Source: Camillea tinctor (lineage: Eukaryota; Ascomycota; Sordariomycetes; Xylariales; Xylariaceae). Taken from it: a DNA stretch of 64,000 nucleotides. The stretch is taken from the NCBI GenBank assembly GCA_022578605.1, contig MU394154.1, forward strand, positions 26,651-90,650, written 5' to 3'. A model generated the notes under the pieces. It did no database searches and was not told the DNA's origin. It was given only the letters and a program-made list of their open reading frames with translations. Positions within the stretch are counted from its first letter, which is position 1, and each line of letters opens with the position of its first letter. Below, piece by piece: positions 1 to 64,000 of this stretch. The position numbers were made by a program, and so were the translations under genes.

Positions 1-360
1 CTACAGCTGACCTAGATAATCAAAATGGATTCTTCTAATGTGGAATTGCAAACGTATAATCCATCATTGTTCCGTAGAACGAGGGGCCGAGATACAGTCT
101 TTCATGGATAAAAGTACGGGTTCCGTTTTCAGGAATAATATATCCTTTCATCCTTCAAAGGCCACGATTGTTCCGGTAATTCACGGTTAGCCTTTGTCAG
201 TGATTAAGGCATTGGAACCCGAACTACTATGCGAAGCACACCACAACAGTGATGAGAAAGGTTTTTCGCCTTCTGCTTGATTCATAATCTACCTACCAGC
301 GTTTATATTTTTCACGTCTCACTGATCGTTTCTACATTGTAAGCAATTCAATTATCAAAC
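1..360. other. Intergenic DNA upstream of the first gene
   Basis: No open frame of useful length and no recognisable RNA gene is seen here. It is presumably the promoter and 5' leader of the gene that starts at 361; the ATG is preceded by an A-rich context ending in CAAAC. Confidence 0.5.
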
Positions 361-1242
361 ATGTCGCTCCTTTCGTTCCTTGCGCCGCCACCGGAAACCT
401 CTGGGCCACTCCTCACGCAAGCCCATCTCGATGAGTTTGCTCAGTTCGAGGGCATGGACAACGGGCTGTGTTGGCGCTGCGGACACCAGACCAATGACGA
501 AGAGGATTGCTCCTTTTGCGGGAGGTCCTTCGAGGAGCAGTTCGAGGACTTCGAGGATTTCCACGACCCCGCGGGTCCCAAACCCTGGGAAAGTGATGCC
601 GAGGACGACGGGGACGGGCCCACGGGCCCCACGATTCAGAGGCCCAGCAACAGAGCCAGGAATCGCTTCTTGCCTCCGGACGAGGCGGACGAGGCGGACG
701 TCATCGCGCCCAAGAAGCGTAGAACCCATATAAAGCAACGTGAGGCCATGATTAAGCTCGCGATGAAACTTCTCCAGGACGAGAAAGATAGGGGTGAGTT
801 AGTTGTCGTTATTTTTGCCTGCATATCTCGTGACCACCGCCCCCCACCACCATCCCTTTTTTCTGTCCCTGTCTCTCAAAGATCGAGAACGAAGGGTAAC
901 TTTCTCCACCTCTGACGTTTTCGGGCAGTGAACCGAAACGGCCGCTCCGAGGCGCTCGGCAACTTCATGGTATCGGACGACCCTGTGGATCCCTTCAGCA
1001 AATCACGGCTGCCCGAGTTTCGGCCGTACGAGTCGACGGCGGGGTACGTGACAACCCAGGGCACTGGCTTAAGCATGGCGCAAGCTGCAAGCACGGCCAA
1101 GGCATTCATCCCCACGCTAGGTGTGCCCCCGCCGATGAAGCCCACCATCGGCACCAAGGAGGAGGTGCTCGAGCTCTTCCCGGAAGGTGCCCTCAACCCG
1201 TTTCCAAATAGTGGTCCACCTCCAAACCAGGCGTTCTTCTAG
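361..1242 (+). CDS. Unrecognised small acidic protein with a Cys4 zinc-ribbon-like motif
   Basis: Two exons, 361-793 and 929-1242, join in phase through a GTGAGT donor and a GGGCAG acceptor to give 248 residues. I do not recognise the family. Visible features are four cysteines at about residues 37, 40, 50 and 53 (CWRC ... CSFC), which could bind one zinc; a very acidic stretch around 58-85; a basic KKRR cluster at about 118-121 that may be a nuclear localisation signal; and a helical stretch just before the intron. The second exon is Pro/Gly rich. The combination suggests a nuclear, possibly zinc-binding protein, but no activity can be assigned. Longer antisense frames across exon 1 are shadows of its GC-rich codons. 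Confidence 0.7.
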
Positions 1243-2358
1243 TTTATAAATAGTCATTTCTCCTTTTTTTCTTTAAGGGAGGGAAGTGAACGAAGCCGTC
1301 AAGGTTTCATTGAACGGATTATCGTCCTTCCTGGCCACTCCTCAAGATTGAGAGCACGCGAATTGGTTAGCCTAGGGCGTCTGTGATGATTTCGTTTAGA
1401 GAGAAGGCGGAAGAGGAATGAGGGGCTTTAATAATTATTATTATTTTGAAATATTAGACACAAGCACATGCCATTGTGGACTTGGACGTTCTAACATCTG
1501 TAGTTTTAATTTGGTTTGCTCTAGGTCTCATAATAATGAGTATAACTCCTCATATAATTTGATCTCTTAGCCGTTGCCATTCTACGCTGTCTAGGTAAAG
1601 CTGTTGTGGTAGGTAATTACGGAATGCACAGAATGCACAGAATGCCTCATAATCTATTCCTCATTTGTAAAGTTTTTCTTATGTTGACATCAGAGGGCTA
1701 ATAAGAACTTTGTCATTCCGTTCTCAAAATGTCGAAATCATTACTCAAATACAATAGGCAGTATTAGCAAAACCCTACATTGTTACCCAGAACTGCGTCC
1801 TCTTCCAACTGCAATTGGACTTTAGATTGAAATCTTCACAATTAGTGAACCTACTGTTCATTATGTTCTAATCCAATCTCATCATACCATTATTGAGTCA
1901 GTCTGAGAAACAGACCATATAAGCTGCTCCATCAGGTAGCTATATAGATAATCTCAACTAGCCAAACTAAAGCTAGCTATTCCCTATTTTACCTCCTTGC
2001 AAAACAATCCATCAGCCACCACATGGGTGATATTCAAAAGAGAGCGATTTAGGGGAACAAAAGAAAAGTGATATTGACAGCAATGAAAGAGATTTACCCT
2101 TACATTTGTGAAGGGCTAGTGTCGCTTTCATCAATCTTGATCTGGTTCCGGTTAAGCCCTCATTGTCAAAGAAACAAGTTACCAATAAAGCATGTCTTCC
2201 CATGTGTTAAGACAATTGTTTAACTACAAATTTCGGTGTAGTTCACAGCTACTCGCGTCAAGGGCTTCGTGGTAAATCGACTCTTTTCCCTCTAGACAAG
2301 AGGATCGACCTATCATATCGTTCCAGTTGTTCTCCGACGTATTCGGCACGACCTAAAA
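1243..2358. other. AT-rich intergenic DNA
   Basis: No supported gene. Near 1621-1645 there is a short direct repeat (two and a half copies of a 10-base unit, GGAATGCACA). The minus-strand open frame at 2012-2203 has no recognisable features and ordinary intergenic composition. Confidence 0.5.
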
Positions 2359-2761
2359 ATGGCTACCGCTGCGTTGTCCTTCGACAGCCTTCCGCAAGAT
2401 CTTGCGAACTCGTTCGGCAATGAGGCCTTCGGGGGCGATCCGCCTCCGCCTCCAAGTCAGGTCATCGGAATGATCTTACCGCTCTTACGGGAAGATCTCG
2501 CGATGCGCTATAGAACCCTCCTCACCGGCATAGTGGAGGACCCTTGGTTCACCTGGGTCGACGATGCATGGTATGATGGGGTGAAAACGCGGCGTGACCG
2601 AATAAATAAGGAAATTCATTGGCCGAGTTTCCAGGGCTACTTATTTATGCTTCGGGCACTTCACGTCCCGTCCATAGGTGACGACTTTAGAGACGAAATG
2701 ACGGAACTTTACGAAGCCCTTTTTAGGATACGGGTCGGGGAAGCTAGTAGAATAAGTATGC

Positions 2762-2800
<39 letters not shown>

Positions 2801-3525
2801 CCTTTCCCGTATGACTACCGGTCAATTAAGCATGTGCTAATGTGAGACGGAAAAAAGTTAGCAGGGCACTGGAAGAGGATCCAGCCAGCAATGATGAGGA
2901 TAAACGGACAGATGAGGCGAAACGGTTCAGCTGGATTATCCGGGTTATTAATGGTTTCACAGGTTGGAAAAACGATATGAGCTACAATGTTAGACTTATT
3001 ATGCGCGAAACTCGACCCACGATGGAATACCTGGCCAGAAGGGAAAATATGGCAGCAGTGGCGAATTGCTACGAAGCTTTCCTCGATTCCAGTCTGCTCC
3101 TTATAGATGATGCAGGTGTACTTCCAGCTTGGCGGGCGACCGTAAACAGACTATGGTTATCGGTGGTGACCCACCAAATAGGGAGAGATCCCAGATTCAC
3201 CCAGGTGACGACTCGGGCTATACAGACAGCTGATACTGTATTCGTGAATGTACTCAGTCAGCACTGGCGGGACGCGCCCCCTATCACACCACATGTCGGG
3301 ACACTTCCACCACCCATGCCACATGTGTACCCCAGATCGCGCGTAGCTGATCATTTCCGAATTCTCCAGAGAGATATACCACCAAGACTCTTCTTCAATG
3401 GCTACGTAAACGATAACAAGATGATATATGATCCAAACGATCCCAACGGTCCCGGCTGGAGAATTGCTCCTTTCAGTTACCAGTTCAACACGAGCCACGG
3501 GAATGGTGTGCCGTCCGGAACATAG
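2359..3525 (+). CDS. Unrecognised protein, about 348 residues, two exons
   Basis: Exon 1 runs from 2359 to about 2755 and stops at a GTATGC donor. The intron carries a long CT microsatellite and a CTAAT branch-like sequence near 2837. The second open segment ends at 3525. The acceptor is uncertain: the neat GCAG at 2861-2864 leaves the frame one base off, while the AG at 2874-2875 keeps it open and gives about 348 residues. The protein begins with a Pro-rich N-terminus (GGDPPPPPSQ) and is otherwise mixed helical with many aromatics. I see no membrane segment, signal peptide or known motif. The coding potential looks real because the two segments share style and both end cleanly, but no function can be given. 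Confidence 0.55.
2764..2799. repeat. (CT)n microsatellite inside an intron
   Basis: About 15 uninterrupted CT dinucleotides lie directly after the exon 1 donor of the gene at 2359-3525. Length variation here would not change the protein. Confidence 0.9.
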
Positions 3526-3795
3526 CAAAATATTGTACCTTACCTTGGGGGCTTACATGGTCTAGTATTCGGGTTAAAAAAAACATAAACATATGTACAA
3601 TATATATATCTCGAAGTTGTATCTCCACGTTTATTTTACTGCATCATTCGATTACTATAGGGTTAGGTAGACAGGCAGATAGGTTTCTAGTCCTAGATTT
3701 CCCTTTATTTATTTATTTTTAATCTTTTCTTCCCAGTCTTTTTTTCTTCCTCACTCTCACACTCTCACACTTCCTTCCGTCTTCACGTCTGCTAC

Positions 3796-4527
3796 ATGCT
3801 TTCTCCCAGAATGCCACCGGTAATCGACTTTGACCAACAAAGCTACTGGCGCGAGCGCTTCACCTCAGAAATGGGCTTCGAGTGGCTAGTGCCGTCCCCC
3901 ACCTTCATGTCCTTGATCGAGCCTCTTCTTCTCTCCTCTTCCTCCTCCTCCTCCTCCTCCTCTTCTCCCCCGCAGTCGAAGAAGATCCTACAACTAGGCT
4001 CGGGCACGAGCGACCTACAGAACTGCCTCCGCGCCCGCGGCTACTCTGACGTGACCAACGTCGACTACGAGCCGCTGGCGCTCGAGCGCGGGCGTGCGAT
4101 CGAACAGCGCGAGTTCGGCGACGTGCGCACCCGGTACGTGCTCGCGGACGCGAGGCACCTGGTGCGCGACCTCAGGCGGCGCATGGGGGAGGATGAGGGG
4201 GGGCCACAAGGGGAGCCGCTCTTCGATGTGGTGGTGGACAAGAGCACAGCGGACGCGGTGGCGTGCGGGGGCGCCGAGGCGGTGCTGGCCATGGCGGCGG
4301 GGGTGTGGGGGTGTCTCGCCGGGGGCGGTTGCTGGGTCTCGCTTAGCTACTCGGCTTCGCGGTTCAATGTGCCGGGTCTGCCGTTCGATGTTGAGGTCCT
4401 CGGCAAGATTCCGACGCCCAAGCGCACCGACAATGATCCAGAGGTGTATCACTGGTGCTATCTGCTGAGGCCTAAGGAGGTTTGTGTATTAAATCTTGCA
4501 CTCCGTCTTGGAGAGGTCGGTTATTGA
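3796..4527 (+). CDS. Class I SAM-dependent methyltransferase, eEF1A-KMT/METTL13-like
   Basis: A single-exon protein of 243 residues. Motif I is ILQLGSGTSDL at about residues 65-75 (the GxGxS/N nucleotide loop). An acidic residue ends the second strand (NVDYE, about 89-93), and post-motif DVVVDKSTADA at about 145-155 matches the DxVxDKGTLDA signature of the METTL13/EEF1AKMT4 group. That group transfers methyl from S-adenosylmethionine to protein lysines or termini, often on eEF1A; the substrate here is inferred only from family resemblance. A poly-Ser run at about 47-58 is encoded by TCC repeats and probably sits in a loop before the fold. Met6 is an alternative start. GC-rich codon use produces several antisense shadow frames. 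Confidence 0.8.
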   Translation: MLSPRMPPVIDFDQQSYWRERFTSEMGFEWLVPSPTFMSLIEPLLLSSSSSSSSSSSPPQSKKILQLGSGTSDLQNCLRARGYSDVTNVDYEPLALERGRAIEQREFGDVRTRYVLADARHLVRDLRRRMGEDEGGPQGEPLFDVVVDKSTADAVACGGAEAVLAMAAGVWGCLAGGGCWVSLSYSASRFNVPGLPFDVEVLGKIPTPKRTDNDPEVYHWCYLLRPKEVCVLNLALRLGEVGY

Positions 4528-5248
4528 ATAGAAGCACTGTGTGGTACCTGACATATCTACCCCGGGTTGGTACCTGCTTAACCACCCGTTTTTCGGCACT
4601 TTAAATGAAGCTATCACCCGTCACGCTATCCTACTATTCTACTACATATTGTACCTAACCTACCTAGTTGACCCTAAGGTGGAGCGCCCCTCCCCTAGAA
4701 ACCCTAGCTACTTCTAGGTGTATGTAGTAGTGTACACCAGATAGGTACCTAATGCTGGTAATAGTCGGGTAAGGTTAAACGTCGCCCCACTATTAAGGGG
4801 ACACCAACTCTAGTTGTAGAGCAGGGTCACCCCTCGTTTAATGCGTTGATGACTTCATCGTTTCATGCCGCCAGATCCAATCCTCGCCTGACTGATGCAA
4901 GCCCGGACCTCTTGATTGGTTGTTGAGCTCACACGACACAACGTTTTGCTACTTCCATGTGTCAATTTTATGATGACGAGTAACTTCTTTCTCCAGAAAT
5001 GATTTCATTATTTGTATGTGCATTTTCTTGTTTGCTTATGTTTTTTCCTTCCTCTTCCTCCTCCTCCTCCTCCATCTTCGTCACCGATGTCCGCCCTCCT
5101 TAACGTAGTACTATACCCTAGGTAATAAAACATCCGACCTGAACAACCTATGCAAACAAAGCTTCCCATCCCCCTCTCTCCCCCCGATCCCTTTGATGCA
5201 GGCACTCACTCACTCACTCATTCACTCCCTTCAACATAAATCGTCAAC
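4528..5248. other. Intergenic region, probable promoter of the C2 protein
   Basis: No gene seen. It holds pyrimidine-rich tracts and a (CACT)n run at about 5205-5222 directly upstream of the start codon at 5249, which are plausible core-promoter or leader features of the downstream gene. Confidence 0.4.
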
Positions 5249-8200
5249 ATGGCCAACTACGATGTCTTTGAGAATAACAATACCCGAGAGCGAGACTATG
5301 GAGGCCCACATAGTGCTAAGCATCCTATCCCAACCATCCAAGGTTACAGACAGCATAGAAGAGAGCTAGAAGGCCAAGTAGAAGATGAAGAACAAGCCCA
5401 GCTAGGGCCTGAAGACGATTCCAAACCCAAACGAGCTTATCAGTCTGCTAAAGCAGCCATTCGAGGCGAAGATAGACCAAGGACACGACATGATCCCTAT
5501 CCCACCTCGAATCACAACTATGCCGAACCTCCACCATCGCAGCAAACAGTCTCCGAAGAAGGGTTCGCACAAGACGTAAAAGATGACGAATCGAGCTCGA
5601 ACGAAGGCCAACAGGGCAAGTCGGCCACAGAAGCCGCCGCAAGCTCGACCGATCCCAAAGAAAAACGGAAGGCAATGAAGAAAATCAAGAGACAAGGTGG
5701 AGGCCGCGAGGTTACCGACCCTGTCACTCACTTGCCAATTACCATACATGACCAGACAGACAAGGACTTGAGCTCTGTACCTGAGAATGACCCCGAACCT
5801 GGCACACACCATTTCACCGCCACCGGCCCTCAGGGCGCATCTAAATCGGAGACAGAGCTGAAGGCAGAGAGGGAAAGGTTGCAAAGGGGTCACAATGGTA
5901 TGCAGAGACTATTTCCTCCTCCAAACTTCGAGCACACAAAACAGGAGCTGGCAACTGTGTATCAGCAAGCCGTGTGCGCAGGCATCTCCGTGATCAGTGT
6001 TCTCGCTGCTGTCCTGTTTATACTGCCGGGGCCACTTTCTGGCCACACATCGGCTGCCCTACCAGTCGATAAGATCGCCTGGTTTCCGCGCCTGTCCACC
6101 ATGCTGAGCGTCACCTCTTTCGTGGGAATAGGCGCGGCAACGGTGCTTGGCATGGGAAGGTGGGTCAACAGGAAGACCGCTGAGATCTTCGATGACGAGA
6201 CCTGGGATGCTGCGCGGCGCGAGGAACAAGCTGTCTTGGGCAATGATGAGGAGTTGCCCGAGTCGGTGCAGTGGTTGAATAGCCTCTTCTCCGCTATCTG
6301 GCCCTTGGTCAACCCAGACCTCTTTGCCTCCTTAGTCGACCAGATTGAGGATATCATGCAGGCATCGTTACCAACAGTGATCAAGATGGTTAGCGTTGAC
6401 GATATGGGCCAAGGAAGTGAAGCCATTAGAATACTTGGAGTTCGTTGGCTCCCCACCGGGGCAGCGAGCCGATCGGTCGGGTCTGATGGACAGCTTTGCA
6501 ACGATGACAAGTCAAAATCTACAGATCGGACAAACCCACAGGACGCCCAGGATAATGTAACAACTATGGATAACGTTGATCAGAGTGAGGATCAGACTGG
6601 AAAACCCCCGAAACAGCAAGAACAGGATCAAGCTGCCATACGGGAAGGAATGGAAGCTGAGGAGGGCGATTTTGTCAACCTTGAACTTGCTCTTGCCTAC
6701 CGAAGCCGGTCTTCCGGTAGATCAATCAAGGCGAAATCTAAGAATGCTCACCTATATCTCAAATTCTACCTACCTGGCGGTGTCGCTGTTCCCGTCTGGG
6801 TAGAGCTCCGAGGCATCATAATGACAGTTCGTCTACGATTGCAGCTCACTCCCGACCCGCCCTTCATTTCCTTGTGTACCATGACATTCCTCGGCCAGCC
6901 TAAGGCGAGTCTCTCTTGTGTGCCATTATCGAGGCGTGGCCTGAACTTGGCGGACGTGCCCCTTATCTCATCCTTCGTCAACTCGGCGATTGATGCTGCT
7001 CTAGCCGAGTATGTGGCACCTAAGAGCTTGACACTGAACCTAAAGGATATGCTTGTGGGAGAAGATTTCAAGAAAGACACGATAACTCGTGGCGTTATTT
7101 GGATCTTCGTGAAACGAGCTCGTGGCTTCAAACAAGGGGACGGTGGTATTGGTCCGATGCAAGGATCGAGCGACGCGTATGTAACTGTTTCGTGGGGCAA
7201 GTTTGGCAAGCCAGTAGCTGCAACTCGAATTATCGTGGAGGAAAATGAACCTAGCTGGTACGAGTATGCCAGTATCCTAGTGACACCGGAGGAAGTGAAT
7301 GCTGAAGAGAAGCTACGCATACAGCTGTGGGATTCAGATAAATGGTCTGCCGATGATGACTTGGGCCGCGTTGAATTAGATTTGAAGCGTTTGATGAGAG
7401 ATTCTAAAACCTTAAACAGAGTCCAAGACCGTGAAGACCGTCTAATTGGTCAAGATCCCGATGAGAAGATGCCTGGCTCTCTGGTCTGGTCTGTTGGGTA
7501 TTTTTCTAAGACGAGAATAACAGAAAAACAGCTTCAGCAGCAGACAATAAACGGGAACGTTCGCACGAAGGAGCAACTGAAGCAGTATGTCTCAGACAAC
7601 GCCGAGCATAAATTAAGAGAATCAGGCAAGCCTTCCGATGACGAGGAAATACGGCAGCAAAAGTCACAGGACTACAAAGAAATGGAGGACTCCATGATCA
7701 TCTCTGCGCCACCGAGCGACGGGTATGTGTCAGGAGTTCTCAGCATCCAGATTCATAATATCACAGGACTTGAAGTCCAAAACCTTCAAAAGCGGGAAAA
7801 GAATGGGAGTGGTGATGACGAGGATGAGGCTGAACAGTCTGATGATATGCCTGACAGTTATTGCACAATCATCCTTAATCACAAAAAGATATTCAGGACG
7901 AGAACAAAGCCCAAAAACTCAAAACCCTTTTTTAATGCCGGGACTGAACGTTTCGTTAGGGATTGGAGAGACACAGAGATTATCGTTAGCGTTCGGGACT
8001 CTCGAGAACGAGAAGATGATCCGTTAATTGGTATGGTGTACCTTCCACTAGCTAACGTATTCTCGAAGAGGAGCCAAGTCATGGAAAATTACCCTCTCAT
8101 AGGTGGCATTGGTTATGGAAGAGCTCGCATTAGTATGGTGTGGAGGAGTGTAGAAATCAAACTCCCTCCCAATATCAGAGGCTGGGACTACGGCACCTTG

Positions 8201-9223
8201 CAAGTCTGCCGAATCTCCCCTAAGGCCGGTCTTCCTGATGGCATCACTAGCCACCGGATCAAGGCTCGCACCAACTTGGGCCGAGCCAAAATCTACCCCC
8301 AGGATGGCCAATGGAGCACACAGGGCGATAACGGCCAAGCAGATGTATTCCTGGCCGTTCGTAAGCGATATTCTTCTCCCCTCGTTATTGAATTTCGTGA
8401 GTCAACCTTAGGCTCTGATAAGACGACATATTTCTCTGTGCTCTGGCTCCACGAACTGGTTGATGAGGAAAAAGAAACCAAAACGTTGAAAATCTGGAGA
8501 GGTGGAAAGGATGGGCTTCGCCGTGCTCAATCGTGCTATGAGTACAATGGCATGAGTGAAGGCGAACAGCCTCTAGGCGAGGTCGAGATCGAGGTCAAAT
8601 TCTGGCGTGGCCTCTCTGGATATCACAAAGGGTACGCCTCGCAAGCGAAAAATAGAGACATGCGCGACGTGATGGAATGCCTCGATACTATCACAGATGA
8701 GGGACTTGACGAAGGGAGCATCGAATCGGATAATGACGACGATGACGACGACGACGATAACGATGTTGATTCAAGCAAGGACGATACTCGAAAAAAGAAG
8801 CTCCGGGTTCACACGAACGATGATTCGTCAGCATCAAGCTCAGACGACGAAGATAACAATGGCAGCAATGGTCGTACAGGATCTAGACCGCCGAGCTCAT
8901 CATCCCGATTATCTCTGCACGACTTCAAGAAAGTCAAGAACATGTTCCGGAGCCCGGTAGATGGAGCAACATCGGGAGCTGCCTCGGCGCTGGCACCGGG
9001 CCATAACGACCCGGATGACGGCTCCAGGGGCCTGCGGTCCCAGTTGCGTGACTACAAGGATCACCACAAGCAGCTGCACCGAAAACATCGTGGTATCATG
9101 CAGTGGCGCGTAGCCCGTGAAGCAGATCACCTCGGCGGTAAGTTTAGCAGACTGAAGGGGAATATCAGTGGGATTTTCCATCACGGGGAGAAGGATGAGG
9201 TGGGGATTGAGACGGAAGTTTGA
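5249..9223 (+). CDS. Large membrane-anchored SMP/C2-domain protein, Mug190/tricalbin-like
   Basis: A 1324-residue intronless frame. The first 230 residues are charged and disordered. Two hydrophobic segments follow at about 242-260 and 284-302, forming a hairpin-like membrane anchor. Next comes an SMP-type segment starting near LPESVQWLNSLFSAIWPLV (about 335) and running to about 620. A C2 domain at about 630-750 has SSDAYVTVSWG and LWDSDKWSADDDLG, including Asp residues suited to calcium binding. A second C2 domain at about 835-960 has PDSYCTIILN and VRDSREREDDPLIG. The C-terminus has poly-Asp and Ser-rich tracts. The order TM-SMP-C2-C2 is that of tricalbins and fission yeast Mug190, which tether ER to plasma membrane and move lipids between them. 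The exact cellular role here is inferred. Confidence 0.85.
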   Translation: MANYDVFENNNTRERDYGGPHSAKHPIPTIQGYRQHRRELEGQVEDEEQAQLGPEDDSKPKRAYQSAKAAIRGEDRPRTRHDPYPTSNHNYAEPPPSQQTVSEEGFAQDVKDDESSSNEGQQGKSATEAAASSTDPKEKRKAMKKIKRQGGGREVTDPVTHLPITIHDQTDKDLSSVPENDPEPGTHHFTATGPQGASKSETELKAERERLQRGHNGMQRLFPPPNFEHTKQELATVYQQAVCAGISVISVLAAVLFILPGPLSGHTSAALPVDKIAWFPRLSTMLSVTSFVGIGAATVLGMGRWVNRKTAEIFDDETWDAARREEQAVLGNDEELPESVQWLNSLFSAIWPLVNPDLFASLVDQIEDIMQASLPTVIKMVSVDDMGQGSEAIRILGVRWLPTGAASRSVGSDGQLCNDDKSKSTDRTNPQDAQDNVTTMDNVDQSEDQTGKPPKQQEQDQAAIREGMEAEEGDFVNLELALAYRSRSSGRSIKAKSKNAHLYLKFYLPGGVAVPVWVELRGIIMTVRLRLQLTPDPPFISLCTMTFLGQPKASLSCVPLSRRGLNLADVPLISSFVNSAIDAALAEYVAPKSLTLNLKDMLVGEDFKKDTITRGVIWIFVKRARGFKQGDGGIGPMQGSSDAYVTVSWGKFGKPVAATRIIVEENEPSWYEYASILVTPEEVNAEEKLRIQLWDSDKWSADDDLGRVELDLKRLMRDSKTLNRVQDREDRLIGQDPDEKMPGSLVWSVGYFSKTRITEKQLQQQTINGNVRTKEQLKQYVSDNAEHKLRESGKPSDDEEIRQQKSQDYKEMEDSMIISAPPSDGYVSGVLSIQIHNITGLEVQNLQKREKNGSGDDEDEAEQSDDMPDSYCTIILNHKKIFRTRTKPKNSKPFFNAGTERFVRDWRDTEIIVSVRDSREREDDPLIGMVYLPLANVFSKRSQVMENYPLIGGIGYGRARISMVWRSVEIKLPPNIRGWDYGTLQVCRISPKAGLPDGITSHRIKARTNLGRAKIYPQDGQWSTQGDNGQADVFLAVRKRYSSPLVIEFRESTLGSDKTTYFSVLWLHELVDEEKETKTLKIWRGGKDGLRRAQSCYEYNGMSEGEQPLGEVEIEVKFWRGLSGYHKGYASQAKNRDMRDVMECLDTITDEGLDEGSIESDNDDDDDDDDNDVDSSKDDTRKKKLRVHTNDDSSASSSDDEDNNGSNGRTGSRPPSSSSRLSLHDFKKVKNMFRSPVDGATSGAASALAPGHNDPDDGSRGLRSQLRDYKDHHKQLHRKHRGIMQWRVAREADHLGGKFSRLKGNISGIFHHGEKDEVGIETEV

Positions 9224-12200
9224 GAGTAGTTCGACGACGGCTATGGTGTTAGGTACGCGCTGAAGGACGAAAGGCATGGGTCCTGTTATTCGTATGCAAG
9301 GCAATTCTTGGAAGCATATACTCTGATTAGAAGAAAGGCTTTAGCTTGGAGGAGAACCCATTGAACTGGCTGTGATATTGATGATTACACGGAACGCTAA
9401 TACATAGGAACCTATATTTGCTGCCAGTGGCCAACTATCTTAATCTACCCCCTTGTCACATGCAGAATTCATTTCCTCTTAAAATAAACACGTAGGCTAG
9501 GTACATATCTAACTTCTAAATCCCCCTAAATCTAAGATATGGGCCTAGCAAATCAATTTACTCGTAACTTAACTTTATATTTATGTAGGTCATAGATCTT
9601 TAGAACCCCCGGGACTAGTCGATCTTCACTTTATATTACCCTCACCTAGGCTTCGGTGTTGGCTCTGTAACGAGGTCTTCCCGTACAAGTGAATTTTGAT
9701 TTCAATATATTGTAGAGATAGACGAAGTATGTGAAGTTAGTAATATTCAGAATGCGGATAAATTTGATATTTGACGACATGGCCTTTCTAGTATTTTGCT
9801 CATCCTCGGGTTTCTATCTATACCATCATCATTCACCTACTTCCCCAGATTCAACCCCCCCCATCTCTTTATGTATATAGACACTCTTCCCTACTTGCTG
9901 ACACAGTGAAATGACCTTAACTTCAAAGAATTTGATGTACCTATTCTATCTTCACCTAGTCAAGATTCCTATGGGATGACGTGCGCGTATATCGATGGAG
10001 GGACAGGTTGGAGGTGGACCGGACGTAAGTAATGCTTGCTAGCTCTTCGGTTCCCAGGGTTTCGGCAAGTCCGATTCGTGAAGACAGTCGTAAAGAACGT
10101 ATAGATGGAAACTTCCCAGATCTTTCTAATCTGTGGGACTTGATCTGGATCAGGGTTGAGGCTAGTTACCGAGAGGTGCGATATGGTGTTTATTACGGTA
10201 TAGGCTTTCGACGGCGGTAGCTGATGTTGTAGAGGATTAGGACCAAAGTATGTCACATGCGCAGTTGCTATTCACCTCGGAAGATCTCTTAGGTCTTCCA
10301 TTGTCCTAGCCATAGCGTTGGTAGCGAGGCCTCGGTATAGTCTGATGAGAAGGTGGTAATTCACGGCCTGCGCATTGCATATTCTCTTATGATCAACATG
10401 TATGTACTATTCTTGCCTGTCTATCAATCTATCCATGGTTAAGGGAGTGACTCGGCCATCGTCACATTTTCGTAATGCTACCCACTCATGAGTAGATCGA
10501 CAGAGAAACGTCATTCATCATCACAAACCCTACCTATTTCAGAAGCGGCTCTTTTCCCCACGTGCCGCGCACACGAGAATGGAAAACATAATAGGGTAGG
10601 TAAATAGAAATGTTAGGCGACAGGGTTGCAATATACGTACATGCATACATACATACACACTGCACGCAGGCATGGGTAGACCACTACGTAACGACGCATG
10701 AAAACGTGGTACGAACTTCAGGTAAGGCTGGAAATGTCAACGGTAATAGGGACGCCATTATCGCCTGCCTGGGCCGAGAAGTAGGTAGGTGGGTAAATAG
10801 ATGAGATGAGATCAGACGAGACAAAGATGGGAGGTAGGTAGAATATTATGGGATCTTACTACGCTACATCTACCTACCTACCTATATACATGCATAATCA
10901 TAATACACTTCATATTTTCGTATCTACCTACCTTGCCGAGCATTTCCTTAGTTTGGTCCACTAACGCACCTATATGGCAGAAAGACATGGAATAAAAACT
11001 GAGACTTGACGGAATATTTGGAATATTAATAATACTATGGTAGGTAGGTAAGTAGAAAATTCGATGTTGAGGAGGTATTTACATTAGGAAGGGAAATCAT
11101 AATGAGCGGAGGGCCGGGGGTGGGGAGAGACCGGATCCTACGACGGCTACTAGACCTGTTCCAATGTTCGATAGTGGGTTCGAAAACATCCATCCACGGT
11201 CCAGCTCTCTCCCTTGTTAGGGCTGACTGAGTGGGCTGAAATGGGTGAGTCGATATATCTTTGGGGGCCAATGCAATACAAGGGAGGGGGGTGGGGGGGA
11301 GAGGGGATAAAAATAGGCAGGTAGGGTTATGGTGTAATACATATGAAAGAACACTGGTAGAATGATTATGCATGAATGCTTTCGAGGTGGAAGATTACTT
11401 GTGATAACCGATCGTGCGCAACAGGAAGTATTGCTGATTAATCCTACCCTACTTACATATAAAGGTAACCCTAGTTTTAACAGTTTCTCTACCTGACGAG
11501 CTATGTATTTACAAGCATCGGAAGCTGTGTACACCAGAAGCTGGGGCTGGATAGGAGATCTACTTTGATGGGATCATCGGGTATTTTTAGGTGATTGGGA
11601 GGAATTATCTAAAGAACGAACGGTAGCTGGTAGCAGGAAATAAAAAAGGATTGCTTGGGAGGACAACGCTTGATGGTGGCCTCCTGTCTTTGCATGGTAG
11701 ACCACGCAGGAGTGCGGCACAGAACGCGGTGTATTTCGTTCGTTCTTCAGGATTTCAGTATGTCCGTCCAAACGAGTCGCAAATGCCTAGAATTAATTCT
11801 CTCGCTGTCCAGGAAAATTCCGTCGGTCTGCCAGAGGGATCATTTAAGCTTGATATTACCTGGTTCAGGCTCGATGGAGCCTTGACGTTTGGGCGGTAGT
11901 GTAAATCACGGGTAGTGGTTATTATGGGGTGGCATGGGCCAGCACTACGATGCTTGGGTCTCCGCGTGTGGGGAGAGAAGGAGGACAATTGCAAAGGTCG
12001 CGTGGACCATGGAACTTGCAGGGGCTGTTAAAAGATCCGGTAGTATTGGATAGTCACGTCGTATGGACAAACATATGGGTTACCAGGTTTCAGGGGAGAC
12101 TAAATACTTACCTACTTATAGGTATGCATAACCTGATTCATGATGTAGTAAAATTTACGGCTTCATAGCAAGAACGGGTGCATCGACAGGCCTTGTCGAC

Positions 12201-13054
12201 TAACCTAGCGTGGGCCATTAGCGATCGGCCTGAGCGAGAGAAAACTGACTGACAAGAGGAGCTTTCTGGCCAAGCATGTATACAATCCCATGAACAGGGG
12301 AACACTAGACTCATAGCGATTGGCTAATTTACAGACTATAGTCTCTAGACAAGAGCCTCTGTGCCGTCTCAGGATTTGATCCCTAACTGGAGTTGCATGG
12401 CAAGGTCGGGATGAAGGTCTCAAGAAAGCAGGGGATCGGACGTGCGGCCTCATAGAGGAGTACAATGTAGAAAACCTTACCATAACCACTTGTCGGCAGG
12501 ACCAGAGGCTGATGTTCCACTTTGATAACCCATTATGGTCCGTCAACTACTTATGTATGAATGCCATCGCTTTGAAAACGAATGAATGAAAAACGTGTCT
12601 CGCTGTCTGATGCAGAGCCTCATTCTCACTTCATCATAATCCGCATATACCTACCTACTCACTCTGTTTCTTACCAATTCGTCCCATAATAACATTTGCC
12701 TCTATATGTCCACTCACAGGGAGCCAGCGGGACCCCTGAATCCAGCTTCTTTTAGCCCCCACCCTCCCCGGAACATTTTTACTCTCAGTGTAAAATATCA
12801 TAAGAGGGTTAATCCGCCAACTTTCATTGATCAAACCAGCGTTCCCTAACGTCTCGTGCTTGCCAAGACGTTGACAGCGAAAAGAAATGTACTAATTGGA
12901 CCGTGAAAACCTGATATATATATATGCTATATATCCCTAACGCCCGAAGCTAGAGTAAGGCGTATTCACCTAGCGAGAGATAGAAAGGGGGAAAAGAACG
13001 AAGAGAAGTAAAACCAAAAGAGGTGAAAAAGAAGGGCAAGAAAAGGAGAAGGTT
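9224..13054. other. 3.8 kb intergenic DNA rich in TAGGTA/TACCTA motifs
   Basis: No open frame here has domain content or splice logic that I can support. The stretch holds repeated TAGGTAGGTA or TACCTACC words (for example around 10783-10800, 10837-10845, 10871-10890 and 11039-11050), a short CATA microsatellite near 10640, and polypurine tracts shortly before the start codon at 13055. It is probably the 3' region of the C2 gene followed by a long promoter of the regulator. Confidence 0.5.
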
Positions 13055-15364
13055 ATGTCTCCCTGCATCCGACCTGATGGGCATCTATCGCCGCCCATGA
13101 CGAGGACATCACGAAAGGGGAGCCCGAGCGATCGTAGCGACAAGTCCGATCAGAGTGTTGATTCGTCCGAGAAGGGCGGCACAAGCAGCAGCCTGCGCAG
13201 CGATAGTGGTTCCAAACCAACGCGCAAGAGGGCTAGCAAGCCCAAGGTTCGAACAGGCAAGTCGGTGCTTACAAGATCGTCAAGATGTGCATATTAGCTA
13301 ATAATCGTCTTTTATTTTGATCGCCTACCAATAGGATGTATAAGTTGTAAAAGAAGACATGTCAGTAAGACAAACGAGATGGAAAGAAAGAAACTAGAAA
13401 ACAATCCCGTTCTTACAACACAACCCCTGACTTTCCATTCCCGTTTTCTATTTTACCTATCACTCTTTTCAACTTCTAAAAGCCTGGCCATATACACCAA
13501 GTATTGACTTCGAACACACATTACTCCTAGATTCTATACATGTGGCAGTCTACATGTAAGTGGTTCAAGTAAACTTGGTAGTTAACTTTAAGCTCTACAG
13601 GTAAAATGCGATGAAGGCAAGCCTTCCTGCGCAGAGTGCGAACGCCTCGGGCTCATGTGCGAAGGGTATGCTCCTCCCAAAGTCAAGCGGACTGCTGTCA
13701 GGACTGAACGTCTATTACTTCCGAAGCTTGCTCCACATATACAGACGACTTCTCCAGCCATCACGCCGGCACTCCGTCCCGCAGACAGACAGGACTCGAT
13801 ACCTCCAATGCCCAGTTTTGGGTTCGAGTTCGATGATGACGATCGATGGTACTTCGTGTTATTCCGGGATCAAGTCGCTCATCAGCTGTCCCCATATTAC
13901 CAGTCCCATTTCTGGACTCGAACCTCCCTTCGAGACAGCATGGTCAATAAGTGTATTCGACACTCGATTTTAAGTATTGGAGCATACGCGCGCGCTCTAA
14001 TGGAGCTCCGAGAGGAGCATCCCTGGCATACGGAAATGTCTCGCCCATGGTGGCCACCCACCGTCCTGAACCGGCATCATCAAGCCGCCCTGGTACACCA
14101 AGCCAAGGCCCTTTCCCATCTCCGATCCTATATTCGGATGTACGGCATCGACAGCCGTCTTACTATGACTGCTACGCTTCTGTTCATCGTTTTTGAGAAC
14201 ATGCAGGGCAACTACCATAGCTCGGGCAACCTGGTTCGTAGTGGGATCAAGGTCCTTGCCAATATGCGTAGCCTCAACGCTACTGGCCGTGAGTATAGCC
14301 TGCACCATCGACGGCATCAGTACTTGACGGCACCGCGTGATGAGTTCAACGAGATGGCCGACATGTACGCACGCCACAGTATCACATATGCGTTCGTGCC
14401 CTTCTCTCATGGGAAATTTGCATACCATCTCCTCTTCACCGACGATGACGCCGATAATCATGATTACGACGACGACGGCAATGAGAATAATGACAGTAAC
14501 GGCGGCAGTGGAGAGATTGGCGAGTCCTACTTTGGGGGGGCTTACGCGCTACCTGTGCCGCAGACCCCCGAGCAAGCTCGCCGCACGTGGGACTACATCT
14601 CCCCATTACTGGCCAACTTCCACTGCAAAGCCGTGTGGCATAACCTATACCCGGACTATGAGGTAGATACGGCGGCGCTGCGGTACGAGCAGGCGACGCA
14701 TTTAGCGAGACTGCATGAGCTGGGTGCCGCCCTCGACGCCCTTTACGCAAAACATGACCATCAACACCACCGGCCTTTGCTCGTCGACGACAATGGTGGC
14801 CTCATTCTTCTACGTCTACATCATGCGCTGGCGACCACTTTCGTCTCATGTTGCCTTGACCCCACGGAGGAAGCATACGATGCGTTCCTACCGCAGTTCG
14901 AGGACTGCTTGCGACAAGGGCGCGCGTTCGTCGAGGCCGTATCATCATCTTCGTCATCATCACCGTCGCGCAAGGTCGGATTCAGCAACGAGATTGGCAT
15001 CCTAGTCGTGCTCGCATTCGTAGGATTCAAGTGCCGCGTGCGCCGTGTGCGCCTCCAGGTTCTCGAGTTGCTAGGGCGCTACAGCTGGCGCGAGGGCAGC
15101 TGGGACAGCACGAGTCTCGCCAACGCGGTTACCGGCTTGATGAAACTCGAAGGGCAGCTCCCAAGTGATGATGATGGCAGTGCAGGGGGTCGGGATGTTA
15201 GTGCTGCCGTAGCAGATGAGACTGTACCACCGGCGCGCGCGAGGTACACTTGGACCAATATGTTCTGGGATTTCGAGAATCGGCATATGATAGTCGAGTA
15301 TACGAAGCTGCTCCCAAATGAGTATGGCGAGTTCGACAAGGTCCGCTACGTGATGGGGGCGTGA
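13055..15364 (+). CDS. Zn2Cys6 transcription factor with a 26-nt microexon
   Basis: Three exons are supported: 13055-13256, 13335-13360 and 13601-15364, giving 663 residues. The binuclear cluster is split over all three: KVRTG, then CISCKRRH from the microexon, then VKCDEGKPSCAEC and the last Cys. Joined, this gives the exact C-x2-C-x6-C-x6-C-x2-C-x6-C spacing. Intron 1 has a GC donor (GCAAGT) and a TAG acceptor; intron 2 uses GTCAGT and CTACAG. The N-terminus is Ser/Lys rich. The C-terminal part has the helical style of fungal-specific regulator domains, with an acidic low-complexity loop near residues 345-362 (DDDADNHDYDDDGNENND). It should act as a nuclear DNA-binding activator or repressor; its targets are unknown. 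The relic at 45.7 kb carries a related DNA-binding domain. Confidence 0.9.
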
Positions 15365-16458
15365 GCTGGCTTGGGTTAACGAGAATCCGGAACGGGCAGA
15401 CAATGATGGCTGCAAGCGAAATTTATAGACCAAGAACTATCTTACACATAATGGAGAGGAATCAATAGAGAGAAGGAAACGCTCAGGCATAAAGGGGGTG
15501 AGAAAAAGGATCCAGAAACGGGAGGGCGAGGAGATTGTGTGCTAGGTATTTTATACGGCGGTGCCGAAAATATTCTTATTAGCGTAGTCATCTGAGTTAG
15601 TGATACCATCTATATGCATATAACCTATATCAATCCTTCCTCTTTCACTATCATCTTTGAACAAGCAGGTTATATAGAATACGTGCAAGGTCTGGATTAT
15701 ATTCGGTTCTCTACTTGATTACTGCCACTCACTTGGTTTAGATGTATACGTACGGTTCGGGGACGCCTGTAATGTCTGCTCTCCGCTATCCATCAATAGA
15801 TTGCAGGGTGAGAGCCAGTAAGCCAGCGGTCACAATAGATGGCGTTAGGATTTCTTAAGAAAAAAGGGGGAGGATAGAAGAGCTAGGTCACAGGTAGAAA
15901 TGAGTTTTGTAAGTGACACAAGGAGGCAACACATTTATAAGTGGCTATGGTTGGATCTCCACTCCTGAATTCTGATCGGCCTAGTAATCAGGCCTTACCA
16001 TCAAGTTAACGTCTATAGGCATCATCCAGTTCATCGAGTTTGGGATTGAGAGGATCAATGTTATATTTTACTTCCTTTTTGAAGCCCTTAGCCAGTCGGT
16101 AAATCAGCCGTCGCCTTGAACGGATGCAAGTAGCATCCACATATTTCTATGAGGTTCAAATTCTCAACAGACAAAGAGACATAGTTGTCAAGTGTGGGTA
16201 AGGGGTATAATTTGGTATCAAGTTGATCAAGTTATAAAAGAAAATGTTGGTTTTGATAACTATTTACAAAATATGTTTGGTCAGTTCGGTTCAAGAAAAT
16301 ATAAATACACATAAGCCTATATATCACACACACACTCCTTCAATCGGGTTGAAATTAAATTAAAATGCGCTTCACAAATGCTTTCATTCGTCTCTGTAAA
16401 CCCTCTAGAATTTGACCCGCCCCTTATTTCCACATCACACGAGATCTCCCTTGGGATC
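15365..16458. other. Intergenic region between convergent genes
   Basis: Lies between the 3' ends of the plus-strand regulator and the minus-strand ammonium transporter. No further gene, RNA or repeat is recognised. Confidence 0.5.
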
Positions 16459-18098
16459 TTATACCAAGTCGGTCGTCTTCTCGGGCACCGAGCCCTTAGA
16501 GGATCCAGCGCGGGTACCGGGCAAAAGCTCGTTGGGGATGCCGTCGCTTGTGTTGCGCTGCAGTTCAACGTAATCGTAGGCAAACTCACCAAGCTGGCCG
16601 TCGTCGACGCCTATGGCTTCTTCCTCAGCGGGGAGACGAAGGCTTAGACCCGGTACAAGATTGATCAGGAAAAGGATGACACAGGTGAGAACGAAGGAGT
16701 AAGAGAACCCAGCAACAGAGTCGGCAATTTGGTAGCCTAGCTGGATATAGTTGTGATTGATCCAACCACCAGGGATCTCGGTGGAGCCATCGAGGGCGGC
16801 TATGTAATCACTGGAAATTTGTTAACAACAAGAAACCACAGAGTTTCTAGAACAGATACTTACGCAGCAAAGATACCAGTAAGGAGGTTTCCGGCAATAC
16901 CACCAACGGCATGAACAGCGAAAATATCCAGGGCCTCATCAACGCCCATTAGAAACTTGAGCTTGGTGGCAAAGTTGCAGACGATACCACCCACAATACC
17001 GTAAATAACGGCAGCCCAAGGAGTGACAAAGCCGGAGGCGGGAGTGATAGCTACGAGACCGGAAATGGCACCAGAACAGAATCCTACAACGGACCATTTC
17101 TTTTCCAGGCGATAATCAAGCAAGACCCAGGTGATACCACCAACCGAAGCAGCCAGATGAGTAACGATGCAAGCCATGATAGCACGAAGGTTAGCGGCCA
17201 AGGCGGAGCCACCATTGAAACCGAACCAACCAACCCACAGAAATACAGTGCCGAGGACAATATGGGTGACATTGTGAGGTCGGTAGGGCAGACCGGCGGA
17301 CTTAGCATAGCCAGTTCGCTTGCCGAGCATGATCGAGAAGGCGAGAGCAGCGGCACCACTTGAGATATGAACGGGAGTACCACCAGCGAAGTCGAGACCA
17401 CCCATCTTAAATGACCAACCATTAGAGTTCCAAGTCCAGTAAGCGATGGGGTCGTACACGATGGTAGACCAGACGAAAATAAAGACAATGCAAGGGAGGA
17501 TGCGAGCGCGGTCAACAGCAGCCCCAATTGCAAGAGCAGGTCTAATAAGAGTAGCCGGTTGTTAGTTTTTCATGTTTCATTATTTTCTTTTTCCTTTCTT
17601 GTCGCTCTTCTTTCTTTTCTCGTCTTCCTACGTTTGAATCGACATGAACAATAAAAGAGAGCAAATAGAAAATACGTACGTGATAGCGGCGAACATGCCT
17701 TGGTATAAGCAGAAAAGGAGGTCGGGGACCTTAGTGCTGCCGACAGAGGGCTGGGCGAGGGTCTTCATGAGACCAAAGTTGGACAGGTCGCCGATGAAGC
17801 TGCTTCCAGTATGGGAGAACGTCAAACTGTAACCCCAGAAGAACCATTGAAAATCGACGACGGCGACAGACAACATGGATAACATGATGAGGGAGAGGGC
17901 AGACTTGCGCCGCGCGAGACCCGAGTAGAAGAACCCAACACCGGGAATCATGAGTAGAACAAGGGCGGAAGAGGTCAGGATCCAGGCGAAATCACCACTC
18001 TCGTAAAAGACGTTGAGGTTGGTCTCGCCACTCGAGTACCCGGCATCGGCCTGGCCGGTGATGCCGGTGTATTCAGTGACATTGACGCTGCCGGACAT
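16459..18098 (-). CDS. Ammonium transporter, Amt/Mep family
   Basis: Three exons on the minus strand, 18098-17680, 17541-16864 and 16810-16459, join in phase through GTACGT/TTATTAG and GTAAGT/TTCCAG junctions to give 482 residues. The Amt signature DFAGGTPVHISSGAAALA is present, and the pore histidines fall in VHISSG and AVHAVGGIAGN. About eleven hydrophobic spans are visible, as expected. The protein imports ammonium across the plasma membrane and belongs to the MepA/MepB/Amt group of filamentous fungi; the precise paralogue cannot be told. Three HGATAR-type sites lie within 600 bp upstream, consistent with AreA/Nit2 nitrogen control. The cytoplasmic C-terminal tail (about the last 50 residues) is charged and ends EKTTDLV. 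Confidence 0.95.
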
Positions 18099-21000
18099 GA
18101 TGGGGGGTTGCTTTCTCGTGGTTCGGACTGCGTGTAAGTCGCCGGTTCTCTGTAAGGAGAGTGCCTCCTTTTAGAATAATAACCACTTAGGGGTTGGCAC
18201 TATAGATGCTATTATACCCGATGATAGCAACAACAACAACGACAACAACAACAGCAGCAGCAGCAGGCGAATGAATAACAGAGAGGAGAAAATATAAGGA
18301 ACCATATACAAGCAAAGGAGAAGAGAAGAAAGGAAAATAAGAAATCCAAAGGGACAGGGAGTTACAAGTGCTTATCAATGCCTGAATTATACATGCAGGT
18401 AATAATACTTACCTACTATATGTATGCTACCTCCAGTACGTGTACCTGCTCTATACCTGTGCGACATGTTATCCGCTTCTCTCCGGTGTTGGTAAGCTTA
18501 TAGAGGCCTGTACCTGATGAAGGTATGTACCTACCTGCTAGGGCTGGTTACGTGGTATGTACATGCAGGGAGTACAAGCTTGGACCCGGCAATAAGGTAG
18601 CTTTCATGTATGGTTCTGCGGGTGTGTACCTTCGTGCTTTCCAAGGGATCGGACCATTGAGCATTAGTTGGTGGGGCCACTGATAAGACTCGCCGGAGTA
18701 AACAACCTGCAATGTCCAGCAAATCCTATTTTACTAACCTAGACTAATAAGCTCTAACACCAATCAACTGTAGCAGTTTGGCCATAGGATCTCAGTATAT
18801 GTATGAAATACTACGAGAAAACTTGGCTTGACAGAATGTAATGGGTAAGTAATTGCAACATGCAGTTAGCACTTGTTATGAAGAAAAGGGCTCACTACTT
18901 GTCTCAGCCGTAAAGACTTCGGCTGATTCATAAAAAGATAGTACACCACCTGTAGCTAGATCAACAAGGCTGGACCTCGGAAGGGAGGTAGGGAACATGC
19001 ATACGCGTCGAGATGTCGTTATGTCTATTCATGAAACGTTCAAGAGAAGATGAATCAACTTAGATATGTGACCTAGGTTGATAGGTTATATAATAGTAAA
19101 TAGAGGTAGGGAGTAATAATATCTTCAACTTAGATGTGTGCCGTAAAGAGGTACAATACCTACTAGGTAGGTAGCAAGTGGTAATTTACCTAACCAGCTG
19201 CCAGGTCAGGTCAGCTATTAGCGGCTTTGTTGTAGCAGCTCCGATCTCCAAGATTCATATTCTCTCTCCCCCGCCCGGGATGTTCCCTGAAGGGACCCTG
19301 CTGCATATTTGGGCGTTCTTCATACCTACTATTTTAGGTGTCTACATAGTTAACTGGTTGTACTTTGTCGCGAAGCTCTTGGCCTACCTAAGCTGCTAAG
19401 GTAGGTGTATGGAGACGTACGTTAGCCGCAATATGTGTGCATGTCTCCCGACAACAGCGGTTGTGTGTACTTACATATCCGAGGGATGTTTGTATGGTAC
19501 CTAAATATAAGACATCTAAATAAGCTTCAACAAGAAAACCCTTTGGGGCCCTTAGCCGGTCTGTCTTGAGAAATATGGCCATCACATCGTCTTTACTGGA
19601 TTGACGAAACTTTTTGCTTGAACATAATCCACCCCCGACCGGAAAATGCTATTCAATATACACATTTTGCCACCGGGAATATTACCAATTATAGAGACAT
19701 ACATAGAATAGTATCATGATCTGGGAACTTGCATATTATATTCCTACCGTGCGACGACGCACAGCAGCGATCCTACCACCAACCGCGAATGGTTTAGGTT
19801 AAAAGGGAGGGGGGCCACTTAGATGATCATGCGCACGGCTAAGCTGTCTCCCAAGGGAAGTATAAAAGATGATGATAATCTAGGAATATATCTAGAATTG
19901 GTTCCCCATGGGAAAAGAGAGAGGGAGAGAACACGGAATAACTTACTTCACCAACTCTGACCAAGACGTCGTACTTCAACATGTACATGATCAATATTCT
20001 GGTTACAGCATGACTTATGTAATTCAGGGTTATACAATACTATCGGTAAATTGCTGATATATGTTATATGTCTTCTCATTTCTTTTTCTTTTCCTTTTTC
20101 TTTTTTTCCCTTCTTTTCGCCCTTCGGCAAGTTTCCGTCGTTGCCGTATCGTCTAAAGTCAAGGTTTAACTGATCATTGCGGCGTGCATGTATGCTCAAG
20201 GTGGATTGATAAGTCTCGACAAGCCTCGAGGACGTGCCAAGCTGAAGCCCTGCTCCGCCCAGAGATAAGGGTGAATTTTCAACCAATGACAAAGACTTTA
20301 CTTCCCTAAATGAAGATTTGCCTATCATACAGTGGGTCCCTACTAACGATACGTCTTCCTAACTCCCTCTTCAGCTCGAGATAAGGCTACATATTATTAT
20401 AATCTACATGGTTCTAGGTCGTGCAGATGTGTACCTCCTTTGTACCCTTCACTCCAGCTTCAATCAATTGAACTACCAACTACCTACATAACACCTAGGG
20501 AACCACCTAAATGACAACATAAACTACCTCCATGATTAGGTAATCGATCTCGATAAGATCTCCTCACGAATTTCTAGTAACCAACTCGAAAGGCATTCTA
20601 GGGGTTTGGCGGGCGTTTCTTTGTCTAGAATAAACTGGTACGTTTTCAAGATACATAACATGTAACTAGGTAGTTGTAAAGGTACCTAGTATATATGGTT
20701 ACCATACTACATAGTAGGTAGTACACAACAGCCTTATCAGTGATTGACCCACTGCAAAAGCACACACTATACCGTTCCCGTTGAACCTCCCGTTTGACCC
20801 AACATGCATTCCAAACTAGTGCAGGCTTAACTTAAACAACACCCGCCGCTTTGGGTCTTTCTGGTCTGGTGATGCCGACATGTCGGGTTTGACCAAGACA
20901 AATATCGGAACCTTAAGCGACAACACGTATACTGAATAGTAGGCAATGGATAACCACTGCCGGTGTCGCTGCTACTGCCATTACATGTAATAACATATAG

Positions 21001-23807
21001 GACCAAGAATGGTTGTAAGGTACCTGTGTACGTTGACTAACAAAGAGCCCGTGCATACGTTCTTATAACTTACATGATTGGATTTCGAATCACCTCATTG
21101 CCACATATGTCAATGTAGGACTGAGGCGTTCTATTAAGCTTGGCATGCTGGGCATTTCCAAATATCTAGAAAATACAAAGGGTGGGGAACAAGACAAAGA
21201 AAAAGTTTAGTAGGTTGGTAGTACCTACATGGTAAGCAACATACGACGGCTCGTGGTTGGAAGCATTAATACACCAGATACAGTGCACTAGGTAGGTACC
21301 TACCGGTCAAAATTCATTATAAGGAAGCTAGAAGAAAAAAGAAACAAGGACGGAAGGAAAAGAAAACGCCATTACCACGTGTACGCCAGGTATGCATCAG
21401 CTATGTATGTATGCATCAGTAGTAGTGCTGTGTAACAACGTGCTTTGTGTTAGATACTCAGGTACTTAGGTAGGTACCTATTATGTGCTTAATACTACCT
21501 GTGTTGTTGTCACCCCCCTCATCTCCCACTCCCACCCCTCCCGATCTTTCCAACAAGATCTTTCACCGTTTTAATCCTTGTGGTTTTCTCCAATATCAGG
21601 TAGGTAGAATATATATACTAATTCGATGACCCAAGATCTACCTAGTTCTCCGGCAATCCCCAGAATCTTGTGATGAGGCAGCAGAAACTTCTGGTGTAAG
21701 CCGGTAGGTAGGTACGCTAGGCATATTGGTAATCAAAACCACTCTCGAGGTTTCTTTTCCAATGAAAGATAAAAAGAAAACCCCCTATAATATAACTATC
21801 GAGTTCCGGTTAAACCGGGTTGGTTATTGCAGGGTGTAGTTCTGCTAGTTCAATAAATGCCAGTGCTACCAAAGGAACTGGTTAGATGGATCTTCATGCA
21901 CGTATGTATGTACGTATATACAATATTATACTCCGTACCTAGCACCCTATGTGGTTCTGTACATGTCCTGGCCGATTCGAATGTCTGACGCACATCAGAT
22001 CTTCCTTGGGTGAGCCTATATGCACTTGTCCCAGATCGGCTTTTAGTAATATCGTATACGCAGGTGGGTTTTGCAGTAAAGATAGGGTGCTCGTTCACTA
22101 GATATATAGCATTTATTTACCTACCTTTTCTTTCGTCCTAGGTGAGGTACATCATTCGCTTGAGGAACTCGAAATAGGCTAATATAGAGAAACATAAATA
22201 AGCGAGCCATATACTGATAACATAAAATGACCGATACGGGTAGCCTCCCAGAACTTACATTTTACTCTACATTTTTTTTATAAGCACGCGTGCAACATAA
22301 CACGACACTCACCTCGTACATACGCCGTAAATTTCCCAGCCACGGGTCTTTTTTTTGTTCCTTTTGCTCCTACAATTGAATCTATTCTATTAATAAGCAA
22401 TACATGCAATAAGCTACGCAGACAGGGTCAAATATGTGTATACTAGTCAAACAACCCCTTGCTTGTGTATGTGCCAGAGCGGTAAGCTTGACACCCGCGC
22501 GCAAGAATATCAGCCTCATACCCGGCATATAGTCCCCTATATATGTATGTGCTGAACTGTCTTATTTAAGTCGCACCTAAAACCTGCCCAATCAGCACTT
22601 GTGACTGCGACTCAGAACCGATGAAAGCACGAGTTTCTCGCCTACCTACGTAACATCCTATACCTACGACATTCATGCCCCTGGGGTAGGAAGGCAGGTA
22701 GCTAGTACATATCAGAGTGGGGAGTTTGGGTCATCCGTCATCTGACCTCATTTTCAGTTCAGGTTTAGATTTCCTAGACACACGAATCAGATTAGGAAGA
22801 CATGCAGGATGGCGCATAAGTTTCTAACTCAAGCCTAAGTATGAACTCAGCTTGCGATGGCTCGGAAAAAGGAGTATACGTATGTAAGTTGTTGGCTGGT
22901 TTTTTCTTCCTCCTCTCTTCCTCCGTTTGAGAGTAAAACCTTGTCCTTAGCAAGTCAAGTACAAATATGCATTATCTGAAAGATGCGCATGTAGGCAAGG
23001 TTGTCATCTCATGGGAGCTATTTGTAAACCATATTTAATTGAAACAGTAAGGCTTATTCCATACGCCATACGAATACGCATCAAAGTCCTAATCTACCTC
23101 GTCTTTCTTACATTTTTTTCTAACTCTCTAATGCCACCGGCATGTGGACACACTATAGTCATATTCAAAGTATTGCGAAATTTTTGAGTTATTTTTGCAA
23201 TCTTGTTCTTTCTTAATAACGAAGATGTTTATACAGTCTATAGTTGCTCACGTGTAATATAAAGCTAGATGACAATGTGTTTGATCCGTGTATAAACATT
23301 ACAGAACTTAATCTATATGTCAAATTGGCTCGTGTCCTTTTTATATGCATAAGCTCTATCCTAGGAGTGATATGCTAGATTATAGGTACATAGCAGTACG
23401 TACCCCATAAGAGAACAAGATGGGAAAGTAACAAAATGAGTGATAATTGTCATTTATGTCACCCGTTAAACTAACCTTACCTATAATCATTCCAGTTCTT
23501 GCTAATGCCCTCACAATAGTATCTATAGAAAGCTGATATTTAAGCATCAGGCTACTATTTATGGTTACCCCTCGCTGTTTGTAATTGCAAATAAAGTAAG
23601 AAACGACCATAACTTAGTTTAAAATCTCACGTAACAGTACTCATTACCAAAGGCACGGGTTCTTCGGACAAGGCCAAGCTATGGGGAAAAGCTCACTTTC
23701 CTACAAGCCTTTGTAAGCGAGTAAGATAAATAACACAAACGCCTGGAATTTATCCTCAAGTATCCGTACAGAAGGCAATAAGAAAGTGATCCTAGAGATT
23801 CATGAAG
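18099..23807. other. 5.7 kb gene-poor AT-rich DNA
   Basis: No supported gene. The region holds many TAGGTA/TACCTA words (for example 19163-19173, 21291-21302, 21467-21480 and 21703-21714). Short open frames scattered on both strands have no conserved motif and no plausible splicing, so I treat them as chance. Confidence 0.5.
18222..18687. promoter_or_regulatory. Candidate GATA-factor sites upstream of the ammonium transporter
   Basis: TGATAG at 18222-18227, TGATAAG on the minus strand at 18371-18377, and TGATAAG at 18681-18687 fit the HGATAR consensus of AreA/Nit2 nitrogen regulators. They lie about 125-590 bp upstream of the transporter start codon. GATA words are frequent by chance, so this is suggestive only. 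A CAA/CAG-rich run sits at about 18226-18267, probably in the leader. Confidence 0.35.
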
Positions 23808-23869
23808 TGTCACAGCTATACAAGAGCTAATTGCCAAAAGGCAATTGGCATAGGTCTTTTGTCTCCACA
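23808..23869 (+). mobile_element. Mini-element copy 1 (62 bp, TG...CA, TSD TGAAG)
   Basis: Begins TGTCACAGC and ends TCTCCACA. It is flanked by identical 5-bp duplications TGAAG at 23803-23807 and 23870-23874. A TATA-like box is followed by a perfect 10-bp hairpin (GCTAATTGCC / GGCAATTGGC allowing one G-T, loop AAAA). It belongs to the same family as 30506, 41152, 55319 and 61481. Confidence 0.85.
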
Positions 23870-23874
23870 TGAAG

Positions 23875-24180
23875 CATAGGTGGAAACTTTAAGGAGAGAT
23901 TAGGGAGGCTGGATATACACGGTAGTGTCAAGTTGCACTTTTTTCTTCATTACGCTGAATCCCTGTCTAAATCTGAATTGGCCCGTACGGTTGAAATGGA
24001 GCCAAGATGCTAAATTGTTCGAGGCTTCTGGCTGTGTAGCAGAGTCACTAATGGTATTTCTAACATCGGGACCTAAGGCACGATGATGGTGTTGGATATG
24101 TTGCGGGTACACTAACGCTTTGCTTCGAAGAATATACAGGTTGACGATTGTTGGTATCTCAATGTGCTGATCCTGCCATT
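23875..24180. other. Intergenic DNA between two insertions
   Basis: No gene seen. It contains the left target duplication CCATT (24176-24180) of the LTR-like element that starts at 24181. Confidence 0.5.
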
Positions 24181-24326
24181 TGTTGGAATATGGGGTTACC
24201 ACCCCACTATATGCTACTACACTACTACTACATGTACATATATATATCGGGCTTACGCCCTCCTCTAGACTCTCTCCTGGACTAATACACTTCATCCTTT
24301 CCCTCACCTATCGTCTTACTCCAATA
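24181..24326 (+). mobile_element. 146-bp solo-LTR-like element, copy 1 (TSD CCATT)
   Basis: Starts TGTTGGAATATGG and ends CTCCAATA, with imperfect terminal inverted repeats (TGTTGG / CCAATA). Exact 5-bp duplications CCATT flank it at 24176-24180 and 24327-24331. An internal ATATATAT box is followed by a GGGC-TTAC-GCCC hairpin. A near-identical copy lies at 46235-46379. Size, ends and target duplication fit a short solo LTR. Confidence 0.85.
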
Positions 24327-24331
24327 CCATT

Positions 24332-25701
24332 CGATACATTGCGTTCCCAAGGACTGACACATGATGCCTGGATTCAAAGGCCTGAGACTTCTGGAATTTG
24401 TATATCTTGATGTGTTATGTCTCCCTATCGTGTCCTATTGGATGTACTAATTATCACTAGGCGGGCTTCTGAGGCTGCGCAGGGGATCTCTTGATCGTGA
24501 AACACATTCCAGGCCTCCTGATGCACGAGGGGAATATTCGTGTAGATAATTATCCTGAAATCGATCTTCAACACCAGACTCTCATCAATTGCCATCGATA
24601 TTCAGGGCCGTGGGAGCTAGATTGTCACGCAGACTGCAAGGCGCTAGACAGTAGCCTTGGATTTATTTATTTTGTTGTTATAACCGAGATTCAACTGGTA
24701 GCTGCAGATGGCAAAACTTTGTTAGGTTGGTGTCGCGATTGTTTTTTCTGTTGTACTGTTGTATTTTCGCTGAACTCACACCCCTTCACCTCATGCAGGT
24801 ACCATTGACAGAACATGGCAAACGAATAGAGCCTGCCCTTGCGCCATCTGCCGCGCTTTCGCCAGCTGGGTGTCGGATTATTTGGTCAACTCATGAGACA
24901 GAGTTGGATTTGAGATTGTCGGCCTCGGGGCCAGTTCAGGTTCATGTCAATGTAGAGTTAGAGGGAGCCTGTCGTGGTGTCCAGGCCGATTGGAAGGTTA
25001 TACCAGATGACAGGTACGTGATACGTCTGTTGTGCATTATATCCCCCAACCACGGCCAAGGGAACATAAGAGAGTTGGATGTATATAAGCGGAGTAGATA
25101 GCCTGCCTAGATATAATAAATCCGTCACTGGAAAAAACCGTCGCTCTTGAATCCTGTTTTCCTAAAGACCCTTATGCTTCAAGCGTGCCCATCCAAACTA
25201 GACGTTCTTAAGGGCTATTATTCTATAGTGGATGATTTAGTTGAATGCGATTTAACTTGCTACGTATCTTATGAGCCTAATTAACATGTATAATATTACA
25301 TCTTAGGATACTTTAGTTGCCTACTTAGTGGGTATAGAGTTATATTTGACTTATAGTATTAGGCATTCTTTATTATAGTTTACCGCTTCAACTCCCAGTT
25401 TCCGGGATTGACCCTTGCCCGATTCACAGATTCCTATGCTTGTTACCATGCTGTGCAGAAGCAGCTTCATTTTGCTATATATCAGGGTCTTTTGAAATAT
25501 GGCAGTACATCTTATTACTTATGTCTTTCGTTCTCTCCTATACCGGATACTAAAGTATTGGTATATGGCCCGTAGTTAGGCAAGGACCAAATCGGCTCAT
25601 CTTCAACACGGCCATAACCCTGCATGGTAAGGTCTACTATTCTGTATGTAGGTCAGTGTTCCTAAAAAGCGCAGATATCTAAGTCCACGAGTGACCAAGA
25701 G
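24332..25701. other. Intergenic DNA with unassigned open segments
   Basis: Open segments at 24491-24808 and 24727-25101 have more GC than their surroundings and might be remnants of a gene, but I recognise no family. A short Cys-rich reading in another frame near 24835 does not settle it. The rest is AT-rich. Confidence 0.35.
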
Positions 25702-25825
25702 TGTTACGCCACAGGATTGGTGGGTAACTATATAATACGGAATTAGGATCTAATGACCACTCGGTCATTGGGAGAATCTTTTGATCTTATGGTATGATGG
25801 TGTTGCCCAATACACTGTCGTAACA
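25702..25825 (+). mobile_element. 124-bp solo-LTR-like element, copy 1 (TSD AAGAG)
   Basis: The ends are perfect inverted repeats, TGTTACG ... CGTAACA. Identical 5-bp duplications AAGAG lie at 25697-25701 and 25826-25830. It holds a TATATAA box and an AATGACC-ACTC-GGTCATT hairpin. A related copy is at 57954-58092. This looks like a minimal solo LTR, inserted just upstream of the P450 remnant. Confidence 0.85.
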
Positions 25826-25925
25826 AAGAGCAAGGTTTATCTCTGGTTTCTCTTGAGCACAAACCGGCTAAGCATATTTGATGTTTTCAATAGGACGCAG
25901 AATAGCCATAAACGCAAAGTCGTAG

Positions 25926-26590
25926 ATGCTGAGAAAGATGATCGACATCCGCATGAATATGCGTAAAGACGCGGTGCACGATCTCTACGCGGTCGCAACC
26001 AGGGATGTCACGCCCAGCGGTGAGAAGGACCTAGAAGGCCCCGATTTGTGGTCTGAAGCCTCCTTCTTCGTTATGGTAGGAGGGACAACAGTGTCCACGC
26101 TGATGAGTCCCGTCTTCTTCTACCTCTCTTGCCACCGTCACGTTACGCATACCTAGCTTCCAAGATCCGCACAACCTTCTCCTCTAGCAGCGAGATCTCC
26201 AGTGGTCCTCAGATTAACTGGTGTAATTACCTCCGCGCCGTCATCGACGAGACACGGCGTGTTGCGCTTCCTACCACGGCTACACTCTGGCGTGAGGAGG
26301 ACGTATATTACGCCTCGCTACCGCCGTCGAATGAGCCTTTCGTGGTCGGCGGTTACGTTATTCTACGCGAAACTGCCGTTGGTGTAAGTCTGTATAGCAT
26401 GCTACACAACCCCACGTACTCCCTAAAGCTGTTTATCTTCCGTCCTGAGCTGTGGCTAGCGCCTGAGGAAAGTAAGGATAGTTGCTATGATATTATGGCA
26501 GTGGAGAAAATGAAGGAGGCGGAGGAATGCCAGGTAGGACGGATGAACGACACCGGTCGAATAGGTATCAGCTGTATAATATATTTATGA
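25926..26590 (+). pseudogene. Cytochrome P450 remnant (I-helix to PERW region)
   Basis: Two overlapping frames, 25926-26156 and 26129-26590, together read as the middle of a fungal P450 and are out of register with each other, so a frameshift lies near 26130-26155. Recognisable pieces are the I-helix region FFVMVGGTTVSTLMSPVFFY, the K-helix ExxR as DETRR, and PELWLAP in place of the usual PERWLAP. The sequence turns into unrelated residues after that, and the heme-binding Cys segment (FxxGxRxCxG) is missing. Nothing convincing of the N-terminal membrane anchor is seen upstream. It cannot encode an active enzyme. A solo-LTR-like element lies 100 bp upstream. Confidence 0.75.
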
Positions 26591-27747
26591 CCAATCATGA
26601 TGGACCCAACTTTAATATTCAGGTCGCGTGGTGAATTCTGGAAAAAGACGTAGATGTAGTTCGACGGCCGAATTCGTAAAGAATTTCCATGGTAATCAGC
26701 CTTATGCTATTAAATTTGATACTACCTCATATTGTCTTACTTAAGATCTGATGAATCATTCACCACGTTAACCACAATCTATCTGTGGCACGTGTTCGGA
26801 GAAGAAACTGGTTGGGTAAAATTGGGAATGCTCAAAAGTTTATAGATGAGTTGCCCAACCTAATATTCAGATTTGGTAGTCAGCATCGTATATAATCTAC
26901 CTAACCTAGATAAGCTATCAAATCAGAAGACCAGCTGCCCTCCTTATATTTCCGTGTCAGTAACGCGGCCCGAGTACCTACATTCGCTATACATACAACT
27001 CGAGGTCTTTGTAAAGCAGGAAGCCGACAGCAAAATCGCCTCCTCTGTTACGTCAGTAGATGACTCAGCAGGACCTAGTATTTAGTCTCTTTTTGGGTTT
27101 CTCTCCCTCTATCTCTCTCTCTCTCTCTCACACACACACGCAGATAGCACAATAAAGACCATTGTGCCCAGTGTCCCGTGTGTGGAGGGGGTTATCCCCC
27201 ACATCCACCGTGCTCCGTGGTCTCACCGCCACCGAATGAGACAGGTCCTTGTTAGGTGTTGGCAGTAGGTAAGCTGCCAAGTCCAAAAGGTATGCTGAGC
27301 TCGAATCCTAAATCTTGGTCGTACGTTATACCCCGCTGTCGGCCATTTATCTTGTTCCGAAATAAGCACATGTTGTAGGTATACTGTAAGCTTCGGGGGA
27401 GCTTGGACAGGATGTTGGGAAGGCACGGTAAAGAGTATAGGGCAAAGTATACCTCCGTGGGTAGTTCGATGCGTTCCCCTACGCAATTTACCAAGAAATA
27501 ACGTTGACGCCAAGGTCGCCAAGGATACCGCCGAGCCATCAGACGTTGGGAATGAAACCAACCCCACGACATGCAAATGTAGCACCGTTGTTTCCCCAGA
27601 CCCGCGACCCCGGACCCCAGGTTTTCCCTAGGCTTATACTCCGCACATGGCGTTATATAAATTATATAAGGAGGAGCCATGTCTCATCTAACTGCAACTT
27701 TGGTCGCACCGTTGCACCGCTGTATGGTACGGTAGCATAATTCTGGA
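26591..27747. other. Intergenic DNA upstream of the MFS permease
   Basis: No supported gene. A (CT)n-(CA)n microsatellite is at about 27108-27140. Minus-strand open frames at 27223-27680 overlap each other in different registers and show no family motif. Confidence 0.45.
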
Positions 27748-29623
27748 ATGGAGACCAAAGAACGTCCTGCGTCGCCTGTCGGTGATGAGAAGCTAAGGGT
27801 CACAGAGGAGGAGGAAGGTGGGCATCGAAGATTCAACAGTAGCAGGACAGACACCGCTGAGACGGCATTGGTTCGGAAACTTGACTGGAGGATTATGGTG
27901 AGTGAGAGACATCCACCGTGGAGCATTGCTTTAGAAGAAAGAAATGTCACTAATATTTCGCTCAGCCAACCCTCTGTGTGATGTACTTCCTGAATTACGT
28001 GGATCGAAATGCCATCGCGCAGGCTCGCCTTAATAATCTTGAGGATGACCTCAATATGTCCGGCTACGAGTTCAACACGACAGTTAGCATGTAACTTATC
28101 CACTTTTCATTTCTAGTTTTGGCTTTACAAAAACACCTACTGACAACGATGCTATAGCCTCTTCGTTGGCTATGTCCTCATGCAAATTCCAAGCAATATG
28201 CTGATCACGCGGATTCGTCCCGGCATTTATATGAGCGGTTGGATGTTTGTTTGGGCATGTGTCTCTGCCTGCACAGCGTTAGTAAACAACTATGAAGGGC
28301 TTGTGGCCTGTCGCTTCCTTCTGGGAATTACGGAAGCGCCGGTACGAATATTTCAAGCTATCTATCACTAAAAATCACTTTACTTACACAAACCAAGTTC
28401 TACCCGGGAGCCACTTATATGCTGTCCATTTTCTACACGCGTACAGGTAAGTAATAGCATCCATCTATCGATCACGTTATCAGCTACCAGGAAAAATGCC
28501 GTTCTCATATATTTGAATTCGTAGAGGTTGCCGCACGCATTGCTATGCTATACTGTGCTCAAATTCTTGCAACCGGCTTTTCGGGTTTGATTGCAGCGGG
28601 AATCTTTGCCGGAATGGATGGCCTCCGTGGCCTCTCAGGCTGGCGCTGGCTGTTTATTGTGGAAGGTAGCATAACGGCTCTCGTAGCTCTCCTTGGGTTG
28701 TGGCTTCTACCTGACACACCTACGACAACTAAGTGGCTCACGCCAGAGGAAAGCGAGCTTGCGAATGCCCGCATGGAAAGGGACAAGATTGGTGATGCTA
28801 TAGGCAAAGCAAGTGCCTGGGAAGGCCTTAAGCAGGCCTGCAAGGACAAGCGAACGTGGCTTTTCTGCTTAATGCAGAACTTCCACTTGAGTGCTTGCAG
28901 TTTTAACTCGTTCTTCCCAACGTATGTTTTCCAATTCTTCATCTTTCGTAGCCTTCGTCCTACTATATACCCCCATACCCCTTACCTTAGTATACCTCAT
29001 GACAGTTTATATGGTTGTAGGGTCGTGAGAACACTTGGATTCAATACCACCATCACCCTGGTTATGACCTGCCCCCCTTTCATATTTGCCGGAGCAGCCG
29101 GCATATTCTGTGGCTGGAGCTCAGGGCGTTTGCACGAGCGGACATTGCACATAACTGCAGGGTTGGTCGTTGCAATTATCGGGTTTGTCCTGGCTGCCAG
29201 CACGATGAACACAGCAGCTCGATACATCGCCTGCTTTATTTTCCCCGTGGGCGCATATTCTGTCAATTCCGTTATCATTGGCTGGGCGGCAACTACCTTG
29301 AGCCAGACAGTAGAGAAGAAAGCTGTAGGTACTTTAGCAATACCCAAGCGTCTCTAATTCCTAAATGTCTACATGATATTGACCAAATTGTTATTTAGGT
29401 GGTCCTTGCGATGACGAATGTTGCTGGTCAGATTGGCTACATTTACGGTGCGTACTTATGGCCGGATTACGACGAACCAAGATATAGGATTGGGTTTGGC
29501 GCTTCTGCAGGCTTTGCCCTTCTTTCAATTTGCTGTGCGTGGGTGATTCGTATGTGGCTCATTCAGGAGAACAGGAAGATCCGAGCCTCAACTTCAGAAC
29601 ATGTAAACTTATATGAGTATTAA
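27748..29623 (+). CDS. MFS permease, anion:cation symporter (Dal5/allantoate-like) family
   Basis: Seven exons join in phase to 477 residues: 27748-27897, 27966-28090, 28158-28341, 28398-28446, 28525-28921, 29021-29324 and 29399-29623. All introns are 55-100 bp with GT-AG ends. Family marks are DWRIM followed by PTLCVMYFLNYVDRNAIAQA at the first membrane span, the loop QIPSNMLITRIRP, GITEAPFYPGATYM, and GWRWLFIVEGSITALVALLG. These belong to the ACS family, which moves organic anions such as allantoate, nicotinate, pantothenate or biotin precursors across the plasma membrane. The substrate cannot be told. This is the only intact coding gene in the gene-poor 18-33 kb stretch, and it shows no lesion in any exon. 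Confidence 0.9.
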
Positions 29624-30505
29624 TGTTGTTGAATTTATTGCTTAGATTCTTTCGGAATCCTCAAGTCGCCATGCATATTCCAGAGGCCACGGCAGTGGTT
29701 TGTTGTATATACCTGTTATAGGTTCTAAATACACAGATTTCTGTAGCGTTTCCTTATGTTTAGTATTGGGGTGTTGTTGAATAGAAGTTGAATAATATTC
29801 GTGCCTGTGAATTAAGAAACAGAAGAGACCCAGTGGTCTTGCTCCCTGTCGCCAATATCGTTGTCACTTTCCTCCTCATTCTCGGTCTACTCGTATGAAC
29901 CGATCTCTACTACGCAAGGGCCATCGCTGGTGCCCATAACTGAGAACCATCTTGGGTCTTCGGGTCGTATATCAAGCACCATACCAGGCCTAGCTACTAC
30001 TCTAATCAACGACAATAGATCACCAGGTAGTGGTCAGTTTACCAACCGCGCTTCTCGGTAAGACCGATACGTATGCGAAGTCACACCAAACCGGCCATCT
30101 TTTCCATCTGAGGCCATGTATTTTATATCACTCGAAGTAAAAACCTAAAGGATGTATGCTTTCACGCGATAGGAATAGTCGGAAAACGCTGTGAGCATAG
30201 TGTCAGCCATTTCGGAAACCTCCTTTAACCGGTCCTTGCTGGAATCGGAAAATCTAGAAGTTTTCTCGAGTTGACCTGACGAGCGCGCCTACATAGCTTA
30301 CTGTAGTGTGAATTCTTGGCCCCTAAAGATCGGGGCCTTCTCTTGAAGCCCTGTCTGGTCGGGCCTTCTCTTGAAGCCCTGTCTGGTCGGGCCCCAAAAA
30401 GGCCAGCCGTATCTATTACCAGGCTGTGCCGATTACGCCATGTATCAAATTTTTCAAGAAGGCGTGTACGCATAGGGCCAGCACTTCCTGCTGGCCGTGG
30501 GAAAG
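29624..30505. other. Intergenic DNA with a 28-bp tandem duplication
   Basis: No supported gene. A 28-bp unit starting GGGCCTTCTCTTGAAG occurs twice in tandem at 30333-30360 and 30361-30388. Short open frames across it are not convincing. Confidence 0.5.
30333..30388. repeat. 28-bp tandem duplication, two copies
   Basis: Two identical 28-base units directly adjacent, more GC-rich than their surroundings. Confidence 0.85.
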
Positions 30506-30567
30506 TGTCACGGCTATATAAGAGCTAATTGTCAAAAGACAATTGGCATATGTCTTTTGTCTCCACA
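30506..30567 (+). mobile_element. Mini-element copy 2 (62 bp, TSD GAAAG)
   Basis: Starts TGTCACGGCTATATAAGAGC and ends TCTCCACA. Exact 5-bp duplications GAAAG lie at 30501-30505 and 30568-30572. The TATATAA box precedes the hairpin GCTAATTGTC / GACAATTGGC. It is the closest relative of copy 1, and most differences between them fall in paired stem positions. Confidence 0.88.
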
Positions 30568-30852
30568 GAAAGGCCTCAACTTCAATTTCTCTCAGAGCGG
30601 TAATCCTCTGGGTAAATCTTCAAGCGATTTCGCCTCTTGAAGTTAAAGTTAACGGGAAAGTGATGAAGAAAAAGAGGCAGAATACTATATAGAAAAGGGA
30701 AAAAAGGGAAAGAAAAAAAGAAGAGAAGAATTGTAATAATTATGTATTGAGTACTTAGGTACCTATGTTGATATTCTTTCTGGCAGGGGCGCATTGGCCT
30801 AACCCCTATTCCAATACCCGTCATATTTGTAACGCTGAATCGAGCGCCCGCG

Positions 30853-30944
<92 letters not shown>

Positions 30945-33217
30945 ANNNNNNNNNNACTTTTTTTTATTTTTTTTTGGCATGGGCGCATTTGCCAAAACCC
31001 CATTCAAATAACCGTCATATTTTTTACCGTGTAACGAAACCCCTAAAAATCCCCCCCCCCCCCCCCCCCTCCCCCCCGCGCGCGCCTCGGGAACCTAAAG
31101 CAAAATAAACAAAAATAAAAATGATACGAGGATAAAGAGAACCGAATTACCTCCAATGTTATGAGGCCAAGAGGGACTAAGCACTATAATATTATGAGTC
31201 GACAGCAACCGACCATCATAACCTATATGTCAGCGAGACTTGATGGAAGGAACTACATATAAAAAGTAAGGGAATCTTCAGATTAGGGCTAGCAACAAAG
31301 ATGGTTTAAGTAACATTACAACTAGGTAGGTACATATCGAAAAATACAAACTTTATTAACATGTAATACTCTTTTGAAAAGGTATCAAGGAGGTAATAAG
31401 TTATTTTAATACATGAGCGCGGCAGTGGACCTCTTGCTAATAGGAACGGACTCGGTGTCGACACCTTTGTCAGTAACTACATGTCTACTGCCAACAATTC
31501 TACCATTACTAGCAATGCACTCCATAGCCATGCTGATAATCATTTATATATACAAGATATTGGTATAATGTATTGGGGAATGTGAAACCCGAAAGTGTAT
31601 TGAAAATTTGGTATATGTAATTTGAGGAGGATATAGGAGGACAGATTTTTTTGATAAGGATTTTTATTCGAACCGCAGTATGCGGTAGAGTGAGGATCGT
31701 ATAGCAGAATGAAAAAGATGGTTGTTCAGCTGGTGATGAGGTGCGGGGCAAGCATAGGAGCTAACGCGCTTTAACTACAGCCGACTGACATTATACCCAC
31801 TTTCAAAAAAATGACGATGCTGTCATCGTTTCCCTCCATTTGCTGTCGTGTAAATATTTTCGCAGAATTTATATGTTCTTGTTATATATATTATTCTACT
31901 ATCAAATATGTATCCCTCTTTGATAATGGTTCCTTTGCCCTCCAATTTTCTGAAAGTTGCGCTGACCTAGAAGGCTATAAAGCTTCTTGATTAAGAGAAC
32001 ATTTATCAATCATTAGATGGTAAGAGTATCTGTCTTGTGTGTTTGTAGCTGCGGCAGGCTTTCGTATTGGTACATGTCACATATGACGTATCATCTAGTT
32101 CTGCACTTTGAGATTATTTCTCTGTCTCAAATCTCAGCGAATGTAAGCAGCTGATCTCTTCCAAGAAAATTCTTCTGTGGTGCTTCATGCTCCTACCAAA
32201 AGCTTTAGAAGTATATGGGTTGGTACCTATGTATGTTTCTTAGCGGGTGATACTAGGTTAGGATATTGAACATGCCGATTCCCTTGGTGAGCGAAAAGTA
32301 TTTAAGACTAGAATGGGGTATCCACTAAAGTGTCCTTTTTCAATGCTTTTTCATTTCATTTTTTGTTCCTGACCAACCCCAGCGATTTACCCTTGCAATT
32401 TTTCTACAAGTTACTTTACTAACTAATCCCATATTGAAGTGGTGGATTTGACATGGTCTTCTCGTAGAGATTAAATCCAGACTTCGAAGTCTCTTGTCTC
32501 TAAATGGATACCCGTATCTTTCTGGTCATACTACAAAGATAAAGTCTGATAGTACATAGAGCCCTATGACGCAAAATAGTCTAGATATAATTTATGACAA
32601 CCAGATTAAGTAGCTTTTTCGAAGCATGAGAAACTATCTATGATAAGCTGACTGCTTGTTAGAAGAAGGCTGAAACCGTGAGCCCAATATACGAGTTAGT
32701 TACCGCTTAGGCATACGCACATAAGCCCACTATAGAACAGAGTATTAACCTAACTAGTACATTTTGTTTTGAAGATGCAATAGATCTTCTAGGTAGCCTC
32801 CTAGTGATTGTATTGAAATTTTGGGTTACCACTTTCGTACCTAATTTCATATACCAATTCTTTTTATATATTTTCGGACTCGGGTTCTGCCTCTAAACTT
32901 CACACCATTCCCTTACACAGGTCTTGTCTCAATAGACTAATTTTGTATCCACATGGCTTGTGCCTAAATACTAGGGCATATCTTAGAAAAACATAAAAAT
33001 CTGGAGAATTACTTTGCTCTGTGATGTTACAATCTGCTGTCAGATGATTTAAGTTGGGATTCTCGTCAATACAAGGTAGGGGTTCTCTTTAATTTTTGGC
33101 ATAACTCTACGATACTACAAAAGTTACTTGGACAGGACTATTCTAGGAGCTAGTCAATAGCTAACAACATATAAAAAGAAATAAATTACCTCTTCAACCG
33201 CCAATAACTCCTTGAAT
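30568..33217. other. Intergenic DNA containing an assembly gap
   Basis: No supported gene. A run of 88 G (30854-30941), 10 N (30946-30955) and C runs (31051-31077) mark an assembly gap; proline or glycine frames across it are artefacts. From 31.1 to 33.2 kb the DNA is AT-rich with no recognised feature, and its last few hundred bases are presumably the HET gene promoter. Confidence 0.5.
30781..31077. other. Assembly gap 1 with homopolymers and degraded duplicate flanks
   Basis: The sequence left of the G run (from GGCAGGGGCGCATTGGCC) reappears right of the gap in an error-rich form (GGCATGGGCGCATTTGCC), with the same order of words (ACCCC, ATTCAA/ATTCCAA, CCGTCATATTT, GTAACG). This pattern fits two low-quality contig ends covering the same locus, rather than a biological repeat. 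Confidence 0.75.
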
Positions 33218-35143
33218 ATGGCTTCCCTAGAAGCCCAGACCATGAACAATATGAAGCCTGGATATCCCTATTCCGCGCTCGACCGAGAACATCCACATAT
33301 TCGCTTGATCACATTGCAGCCCGGCATTTGGTCAGACAAAATTAGCTGTATAGTTCACGTTGTGCCATTTGATGGAGAGCAGGTGTATGAGACACTCTCC
33401 TATGTATGGGGTAGCCCGAATAATCGGAAGACCATTTCCCTCAACAACCACGATTTTGAAGTCACAGATAATTTGTGGCTGGCGATGCGACGTCTCCGAA
33501 GCCCTTCGTCGGCCCGTGTGTTATGGATTGATGCTATATGCATCAACCAGAAAGACAATGACGAGAAGTCCCAGCAAGTAACAATGATGGGAGACATCTA
33601 CAAAGGTTGTATAAATTGCGTCATATGGTTAGGAGAGAGCAATGATGTAGCAGAGCCGGGAGTGCAATCCACGACGGCTCTCCAAGCCTTCGAACTATTG
33701 GACATACTGTCCGCTGATCGTCACTTGCGGGAACTTCCATGTTTCGCAGAGGTTGAAGGACAGCGAACTGCGATTTCTGAGAAGTATGAAAACCATTTCA
33801 TTGCTTTGAAGCATCTTTTGGATCTTCCTTGGTGGAGGCGTATATGGGTTATCCAGGAACTAGCCCTGTCTAGGAGCGTTAAGTTTTTATACGCCTCTGA
33901 GGAATTACCTTATCAGACCATCAGGGGAGTGGTAGAAGCTCTTAAGACTCACGCTGCAACTTGTTGCAAGTTACACAGGATGTCACTGAGAGCATTGGCG
34001 TTCGATCGTCTCTTGGTGATTCAAGAACAGATCGATCCAATTGTTTCCACGCGGGAAAGGTGGGCCAATCAAGAGCCAACATCTCTCTTTCAGCTGCGAC
34101 GACAGTTTTACGCGTTCCAAGCTACAGAGAAGAGAGATCTATTCTACGGGCTTCTTGGTCTTGTTACAGATTGGGGATCAACCAAGCCTCTCCGACCCAA
34201 CTACGGTAGCCCTCTGCGGATAGCCATTACCGAAGCCGTCTTCAAATGTATATCAGAACAAGGGGGTATGGGGTTTCTTCTAGGAGAGAGGCTATTTCGC
34301 ACGCAAAATAATTCAGATACTTCTGATCTACCCTCGTGGGTTCCCGATGCCTATTTTTGTTCCGTACCGTCGCAGTGGGTGATGGTCGAACAGCGCAGAC
34401 TCGTACTATCGTCCTCCTTTTCTGCATCCGGTTCGCGCGATCAATCTGCCTCGAAGCTTGCGCTAGGGAAGGGAGAGGTCCTTTTTGCGCAGACTCTGAT
34501 GGTTGACAAGATTGCTAAAGTTGGACCTGTGTGTGATGCACTGGAGAACTGGGATAAGGCCCCGGATGTTTTCCGGCAGTGGATGGAGATGTTCGACCTT
34601 GGCCTCACGGACTGGCCAAACCAGCCTCCCAAAGAGGGATCGCTCATGGATATATTTTGGAGAACAATTCTGAATAATTCTATTGAAGCTGATACGCCGA
34701 CGCTATCCTATCGAAAACCCGGTGCGGAAGACTACTCTGAGTTGAGATCACTGTGGTACTTCCTTTTGAGCGAATCGCCGATGCTCCAGATGATTGGACT
34801 CTACTTTACTCTCGAATCTCATGATTCGCTATTATCTAAAGCTCCTAAAACAGTATATCACATTCTTGTCTGTATATGGCAGCGTCGGCTCTTTGTAACA
34901 GAGCGGGGTTTGATTGGCTTGGCCCCTCGAGATACAAATGTTGGCGACGAAGTACATATCATATTGGGTTCTCCATCACCGTTTATCCTCAAAGATTTGG
35001 AGGAAGCAACTAACAACAACGACACGGGAGATTCTCTTTCCTCCTATATTATTGTTGGTAATTGCTACGTCCATGGAAATATGTCCGGAGAAGCGCTGGA
35101 GGGGAAGTCCCAGGAAAACATTCAGACCGTTGCAATTTATTAG
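33218..35143 (+). CDS. HET-domain (heterokaryon incompatibility) protein
   Basis: An intronless protein of about 641 residues starting at the ATG at 33218; the open frame reaches 33212 only through a TTG. The N-terminal HET domain shows its three usual blocks: YETLSYVWGSPNNRKTISL, then LWLAMRRLR...VLWIDAICINQKD (about residues 95-120), then QVTMMGDIYKGCINCVIWLG. The rest is the variable C-terminal part, without ankyrin, WD or NACHT motifs that I can see. HET proteins trigger cell death or growth arrest when unlike strains fuse, and some work with NLR-type partners; a decayed NACHT-ankyrin gene lies about 11 kb away. There are no frameshifts or internal stops, so it looks functional. Confidence 0.92.
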   Translation: MASLEAQTMNNMKPGYPYSALDREHPHIRLITLQPGIWSDKISCIVHVVPFDGEQVYETLSYVWGSPNNRKTISLNNHDFEVTDNLWLAMRRLRSPSSARVLWIDAICINQKDNDEKSQQVTMMGDIYKGCINCVIWLGESNDVAEPGVQSTTALQAFELLDILSADRHLRELPCFAEVEGQRTAISEKYENHFIALKHLLDLPWWRRIWVIQELALSRSVKFLYASEELPYQTIRGVVEALKTHAATCCKLHRMSLRALAFDRLLVIQEQIDPIVSTRERWANQEPTSLFQLRRQFYAFQATEKRDLFYGLLGLVTDWGSTKPLRPNYGSPLRIAITEAVFKCISEQGGMGFLLGERLFRTQNNSDTSDLPSWVPDAYFCSVPSQWVMVEQRRLVLSSSFSASGSRDQSASKLALGKGEVLFAQTLMVDKIAKVGPVCDALENWDKAPDVFRQWMEMFDLGLTDWPNQPPKEGSLMDIFWRTILNNSIEADTPTLSYRKPGAEDYSELRSLWYFLLSESPMLQMIGLYFTLESHDSLLSKAPKTVYHILVCIWQRRLFVTERGLIGLAPRDTNVGDEVHIILGSPSPFILKDLEEATNNNDTGDSLSSYIIVGNCYVHGNMSGEALEGKSQENIQTVAIY

Positions 35144-35412
35144 AAATTACTGTCATTCTATTGAACCCGGAACTTTCAGATATAACAAGTGCTTTATAGC
35201 TTATACGAGGAATTCCTACCACACTCATTAAATTAACTAGATACCTTCCAACTAATACAATGGACTGCCCATAACGTAATCTTGTTATACCCGATGTACT
35301 CGGGCAGATCCAACATGGAATTGTATACGAAACGACATCATGAAAAAGATATGTTGATATTAGCTAATATGATGGCGAAACTATTCCGGTCATATACATC
35401 CACTACAATTAC

Positions 35413-37132
35413 CTATGGTCTTATCGAATTTACTTGATCTACGCTTACCCGGTCATTGTAGTGACCTGCATTTGCGTTTCTTACTTCCCATTCCAGCTCC
35501 CTCAACGCCGCTGCCTCAGAAAATTCGAAAAGCAGGTTCCTACATACATCGGAAACAGCAAAGCTTGCTGCTAAGGCTCCAGCGATGGCGAGAAGAAAAC
35601 GGGTCCCGCCAAATTTACCAATTACCCAAACACCTGCTAACGATCCCATGAGCACGATTCCCGCAACCCCTAGTCTGGCTTTTCGCCACCAAGCTCGTTT
35701 CTGTCGCATCAATTTGTAGTCCCTTAGAATATGGAGTATCTCCTCTAGGAGTCCATCTGGATCGACCACACCGTTCGACTCCTCTAGTTTCGACGTAACA
35801 TCTACTGAAGCTCTTAATGTCTTGTAGAGACCGGAAGCTCCATGGAATGTACTTTTATCCCCGGTAGAGATGCTGGAACCAGAGCAGCTGGGATCAGATA
35901 ATTCCAATGGCAGGGTCTGCAAGTTTCTCTGCTGCCTTTGCTCGAAGACAAGAGTAACCTCGACGCTTAGATGATCGCTCAACGAGTAGCCCAGGACTGG
36001 GTGTCGGTCAATCATACCCACTTTGGCTGCTTTTACTGTCCATAAACCATCATCTTGAGTGAAACCGACTGTATTCTCTATCTTGTTCCAGCTTCTAAGC
36101 TTGTCCGCAGAAGGGTTTACCGCAGAATCATTATTGTCTTGGGGAGTGTGGTCTCGTGGTACAGCCACATTTGCTAGGACGTAATCGATGCGTATTGACT
36201 GAGAGTGGTCGAAATCTGATGGCGAAATTAATTGATCAGGACGTGTATCTCGCTGTTCCAGGTACCGGGCCCGCTGGCCCCGGGTCCACATCCAGGTGTT
36301 GTATGATGACCCATACGTGGCACCGTCCTGGATACTGGAGTCCGTTTTCTGCGTAGTAATCCTTCTTTCACCACTGCGAGATGACAGTTCGCGCTGGAGG
36401 GAGAACTGGAGCCACGTATCATGCATTTCGGGGACGAGATGCTTCACAATGCGACATGGAAGCGACGTTGGCTCGGAATTCAAATCACCAAGCGCAACAA
36501 CTAGAGCTCTACCGCGACGGCACTGCAACGCAAACCGGAGGAGCTTACCTAGCTCCCAAGCTTGGGCGATGCGGTGACATAGGTATTCATTACTGCCAGG
36601 ATAGGAAGCATGAATCTTTCGGTAACAGAGGACATTAGCGACGTCAGTTCAAAAGGCTACAATAATTGAGATCCAATGATATAGAAACACATAGATGACG
36701 TACATGCGTATTGAAAACATCAATTACATTATCTGACGCTTTGCCATACTGGATTCTGGCATAAGCAACGCCTTTTCCCACATACCAGTCACCATGGGTG
36801 AAAGCTGTCGGGGAACCGTTCAAGGGGTATCGGAAAAAGGAGGTTTCCACGATGGGCCAACGAGATAGAATAGCTAGCCCTGCTCCAAAAGGCGCCGAAT
36901 AGTAAAGTTTGGCATATGGCAAGACGCTACGTGTTTCCTGATGGATACGTTTAAAATCATGCCTCGAGAAACATTCCTGTAGGCCAACTATATGCGGCAT
37001 CGGGTAGGCTTTCGTAATGTGTCGCCCAATTTCCGCTAGACGGTTCGGCCGTTCCGGGCATATATATGGGATGCCCCAGCAATTGAGTGTAAGAATATTG
37101 ACTTGTGATGGAAGGCCATCGATATCTGCCAT
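35413..37132 (-). CDS. ISC1: Inositol phosphosphingolipid phospholipase C (ISC1/neutral sphingomyelinase-like)
   Basis: Two minus-strand exons, 37132-36704 and 36615-35413, join in phase (GTACGT donor, CGAAAG acceptor) to 543 residues. The N-terminus carries ILTLNCWGIPY, the endonuclease/exonuclease/phosphatase start with its metal-site Asn. IVGLQECF holds the catalytic Glu, and VVALGDLNSEPTS holds the GDxN block. SDHLSVEVTL holds the final Asp-His pair. Two hydrophobic spans close to the C-terminus (around LGVAGIVLMGSLAGVWVIG and FLLAIAGALAASFAV) match the double membrane anchor of Isc1. The enzyme cleaves inositol phosphosphingolipids to ceramide at ER and mitochondrial membranes in yeast. 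The reading frame is complete. Confidence 0.92.
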
Positions 37133-40100
37133 TTTGAGGAATATATGCAGATGCTTGTCGGCTTTGGTGTTTGATGTTTAAGTTGAGTTGAAAGTTGGAA
37201 CACCTCAATCTTGCACACTGCCCAACATTAGATTTTCCGCAAGAATCCTACCATGATACGAATTATGAAAGCTTTAGATCAAAAATAAAATAAATGAAAG
37301 GAACATAGTAACGTGCTGGTCAGGATATGAGGTGTAGGATCTAGATAGGAAGTTGGGCGCGCACCCGGCATACAGCCGCACCCAAGACAACGGCCATGAC
37401 GCTACTTATGGCACGTGACTATCAATCATTGAGCGGCTGAGCCGACTTATGCCTATGATAGCGCCATGGGCGCTAGGCACCGGCTTGGCAAGGAAGGAAG
37501 GCTAGATGAGATAAATATAGGAAGATATAGCTTCCTATCGTCATTTTAATCTTTATTTTTTAAGCCTGTAGTAATTTGTAGAAATAGATTACTTGGTTTG
37601 TTTTAAAAATTTTATGCTATACTTAGGTCTACATAAAACAAGACTAAGTTCAATGAAACTAACTCCCACAAGAATAAACACTTAATGGGATTTGGATTCG
37701 AGTTGAAGATGGTGTATATTGTGTGAACTGCACTCGAATATCACCATCTGATACTGTTCCTGTTTTTCAGTATAGCTAGTCAACGCAACTCGTTATTGGA
37801 ATTTAGCTATCATACTACGTAGCCATAGAAAATGACCATCATGTATAGAGGTGTAGGCTAGGTTCTTTTAAAAAATAATGTATTGATTACCTAAGCACTT
37901 GGTTCCTTGTGAGTTAGTGGTTAGTGTTACCTAGCCTACCTGGGCAGGCAGTATGTATTGAATTAAACACGGGTGGCTTTGAAATCTTCATATCCTTCTG
38001 TTGGGATAAGCCAGTTAGCGCCCGCTGGCCTCGTAGGTTGGTGATCGCCACTAGTAGGTTAAAAAAAATAAGTAAAATCTTATTATGATAACGTAACATA
38101 CTTTAAAGAATTTGCATTGAAAAAAAAATTTGGAATAAAGTATAAATATATTGTTTATCATGTCTGTTATGATATATTATGGTATCAACCATTAACCTTT
38201 GCTTTCTTTTTCCCTTCCCTTTGGGCCTTACTGCATTGTGCTCACATATATCACCCTACTCAAAGCTTCTTGGTTGCCTCTTGCACCTTCCATTATTCGT
38301 AATTTAATAGGTTTCCACTATCCGTTCATGCCAGCTTGTAACCTGTCCTCCCCCTTGTTCTCTTTCACTTTTGAATTCCTATAGTGGTCATCTTCAGTCC
38401 TCACCCCTATGTTTCCTTCCTAAGTGTTGACCTATTCTTCCCCTATCTAGGTTCAGAAAAGTTGGACGCATCCTCTCCCACCCTTGACTCTCTGTCAATG
38501 AAGCATTTGTGACATTCGCGAACGCCAGATGGTATGTCTTTTCCTTTTTTCGCATTGACACAGTTTACAGCGTCATTATTGCGGACCTTTGAACACCGCG
38601 ACACATGAGTCGGGGAATAGGAATTATTTCCACACACACAAGTGTAAACGTTCATATCGTATGTACACATTTTGATTTTTAGACAACCAAGGGTGTGCTG
38701 TGAGGTGTATTCGGTATGTTTATATGGTATGGGAGCTTTAAACCTTAAGGGGTCTAAGCAAGAGTGGTAATAGTAGCGAATTTGAAGTAGTGTTGGCTGA
38801 ATGATTCATTGTTAGTCTATGTAGACTGCAATACGGAGACCTTGCAAACTCACCAGGGAGAACAAATTATGCAAGATTTATGTAGTGAGTAGATAGGTAA
38901 TGTGAAAATAATTGATACGGTGGTGTGACTTTTGAAAAGCTGCGATGGATGAAAAAAAAAAAGCGAGGTTTTCTTTGGTCCAAAGCAACAGTATTTATAA
39001 AAGCCACCATCAATGCCTAACTGTAGAGCCGACGTTTCTCAATTATGCAATGCCCTTAAGACATTACATCAGTTAGCCCAATACAAATAATAGTTATGAC
39101 TAGGATGTAAATTCGCCGGTCACCAGAAAGGTTGTACAATGGTTCATTGCATCCATACTGAGACAATTTGCTTGATACTACTAATGGCACCCCAGGTGAA
39201 TAAACCACTAAAATAGACAAATATAAATATTTTTTTGTCCGATATAAAGCTAGGTGTGTAGGGAGTCTTGACTTGTAATTCTGGCAGTGAGTCTAAAAAA
39301 TAAATAGGAGCGGAAGTATTTTTGGATACAAAGCATAGTGGTGTTGTTTGATTGCTTTATACTTACATAAGTATAAAGCAATATTTGTCTAGTTTGATGG
39401 TACTAAATTGATTTTCCAACTGGCATCACATTCACTTCTTAGCATCTGTACTTACTTTACTTACGTCATCAAGTTAGCAAACACCATGCCCTACTACAGT
39501 TTCAGATTATATTCCCAGTGTAGTAGTCAGGCTACTTACCCCTTGACACCTTGAGTAGAAAAATTTCTTTGTTCAAAGTATAACATCAACTAGGTGCTAC
39601 ATCCCAGCTAGGGAGGTAACTACCGTTATTGTGAGAATCTTTTAGTCACTTGGTACACAGTTGGTTACCCAACATTAGCTGTAACACTAAGGCCCTATCG
39701 GGGATTTGTGGTAACAACACATAAGCAAGTAAAATGAGCTACATATAGGAAGCAGGAAATCCAAACTAATCTACGTTAGCCTTTAGCAATGTAAATACTG
39801 AAAACGCTTTATCCTCCAGGTGGGCTTGAGGTAACCGGCCAGAGTATCTATCGGGAATCAAAGTTTTTATCACGCGGCATCTGGCAAAGGCTTAGGTAAC
39901 TATACTGTCCTTCCGCGACTGCTTTTAGTACTGTTACTTGTCCACGAAATTCTCTCCTTGCTCACTTACTAAGAATCTACGTATTGCCATCTATCATATG
40001 ATTTTGCATGCTACCCTCGACAAATATTTTCTAGCTTCGCCATTATAGTTACTTATAGGTATGGAATATTCAAATCGTCAGATGTGTTATTATTACTAAT

Positions 40101-40920
40101 AAACTACCCATGAAAGGGCGATGAATGATTCCTAATCAGTCGTCATTGAAGCTGGTAATCATGTGTCACAGACTTCGCGATAAGACAAAAAGATGTGACT
40201 ACAGGGATGATGTTACGACTAACGGTTGAGGTTTATGTATCAATAGTATGAAAGGCAGGTTCGTAAGGATAAGTCCCATACAAAGTATGCTTAGATTGAT
40301 CACTGGCTATTCTAGCCATAAGGAAATAAATGAGTGTATATATAGAAAAGGGGCCGCGCTTCGCTGATGGCGGCTAGTGGGTCTATATCGCCGATGTCAC
40401 ATGACTGACGAGGTGGTCCGTGACAGATAACTGCGTAGGGATGATATATGTTATTATGGTATGTCAGGGGTTAGGAAGGAGCAAAGAAGGTTCCTGTATA
40501 GGTATAGGTGACCGTAACATCTGTAGTTGTAGCATAGTTCATCGCACAATGTATTGATTAACTTAGCACTTGCTTGGTACCTCGTGACATGGGATTACTG
40601 GTATGTCACATGTGTTGGTAAGTTTGCCATAAGGTGTATTAGTTGTATGTAGGAGAGAAGATGGCAGGCCTTAAGAGCCTACCAGTTTATGTTTATGGGG
40701 CATGGACCACTCACTTTAACAACATATGCGCTTGTTATTTCTGATATAACTGCCTTTTCTATTTTTCTTTCCTTTTTTCTTTTTTAAAATTACAGTCTTC
40801 AATTTAATTATGGGTCTATGTGGGAACTAATCTTCATAACTACCAAAAACGATGACCTATATTTATACATAAATTTATAACCTATCTAATGAGTTACCTT
40901 AATTTGGACCTCACTTTGGG
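37133..40920. other. 3.8 kb AT-rich intergenic DNA
   Basis: The first few hundred bases are presumably the promoter of the phospholipase gene. The rest is AT-rich with no supported gene, RNA or repeat family. Short frames at 38117-38670 have no motif. Confidence 0.5.
37412..37417. promoter_or_regulatory. CACGTG E-box upstream of the ISC1-like gene
   Basis: A palindromic CACGTG within GGCACGTGAC lies about 280 bp upstream of the phospholipase start codon. bHLH factors bind this core, but a single site is weak evidence. Confidence 0.25.
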
Positions 40921-40932
40921 GGTTTTTTTTTC

Positions 40933-40963
<31 letters not shown>

Positions 40964-41081
40964 GGGCCGGCAAATAATAAAAACTTGCAAGTGGTTTATT
41001 GCCAAATAAATTTTCAAAATTTACAAAGACAATTAAAATATTATTTTTTTACCCAAACCAAACCAAAAAANNNNNNNNNNG

Positions 41082-41126
<45 letters not shown>

Positions 41127-41217
41127 CCGGCAACTATTAAACACTTGCATCTGTTGTAGTGCCATATATATGAGCTAATTGTCAAAGGACAATTAGCATA
41201 TGCTTTTGTTCGCCACA
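40921..41217. other. Assembly gap 2 with homopolymers and degraded duplicate flanks
   Basis: 24 G (40943-40966), 10 N (41071-41080) and 43 C (41082-41124) mark the gap. The segment 40967-41062 (CCGGCAAATAATAAAAACTT...) is an error-rich version of 41125-41214 (CCGGCAACTATTAAACACTT...), running right through mini-element copy 3. The same locus therefore seems to be written twice, once badly. Confidence 0.75.
41152..41217 (+). mobile_element. Mini-element copy 3 (66 bp, TSD GCATC)
   Basis: Starts TGTTGTAGTGCC and ends TTCGCCACA. Exact 5-bp duplications GCATC lie at 41147-41151 and 41218-41222. It contains CATATATATG and a perfect 10-bp stem GCTAATTGTC / GACAATTAGC with loop AAAG. A corrupted duplicate lies across the assembly gap. 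Confidence 0.85.
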
Positions 41218-41346
41218 GCATCCGAATCTCGTGATGGGTATACATGAGGTTGATTTATATAGGTAGGTAACGGCACAGCTTACGCTACCAGCGGTGCAGG
41301 TTACTCATATACAGAAAAAAAATATCCACTTGCCCATAACCTCTGT

Positions 41347-41760
41347 TTAGATTCCATGGTCATGAATTCGCACTTCTATATCAACACCTTGCCTGATTCC
41401 TAGCGTCTCTGCCAAGTTACATGCCAATGCTTCACTAACTACCTTTGTGGCAGCTGTTATTCTGCGGCGTGTGAAAAACTGACGAGGAATTTCGCTACGG
41501 TATATACTGCAACTAGAGATAATCCGGTCCGTGGGAATCCCATATCGCCCAAAAATGGAATCTTGCTTACTATTAGGTCCTACGGTAGCGTATATCGCGG
41601 CGCTAATGTGTTGTATAACTTGAATGGCCATTTGACCCGTGACGACCGCAGCCGGGTGTACATGTACTGTTTCTCTAAGCTTTACACGCACTACCTATAG
41701 CATAGAATGCATGGCAAGCATTTTTGGAATTGGTATTTATTGCTGCTTCTCAGCCGAAAT
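41347..41760 (-). pseudogene. Highly reducing polyketide synthase scrap: ER piece joined to ACP piece
   Basis: The minus-strand frame 41691-41347 begins with a degenerate enoylreductase cofactor segment: HPAAVVTGQMAIQVIQH in place of HAAAGGVGQAAIQ, then AAIYATVG and YGIPTDRI. It then passes abruptly to ATKVVSEALACNLAETLGI ... IHDHG, which resembles the first helix and the approach to the active Ser of a fungal PKS acyl carrier domain. The frame stops just before the DSL motif. In an intact HR-PKS these parts are separated by the rest of ER and by KR, so a large internal deletion must have joined them. Weak ER-like residues continue upstream to about 41760. No KS, AT or DH remains. Confidence 0.6.
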
Positions 41761-43982
41761 TAACGCCATCAGGTATTTAGCGATGCTTCGAAAGTTGCAG
41801 CTGGTGAACATCAAGATGCTTCTTGTTAAGGGGTAATATGCCTGTATTCAAAAACTAGAATAATTGTTTTAGAATGGCCGTGCTAGATCCACCTTTCCAT
41901 TTTGCGAGGGGATCTCCAGCTCTTTATATAGACGGGTAGCTTAGTTCTTCGCCTATAAGATCTTTTAGCCGTTAGCGCGTATTTCAATATTCTAAATATA
42001 CAAAGCATAAGTGTCGACGCCCGACGCCAACCTCCTTAGATGTGTTGGACCTATTATTCATTCTTCTAGTCCTAACCCCTCACTCGCCTCCATTCCTGCA
42101 TGTTAGCATGTTGCTTAGTCGTTGGATATATGTGGACCCGCAGATCGGGGTATCCACATCGTAACACTTCTCGTTATAATACTGGCTGCTCTAGTGCCAA
42201 CTTCAAAGTCACTTTCAATCAAGGCAAATGTGTGACAAGGGATAATAGCAGGGAACATTAGAGTCATATTCAACTGATAATTCTCTTGTGGTCTCAAGGA
42301 GTCTTAAAGGTCTAAGTTCTCCTGGATCCCATGTCGAGAATTTTGCTCCTATTTATACACATACATTCTGGCCTAAAGCACCTATCCATTATGCACGTTG
42401 GTTATTCATGCATTCTTCATGACCAGTACAAGAGTGACCAATACAGAGTATCATATTTACTAACAAGCCTTGACAGTGTCCACGTATGACAAAATGAGTC
42501 TAGGACTCTAGGCGTACCATAATTCCGGGTACCTCATAACCGACATTCCGGTCACTGAGCGACCTTAATGGAACCGAGACATTTTTTAAATTCACTCTGG
42601 CACATGAAGTCCGGATCCCAATTTCATCCTGCATCAATGCTTCTTGTTCCTAGCCTACACTCTAGACGAAATGGGTTGCATTTAGAAGCCTCGGAGAACC
42701 TATGGCTAGGTCCAACTGTATCACCATTTCATTTTTTCCCCCGAACTTACTTTCTCGTACTGTGCGCTGGTTGACCTTACGACCCAGGGCTTGCGATATC
42801 AGTGGCCGTTGAACGAATAAATTACCTTCGTCGCCTTCCCTTATTTTTGGTATCCTCGTGATCCAAGGTCGGGAGCTTCTTACTCAGCTTTATAATAAGC
42901 CCTGTACAACTCTCATACGGATTTGGTATTGTTCTCAAGCCAGGTCGGTTAGCTTCGTAGAGCTCCTGTCAGAGCTAACCACACGTGGGATATCGTTAAT
43001 CACAAGCTGGATAATTGTTACGATGGACCATGAAGTACCTACTGCATGCGGTTGGAAAGTCCTGTATTGATGAAATACCTGGGTTATTTGTCTTGTAGGC
43101 TATGGAATCAAAGATAGGTCGGTGTGCTTACCATGTGTAATGTTACGATCCACGTATATGTGGAGTCGCCGGAAACGCAATAAATGGTATACCGTTTCAG
43201 CATGCAGTTATTGGGCTAATCATTCCTAGATAAGGAATGTAACCGTAGCCAACGTAGTTAGCGTAGTTATGAAGCTTCAACTTCTTTACCACGCATCTTT
43301 GTTAACTACGCAAGTTAAGTGTATAAAGTTAGCGTAAGATCTTCTATAGTTACTTATTTTTAGCTATTAGTTTAAGGCTTTATTTATTCTTGAAAATCAA
43401 TAGCAAGAGTCCCCTAAACCATTCTAAAAAGCGTATATTTTAAATATCTTAAACCAATCTCGCCTCATTACATACCTTAAACTCAAGACAACCTGGCACG
43501 TGACCTACCTAGACCTACACCTAAGAAGGCTCATCACATGTAAGATTACTAGTTTGACGTAGTGTAACCGTTGCATTGTTTTTCGATACATACTCTATAA
43601 GCTTTTAAAAACCAGGGATATATTATACGGAAGTACAAAACCATGCACATTATTCTAAATGTTGCGTTGCTAAGAGTTGTTGGTTTGTGGTATGTGGCAG
43701 TGCACCGTGATAGATAACCGTATGGATCAAATGTCTTACATCATTGTTGCTAACGAAGGGCTGTTCATGTTACGAAAAAGGGGGGTTTATGCATAAGCTA
43801 CCTATTTATAACCCATGTAACTACTATATATGCTTGTAAATTATACAAAGTATATGTATTCATAGATGTGACAACTTCCACTTAAAGATATGGGCAATAT
43901 TAATTAGCACTTAACCCTTCTTGAGTTTCTTGAGGCACAGAAAGTTTCCTTCTATACTTACCTCTTGCAAGCACAGCAGACT
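41761..43982. other. AT-rich intergenic DNA, possible unrecognised relics
   Basis: Short frames at 42568-43070 have no family motif. Nothing else is supported. Confidence 0.45.
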
Positions 43983-44718
43983 ATGTCTAGGCCAGTATTT
44001 TTTCTTCTCCACGGTGCTTGGCACAGTCCTCCATCCTGGAATAATCTAATTGCCTCCTTCAACAAGACTGGCTATTCGGCTGTTGCACCTGCCCTGCCCT
44101 TATCCGGTTTCACTCCACCTACACCCGATTGATCCAAATATGTTGAGACGATCCGAAACACCGTCTCAAATATTGTCCGTGATCACGATATCGTCGTAGT
44201 TGTAAGATTGATTTACATCGCGGCCTTCCTCGTGCCGGAGGGGTTTCAACGTTCTCCAGAAGGCACACGCGATAACATGATTGAGGAAATGAAGACTGAC
44301 TTTGATGTGCGTTAGTCCCTTGGATCTAATTACTAGTTAAGCCCTTCCTAACTGATTTCTGTATTAGGCAGGCATCATTACTGTACTATCAGAAGATGTT
44401 AAGGATATATTCTACCAAGATATGGACGATGAAACAGTTGCAGAGCGGGCAAAGAATCTACGACTGCAAAGCCTTGGAGCATTCTGGAGCACAACCACGT
44501 ATGCAGCCTGGCGCTATATCCCGACTACGTATATTCTATGTATGAGAGACAAACCATCTACTGTCATTGCTACAGAACATCTCATCAACGCAGCAAAAGC
44601 GAGTGGAATAAACAAGATCGATAACGTCATCAGAGTTGACGCTGGCCATTCCCCCTTCATCAGGAAGCCTGAGTGGAACGCTACAACACTCATCGAGGAA
44701 GCTCATCGGCAAGGATGA
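43983..44718 (+). pseudogene. Alpha/beta hydrolase remnant lacking its nucleophile
   Basis: The start reads MSRPVFFLLHGAWHSPPSWN, a typical fungal alpha/beta hydrolase N-terminus with its HGAW oxyanion loop. An in-frame TGA follows at 44131-44133, after TPPTPD. Beyond it the frame continues with SKYVETIRNTV ... VVVVRLIYIAAFLVPEGF. The GHSxGG nucleophile-elbow segment expected between VVVV and the next strand is gone, so a deletion has removed the catalytic Ser. After a short intron-like gap (about 44308-44369) the C-terminal part keeps GHSPF with the catalytic His and ends at 44718. Relatives of this small hydrolase group are common in polyketide gene clusters. It cannot be active. Confidence 0.75.
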
Positions 44719-45679
44719 TCAGTTTTGGTCACTAACATGCCGTTTCTATCAGGAGCGGCATGCTGAATTGGAGGGTACATGTTGGTATATGGGGCAAGAA
44801 CCTTTTTATTTATATGCAGTAACGTCGTAGGTAGTTGTAACTACGTAACTGGGCTGCGCAGCGATATTATATTCACAAGCGAAGTCTTCTGCGTACATAG
44901 TATCTGATATTATAGCAACTTTGGTTCCTGGTGAGGAAGGAAATCTCAGGTCATCTTGAACGGGTCGGGGGTCTACAAGTGCGCACGGGTCACTGGGGAG
45001 TATCTAAAGAACTAAAGGAAATTAAAGGAACCAAGAAGTCAACGTGGTAGGGTTTGTTTACTGAAAATATCAGGCGTTAAAAAACGATTCGATTCCAGGA
45101 AGAGGTTTATCCCTTCTAGAAATTTATCAGTCCTTATTTGTTAAGGTGGTATGCTTCTGTCACGACAGAGATCAAGGTAAGTACAACCAATAAATAGCTG
45201 CTGCTATGACACCTATGTCGCATTCAAAAAACGATCGCTAATGAAATACGATTAATTAAGGCTTATATGGTTTGATGCAAAACCTACCTAGCAGTATATA
45301 TCTACCAAGCAGTATATATCTACCAAGCAGTATATATCTACCAAGCAGTTTAAGTCTTGATTGTATGTGGCGTCAGCCACATTTCCCCTTGCCCGGTGTT
45401 GTGTTTAGGTTGGAACTAACAATATAACTCCCTGCTAAGATTACCTAACTTAGGTATTTCCTCATTTTCAACCACTTTAGTCTATGATACTTCGGACAGC
45501 CCAACAATACACTCTTGGTCGGTATACTGGATTTATTACGGCGTTCTCGAGGAGTCAAGAAGCCCGAGTTGATGTGCCGCCAGGCCTGTCCGTGTCTAGA
45601 ACTGTGTCGCAAAAGTGATACCGCTCTGCGTTAGCCAAGAGCGTACATATATATATATATATTCGCAACAAGAACGAAA
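44719..45679. other. Intergenic DNA with a short tandem repeat
   Basis: No gene seen. An 18-bp unit (GCAGTATATATCTACCAA) is repeated about 3.2 times at 45291-45349, and a (TA)n run lies at about 45646-45661 just before the regulator relic. Confidence 0.5.
45291..45349. repeat. 18-bp tandem repeat, 3.2 copies
   Basis: Adjacent near-identical copies of GCAGTATATATCTACCAA followed by a partial copy. There are no spacers, so this is not a CRISPR array. Confidence 0.9.
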
Positions 45680-46234
45680 ATGGAGTTCCCCAAAAAGAGC
45701 CCCCTAAACACAGCAAGCCAAAACCCTTTTGAACGAGCACGCGGAAAGTCCGAACAGGTTGTATTACTTGTAAGAAGCGTCATATCAAATGTGATGAAGG
45801 CAAGCCGCATTGCGTTAATTGTCTTAGAGGTCGAGGACATTGCGAAGGTTATGCTGAACCCATTAAGAGACCCCCTGGCCTTGTCCAAATTTGTTGGGAC
45901 TCCCGTCAGATTGCTCGTGGTGCATCCGTCACGGTGCAGCTGCAACTCGATCCCGCCTCGCTTCGTTTTCGTGATAACATGGGGACGTTATATTTCTGTG
46001 AGTTCGTGGGCTTGGTTCAAGGACCCTGGATCACCGCGTCCTCCAACGGCGACCTCTGGCAAGTGACGTTGCCTCAAGTCGCATAAAACAATGCTACTCT
46101 CAGGTATGCCGCAATGGCTATAGGCACATTGAGCGTATGGTATCGTGAGTCTATGTACGAGTCCCTTCGCGTCATTTCGGTACCAGCCATCCAAGCTACT
46201 GAGAGTGACTCACATTATTTCAATACACTCACCC
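45680..46234 (+). pseudogene. Zn2Cys6 transcription factor relic
   Basis: From 45736 one frame reads KVRTG then CITCKKRHIKCDEGKPHC and VNC...HC, a perfect Zn2Cys6 cluster. The likely N-terminus (ATG at 45680) is in a different frame, and a TGA at 45730-45732 blocks direct extension, so a frameshift lies near 45720-45740. The frame continues through LWQVTLPQVA to an in-frame TAA at 46084-46086, then resumes with NNATLRYAAMAIGTLSVWY, which resembles the start of the fungal regulator middle homology region. At 46235 a 145-bp LTR-like element begins and the gene ends. Its DNA-binding domain resembles that of the intact regulator at 13-15 kb. It was probably a pathway-specific regulator of the neighbouring lost cluster. 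Confidence 0.8.
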
Positions 46235-46379
46235 TGTTGGAATATGGGGTTACCACCCCACTCTACGGTACTACACTACTATCATATGTACATATATATC
46301 GGGCTTGCGCCCTCCTCATAGACTCTCTCCTGGACTAATACACTTCATCCTTTCCCTCACCTATCGTCTCACTCCAATA
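46235..46379 (+). mobile_element. 145-bp solo-LTR-like element, copy 2 (TSD CACCC)
   Basis: Starts TGTTGGAATATGG and ends CTCCAATA, closely matching 24181-24326. Exact 5-bp duplications CACCC lie at 46230-46234 and 46380-46384. The internal hairpin reads GGGC-TTGC-GCCC here. It is inserted at the junction of the regulator relic and the NACHT pseudogene. Confidence 0.88.
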
Positions 46380-49300
46380 CACCCATTATTGCCATTCCCT
46401 AAGGTTGCAGGGCCAAAATAACTCCATACAGACTGCGGTGTTCCTCTCCGTGCTGCTACTATTCTTTGAATCCCTTCGGGGTGATAGAAAGGCTGTTTTA
46501 CACCATGTGGACCATGGTTAAGCTTCTCAACTACAGATGAGAGAAATCGGGCTCGGCCTGGATCGGATGCTAATCTTGTCATAAGACCATTAAACTCAGT
46601 ACAGTGAGAAGCTAGTATCGATTCGTCTGGGCGTGATCTTGCAAGGTTTCCCCGCGCATAATCAGAACCTAGGTCAATGCCTCTGTTATACGGAACACCA
46701 AGGCTAGCGCCCGCCCTGAAAAAGGCATCCAACGCTCTGAGATAACCGTCAAAGCACTCCTCGCCGAGTAATCGTGATGCAAATATCTTCAAGAAGTGCG
46801 AAAAGACGGTATGCGCCCCTCGCCGGTCTAAAAGAGTTTGATTGGGGTCTGCGCCGTAGGACATCAAAAGGTCAAAGAGAGCATTGTTTAAAGATTCATT
46901 CTACCGCAAAGCAAGAAACATAAGAGGCCCTGACAACATGTTGAAAACGGACATGGTACCACGAGAAAAAATTATCCAGGGCGATGCCGGCTCGAAGAGA
47001 CCTGGAGCTCTGACCCGCGGTAGCACGTTTGGATCCTCTCCGCGCTGGAGGAGGATCTCAAGAGTCCCTACCACGGGAGCCGGACTCTCGCCACTATTGA
47101 GCGCCATAGGCGTGAGCGTGGCGAATAGTGGTGATTCGTCGAAAATACCGAAGAAATCAGGTTGTTCATGAATATTCTTTCGAAGATATGGTGTCAGGTT
47201 GTGCTTGAGTATTTCCTCCCGGAAAGGCAGCTCGTCGTTACAAGCCTCCGAGTTGACTCCCGGTGACCTGCCTAGCGCGCACCATAGCTTCAACGGCCAC
47301 TTCGTACTTATCCAGCAGTACCATTGTCCGTTGGTAATTATGAGAGTCGCATTGGTCTGCTTTCAGCGTTTCCGATGCGTAAATCAAGGCCTGGTTTAAA
47401 TGCGAGATGAATGGTCCGCTGTTTAGTCCCTTCCCATGCCTCATTATCCTTGCGACGAGTGAGTTATCCTGGCATGTGGTTTTGAGATACCCAAGGTATG
47501 CGGTGGCTATAGATAGAAAGCCATTGTGGTTGTTTGGGGGCTTGCTGCGTAAGTACTCTTCCACATATCTTTAGTCAAGACGAAGTCCTTCACTGTCCTG
47601 TGGAGGAACTCGACCCGTATATCTACAAACTTAAGAAGACCTTTTGTATTTTCGTTTATGCTGTGAACTGTCTGAGCTCTCTGGGTGGAAACCTGCTCTG
47701 GTGGTCCAGATCGGATCAAACATTCATAAACGTGGCCGTATTCTTCGAGCTCTCTTTCCAGCTGCCAATAGAGGTCGATATGAAGAGGCTCTAATGCATG
47801 ATCAGCGGCTTGTAAAATGCCAGCCATCTTGCCGTAGTTAATTGGGTTCACGCTTTCTAACATATGCTTGAACAATTCCTCTAGGTCTGTCGGTAACTGA
47901 CTGAGACGTTGGCTCAAATCCTTTATTCCGTCGCTGTTAGATAGACCTTCCCAAAGTGATCGTGTCACGAACAAGGCCCAGAGGAACACGCCGTCGGCCT
48001 GGGTCACGATTTGTTCTATAAGCTCAGACTTCCCAGAGGCTGTCATTGCGGATTCCTCTGTAGTCCACCTAGGATGAGCATGGAGTTGATCACATACAAA
48101 CTTTTGGATATCGTTTCGAGTCAGCTCGTGGATATCTAGTCCATTCTTGCTTTCACCACCAAAACTTCTTTCAAATACAGCCCATGGACGGCTAGAAACG
48201 CACATCTTGATGTAGGGGGAATTGGCCATGTCAGAGAGAACTTTGCATAGCTCGGTGTGGTCACTGTCGTACTAGTCGAGCCCATCAATGAAGAAGCACC
48301 ATTTTAACGGCATGTTGTCGGCTGATGCCAACGCTCGAAGCGCAGCTGTAAGCTCAAATACGGACTACGGTTCCGCAGCAGCCTGCCAGCGTCCCGCTTT
48401 GGCAGCCTCTCAGCGACTAGAACTGATCAGCGGGACCACCGAGGGATGTTTGTGGCAGACATCAAAAAGTAGAGACTTTAGCAGTCCCTGCCACGACTTC
48501 TGTATTGCCGTTCCCGCGATCCAAAAGAAATGCACCGCTACTGCGAGTGTGTCTGCTGAGCCCGCCCAACGCGTAAGTAGGGCCTTTGTCCGGGGGTGCC
48601 TTGCGATAAATTTCACGAACGTTGATTTGCCAGACCCAGGTTTGCCTGAGATCCAGAAAGTGCCGCTGCCAGAAATCAACCACTTCGAAAGCCGCGAGTC
48701 AAAGGCCCACTGGAATGTGTTCTTGTGTGCCTGTGGGACTGAATCATGGCGGACCGGTCGACTAGCATAGTTCAGACTAGGGACAATTCTCTCCGAGAAC
48801 ATGTTATCTCCAGCTTCAGTTAAGTTAGCCTGTCTGTCGCTCAAGAGTCTGATGTCGGTCTTCGTCAAGGCTGCCGAGTCCACCATATTCAGATTCACGG
48901 AACGTTTCTGAACCTCAAGTCTCAGATTCTCTAGGTCCCGAGCAATAGAATCAATACGAGACTCATGCTCTGGTTTAGTATGCAGTTTGGTATCCCCAAA
49001 CGATTCAATAATCTTATTAAGCTCGGAGATTCCAAAACCAACAATAGATGTCAAAGTCTTCCAAACTATCAGGCGCATCTAAGGACCGCGGTGCGTACTT
49101 AAGAATCGAAATGACATGCCGTGTTACGACGTGAGAAAGCCTGTTTACTTTGTCTAGGCTGAGTATTCTTTCTACAGTAGATTGGACCAGGGCTCTTGTG
49201 TCTGTATCCCATGGTTGGGGTCTATTTTCTAGAAAGTCCTTCGGTATGCCTCCAATCGCCTCGATAGCCTCGACAGCCTCGATTAGCCTTCCTGTGTCTT

Positions 49301-49565
49301 CTAGAGAAAAAGAAGCAAGCTCCAGAATAGTCAGCTCATCCTTTAGCAGCGTCTATGTGCTGGTGGGCAGTTGCTGTTGCAACGAAGCATGCGCATTGGA
49401 GAGCGCCAACCTCGATTTCCTAAAATTGTACAGAACGGACGTCTTATCTTTTTCTATAAGCGACAGCGATACTTCAGGTGTGTCGGGGCCTGAGAGTAAC
49501 TGTATGCTTAATCCTGTGACAGTCAGGATATCGCTCGCAACATGAAGGGCCGAGATGGCATCCAT
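46361..49565 (-). pseudogene. NACHT-ankyrin (fungal NLR-like) pseudogene
   Basis: Read from 49565 down, the N-terminus MDAISALHVASDILTVTGL matches the usual start of fungal NACHT proteins. The P-loop is GTFWISGKPGSGKST (about 48660-48615). The Walker B segment reads WCFFIDGLD, then a stop, then YDSDHTEL. PYIKMCVSSRPWAVFE and VEFLHRTVKDFV follow as in intact family members, then ankyrin-like repeats (YGADPNQTLL). Lesions are in-frame stops at 49353-49355, 48410-48412, 48365-48367, 48272-48274 and 46901-46903, plus register changes near 49070, 47560 and 47270. The 3' end runs into the LTR-like element. Intact relatives sense non-self or pathogens and trigger cell death through an N-terminal effector. 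This copy is dead. Confidence 0.85.
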
Positions 49566-50324
49566 GATTACATAGTCAGCGTGCAGGGTCAGAATTAAGA
49601 AGCCTGGGTGAAGTAAGTATAAAAGTTAAGATTGAGGCGTTTACGAGCGCCCCGGACTAGGTACTTGGGGGCACTGGTAGTACTGGACTAAATAACCCAA
49701 AGTATTGTAAAGACAATCAGTAGGGTTGGGCAAGTATTAATAAAAATTATTGTATGATGGGTAGTTCTAAGCTGGGGTAAATGAGATAGGGGCATACCAC
49801 TTGGTGAGTGGGCGTCGTCTGAAATAGGAAATTGCTTAAACCCGATGCGCACGGCATCGTGTCGGGTTTCGGTATTAACTACTCCCCTTCCAGCCTATTT
49901 TTTTTAACTGTGGGCCGCCGCAGAAAAGATATACCTATTCTGAGTGAACGTTTTCGCTAGGCCCCACAGTTAAAAAAAATAGGCTGGAAGGGGAGTAGTT
50001 CTTCGACAAGTTGATATAGATTACGGGTTGTCTAGAATCCTTCTGAGGCGCAATTTTTCCACCACGTATTTTATTGTGTTCAAACATACCGACTTCTTGT
50101 CCTATGAGCATGTCGCAGGACGACAAATAGCATGGATAATAAGAGGAGAGTAGTATGGACTGGAATGGAGCAATACCAGTTAAATAACCTTTTTGAGATA
50201 GAAATTTATCAATAGGTACCTAGGTACGTAATGCATAATAAAGATGTAAAGTAACTGCGTGTATTTAAAATTGTGGGACTTGATTGATATAAACTACCTA
50301 AGGACACTGTCTATTGATAGATTT
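49566..50324. other. Intergenic DNA containing a MITE
   Basis: Apart from the MITE at 49877-50000, no gene or repeat is recognised. The DNA immediately before 50325 is the 3' flank of the OYE gene. Confidence 0.5.
49877..50000. mobile_element. 124-bp MITE with perfect 38-bp terminal inverted repeats
   Basis: The left arm, 49877-49914 (AACTACTCCCCTTCCAGCC...), is the exact reverse complement of the right arm, 49963-50000, including an 8-base A/T run. The 48-bp centre has no coding capacity. If the element proper starts at CTCCCC and ends at GGGGAG, a TA dinucleotide flanks it on both sides, as in Tc1/mariner-type insertions; no longer target duplication is visible. The perfect arms imply recent mobility. 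Confidence 0.85.
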
Positions 50325-51431
50325 CTAAGCTTTGACGTCTTTCGTAAACTCCTCACTGAATGGCCAATCTATATATCCCGACGTTTCTCCCGTGTTATAG
50401 AACTTGCTCCGATCATAAGGTGTGAGAGGAAGGCCGTGCTTGAGTCTGAACGGCAAATCAGGTGTGGAGATGAAGTATCGCCCGAAGACAACAACAATGT
50501 CTTGATCTTTGCGCTCCTCGTCTACTACTTTTCGTGCAATTTCCGGAGTATATCCACCGGCAAGAAGGAGTGGTGACGCTCGGTTCCAAGCCTTGACTGC
50601 GAAATCCAGTGTCGCAGATGTCTCAATATCGGTTATCCCTTGAACTCGAGGCTCAACAAGGTGGAGATATGCCAGGCCTTTCTGGCTCAATTTTTCAATG
50701 ATGTCCGTGAATTGTGGGATAGGATCGGCTATCTTCATACCCTGGAAGTCAGACCAAGGCGATAGGCGTATTGCGACTCGTTTGGCTCCGATAGCATCAA
50801 CTAGTGCATCGACCACCTCGACAGCGAACCGCGACCTGTTTACCTCAGATCCTCCGTAATCGTCTGTACGCTGATTTGAGCAGTCATGGAGAAACTGATC
50901 GACCAGATATCCGTTCGCGCCGTGGATCTCCACGCCGTCAAAACCGGCCTCGATGGCGTTGCGGCCAGCTTGGGCAAAATCTCGAACGAATGATTGTATA
51001 TCTTCCTGGGTCATGGCCTCAGGCACCGGCGCTCCATCTTCCGCAGGTACCGCACTAGCTGACTTGACTTTAAAGCCCTCCTTCCGCAATTCTTCCGGCA
51101 TTGCGACGCGACCTAACGCCCAAAGCTGTAGAAAGATGAAACTGCCATTCTCATGCACGGCTTTGGTGACCTGCTTCCATGCTGCGATCTGCTCTTGAGA
51201 CCAAATGCCAGGGACAGAGGAGTACCCGCCAGCCTGCGGCGAGATAAGTGTTGCCTCGGACACGAGAAGCGTCCCCGGGACAGACCCTCTCTGAGCATAG
51301 TAGTCTTTCACAAATGGCAATGGAACATGCTTGTCATCGGCACGGAAGCGGGTTAAAGGTGCCAGAGCTATGCGATGTTGTAGAGTGACGTTGCCTACTT
51401 GTAGAGGCTTAAACAGTCGGGATTCGGGCAT
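50325..51431 (-). CDS. Old yellow enzyme-type NADH:flavin oxidoreductase
   Basis: An intronless protein of 368 residues. It begins SRLFKPLQVGNVTLQHRIAL, the standard OYE N-terminus with the APLTRFRAD segment. GVEIHGANGYLVDQFLHDCS carries the FMN/substrate-binding block; the usual His-Asn pair is present as HGAN, with Tyr in GYL. RTDDYGGS is intact. The C-terminus has LLLAGGYTPEIA and VVFGRYFISTPDLP for phosphate and ring binding. It should reduce activated C=C bonds of enones using NAD(P)H and FMN. It reads away from the FAD monooxygenase at 52163, sharing a 0.7 kb promoter region. In fungal clusters such enzymes often tailor polyketides, terpenoids or alkaloids; the substrate here is unknown. 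Confidence 0.93.
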   Translation of the reverse strand: MPESRLFKPLQVGNVTLQHRIALAPLTRFRADDKHVPLPFVKDYYAQRGSVPGTLLVSEATLISPQAGGYSSVPGIWSQEQIAAWKQVTKAVHENGSFIFLQLWALGRVAMPEELRKEGFKVKSASAVPAEDGAPVPEAMTQEDIQSFVRDFAQAGRNAIEAGFDGVEIHGANGYLVDQFLHDCSNQRTDDYGGSEVNRSRFAVEVVDALVDAIGAKRVAIRLSPWSDFQGMKIADPIPQFTDIIEKLSQKGLAYLHLVEPRVQGITDIETSATLDFAVKAWNRASPLLLAGGYTPEIARKVVDEERKDQDIVVVFGRYFISTPDLPFRLKHGLPLTPYDRSKFYNTGETSGYIDWPFSEEFTKDVKA

Positions 51432-52162
51432 ACTGATCGATAGTCGGTGTCAAGACAATGATGTTGGTTATGTGACTTCGTGTTCCGTTGAGATTCCACA
51501 GATCGCCTTAGCCTAGAAGTTCAGGCCAGTTCCAGTTGCCCACTCATCTTATATAGCACTATACAGTACATTTCCCTCGCCATTCCCTCGCCATCGAACG
51601 AGATTGATCACCGAGCAGCTTACAAATAGTACATAACCTGGTTCAGTCGTTATCATAATGTGGACACTGACACGCCCCCACATAGATCACTCATTACCTA
51701 GGTAGTAGTCGGGTTTACGGGTTCTCGGAGAATAAGTGGATTATACATATCTGGGACTATGTGATGACAAATTGGTTACGTAACTGAGTAGAGTGCATTG
51801 CCTTTCCCTTACAAAGACAGTTTTCATCCCTGTCGGAGGGACTTCAGGAGTGCCGAGTCTAAAATAGAGGCATCACGTGCTATCTTGGCAATGATCGGGC
51901 GGTTTCATGCGGTCTCTCCTGAAAATGCGGTACATTACTACCTCCCGACGGGACCGAATTGCTTGCCCGGCCCCGTCCGCTGAAACGTCCACCCGGACAC
52001 GGGTGAAGGAGCCGGGCCGCATACGCCGTAGGAACAGTACTTATATGTTAAGTGTTTCTTATGAGGACATAATGCAAACCAAGAAACTTCTAGTGAGACT
52101 CATATATCGCAGGCAACTTGAAACATCTTAACAGTATCTAATCTGATTTCCTCGTTATTGTC
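51432..52162. promoter_or_regulatory. Divergent promoter region of the OYE and FAD-monooxygenase genes
   Basis: 731 bp separate the two start codons. A GC-rich island at 51962-52020 contains nested inverted repeats: outer GCCCGGC (51965-51971) / GCCGGGC (52011-52017) and inner CACCCG (51990-51995) / CGGGTG (52000-52005). Zn2Cys6 factors bind CGG-type inverted pairs, so this could be a shared operator, though it could also be remnant coding DNA. An open frame at 51798-51983 is not recognisable. Confidence 0.4.
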
Positions 52163-53742
52163 ATGGCTTCAGAGCAGTCGTCCGCAACACAAAAGGGCGG
52201 CGCCCAGTTTGACATTCTGGTGGTCGGTCATGGCATTGCGGGTTTAACTTTTGCTATCGATGCAAAATTGCGTGGACATCGGGTACGAATTATCGAGAAG
52301 AACCCTGGTTTAGATGACTTCGGTAAGTCTCTTTAAATGTGCGACTACCGTAAGTCACTGACAACTGTTCAGGCGACGTCTTGGGTGTGCAACCTTCCAG
52401 CCTGCGAAGTGTCCAACGAAACTGGCCGGAGTTCATGCCCCGACTTCAAGCCATATCGCTCGGGTCGAAGCTAGCTGCTTACAACCACGAGGGAATCCAT
52501 CTCACCAACCAAGTCGTGGCCACGGACGACGGCCTTGGTATGGGCCTTCATCGTTTGGACTTCCACGCCCTACTTCATGAGTATGCAAAGGAGCGCGGCG
52601 TGAATATCTCGTTCTCGAAAGTGGTTACTGAGTACTTTGAGGATGCGGAGAAGGGTGGTGTCGTGCTATCAGATGGCACTAAGATTACTGCTGACCTTGT
52701 CGTGGCCGCCGACGGCGTCGGGTCTCATTCATGGAATCTAGTCCTAGGAAAGAAAGACCAGGCAGAGAGTAGCGGATACGGGGTGTTTCGCGCAAACTAT
52801 CCTTCTGGACCAGCACTTCAGAATCCGATCATATCTGAGGGATTTGGAAAGGCTGAGGGCGGAGGCCTTGCATTTCTAGGCAAGGATACCCACATCGTCA
52901 TCAGCAAATCGCAACATCGAATTGGATTCTTGCTGACTCATAAGGTAAGTGTCTTGCGGGGGTTCAGGTTTCGTTATATCGACTTCTATTCCTTGCAGAG
53001 ACGCAAGTTAACATGTGATGCGGTAGGCAGAGAAAGATCTGGGGGATGTCGTACCTATTACTGAAGTCCTGCGATTCCTCGAAGGATGGACTCCATTCGT
53101 AATCGAAGTCGTGAAAGCGGTTCCAGATCAGAAGGCAGTTGACTGGAAGCTCCGATGGAGAGATCCGCAAGAAAAATGGGTCTCTGACCTTGGGCGAGTG
53201 GTCCAGATAGGAGATGCTTGTCATTCGTTTTTACCTACCTCTGCGTATGGCGCTTCGACAGCTATGGAGGATGGGCACTCGCTTGCCGAATGTCTGTCTC
53301 ACGTCGACAGGCAAAACATCAAGCTTGCACTCCAGGTTCACAACCATCTAAGGTGAGAAGTAGAAAGCCATGACGGTAGAGTTTCGGCTAACGTTAACTT
53401 GATTCTAGATTCGAACGTACCTCTTGTGCTCAAAAAATGGGCTTCAAAACTAGGGAGATATGGCATAAGACTGATTGGTCTGATGGGTCTAACAACCCAT
53501 CGAAGGCTTTTGGCGGGCTAAAGGCCCCATGGCTTGTTGACCATGATCCTGAAGAGTATGCGCGCGAGAAGTTCCAAGACTGTGCTGATCACCTGCAACA
53601 TGGAACTCCTTTCCATAATACAAACAGTGTTCCTGGCTATACATATAAGCCATGGACTGTCAAGGACCTCAACGAAGCCTCGGAAAAGGGTATTGCTGAG
53701 CAGGATGAAGGTGATTGGTTCCGGCCATTAAACGAGCTATAA
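52163..53742 (+). CDS. FAD-dependent monooxygenase, aromatic hydroxylase fold
   Basis: Four exons, 52163-52322, 52373-52944, 53027-53352 and 53409-53742, join in phase to 463 residues with ordinary GT-AG introns. The N-terminal Rossmann motif is ILVVGHGIAGLTFAID (GxGxxGL). The mid-protein DG motif reads VAADGVGSHSW, and the second FAD contact is QIGDACHSFLP. This order defines the group A flavoprotein monooxygenases, which hydroxylate or epoxidise phenols, enones or prenyl groups with NAD(P)H and oxygen. The C-terminal extension after residue 370 is Trp-rich and lacks membrane spans. Its position next to OYE and the broken NRPS-like reductase suggests a tailoring role in one pathway. All exons are free of stops. 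Confidence 0.92.
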
Positions 53743-54422
53743 GCCATTGAAATTGGCATGGCAGTAGTCACGTTAGTAGGGGGGAAAGCAGTCATACCTC
53801 GCAATGAAATCGTCACTCTGATACCCATATTCAAGAAGAGACATCAACCGTAAAACCCATGTCTAATAAACTCGCTTCCCAACTCGTCCAAGAGCTACAA
53901 GCTCACGTCAGCGCGGACATCGAGATACTAACCGATGTGAACAACATCCAGTTCCAAGAGTACGCCAAGCGCTGGACTGATATTGATCGTAAAACCCCCA
54001 GCGCTATCGTTCTTCCGGCGTCAGAGGAGCAAATACAGAAAACGGTATAAAAGTCCTTTGCGATAATCATTGGCTCGATCTATGTCTCGTGTTTCACAAG
54101 GCTGTGGGTTTTTGTGACACCGTCGGGTGCGTAGACTCCGAGCCTTGCCGAGATTTCGCGAGGGGGTTGCTTTAGAACAAAGTCCCGTTACACATGTGCA
54201 TCGCTTTCATGTAACTACGTACCTAACCTAGGTATGTACTTAATGTTATCCAACAGATTTTGGTCATTATGTCTGTCCCTCTCTTTACCAAGTTAGCTAT
54301 AAGTATCCAGTCTTTGGAAGGAGCAGGCGACAGCGAATCCCTCGAAACGGCCTCCACAGAGAATATCCCCTCCCCTCCTTAATTTTCTCATACCTAGATA
54401 CTTACAAAGGTATCTAACTGCC
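53743..54422. other. Intergenic region with one gene fragment
   Basis: Contains the FAD-oxidase fragment at 53859-54050. The rest has no supported gene and probably includes the promoter of the NRPS-like gene. Confidence 0.5.
53859..54050 (+). pseudogene. N-terminal fragment of a FAD-linked (BBE-like) oxidase
   Basis: 63 residues from an ATG, ending PSAIVLPASEEQIQKTV, which resembles the start of the FAD_binding_4 domain of fungal berberine-bridge-type oxidases (P.aiv.P.s.e.v...V). The frame stops at once afterwards; no HSxxG flavin loop, catalytic region or BBE C-terminus follows before the next gene at 54423. Either the rest was deleted or only a first exon survives. It cannot bind flavin alone. 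Confidence in the family is moderate because only one motif is present. Confidence 0.5.
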
Positions 54423-57400
54423 ATGTTCAGGACTACCGAACGGCTCTGTCCAAATGTCCTTAAACAGCAGCTATCTAGGGCTAGGCTGTTTGCCACCGTC
54501 GTCGGTGTCGATGGGCATTGTCAGCACTTGACTTTCAAAGACATCGAAAATGTGTCCAATAGAGCGGCTTGGTTCCTCGCCCAAAACTTACAGTCCGATA
54601 AGTTCTTCTATATGGGCCCAAACGATATCCGATATTTTGTGTGGGTCCTGGGAGCTATGAAGACCAGCAAGTGTGTCAGTTGTTTCTGGTCACCTATCGT
54701 TGGCGTATCAACAGGCTCATCAATCTACAGGTTGTTTTCCCTTCGCCAGGAAACTCTATTCCTGCTAATATAGGTCTATTTCAGAAAGTAGGCGCGACAT
54801 CCCTTTTGTATTCCCCTGAGGTTACTACAATGCTTTCGCCTCTTCTGGAAGCCACTGAAGCTACGATCAAGCCACTCGTAACCCCAGGGTATGGCGAACT
54901 TCTGGGTTCGGAAGCCGTGCAACCATACCCTTTCCAGGGCACTTTCGATGAGCTACAGGAGACACCATTCATGGGTCTCCATACCTCTGGGACGTCAGGA
55001 CACCCCAAACCAGTTTACTGGAACCATCTTGCTGCCTCAACTCTACCATCGTTTCTGGATCCAGAGATTCAGGCCATGGGCCCTAAAGGTCCAAACGTAC
55101 TGCGAGAACTCCTCCACAACTCGATTATCCTTGTACTATTTCCTTTGTTTCATGTAAGAAACAAACACCACTCAGGCTTCTTATTTAAGTCACTCAGTTT
55201 CTGATATGCGCTTATAGTTTGGCGGTATTGGTCCAACGTTGGCTAGTCTTCATTGCATGAACACACTTGTTTTCCCTGCGCCTGGAACCAGACCTACGCC
55301 TACAAACGTTACTGCTATTGTAAAGCTAAAAAGCAAATGCTAATAGCTTTTTGACTATTAGCTCATATATAGTCCGTGACAGCTATGCTTCGATATGCCA
55401 GGGCAAGTAAATCCAAAAGTTCATTTTCACCCGTTTAGTGTGTCTTGGGTGTCATTTTTCTTCGGGGTAGATAGCCGCCCCTAATACATACCCCATTGTT
55501 CTTACTAAAAGTAGTAACTAATTACTGACTCTTTTAATTTAAGTACACGGCAGGTTTCATGCGTCCCATGATATCGGAAGCTATGGTCGATCACGCCCCT
55601 GGCTTAGAAGCTCTTAGTCAACTTGAACACGTAGGATACGCCGGCGGGACAGTAAACGCAACGCGCGGCAAGGAGCTAGCGAAGCATATACGACACTTTT
55701 TCTCTATCATGGCAATTACCGAGGGCGGAGCGTCTGATCTGATTTCGTGTAGGGATAGTTCCTATTGGAATGCTTTCAAATTCGTTAATCTCGGCCAGAT
55801 TATGGAAGAAATAGCCCCTGGATTTTATGAATTGGTGTTTCCCCGAACTGAACAGATTAACCGCGCTAGGTAATGCTTTTTTCCACACCCACCCTCATCT
55901 CCAAACTGAGTACCGAACTTCGGATCTGTTTTCCCCTGTTGAAGGGGAAAGCAACTGGTGGATATATCGTGGCAGAACGGATAATTGGGTGAGACTGGCT
56001 AATGGCCTAAAAATCGATCTAACAGACATAGAAGACACTATTAGCTCCCATTCCGATATCCACCGAGCGCTAGTTGCAGGGTCATCACTTTTTCAACTAT
56101 GCCTCCTCCTCGAACTCAAACAACCACCTAGCAATGACCAAGAGCGCAAAGAGGCCCTCGAGAAAATATGGCCAATTATCTAAGAGGCTAATAAAGGTGT
56201 GCCGAAAATAGCGCGCATACCAAAGGGGCTGGTCTTGTTTACAACCCAGAAGAAGCCCTTTACTCGAGCCAGCAAAGGAACGATTCAACGTCTTCTCACT
56301 GTTACAGATTATTCTCCAGAAATTGAAGAATTGTACGCTGCTGGCGAAGAAGAACTTCTTACTGGTGGGCTATCACCTCTAGAATCTTCTAAGCCTCACG
56401 ACTTGATACCCCTGTTGGAAGCCATCTTTTCACAGACGCTCGATGACAAAAACAGCAACATAGATGCAAACGAGAACCTTTTATCTCGTGGTATTGACTC
56501 CTTAGGAGTCTCCGTAGTCTTGGCACGCTTGAAAGCGTTTCTACAAAAGCACAACATTGGCAACGACAATCTCCATCTTATCAGAAACAAGCTCATATAT
56601 ACAGAACTCACTATTAATCGCATGGCAAAAGCGCTCTCCGCAGTACTGTCTGACTCCGAAACCACTGTGGAAAACACAAGTCAGACTCAGCAGAAGGCAT
56701 TGGATCAGCTGTTGGAGACATACGAAAACCAACTAATAACTCTTGAGGGAGGCGACGTAATTTCGATTGATCAATCTACACAATTGGAAGAAATTATTGT
56801 GCTCACAGGGTCAACGGGTTCTCTAGGATCATATATTCTATCAACGCTGCTTACTAGATCAAACGTGCGGAAGGTGTTCTGTCTCAACCGGAGTCCAGAC
56901 GCGGCAGAGAGGCAGCAGGCTTCATTCCGGTCTCGAGGTCTACCAGACTTACCAGTGGATGATAAACGAGTTGTGTTTCTTCATACAACACTAAGTGAAC
57001 CAAAATTAGGGTTATCAGACGACGAATATGCTGTCCTCATTAATGAGGCCACATCGATTGTTCATAACGCATTCTCTGTCAACTTTCTTCTCAGCATTGA
57101 ATCATTCGAACCTCAATTTCAAGCATTGATCAATCTTCTCAAACTAGCCGCCAACGGCCAGAAGAAGCCGGCAATGCTGTTCATGTCTTATGTCCGCAGG
57201 AATCCCTGTCACAGAAGACCGCTATGTGGTACTAGAAGCAGTGCTGAGTAAAGACCAAGCCACGGATATACTTCGCCAAGGATATGCTCAGGCGAAGTAC
57301 TTGTGCGAAAGATTGCTGGAGACCTATGCTTTGACAGCGAAGGGTAAGACGGCTATCCTTCGAGTCGGCCAGGTCTGTGGGCCTCTTTCGGGAACAGGAA

Positions 57401-57870
57401 TCTGGAACGTGTGGGAATGGGCGCCTTCGCTTGTTCTGAGCTCTAAATTCCTCGGCATTGCTCCGAGGTCAATCGGTAGTCTTGGGATCGATTGGGTTCC
57501 TGTCGACAAACTGGGGTCCATAGTCTCGGAACTCCTCTTTACCACCTCTATAAGAGACAGCGACCATTTTGCGGTGTACAATGTTGTCAGCCACATAACA
57601 ACTCTGTGGGAGGAGCTTCTCCCGGTCCTTCAGAAAGTTGCCTTAGAAACTGTGCCGGCTGAAGAATGGATTCGACGTCTAGAGCAGAGCGAGGAGGGTG
57701 CAGGTGGTTACTTGATTGATCAGAACCCAGCGATCAAGCTGACCGACTTTTACAAACAAACTATGCTACGTGACAGAACTCCAGTTAGAATCAAAATGGA
57801 CAACTTACTTCGGGCGAGCGAGACGGCCACCACTTTACCTCCAATTAAAGGTGAACATCTGACACGCTAG
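54423..57870 (+). pseudogene. NRPS-like adenylation-thiolation-reductase gene, disrupted
   Basis: The adenylation part runs from 54423: exon 54423-54674, then 54731-55153 with MGLHTSGTSGHPKP (A3 core), then 55218 onward. A carrier domain follows with LLSRGIDSLGVSV (about 56490-56520), its Ser ready for phosphopantetheine. A thioester reductase then begins VLTGSTGSLGSYIL and keeps YAQAK, the YxxxK catalytic pair. Such enzymes activate an acid, load it and release it as aldehyde or alcohol. This copy is broken by a 63-bp mini-element at 55319-55381 inside an exon, a register change near 55866, an in-frame TAA at 56180-56182 (after IWPII), and a second register change near 57190. A GC-AG intron (55403-55543) is otherwise well formed. 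Confidence 0.88.
55319..55381 (-). mobile_element. Mini-element copy 4 (63 bp, TSD GCTAT), inside the NRPS-like gene
   Basis: In opposite orientation to copies 1-3. On the plus strand it runs from TGTAAAGC to CCGTGACA. Exact 5-bp duplications GCTAT lie at 55314-55318 and 55382-55386. Its hairpin stem is GCTAATAG / CTATTAGC in element orientation, with paired changes relative to the others. Insertion plus duplication adds 68 bases, which shifts the host frame; removing one duplication and the element restores adjacency of a Thr-Ala-Met reading. Confidence 0.88.
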
Positions 57871-57953
57871 ATGCGAGGCTGGGGTCTGTAAGGGAATCTC
57901 TTACTTAGCTTGGGGCAATTTCACGCGGTTTGGATAGTCTGACGGTGTGGCGG

Positions 57954-58092
57954 TGTTCCGCCATACACTAAGCCAGGGATTGGCTGGAGAGTAACTACAT
58001 AATACGGAATTGGGATCCAATGACCACTCGGTCATTGGGAGAATCTTTTGGTCTCATGGTATGATGGTGTTGCCCAATACACTGTCGTAACA
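57954..58092 (+). mobile_element. 139-bp solo-LTR-like element, copy 2 (no target duplication)
   Basis: From about the middle to CGTAACA at 58092 it matches 25702-25825 almost base for base, including the ATGACC-ACTC-GGTCAT hairpin. The left end reads TGTTCCG with a longer spacer. No 5-bp duplication is seen (GGCGG versus CGTAA), so it may be a recombinant or older copy. It begins 83 bp after the stop of the NRPS-like gene. Confidence 0.75.
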
Positions 58093-58318
58093 CGTAATAA
58101 CTTGCAGCGTATTCTCTAAATTGATGTTATCGTCCAACATGGTGATGTATTCTGATAGGGGTTGTAGTAGAATAAGTAAAAAATGGAATTGATGAATATT
58201 TAATACATAAAGACCACGCACCCGAAGTAACCCAAGGTTTAGTCAGCACTCATTTTAGGCCAGGTTCAATACTCAATTGTTGCCAACAAACCTTTAGGTT
58301 GAAAGCTTGCTCGAGTAG

Positions 58319-58600
58319 TTATGTATCTTCTGACGTAATGAGTAAATATTTAACTAGTCTCGACGGCGTAGTGAAGGTGAAGCCAAGTTCCTGGACAATA
58401 TCCTTCATGTCGAAGTGGTGTGTAAGTAACGAACTGACATCTAAAACTCCAGCTTCTCTCATGTCAATATCAATCGGTACTTTTATCCATAAAAGGGCGC
58501 TAGGTATATGTCTGATGCCCACTATGCCACTGTACCCGGAAACCATCTCCTCCAGCCCATCTACCATGTACGAATGTAAATGTCCATACGTATAACCCAC
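58319..58600 (-). pseudogene. Possible C-terminal scrap of a medium-chain dehydrogenase
   Basis: 93 residues with no good start (it opens at a GTG). The segment DVSSLLTHHFDMKDIVQ loosely resembles the VDVKPLITHRFPL... C-terminus of zinc-type alcohol/polyol dehydrogenases. It lies eight bases downstream of the SDR stop on the same strand. The match is short, and I cannot exclude a chance frame. Confidence 0.25.
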
Positions 58601-58607
58601 ACATTTA

Positions 58608-59641
58608 TTAAAGATGGGCTGTTAATGTAATGCCTGAGTCGATTACTAGTCCAGTCCCGTTGATATAGCTTGCTGATGGACTGCATAGAAATATAATGTA
58701 ATCAGCAACCTCTTCTGTTACAGCTGGTCGACGGAGCGGAGTAGCCGTGTTGACGATGGTTTCAAGTCCTGGCACACGTTGAAAGCTAGCCTGCATCATA
58801 TTGGTGTCTGTAAAGGCAGGGCAAACTGCATTAACCCGTATATGATGCTTCATACAATCCATAGCTGTTCAGAATTTGGAAATTAACAATATTCAAAGAG
58901 AATGAGGAGGAGGCGGGGTGACTTACCTGCAGACTTCGTGATCCCCATGACAGCGTGCTTTGAGGCAACATAGGGGGCCATCCCTGGCGGGGCTATAAAG
59001 GAATTGATGGAGGCGAGATTCACGATCGAACCTCTCCCTATACTACGTTCACCGTGGCGAGAGCTGGTGTATGTCACGGGTTCCTGGCTAGACATGACCT
59101 TGGTAACTGCGCGAACACATAGCATGGTGCCTTTGATGTTGATTTCCATGGTCTTGCAAAACACATCGACATCAATATTGGGTGCTAGGGCGGGGGAGAT
59201 ATTCCCGATCTTGAGTGAGCAAGATATTAGCTCGTGTGGTTGCTGGCGAGAGAGATGATGCGGGCAGGGAATTCCAACTCACCCCAGCACTGTTCACGCT
59301 ATAATCAATACGCCCAAATTCTTTTACAGTGGTGTTCACCATGGCCTGAACGCTATCTTCCGAAGCGATGTCGACCTTGAGGGCGATGGGGCGGTAGTTG
59401 GGATTCTTGGCGCATAGTATGCTCTTCTCAGCAGCATCCTGGGCGCCTTGTTCATTTGCGTCCGCAAAGACAACGCCCGTAACGCCAGCCTCGGCAAACG
59501 CAAACGCCGTTTCCTTGCCGATACCGCTTGCAGCCTACAGTTATTCGTTAGCCTCGTTGTGCTGCAAGATGAGTAGAGCGGCGGCACACGTACCCCGGTC
59601 ACAAGAGCGATACCACCATCGAGAGAGATTTTAGAAAACAT
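58608..59641 (-). CDS. Short-chain dehydrogenase/reductase
   Basis: Four minus-strand exons, 59641-59594, 59534-59283, 59209-58927 and 58864-58608, join in phase to 279 residues. The cofactor loop ALVTGAASGIGKE is split by intron 1. DIASEDS matches the adenine-ring Asp position, YSVNSAG is the NNAG motif with one change, and VNLASINS carries the catalytic Ser. YVASKHAV holds the YxxxK pair, and the C-terminus ends GLVIDSGITLTAHL. Classical SDRs oxidise or reduce alcohols and ketones with NAD(P); residues after strand 2 (ADANE) suggest NAD preference. The ATG at 59641 is preferred over an upstream one at 59674 because it gives the normal family N-terminus. No lesion is seen. Confidence 0.9.
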
Positions 59642-60093
59642 TTCAGTGCGTATAGGTAATGTAGATATTATCAAGAAAGAAATAGATTAACAGAGTGGCT
59701 AGTAAACTGATACTTGGACGAATAAGTAAACACTGGGAAGAAAATAGGGGAAGGATCGTGTTTTTGTTAGTTTCCCTGTTGCCTTTGTTAAAATAGGTAT
59801 GGTTCATTGGTTCTTATGCTGTGTAACCCTGCAGTTGGAGCAACGAACAAATCATTGGCGTAACCTTTATAGTAGGATTACGATTTTTGAAACGGGCAGC
59901 TGCATTTACATACGACCTAAAATACTACTTGCCCTGCCGCCGCACCGCCTCTATACGTTGATATTCTACTGTATATGCATAACAGGTAATATGTATAAAT
60001 CGTGATGTAATTTCAGTGCTCTTTTTACAGAACCGCTTCTTCGTCTGCACTTACGGTTATTTTTTCCAACCCTGTTTTTAATCAGCAACGAAA

Positions 60094-61292
60094 ATGCGTT
60101 TCCTCTGCCTTCATGGGATGGGAACGAATGGCAAGGTGAGTTGGTTGTTTCACGAGTCTCACACAGCCTTGTCAGGGTACCATCTTAAGCCCCGCTACAT
60201 TCGCTAACATGCCGACCAACGAAAAGATATTCGGAATGCAGACAGGTAATTACTACATTACGTATCCTTGAATGCGATTTCAGAACCCATCGGGAGCTGA
60301 TTTATGGGTCCGCCCCTCACTGTCACCCGTGAACACATTCTATGCTGTTGCAGAAAACTAACAAGCGAGGTCTTTTTTCAAGCCGCTATTCGATACGGTC
60401 TTGGTAGTCAGCATACCTATGAGTTCATTGATGGCCCTCTACCAGCGCCTATGGCTCCCGGTAAGTATATGATCACTGCCTTCTTAGTAGTCACACCAAG
60501 AAATAAATTAAAACATCCCCCTCCGCTCCTGGCCCCACCCTCCTCGCCTTCAACCCTTACCTAGCTGATTATGGAAAGATGTTGCAGGCAGGAACATCCT
60601 TGTTCCGCCTCCCATAGCCTTGTAAGGCGATCTCTCCACCCACAACTAGGTTGCAGGCATTATACATTTTTAATACATCATCCATTCACTTCGCTGTCCT
60701 TAGCCTGCAATAAGATATGGTGACCCAATACTGTGATACAAGTATTGATAGTTGTTTAGGCATCGAAGCAATTGCCGAACCAGATGAACAGTGTTTTCAG
60801 TACACTCAGAACGGGTCTCTAGACTCTGGGATCAAAGCTTTACATGATCTCGAGCGACTAGTGGATGAAGAAGGTCCATTTGATGGTGTGATGGCTTTCT
60901 CACAGGGAGCAGGCTTAGTAGCCTCATTCATAGTACATAAGATGCAGTGCAACCCCAATGAGGAGCGGATAAGGCCTGTCTTCCGTTGTGCCATTTTCTT
61001 CTGTGGCAGTGTTCCAGAGGATCCTGCAGCCTCCGTCAATGGCAACCAGCGCGCCCTAAGCTTCGAAGCTGATGGGGAACTGATCGGAATTCCCACTGCT
61101 CACATATGGGGTGCTAATGACACTTTGTATCCCACCTTTGGCCCAGTATTGAGCAAGCTATGCCGCTCGGATTTAAAAGACAAGTTCATTCATGATGGGG
61201 GCCATGAGATACCGGGTCCAAGAAACCAGCAAGCTGTCATGAAGGCTACTCAGGTTATTAACAGAGCCATCGAGAGGGCCAAGGCACTTTAG
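60094..61292 (+). CDS. FSH-family serine hydrolase (LovG-like) with a 19-nt microexon
   Basis: Four exons, 60094-60135, 60227-60245, 60383-60460 and 60760-61292, join in phase to 223 residues. Exon 1 gives MRFLCLHGMGTNGK, the microexon IFGMQT, and exon 3 AAIRYGLGSQHTYEFIDG, as in other FSH proteins. The nucleophile lies in GVMAFSQGAG (first Gly of GxSxG replaced by Ala), the Asp in GANDTLYP and the His in HDGGHEIPG. Relatives such as LovG release polyketide chains from reducing PKSs; others are general esterases. The family is a common partner of fungal clusters, which fits the PKS scrap at 41 kb and the neighbours here. Intron 3 (299 bp) is long for this window. No lesion is seen. Confidence 0.88.
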
Positions 61293-61480
61293 TATTCTTG
61301 AGTATGGTTTCAGAGAAGAAAGTTTCAATTTCTGATATAGTGATACGAACAGGGATTCTTGTCAACCTGGGCAATGCCGGGGTTCTCTAATATTGATTAC
61401 CATATCACTAGTTTCTAGTAAACCTTTGTCTGTGGTAATACAGGTTACAAGAAATTTCTGGAGAGTCTAAATTATCATGC
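61293..61480. other. Intergenic region between FSH hydrolase and mini-element copy 5
   Basis: Short 3' flank; no feature recognised. Confidence 0.5.
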
Positions 61481-61541
61481 TGTCGCGTACCATATATATG
61501 GGCTAATTGCTGAAGGGCAATTAGCGTTTGCTTTTGCCATA
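61481..61541 (+). mobile_element. Mini-element copy 5 (61 bp, imperfect TSD CATGC/CATGG)
   Basis: Starts TGTCGCGTACCATATATATG and ends TTTTGCCATA. The flanks CATGC (61476-61480) and CATGG (61542-61546) match at four of five positions. The stem GCTAATTGC / GCAATTAGC is perfect. It is more diverged than the other copies and may be older. Confidence 0.7.
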
Positions 61542-61683
61542 CATGGATAATGTCAGATGTGAGGAATAAGTGACATCCGTAATATAGTCTAAGTTCCTCG
61601 CACAAAAACATATTGACTACCTACTATTTAGAATTTGCTTAGTTCCTCGTAACGCAAGGCTTGACCTGCCCATAAAGCATATA

Positions 61684-63689
61684 TCAGATTGTTATTTGAT
61701 CTTTTTGCCACATTAAAAACGAAGCAGGTAGCTGCCCAGCAGCTAGGCCACTCAGAATTTTAATTTGCAGCCTGTATCCCTCTGAGAATGTGACCCGAAT
61801 AACCTCTTGGATATCGGGAGGAAAGCTCCCAATAGTGACAGGGGACTGCAATAGCTCTTCAACTCTATCTCGAACCAAGCCATTGAAAGCAGCAGTGATG
61901 ATGGAAAGCCCAATCACACCACCCATAACACGAAATTGCGAAATGGTCGCCATAGCGACGGCTACCGGCGTCAGAAACTTCAAGAAGGATAGAAATAGGG
62001 GTCATACCTTTGTCTCTCTCTTGCACACAAAATGGTGTAAGAAGCAAGGTCAGTGTGATGTTTGCACCGCAGCCGAAGCCAGCAAGAATTTGATAGCCAT
62101 ATTGAGCACTGACTACCACCTTGGAATCAGGCAATGTGGAGAGAAACGCGAATCCCATGACCTGAAAAATAGTAGCAAGTATGATCAAGTATATTGGTGG
62201 TACTTTGGCAACCTTGGCAATAGCAGGAGTGATAGCTGAGCCTAATGGAGAGGCCAAAGTGAAGGGAAGAAACCTAATACCCGCTTGTATTGGTGATAAT
62301 CCGTTGACAATCTGAAGTCTTTGGGGGAGTTGGAATGTTGTGCAAAAGAAAGCGGCTCCGATGAAGAGCGCGTTACTACAGGATGTAAGTTTGCCATTCA
62401 AGACGCCGCGGGACGGTGGAGTCACAAACAGGGTCAAGCCGATGTACACTCGGCTTTGCGCGAACCTCCAAGGGAATACCGGTGCTTGTAGTTTAGACCG
62501 TAATGTAACATGACGCTCCCATAGCAGAAATACTATCCAACCCAAGCTTGAGAGAGTCAACAAAGCTATAACGAACCCCGATCTCCAGGGAAATCTGGTA
62601 CCCCCCTCTTCTAGCGCTGCAACCAACAACACCGTTGATACTAGTAGCAGCACGGTGCCGGTAATATCGATGCGCTGGATAGCCTGCCGCGAGAAGAACG
62701 GGACAGCATTTGGTCTATCGGTCCCGGGCCTCCCATGGAACGGAAACCCGACAGGTAGAGTGAAAAATATTATAACTGCTGCCAGGAGAGCTACAGGCAC
62801 ACTGTATGGAGACAGGTATGTCAGTATTACATTTTAGGATGGTCTACAAGACCTGACAGCTTACTTGATTAGGAATACCCATCTCCATGTGGTATACTGG
62901 CTGATAACCCCCCCAAGAATCGGCCCAAGTACCAATGATAGGGAATACACTACGGAGGTAGAACTGGTGTATTTGGCATATTTGTGAGACGGAACCAACT
63001 CAAGGAAGATTACAGAACACACAGCAAAGTTGCCCGCACCGCCTACGCCTTGTAAAGACCGGAAAACTATCCTATGCACATATCGTAATGAGTGAGTGAT
63101 AGACGTTCATTTGGGGAAGCTCGTAGTACTGACAATTGCTCAACAGACTGGGATGCTCCACAGGCGGCCGAGAATATAGTGAATGTGGTCAAAACAAAGA
63201 GAAGGATGGCCTTCCTCCCGAATATGTCACTTAGTTTTGAGAACATGACTAGTACTCCTTTCCCCAACAGAGACAGAGTAAGGATTTTCTTCTTTGAAAT
63301 ATGCGGAAATGGCCATGGTCGGGGTGACTTACCGATATAACCGAGCATATACGCCGTTATAACCCAACTAGCCTTGTTAAATCCTTCAAGATCACCAGAA
63401 ATGCTGACCAAAGCTGTCGTAACAATGGGGATTTCGATGTTAGTGATGAATAAACATGTGCAAAGTCTATAACTTGGTGAGTCGAATGAGATATATCGTA
63501 AATAAGAGAGGTTAATTACGCGATGGTGATGAAGTAGAGGCTTTTACCCTGAATATAAGACTGTGTTTCCTCATATTCTCTACTCGTAGCCCCAATATCC
63601 AACCGCAAAGCAGGATGTTCTTGACTCATCACTACTCCATTTGCAGAAAAATTCGAATGTTCCGGCGATCGAGTTAAGGCTTTAGACAT
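61684..63689 (-). CDS. MFS drug:H+ antiporter-2 (TRI12/DHA2-type) transporter
   Basis: Seven minus-strand exons, 63689-63520, 63466-63333, 63257-63134, 63071-62865, 62801-62430, 62375-62008 and 61961-61684, join in phase to 550 residues. Family marks are NIEIPIVTTALVSI at span 1, WVITAYMLGY, KLSDIFGRKAILL (motif A), RSLQGVGGAGNF, and VYSLSLVLGPILGGVISQYTTWR, holding motif C (GPxxGG) in span 5. About 14 spans are visible. Such carriers export drugs or pathway products across the plasma membrane. Introns include a GTCAGT and a weak GTTTGT donor; the latter (62376-62429) could be retained, adding 18 residues in frame. It is the most distal gene, with its start about 220 bp from the telomere. Confidence 0.88.
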
Positions 63690-63907
63690 GATGAAACCAG
63701 CTCATGAATTACTCACAGGTGTTCGGTTTTTTTCTTCCTTTCAGCAATGAAGTAGAAATCAAATTCCGCACACCATGGGGATGCTGGTCACAATGGAATT
63801 AAATAGGAACTAGCCTAAGTCAAATCGGGAGGGTCACGGCACTATACCCATTATTCTAACTAATATGCAGTTACATGGAGGACATAACCGTACAGAGTGA
63901 AACCAGG
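63690..63907. other. Short spacer between last gene and telomere
   Basis: 218 bp of unique-looking DNA with no subtelomeric repeat or helicase gene. It must hold the whole promoter of the transporter. Confidence 0.6.
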
Positions 63908-64000
63908 TTAGGGTTAGGGTTAGGGTTAGGGTTAGGGTTAGGGTTAGGGTTAGGGTTAGGGTTAGGGTTAGGGTTAGGGTTAGGGTTAGGGTTAGGGTTA
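63908..64000 (+). repeat. Telomere, (TTAGGG) about 15.5 copies
   Basis: Uninterrupted TTAGGG from 63908 to the end of the window in the G-rich 3' orientation expected of a right chromosome end. Confidence 0.98.

Follow-up and report, generated by a model that had tools for sequence, protein, structure and literature searches.

Results

The window, i.e. the whole 64-kb stretch of DNA that was analysed, contains five copies of a mini-element of about 62 bp, all located where the original prediction had placed them. Copies 1 and 2 lie on the plus strand and belong to subfamily A. Copy 1 (span 23803..23874; element 23808-23869, 62 bp; stem-loop 23826-23849) is flanked by TGAAG at 23803-23807 and 23870-23874, copy 2 (span 30501..30572; element 30506-30567, 62 bp; stem-loop 30524-30547) by GAAAG at 30501-30505 and 30568-30572. 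Copy 3 (L061; plus strand, span 41147..41222; element 41152-41217, 66 bp; stem-loop 41174-41197) is B-like and carries GCATC at 41147-41151 and 41218-41222. The only copy on the minus strand, copy 4 of subfamily C (span 55314..55386; element 55319-55381, 63 bp; stem-loop 55339-55362), has GCTAT at 55314-55318 and 55382-55386 and is letter-identical to both long terminal repeats (LTRs) of the complete element L087 described below. Copy 5 represents subfamily D with its ATA end (plus strand, span 61476..61546; element 61481-61541; stem-loop 61502-61525). Hereby, CATGC at 61476-61480 faces CATGG at 61542-61546, a 4/5 match called by eye, as the script misplaced the 5' end of this copy. The four perfect, mutually different 5-bp target-site duplications (TSDs) and the imperfect fifth are thus as claimed. 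The hairpin pattern has 10 matches in the window (five places, both strands), whereas 100 shuffled versions average 0.51 matches and never exceed 3.

One protein encoded in the window has its closest named relatives in Biscogniauxia (Xylariales). In the genome of 44.7 Mb the unit occurs at least 120 times; most copies measure 59-67 bp, and they fall into several subfamilies. Allowing up to three mismatches, a degenerate 31-nt pattern detects 111 places versus 0 for the reversed control, and a second pattern, built for another subfamily, detects 50 versus 0. The total of at least 120 places includes 9 of these 50 that lie beyond the mismatch limit of the 31-nt pattern, as counted from the matches listed (100 of the 111). 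The units have TG...CA-type ends, a TATA-like box and a stem-loop, the stem-loop being maintained between subfamilies by some paired changes. The called lengths of 78 extracted copies span 59-70 bp, with 77 copies at 59-67 bp, and the unit ends in ATA in one subfamily and often in AGA in another. Of the layout originally described, 61-66 bp with ACA or ATA ends, the ATA subfamily was recovered, while the length range proved wider and AGA ends also occur.

A perfect 5-bp duplication, as scored, flanks 57 of the 78, a non-random set of distinct copies with both ends called that comprises best matches and chosen subfamily members and takes in both LTRs of the complete element, for which own duplications are not expected, as well as 5' ends miscalled by the script (the copy at 61481 and L113 certainly, L025 and L122 probably). 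Left out of this set were 27 core-like matches without two callable ends, including duplicates and false cores. The 57 duplications comprise 54 different sequences, and nine of the 78 copies match in four of five positions. With re-paired flanks, perfect duplications average 0.87 and never exceed 6 per round (2000 rounds), and shifted offsets give 0-1 of 78. The genome-wide copies thus do carry the duplications on which the original prediction had made its case depend. Insertion targets are AT-rich. A scan of 41 insertion loci, each about 3 kb long, found only two tRNA genes, both in one locus (L005), so that there is no sign of tRNA gene targeting.

A search for direct pairs of copies around a primer-binding site, as the original prediction had proposed, yielded one complete element, L087 (C14:446515-446895, minus strand; 63 + 255 + 63 = 381 bp), with two identical direct LTRs. 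It is flanked by TCTCC on both outer sides, the inner flanks being without duplication. Its primer site adjoins the 5' LTR and matches nt 15-38 of tRNA-Met(CAT) in 22 of 24 bases, the first 14 unbroken, and thus corresponds to the 5' half of an initiator-type tRNA-Met. A genome scan for this site with up to three mismatches returned the site itself and four others only, all four tRNA-Met genes (control: 0). Directly before the 3' LTR lies the G-run AACTTGGGGGGTG; as for a polypurine tract, GGGGGGTG adjoins the 3' LTR in one copy and is interrupted by a T. The interior of 255 bp is non-coding, leaving, as judged from its length, no room for a reverse transcriptase or integrase, and contains tRNA-like A and B boxes. 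ARAGORN at default settings finds no tRNA in the window or in L087. At a lowered threshold it reports a tRNA-Cys-like fold with an insert in L087, which we did not count as a tRNA. Rfam scores for L087 stay below cut-off (Vault, 17.1 bits against 34; tRNA, located in the interior, 16.7 bits against 29); no match was obtained in the window at gathering cut-offs, and none around the copy at 30506 with E up to 10.

The interior of L087 is single-copy, with no repeats of it in the genome, and L087 is the only complete copy, none being found for subfamilies A, B and D. Nearly all copies found are solos, and this large solo excess stands out: 11 solos of 63 bp, each with a perfect duplication, have exactly the sequence of the L087 LTRs (11:1 solo:complete). 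At a second locus, C40, a B-type LTR is followed by GGTTATGAGCCC, a decayed form of the L087 primer site; neither a 3' LTR within about 1.5 kb nor a repeated interior was detected there. A scan with an LTR-primer junction pattern gave three places versus two in the reversed control, its weight lying in the fact that two of the three places are exactly at LTR ends of the 62-bp family.

The genome scan found no autonomous element with LTRs of the 62-bp family or a tRNA-Met primer site. Only two integrase-domain matches exist in the genome, both within Ty3/gypsy elements (C14 and C26; their terminal repeats align over 382 and 265 bp). These resemble the family in their 5-bp duplications (TCTAG, TGGAT) and TGT...ACA ends, and the 5' LTR of C26 starts with TGTCACGGACCA, as do several A-type copies. 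However, they lack a tRNA-iMet primer site, and their terminal repeats do not contain the 62-bp unit, which rules them out as its full-length form. Among the detected Copia elements, 13 of 13 reverse-transcriptase regions contain in-frame stops, in loci of 7-16% GC. RIP-like mutation has wrecked all of these regions; near-identical copies of the 62-bp family persist in the same genome. A sequence piece beside one RVT_2 locus shows no convincing LTR pair, and the single RIP-tolerant primer-like match has no recognisable adjacent LTR (250-bp bins with 12-22% GC).

Discussion

Based on the TG...CA-type ends, the exact 5-bp duplications, the complete copy, the half-tRNA-Met primer site and the G-run, the 62-bp units very probably, at nearly nine chances in ten, represent solo LTRs left by a non-autonomous element, a terminal-repeat retrotransposon in miniature (TRIM) that measures about 381 bp, its LTRs being 59-67 bp long. 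Direct LTRs, a short interior, a total below 1,500 bp, a TSD around the complete element and a primer site by the 5' LTR all agree with this class, as does the combination of one complete copy with solos bearing so many different duplications. The original prediction of extremely short solo LTRs or a non-autonomous class is hence supported in both respects, L087 being itself non-autonomous. Counted against a TRIM are the single complete copy, the single-copy interior, the C40 element without 3' LTR and the lack of an autonomous element.

Judged from these features, RNA would be transcribed from the LTR and copied by a foreign reverse transcriptase, with the 5' half of initiator tRNA-Met as primer. 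Drosophila Copia and Ty5 are described as using this half-molecule in the same way. The DNA would then be inserted by a foreign integrase, giving the 5-bp duplications, and recombination across the 255 bp between the short LTRs may subsequently delete the interior, so that a solo remains. The small size might allow escape from the RIP-like mutation that ruined the detected Copia elements.

We also considered that the 62-bp unit itself transposes, single-LTR DNA from abortive or stem-loop-primed reverse transcription being inserted by a borrowed integrase, so that most solos would at no time have been complete elements. The 11 perfectly duplicated solos matching the sole complete element letter for letter would fit such a route, as would the poor recombination expected between 62-bp repeats. 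FRetro129, with LTRs of 85 bp, shows complete:solo ratios of 3.4:1 to 50:1 (PMC3281118), and the solo excess seen here, the reverse of that, likewise counts against a TRIM. However, L087 with its primer site, G-run and own duplication suffices for the ordinary route, and solos arising from short LTRs are already described (PMC3281118). This alternative thus appears unlikely. If it were true, the unit would be among the smallest integrase-inserted retroelements and would thrive because it is far below RIP-detectable length. We know of no mechanism that produces a single-LTR mobile unit of 62 bp.

Even less probable is that the units are cut-and-paste MITEs, mobilised by a Ginger2/TDD-type transposase resembling gypsy integrase. 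Apart from the AT-rich targets, this idea draws on the TGTNR ends of Ginger elements and the 5-bp duplications made by TDD-4 and TDD-5 (PMC2836005), both of which the family shares. Yet Ginger2/TDD elements have long inverted repeats and a transposase, with neither primer site nor direct LTRs, whereas the 63-bp ends of the longer form found here are direct and accompanied by a tRNA primer site and a G-run, and the only two integrase-domain matches sit in gypsy elements. No longer form with inverted repeats was found, and we dropped this reading on account of the direct LTRs, primer site and G-run of L087, which by itself largely refutes it. Introner-like mobile introns, suggested by the stem-loop, the CTAAT box and the CACA end, which is rich in pyrimidines and becomes CACAG when the duplication starts with G, can practically be dismissed, since the base that follows the element varies freely and G comes first in only 25% of the 57 duplications, leaving no constant AG and thus no GT...AG ends kept at each insertion.

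Compared to the solo LTRs of a TRIM favored here, the closest described systems are plant TRIM/SMART elements such as FRetro129 (292 bp, 85-bp LTRs; PMC3281118) and CcaRetroS9 (233 bp, 52-bp LTRs; PMC4717578, PMC3281118). They share very short LTRs, a non-coding interior, 5-bp duplications and complete copies alongside short solos; in contrast, the host here is fungal and the copies are mostly solos, where those of FRetro129 are mostly complete. The original view that no family like this had been described therefore does not hold, as LTRs of 52 and 85 bp and solos of about 80 bp are already reported (PMC4717578, PMC3281118), and the kind is hence known. Helenus (TRIMp3; rust fungi and some Agaricomycetes) resembles the family in its 5-bp duplication and, for most fungal members, in a primer site at the tRNA anticodon loop. 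It differs in carrying a tRNA-like sequence in the LTR, whereas the A and B boxes of L087 are interior and the LTRs yielded no tRNA-derived sequence (ARAGORN at default; the Rfam tRNA match is interior and below cut-off). Fungal Helenus is reported from Basidiomycota (Table 1 of the Helenus source).

In conclusion, the 62-bp family seems new and unusually small within an already known kind of mobile element, and TRIMs with extremely short LTRs thereby appear to reach an ascomycete. Annotation can easily overlook insertions this short, which carry a TATA-like box. The family offers a natural test of whether recombination between direct repeats of 60 bp, separated by 255 bp, is frequent enough for hardly anything but solos to remain, and of whether very small size shields a retroelement from RIP.

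Results

The original prediction placed five short elements of similar layout in the window, at 23808, 30506, 41152, 55319 (reverse) and 61481, and all five were recovered as described. In this order, two of them belong to subfamily A, one is B-like, one belongs to subfamily C and one to subfamily D. A pattern for the stem-loop matches 5 places on both strands (10 matches), compared to a mean of 0.51 and a maximum of 3 in shuffled sequence. Open reading frames of the window encode HET, Fungal_trans_2 and MUG190-like domains, indicating a filamentous fungus; the closest named relatives of one window protein, among the best 8000 candidates by common words, are two Biscogniauxia proteins (77% identity). 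Some 25 bases upstream of the third copy, positions 41071-41125 hold a few N and then a long poly-C stretch, which is probably a gap in the assembly or an artefact of sequencing.

In the source genome (44.7 Mb in 154 contigs), a 62-bp copy used as query gave 40 matches, i.e. all 40 that were scored (68 candidates). A degenerate pattern was found at 111 places (100 of them listed) and a pattern for the 55319-type subfamily at 50, with no match in either reversed control; nine of the latter 50 lie past the mismatch limit of the degenerate pattern. The union of both scans amounts to at least 120 places, with more diverged copies outside this count, and a profile search in the flanks of the first 30 loci revealed six more copies, mostly diverged.

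Target duplications were evaluated for 78 distinct copies in which both ends could be called, a non-random sample of best matches and subfamily examples that includes both long terminal repeats (LTRs) of the complete element described below and some copies whose 5' end was miscalled (window 61481 and locus L113, probably also L025 and L122), and leaves out 27 core-like hits without two callable ends, duplicates and false cores among them. The called length is 59-67 bp in 77 copies and 70 bp in the remaining one. The 5-bp duplication is perfect in 57 of the 78 copies, carries one mismatch in nine and more in twelve, whereas re-pairing the flanks in 2000 rounds yields 0.87 perfect cases on average and never more than 6, and shifted comparisons yield 0-1. 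Duplications read as 3, 4, 6 or 7 bp long account for 3, 2, 1 and 1 copies, respectively. The 57 perfect duplications comprise 54 different sequences. The target sites are rich in AT, with a content of 72% within the duplication and 64% over 20 flanking bases.

Subfamily A starts with TGTCACGGC or TGTCACGGAC and ends with CTCCACA, subfamily B starts with TGTTGCAGTGCC and often ends with TGACA or TGAGA, subfamily C runs from TGTCACGGAC to AGCTTTACA, and subfamily D from TGTCGCGTAC to GCCATA. Units of subfamily D (e.g. window 61481-61541 and the genomic copies L112-L118) start with TGT and end with ATA instead of ACA yet bear 5-bp duplications, which means that subfamily D does not conserve the terminal CA.

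A 10-pair stem is common to all four subfamilies and an intermediate type. Its statistics are based on 26 cores of 24 nt out of 28 distinct cores called; the other two, at 25 nt, were set aside, as were four copies in which no core was called. In these 26 cores, 95.8% of the cells are paired, dropping to 8-48% in slid controls; 17 cells are changed on both sides, where shuffling gives 7.1 and none of 500 shuffles attains 17, and the covariation score is 0.261 compared to 0.156 (0 of 500). Pairs changed on both sides (3, shuffled 2.8) and pair types (7, shuffled 6.9) show no excess in these 26 cores. Clear compensated changes are seen at pair 7 (U-A to A-U) and pair 9 (C-G to U-A), which may represent few events passed down to many copies, and pair 10 is open in 7 of the 26 cores. 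Among the copies folded singly, the stem is recovered in the A copy (z = -2.7), the B-like copy (z = -2.3) and the D copy (z = -1.6, minus its last two bases); in the C copy a different fold beats it.

Only two same-strand pairs less than 1 kb apart occur among the 116 distinct places listed by both pattern scans. The first consists of two C-type copies 318 bp apart on contig C14 (446515-446895, minus strand; locus L087), which form a 381-bp unit of two identical 63-bp LTRs and a 255-bp interior with TCTCC at both outer sides and no duplication at the inner flanks. In LTR orientation, 22 of the first 24 interior bases pair with nt 15-38 of a tRNA-Met(CAT) of this genome, unbroken over the first 14. 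We take this tRNA to be the initiator from its A1-U72 pair, GGG/CCC anticodon stem and AUCGAAA T-loop. A genome scan for the primer site with up to three mismatches finds the complete element and four other sites, all tRNA-Met genes (control: 0). Furthermore, the interior contains an A box, TAGCTCAGTGG, at position 49 and a B box, GGTTCGATTCC, at position 125, 76 bases apart start to start (L087 interior, 280-392, minus strand), matches Vault RNA and tRNA in Rfam weakly and below threshold, lacks any run of four T, ends with AACTTGGGGGGTG and occurs only once in the genome.

The members of the second pair, on contig C8, belong to different subfamilies, and one of them (L092) is flanked by a perfect duplication of its own. 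In a third pair (L021:1501-1634; same strand, 10 bp apart) the second copy is diverged and the first likewise carries its own perfect duplication. On C8, three copies of three subfamilies lie inside 1.6 kb (857208, 857886 and 858720), possibly an insertion hot spot.

CTTTT followed by TTATGAGCCC occurs at three places in the genome (reversed control: two), two of which sit exactly at LTR ends of the family, namely in the complete element and in a B-type copy on contig C40. In the C40 copy, GGTTATGAGCCC and then a diverged stretch come after the LTR end. About 1.5 kb of this flank showed no 3' LTR, and the next 900 bases are single-copy in the genome.

Discussion

Direct LTRs with a primer site at the edge of one and a G-run at the edge of the other, exact 5-bp duplications and the absence of a protein fit a terminal-repeat retrotransposon in miniature (TRIM). 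On this reading, the 62-bp units are its solo LTRs. The original prediction was right both in what it observed and in its reading as solo LTRs or a non-autonomous class. The kind of element is already known, while the family appears to be new: no such ascomycete family was found described in the literature, judged mainly by titles and abstract openings with subscription journals thinly covered, which is weak evidence of absence.

Two integrase-domain hits, one over and one under the family cut-off, were found in the genome, each within a single Ty3/gypsy element (C14 near 679375-686917 and C26 near 36661-43347; L065-L068). Their open frames span 1200 and 1248 aa, and their terminal repeats agree without a mismatch across 382 and 265 bp, in alignments that each run a few bases past the LTR. 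In coding direction the C26 element starts with TGTCACGGACCA, as do several A-type copies, a sequence likeness that suggests a compatible integrase end. The tRNA-Met primer site is absent from both elements in the genome scan (up to three mismatches). All 13 Copia reverse transcriptase (RT) matches (L074-L086) contain in-frame stops, and their loci have a GC content of 7-16%, TpA/ApT of 1.2-1.5 and (CpA+TpG)/(ApC+GpT) of 0.27-0.62, a strong RIP-like signature by the usual cut-offs. The same indices are 0.92 and 1.12 for the whole window and 1.25 and 1.21 for the complete TRIM; both exceed the first cut-off without falling under the second, and the TRIM is hence not clearly RIP-marked. Long-frame gypsy elements with identical repeats and the 13 detected, ruined Copia RT regions coexist in one genome. 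Anticodon-loop priming is described for the Copia superfamily, and Helenus TRIMs of fungi that prime in this way are attributed to Copia helpers (PMC10886601). Candidate helpers are an unassembled or extinct Copia element, or an integrase of gypsy type acting with borrowed priming.

Eleven solos, all with perfect duplications, are letter-identical to the LTRs of the complete element, compared to one complete element. In the plant TRIM FRetro129 (85-bp LTRs; PMC3281118) the skew is the opposite, complete copies exceeding solos by 3.4:1 to 50:1; for one rust Helenus family, 529 LTRs compared to 144 interiors are given in PMC10886601. The skew towards solos is the unusual point of the C. tinctor family. 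Either recombination at the 63-bp repeats is fast in C. tinctor or some solos were inserted directly; a further possibility is that the assembly dropped interiors.

The family is distinguished, in order of strength, by its excess of solos, by near-identical young copies in a genome that shows RIP-like damage, and by tRNA-like boxes, which in its one complete copy lie inside the interior and not in the LTR.
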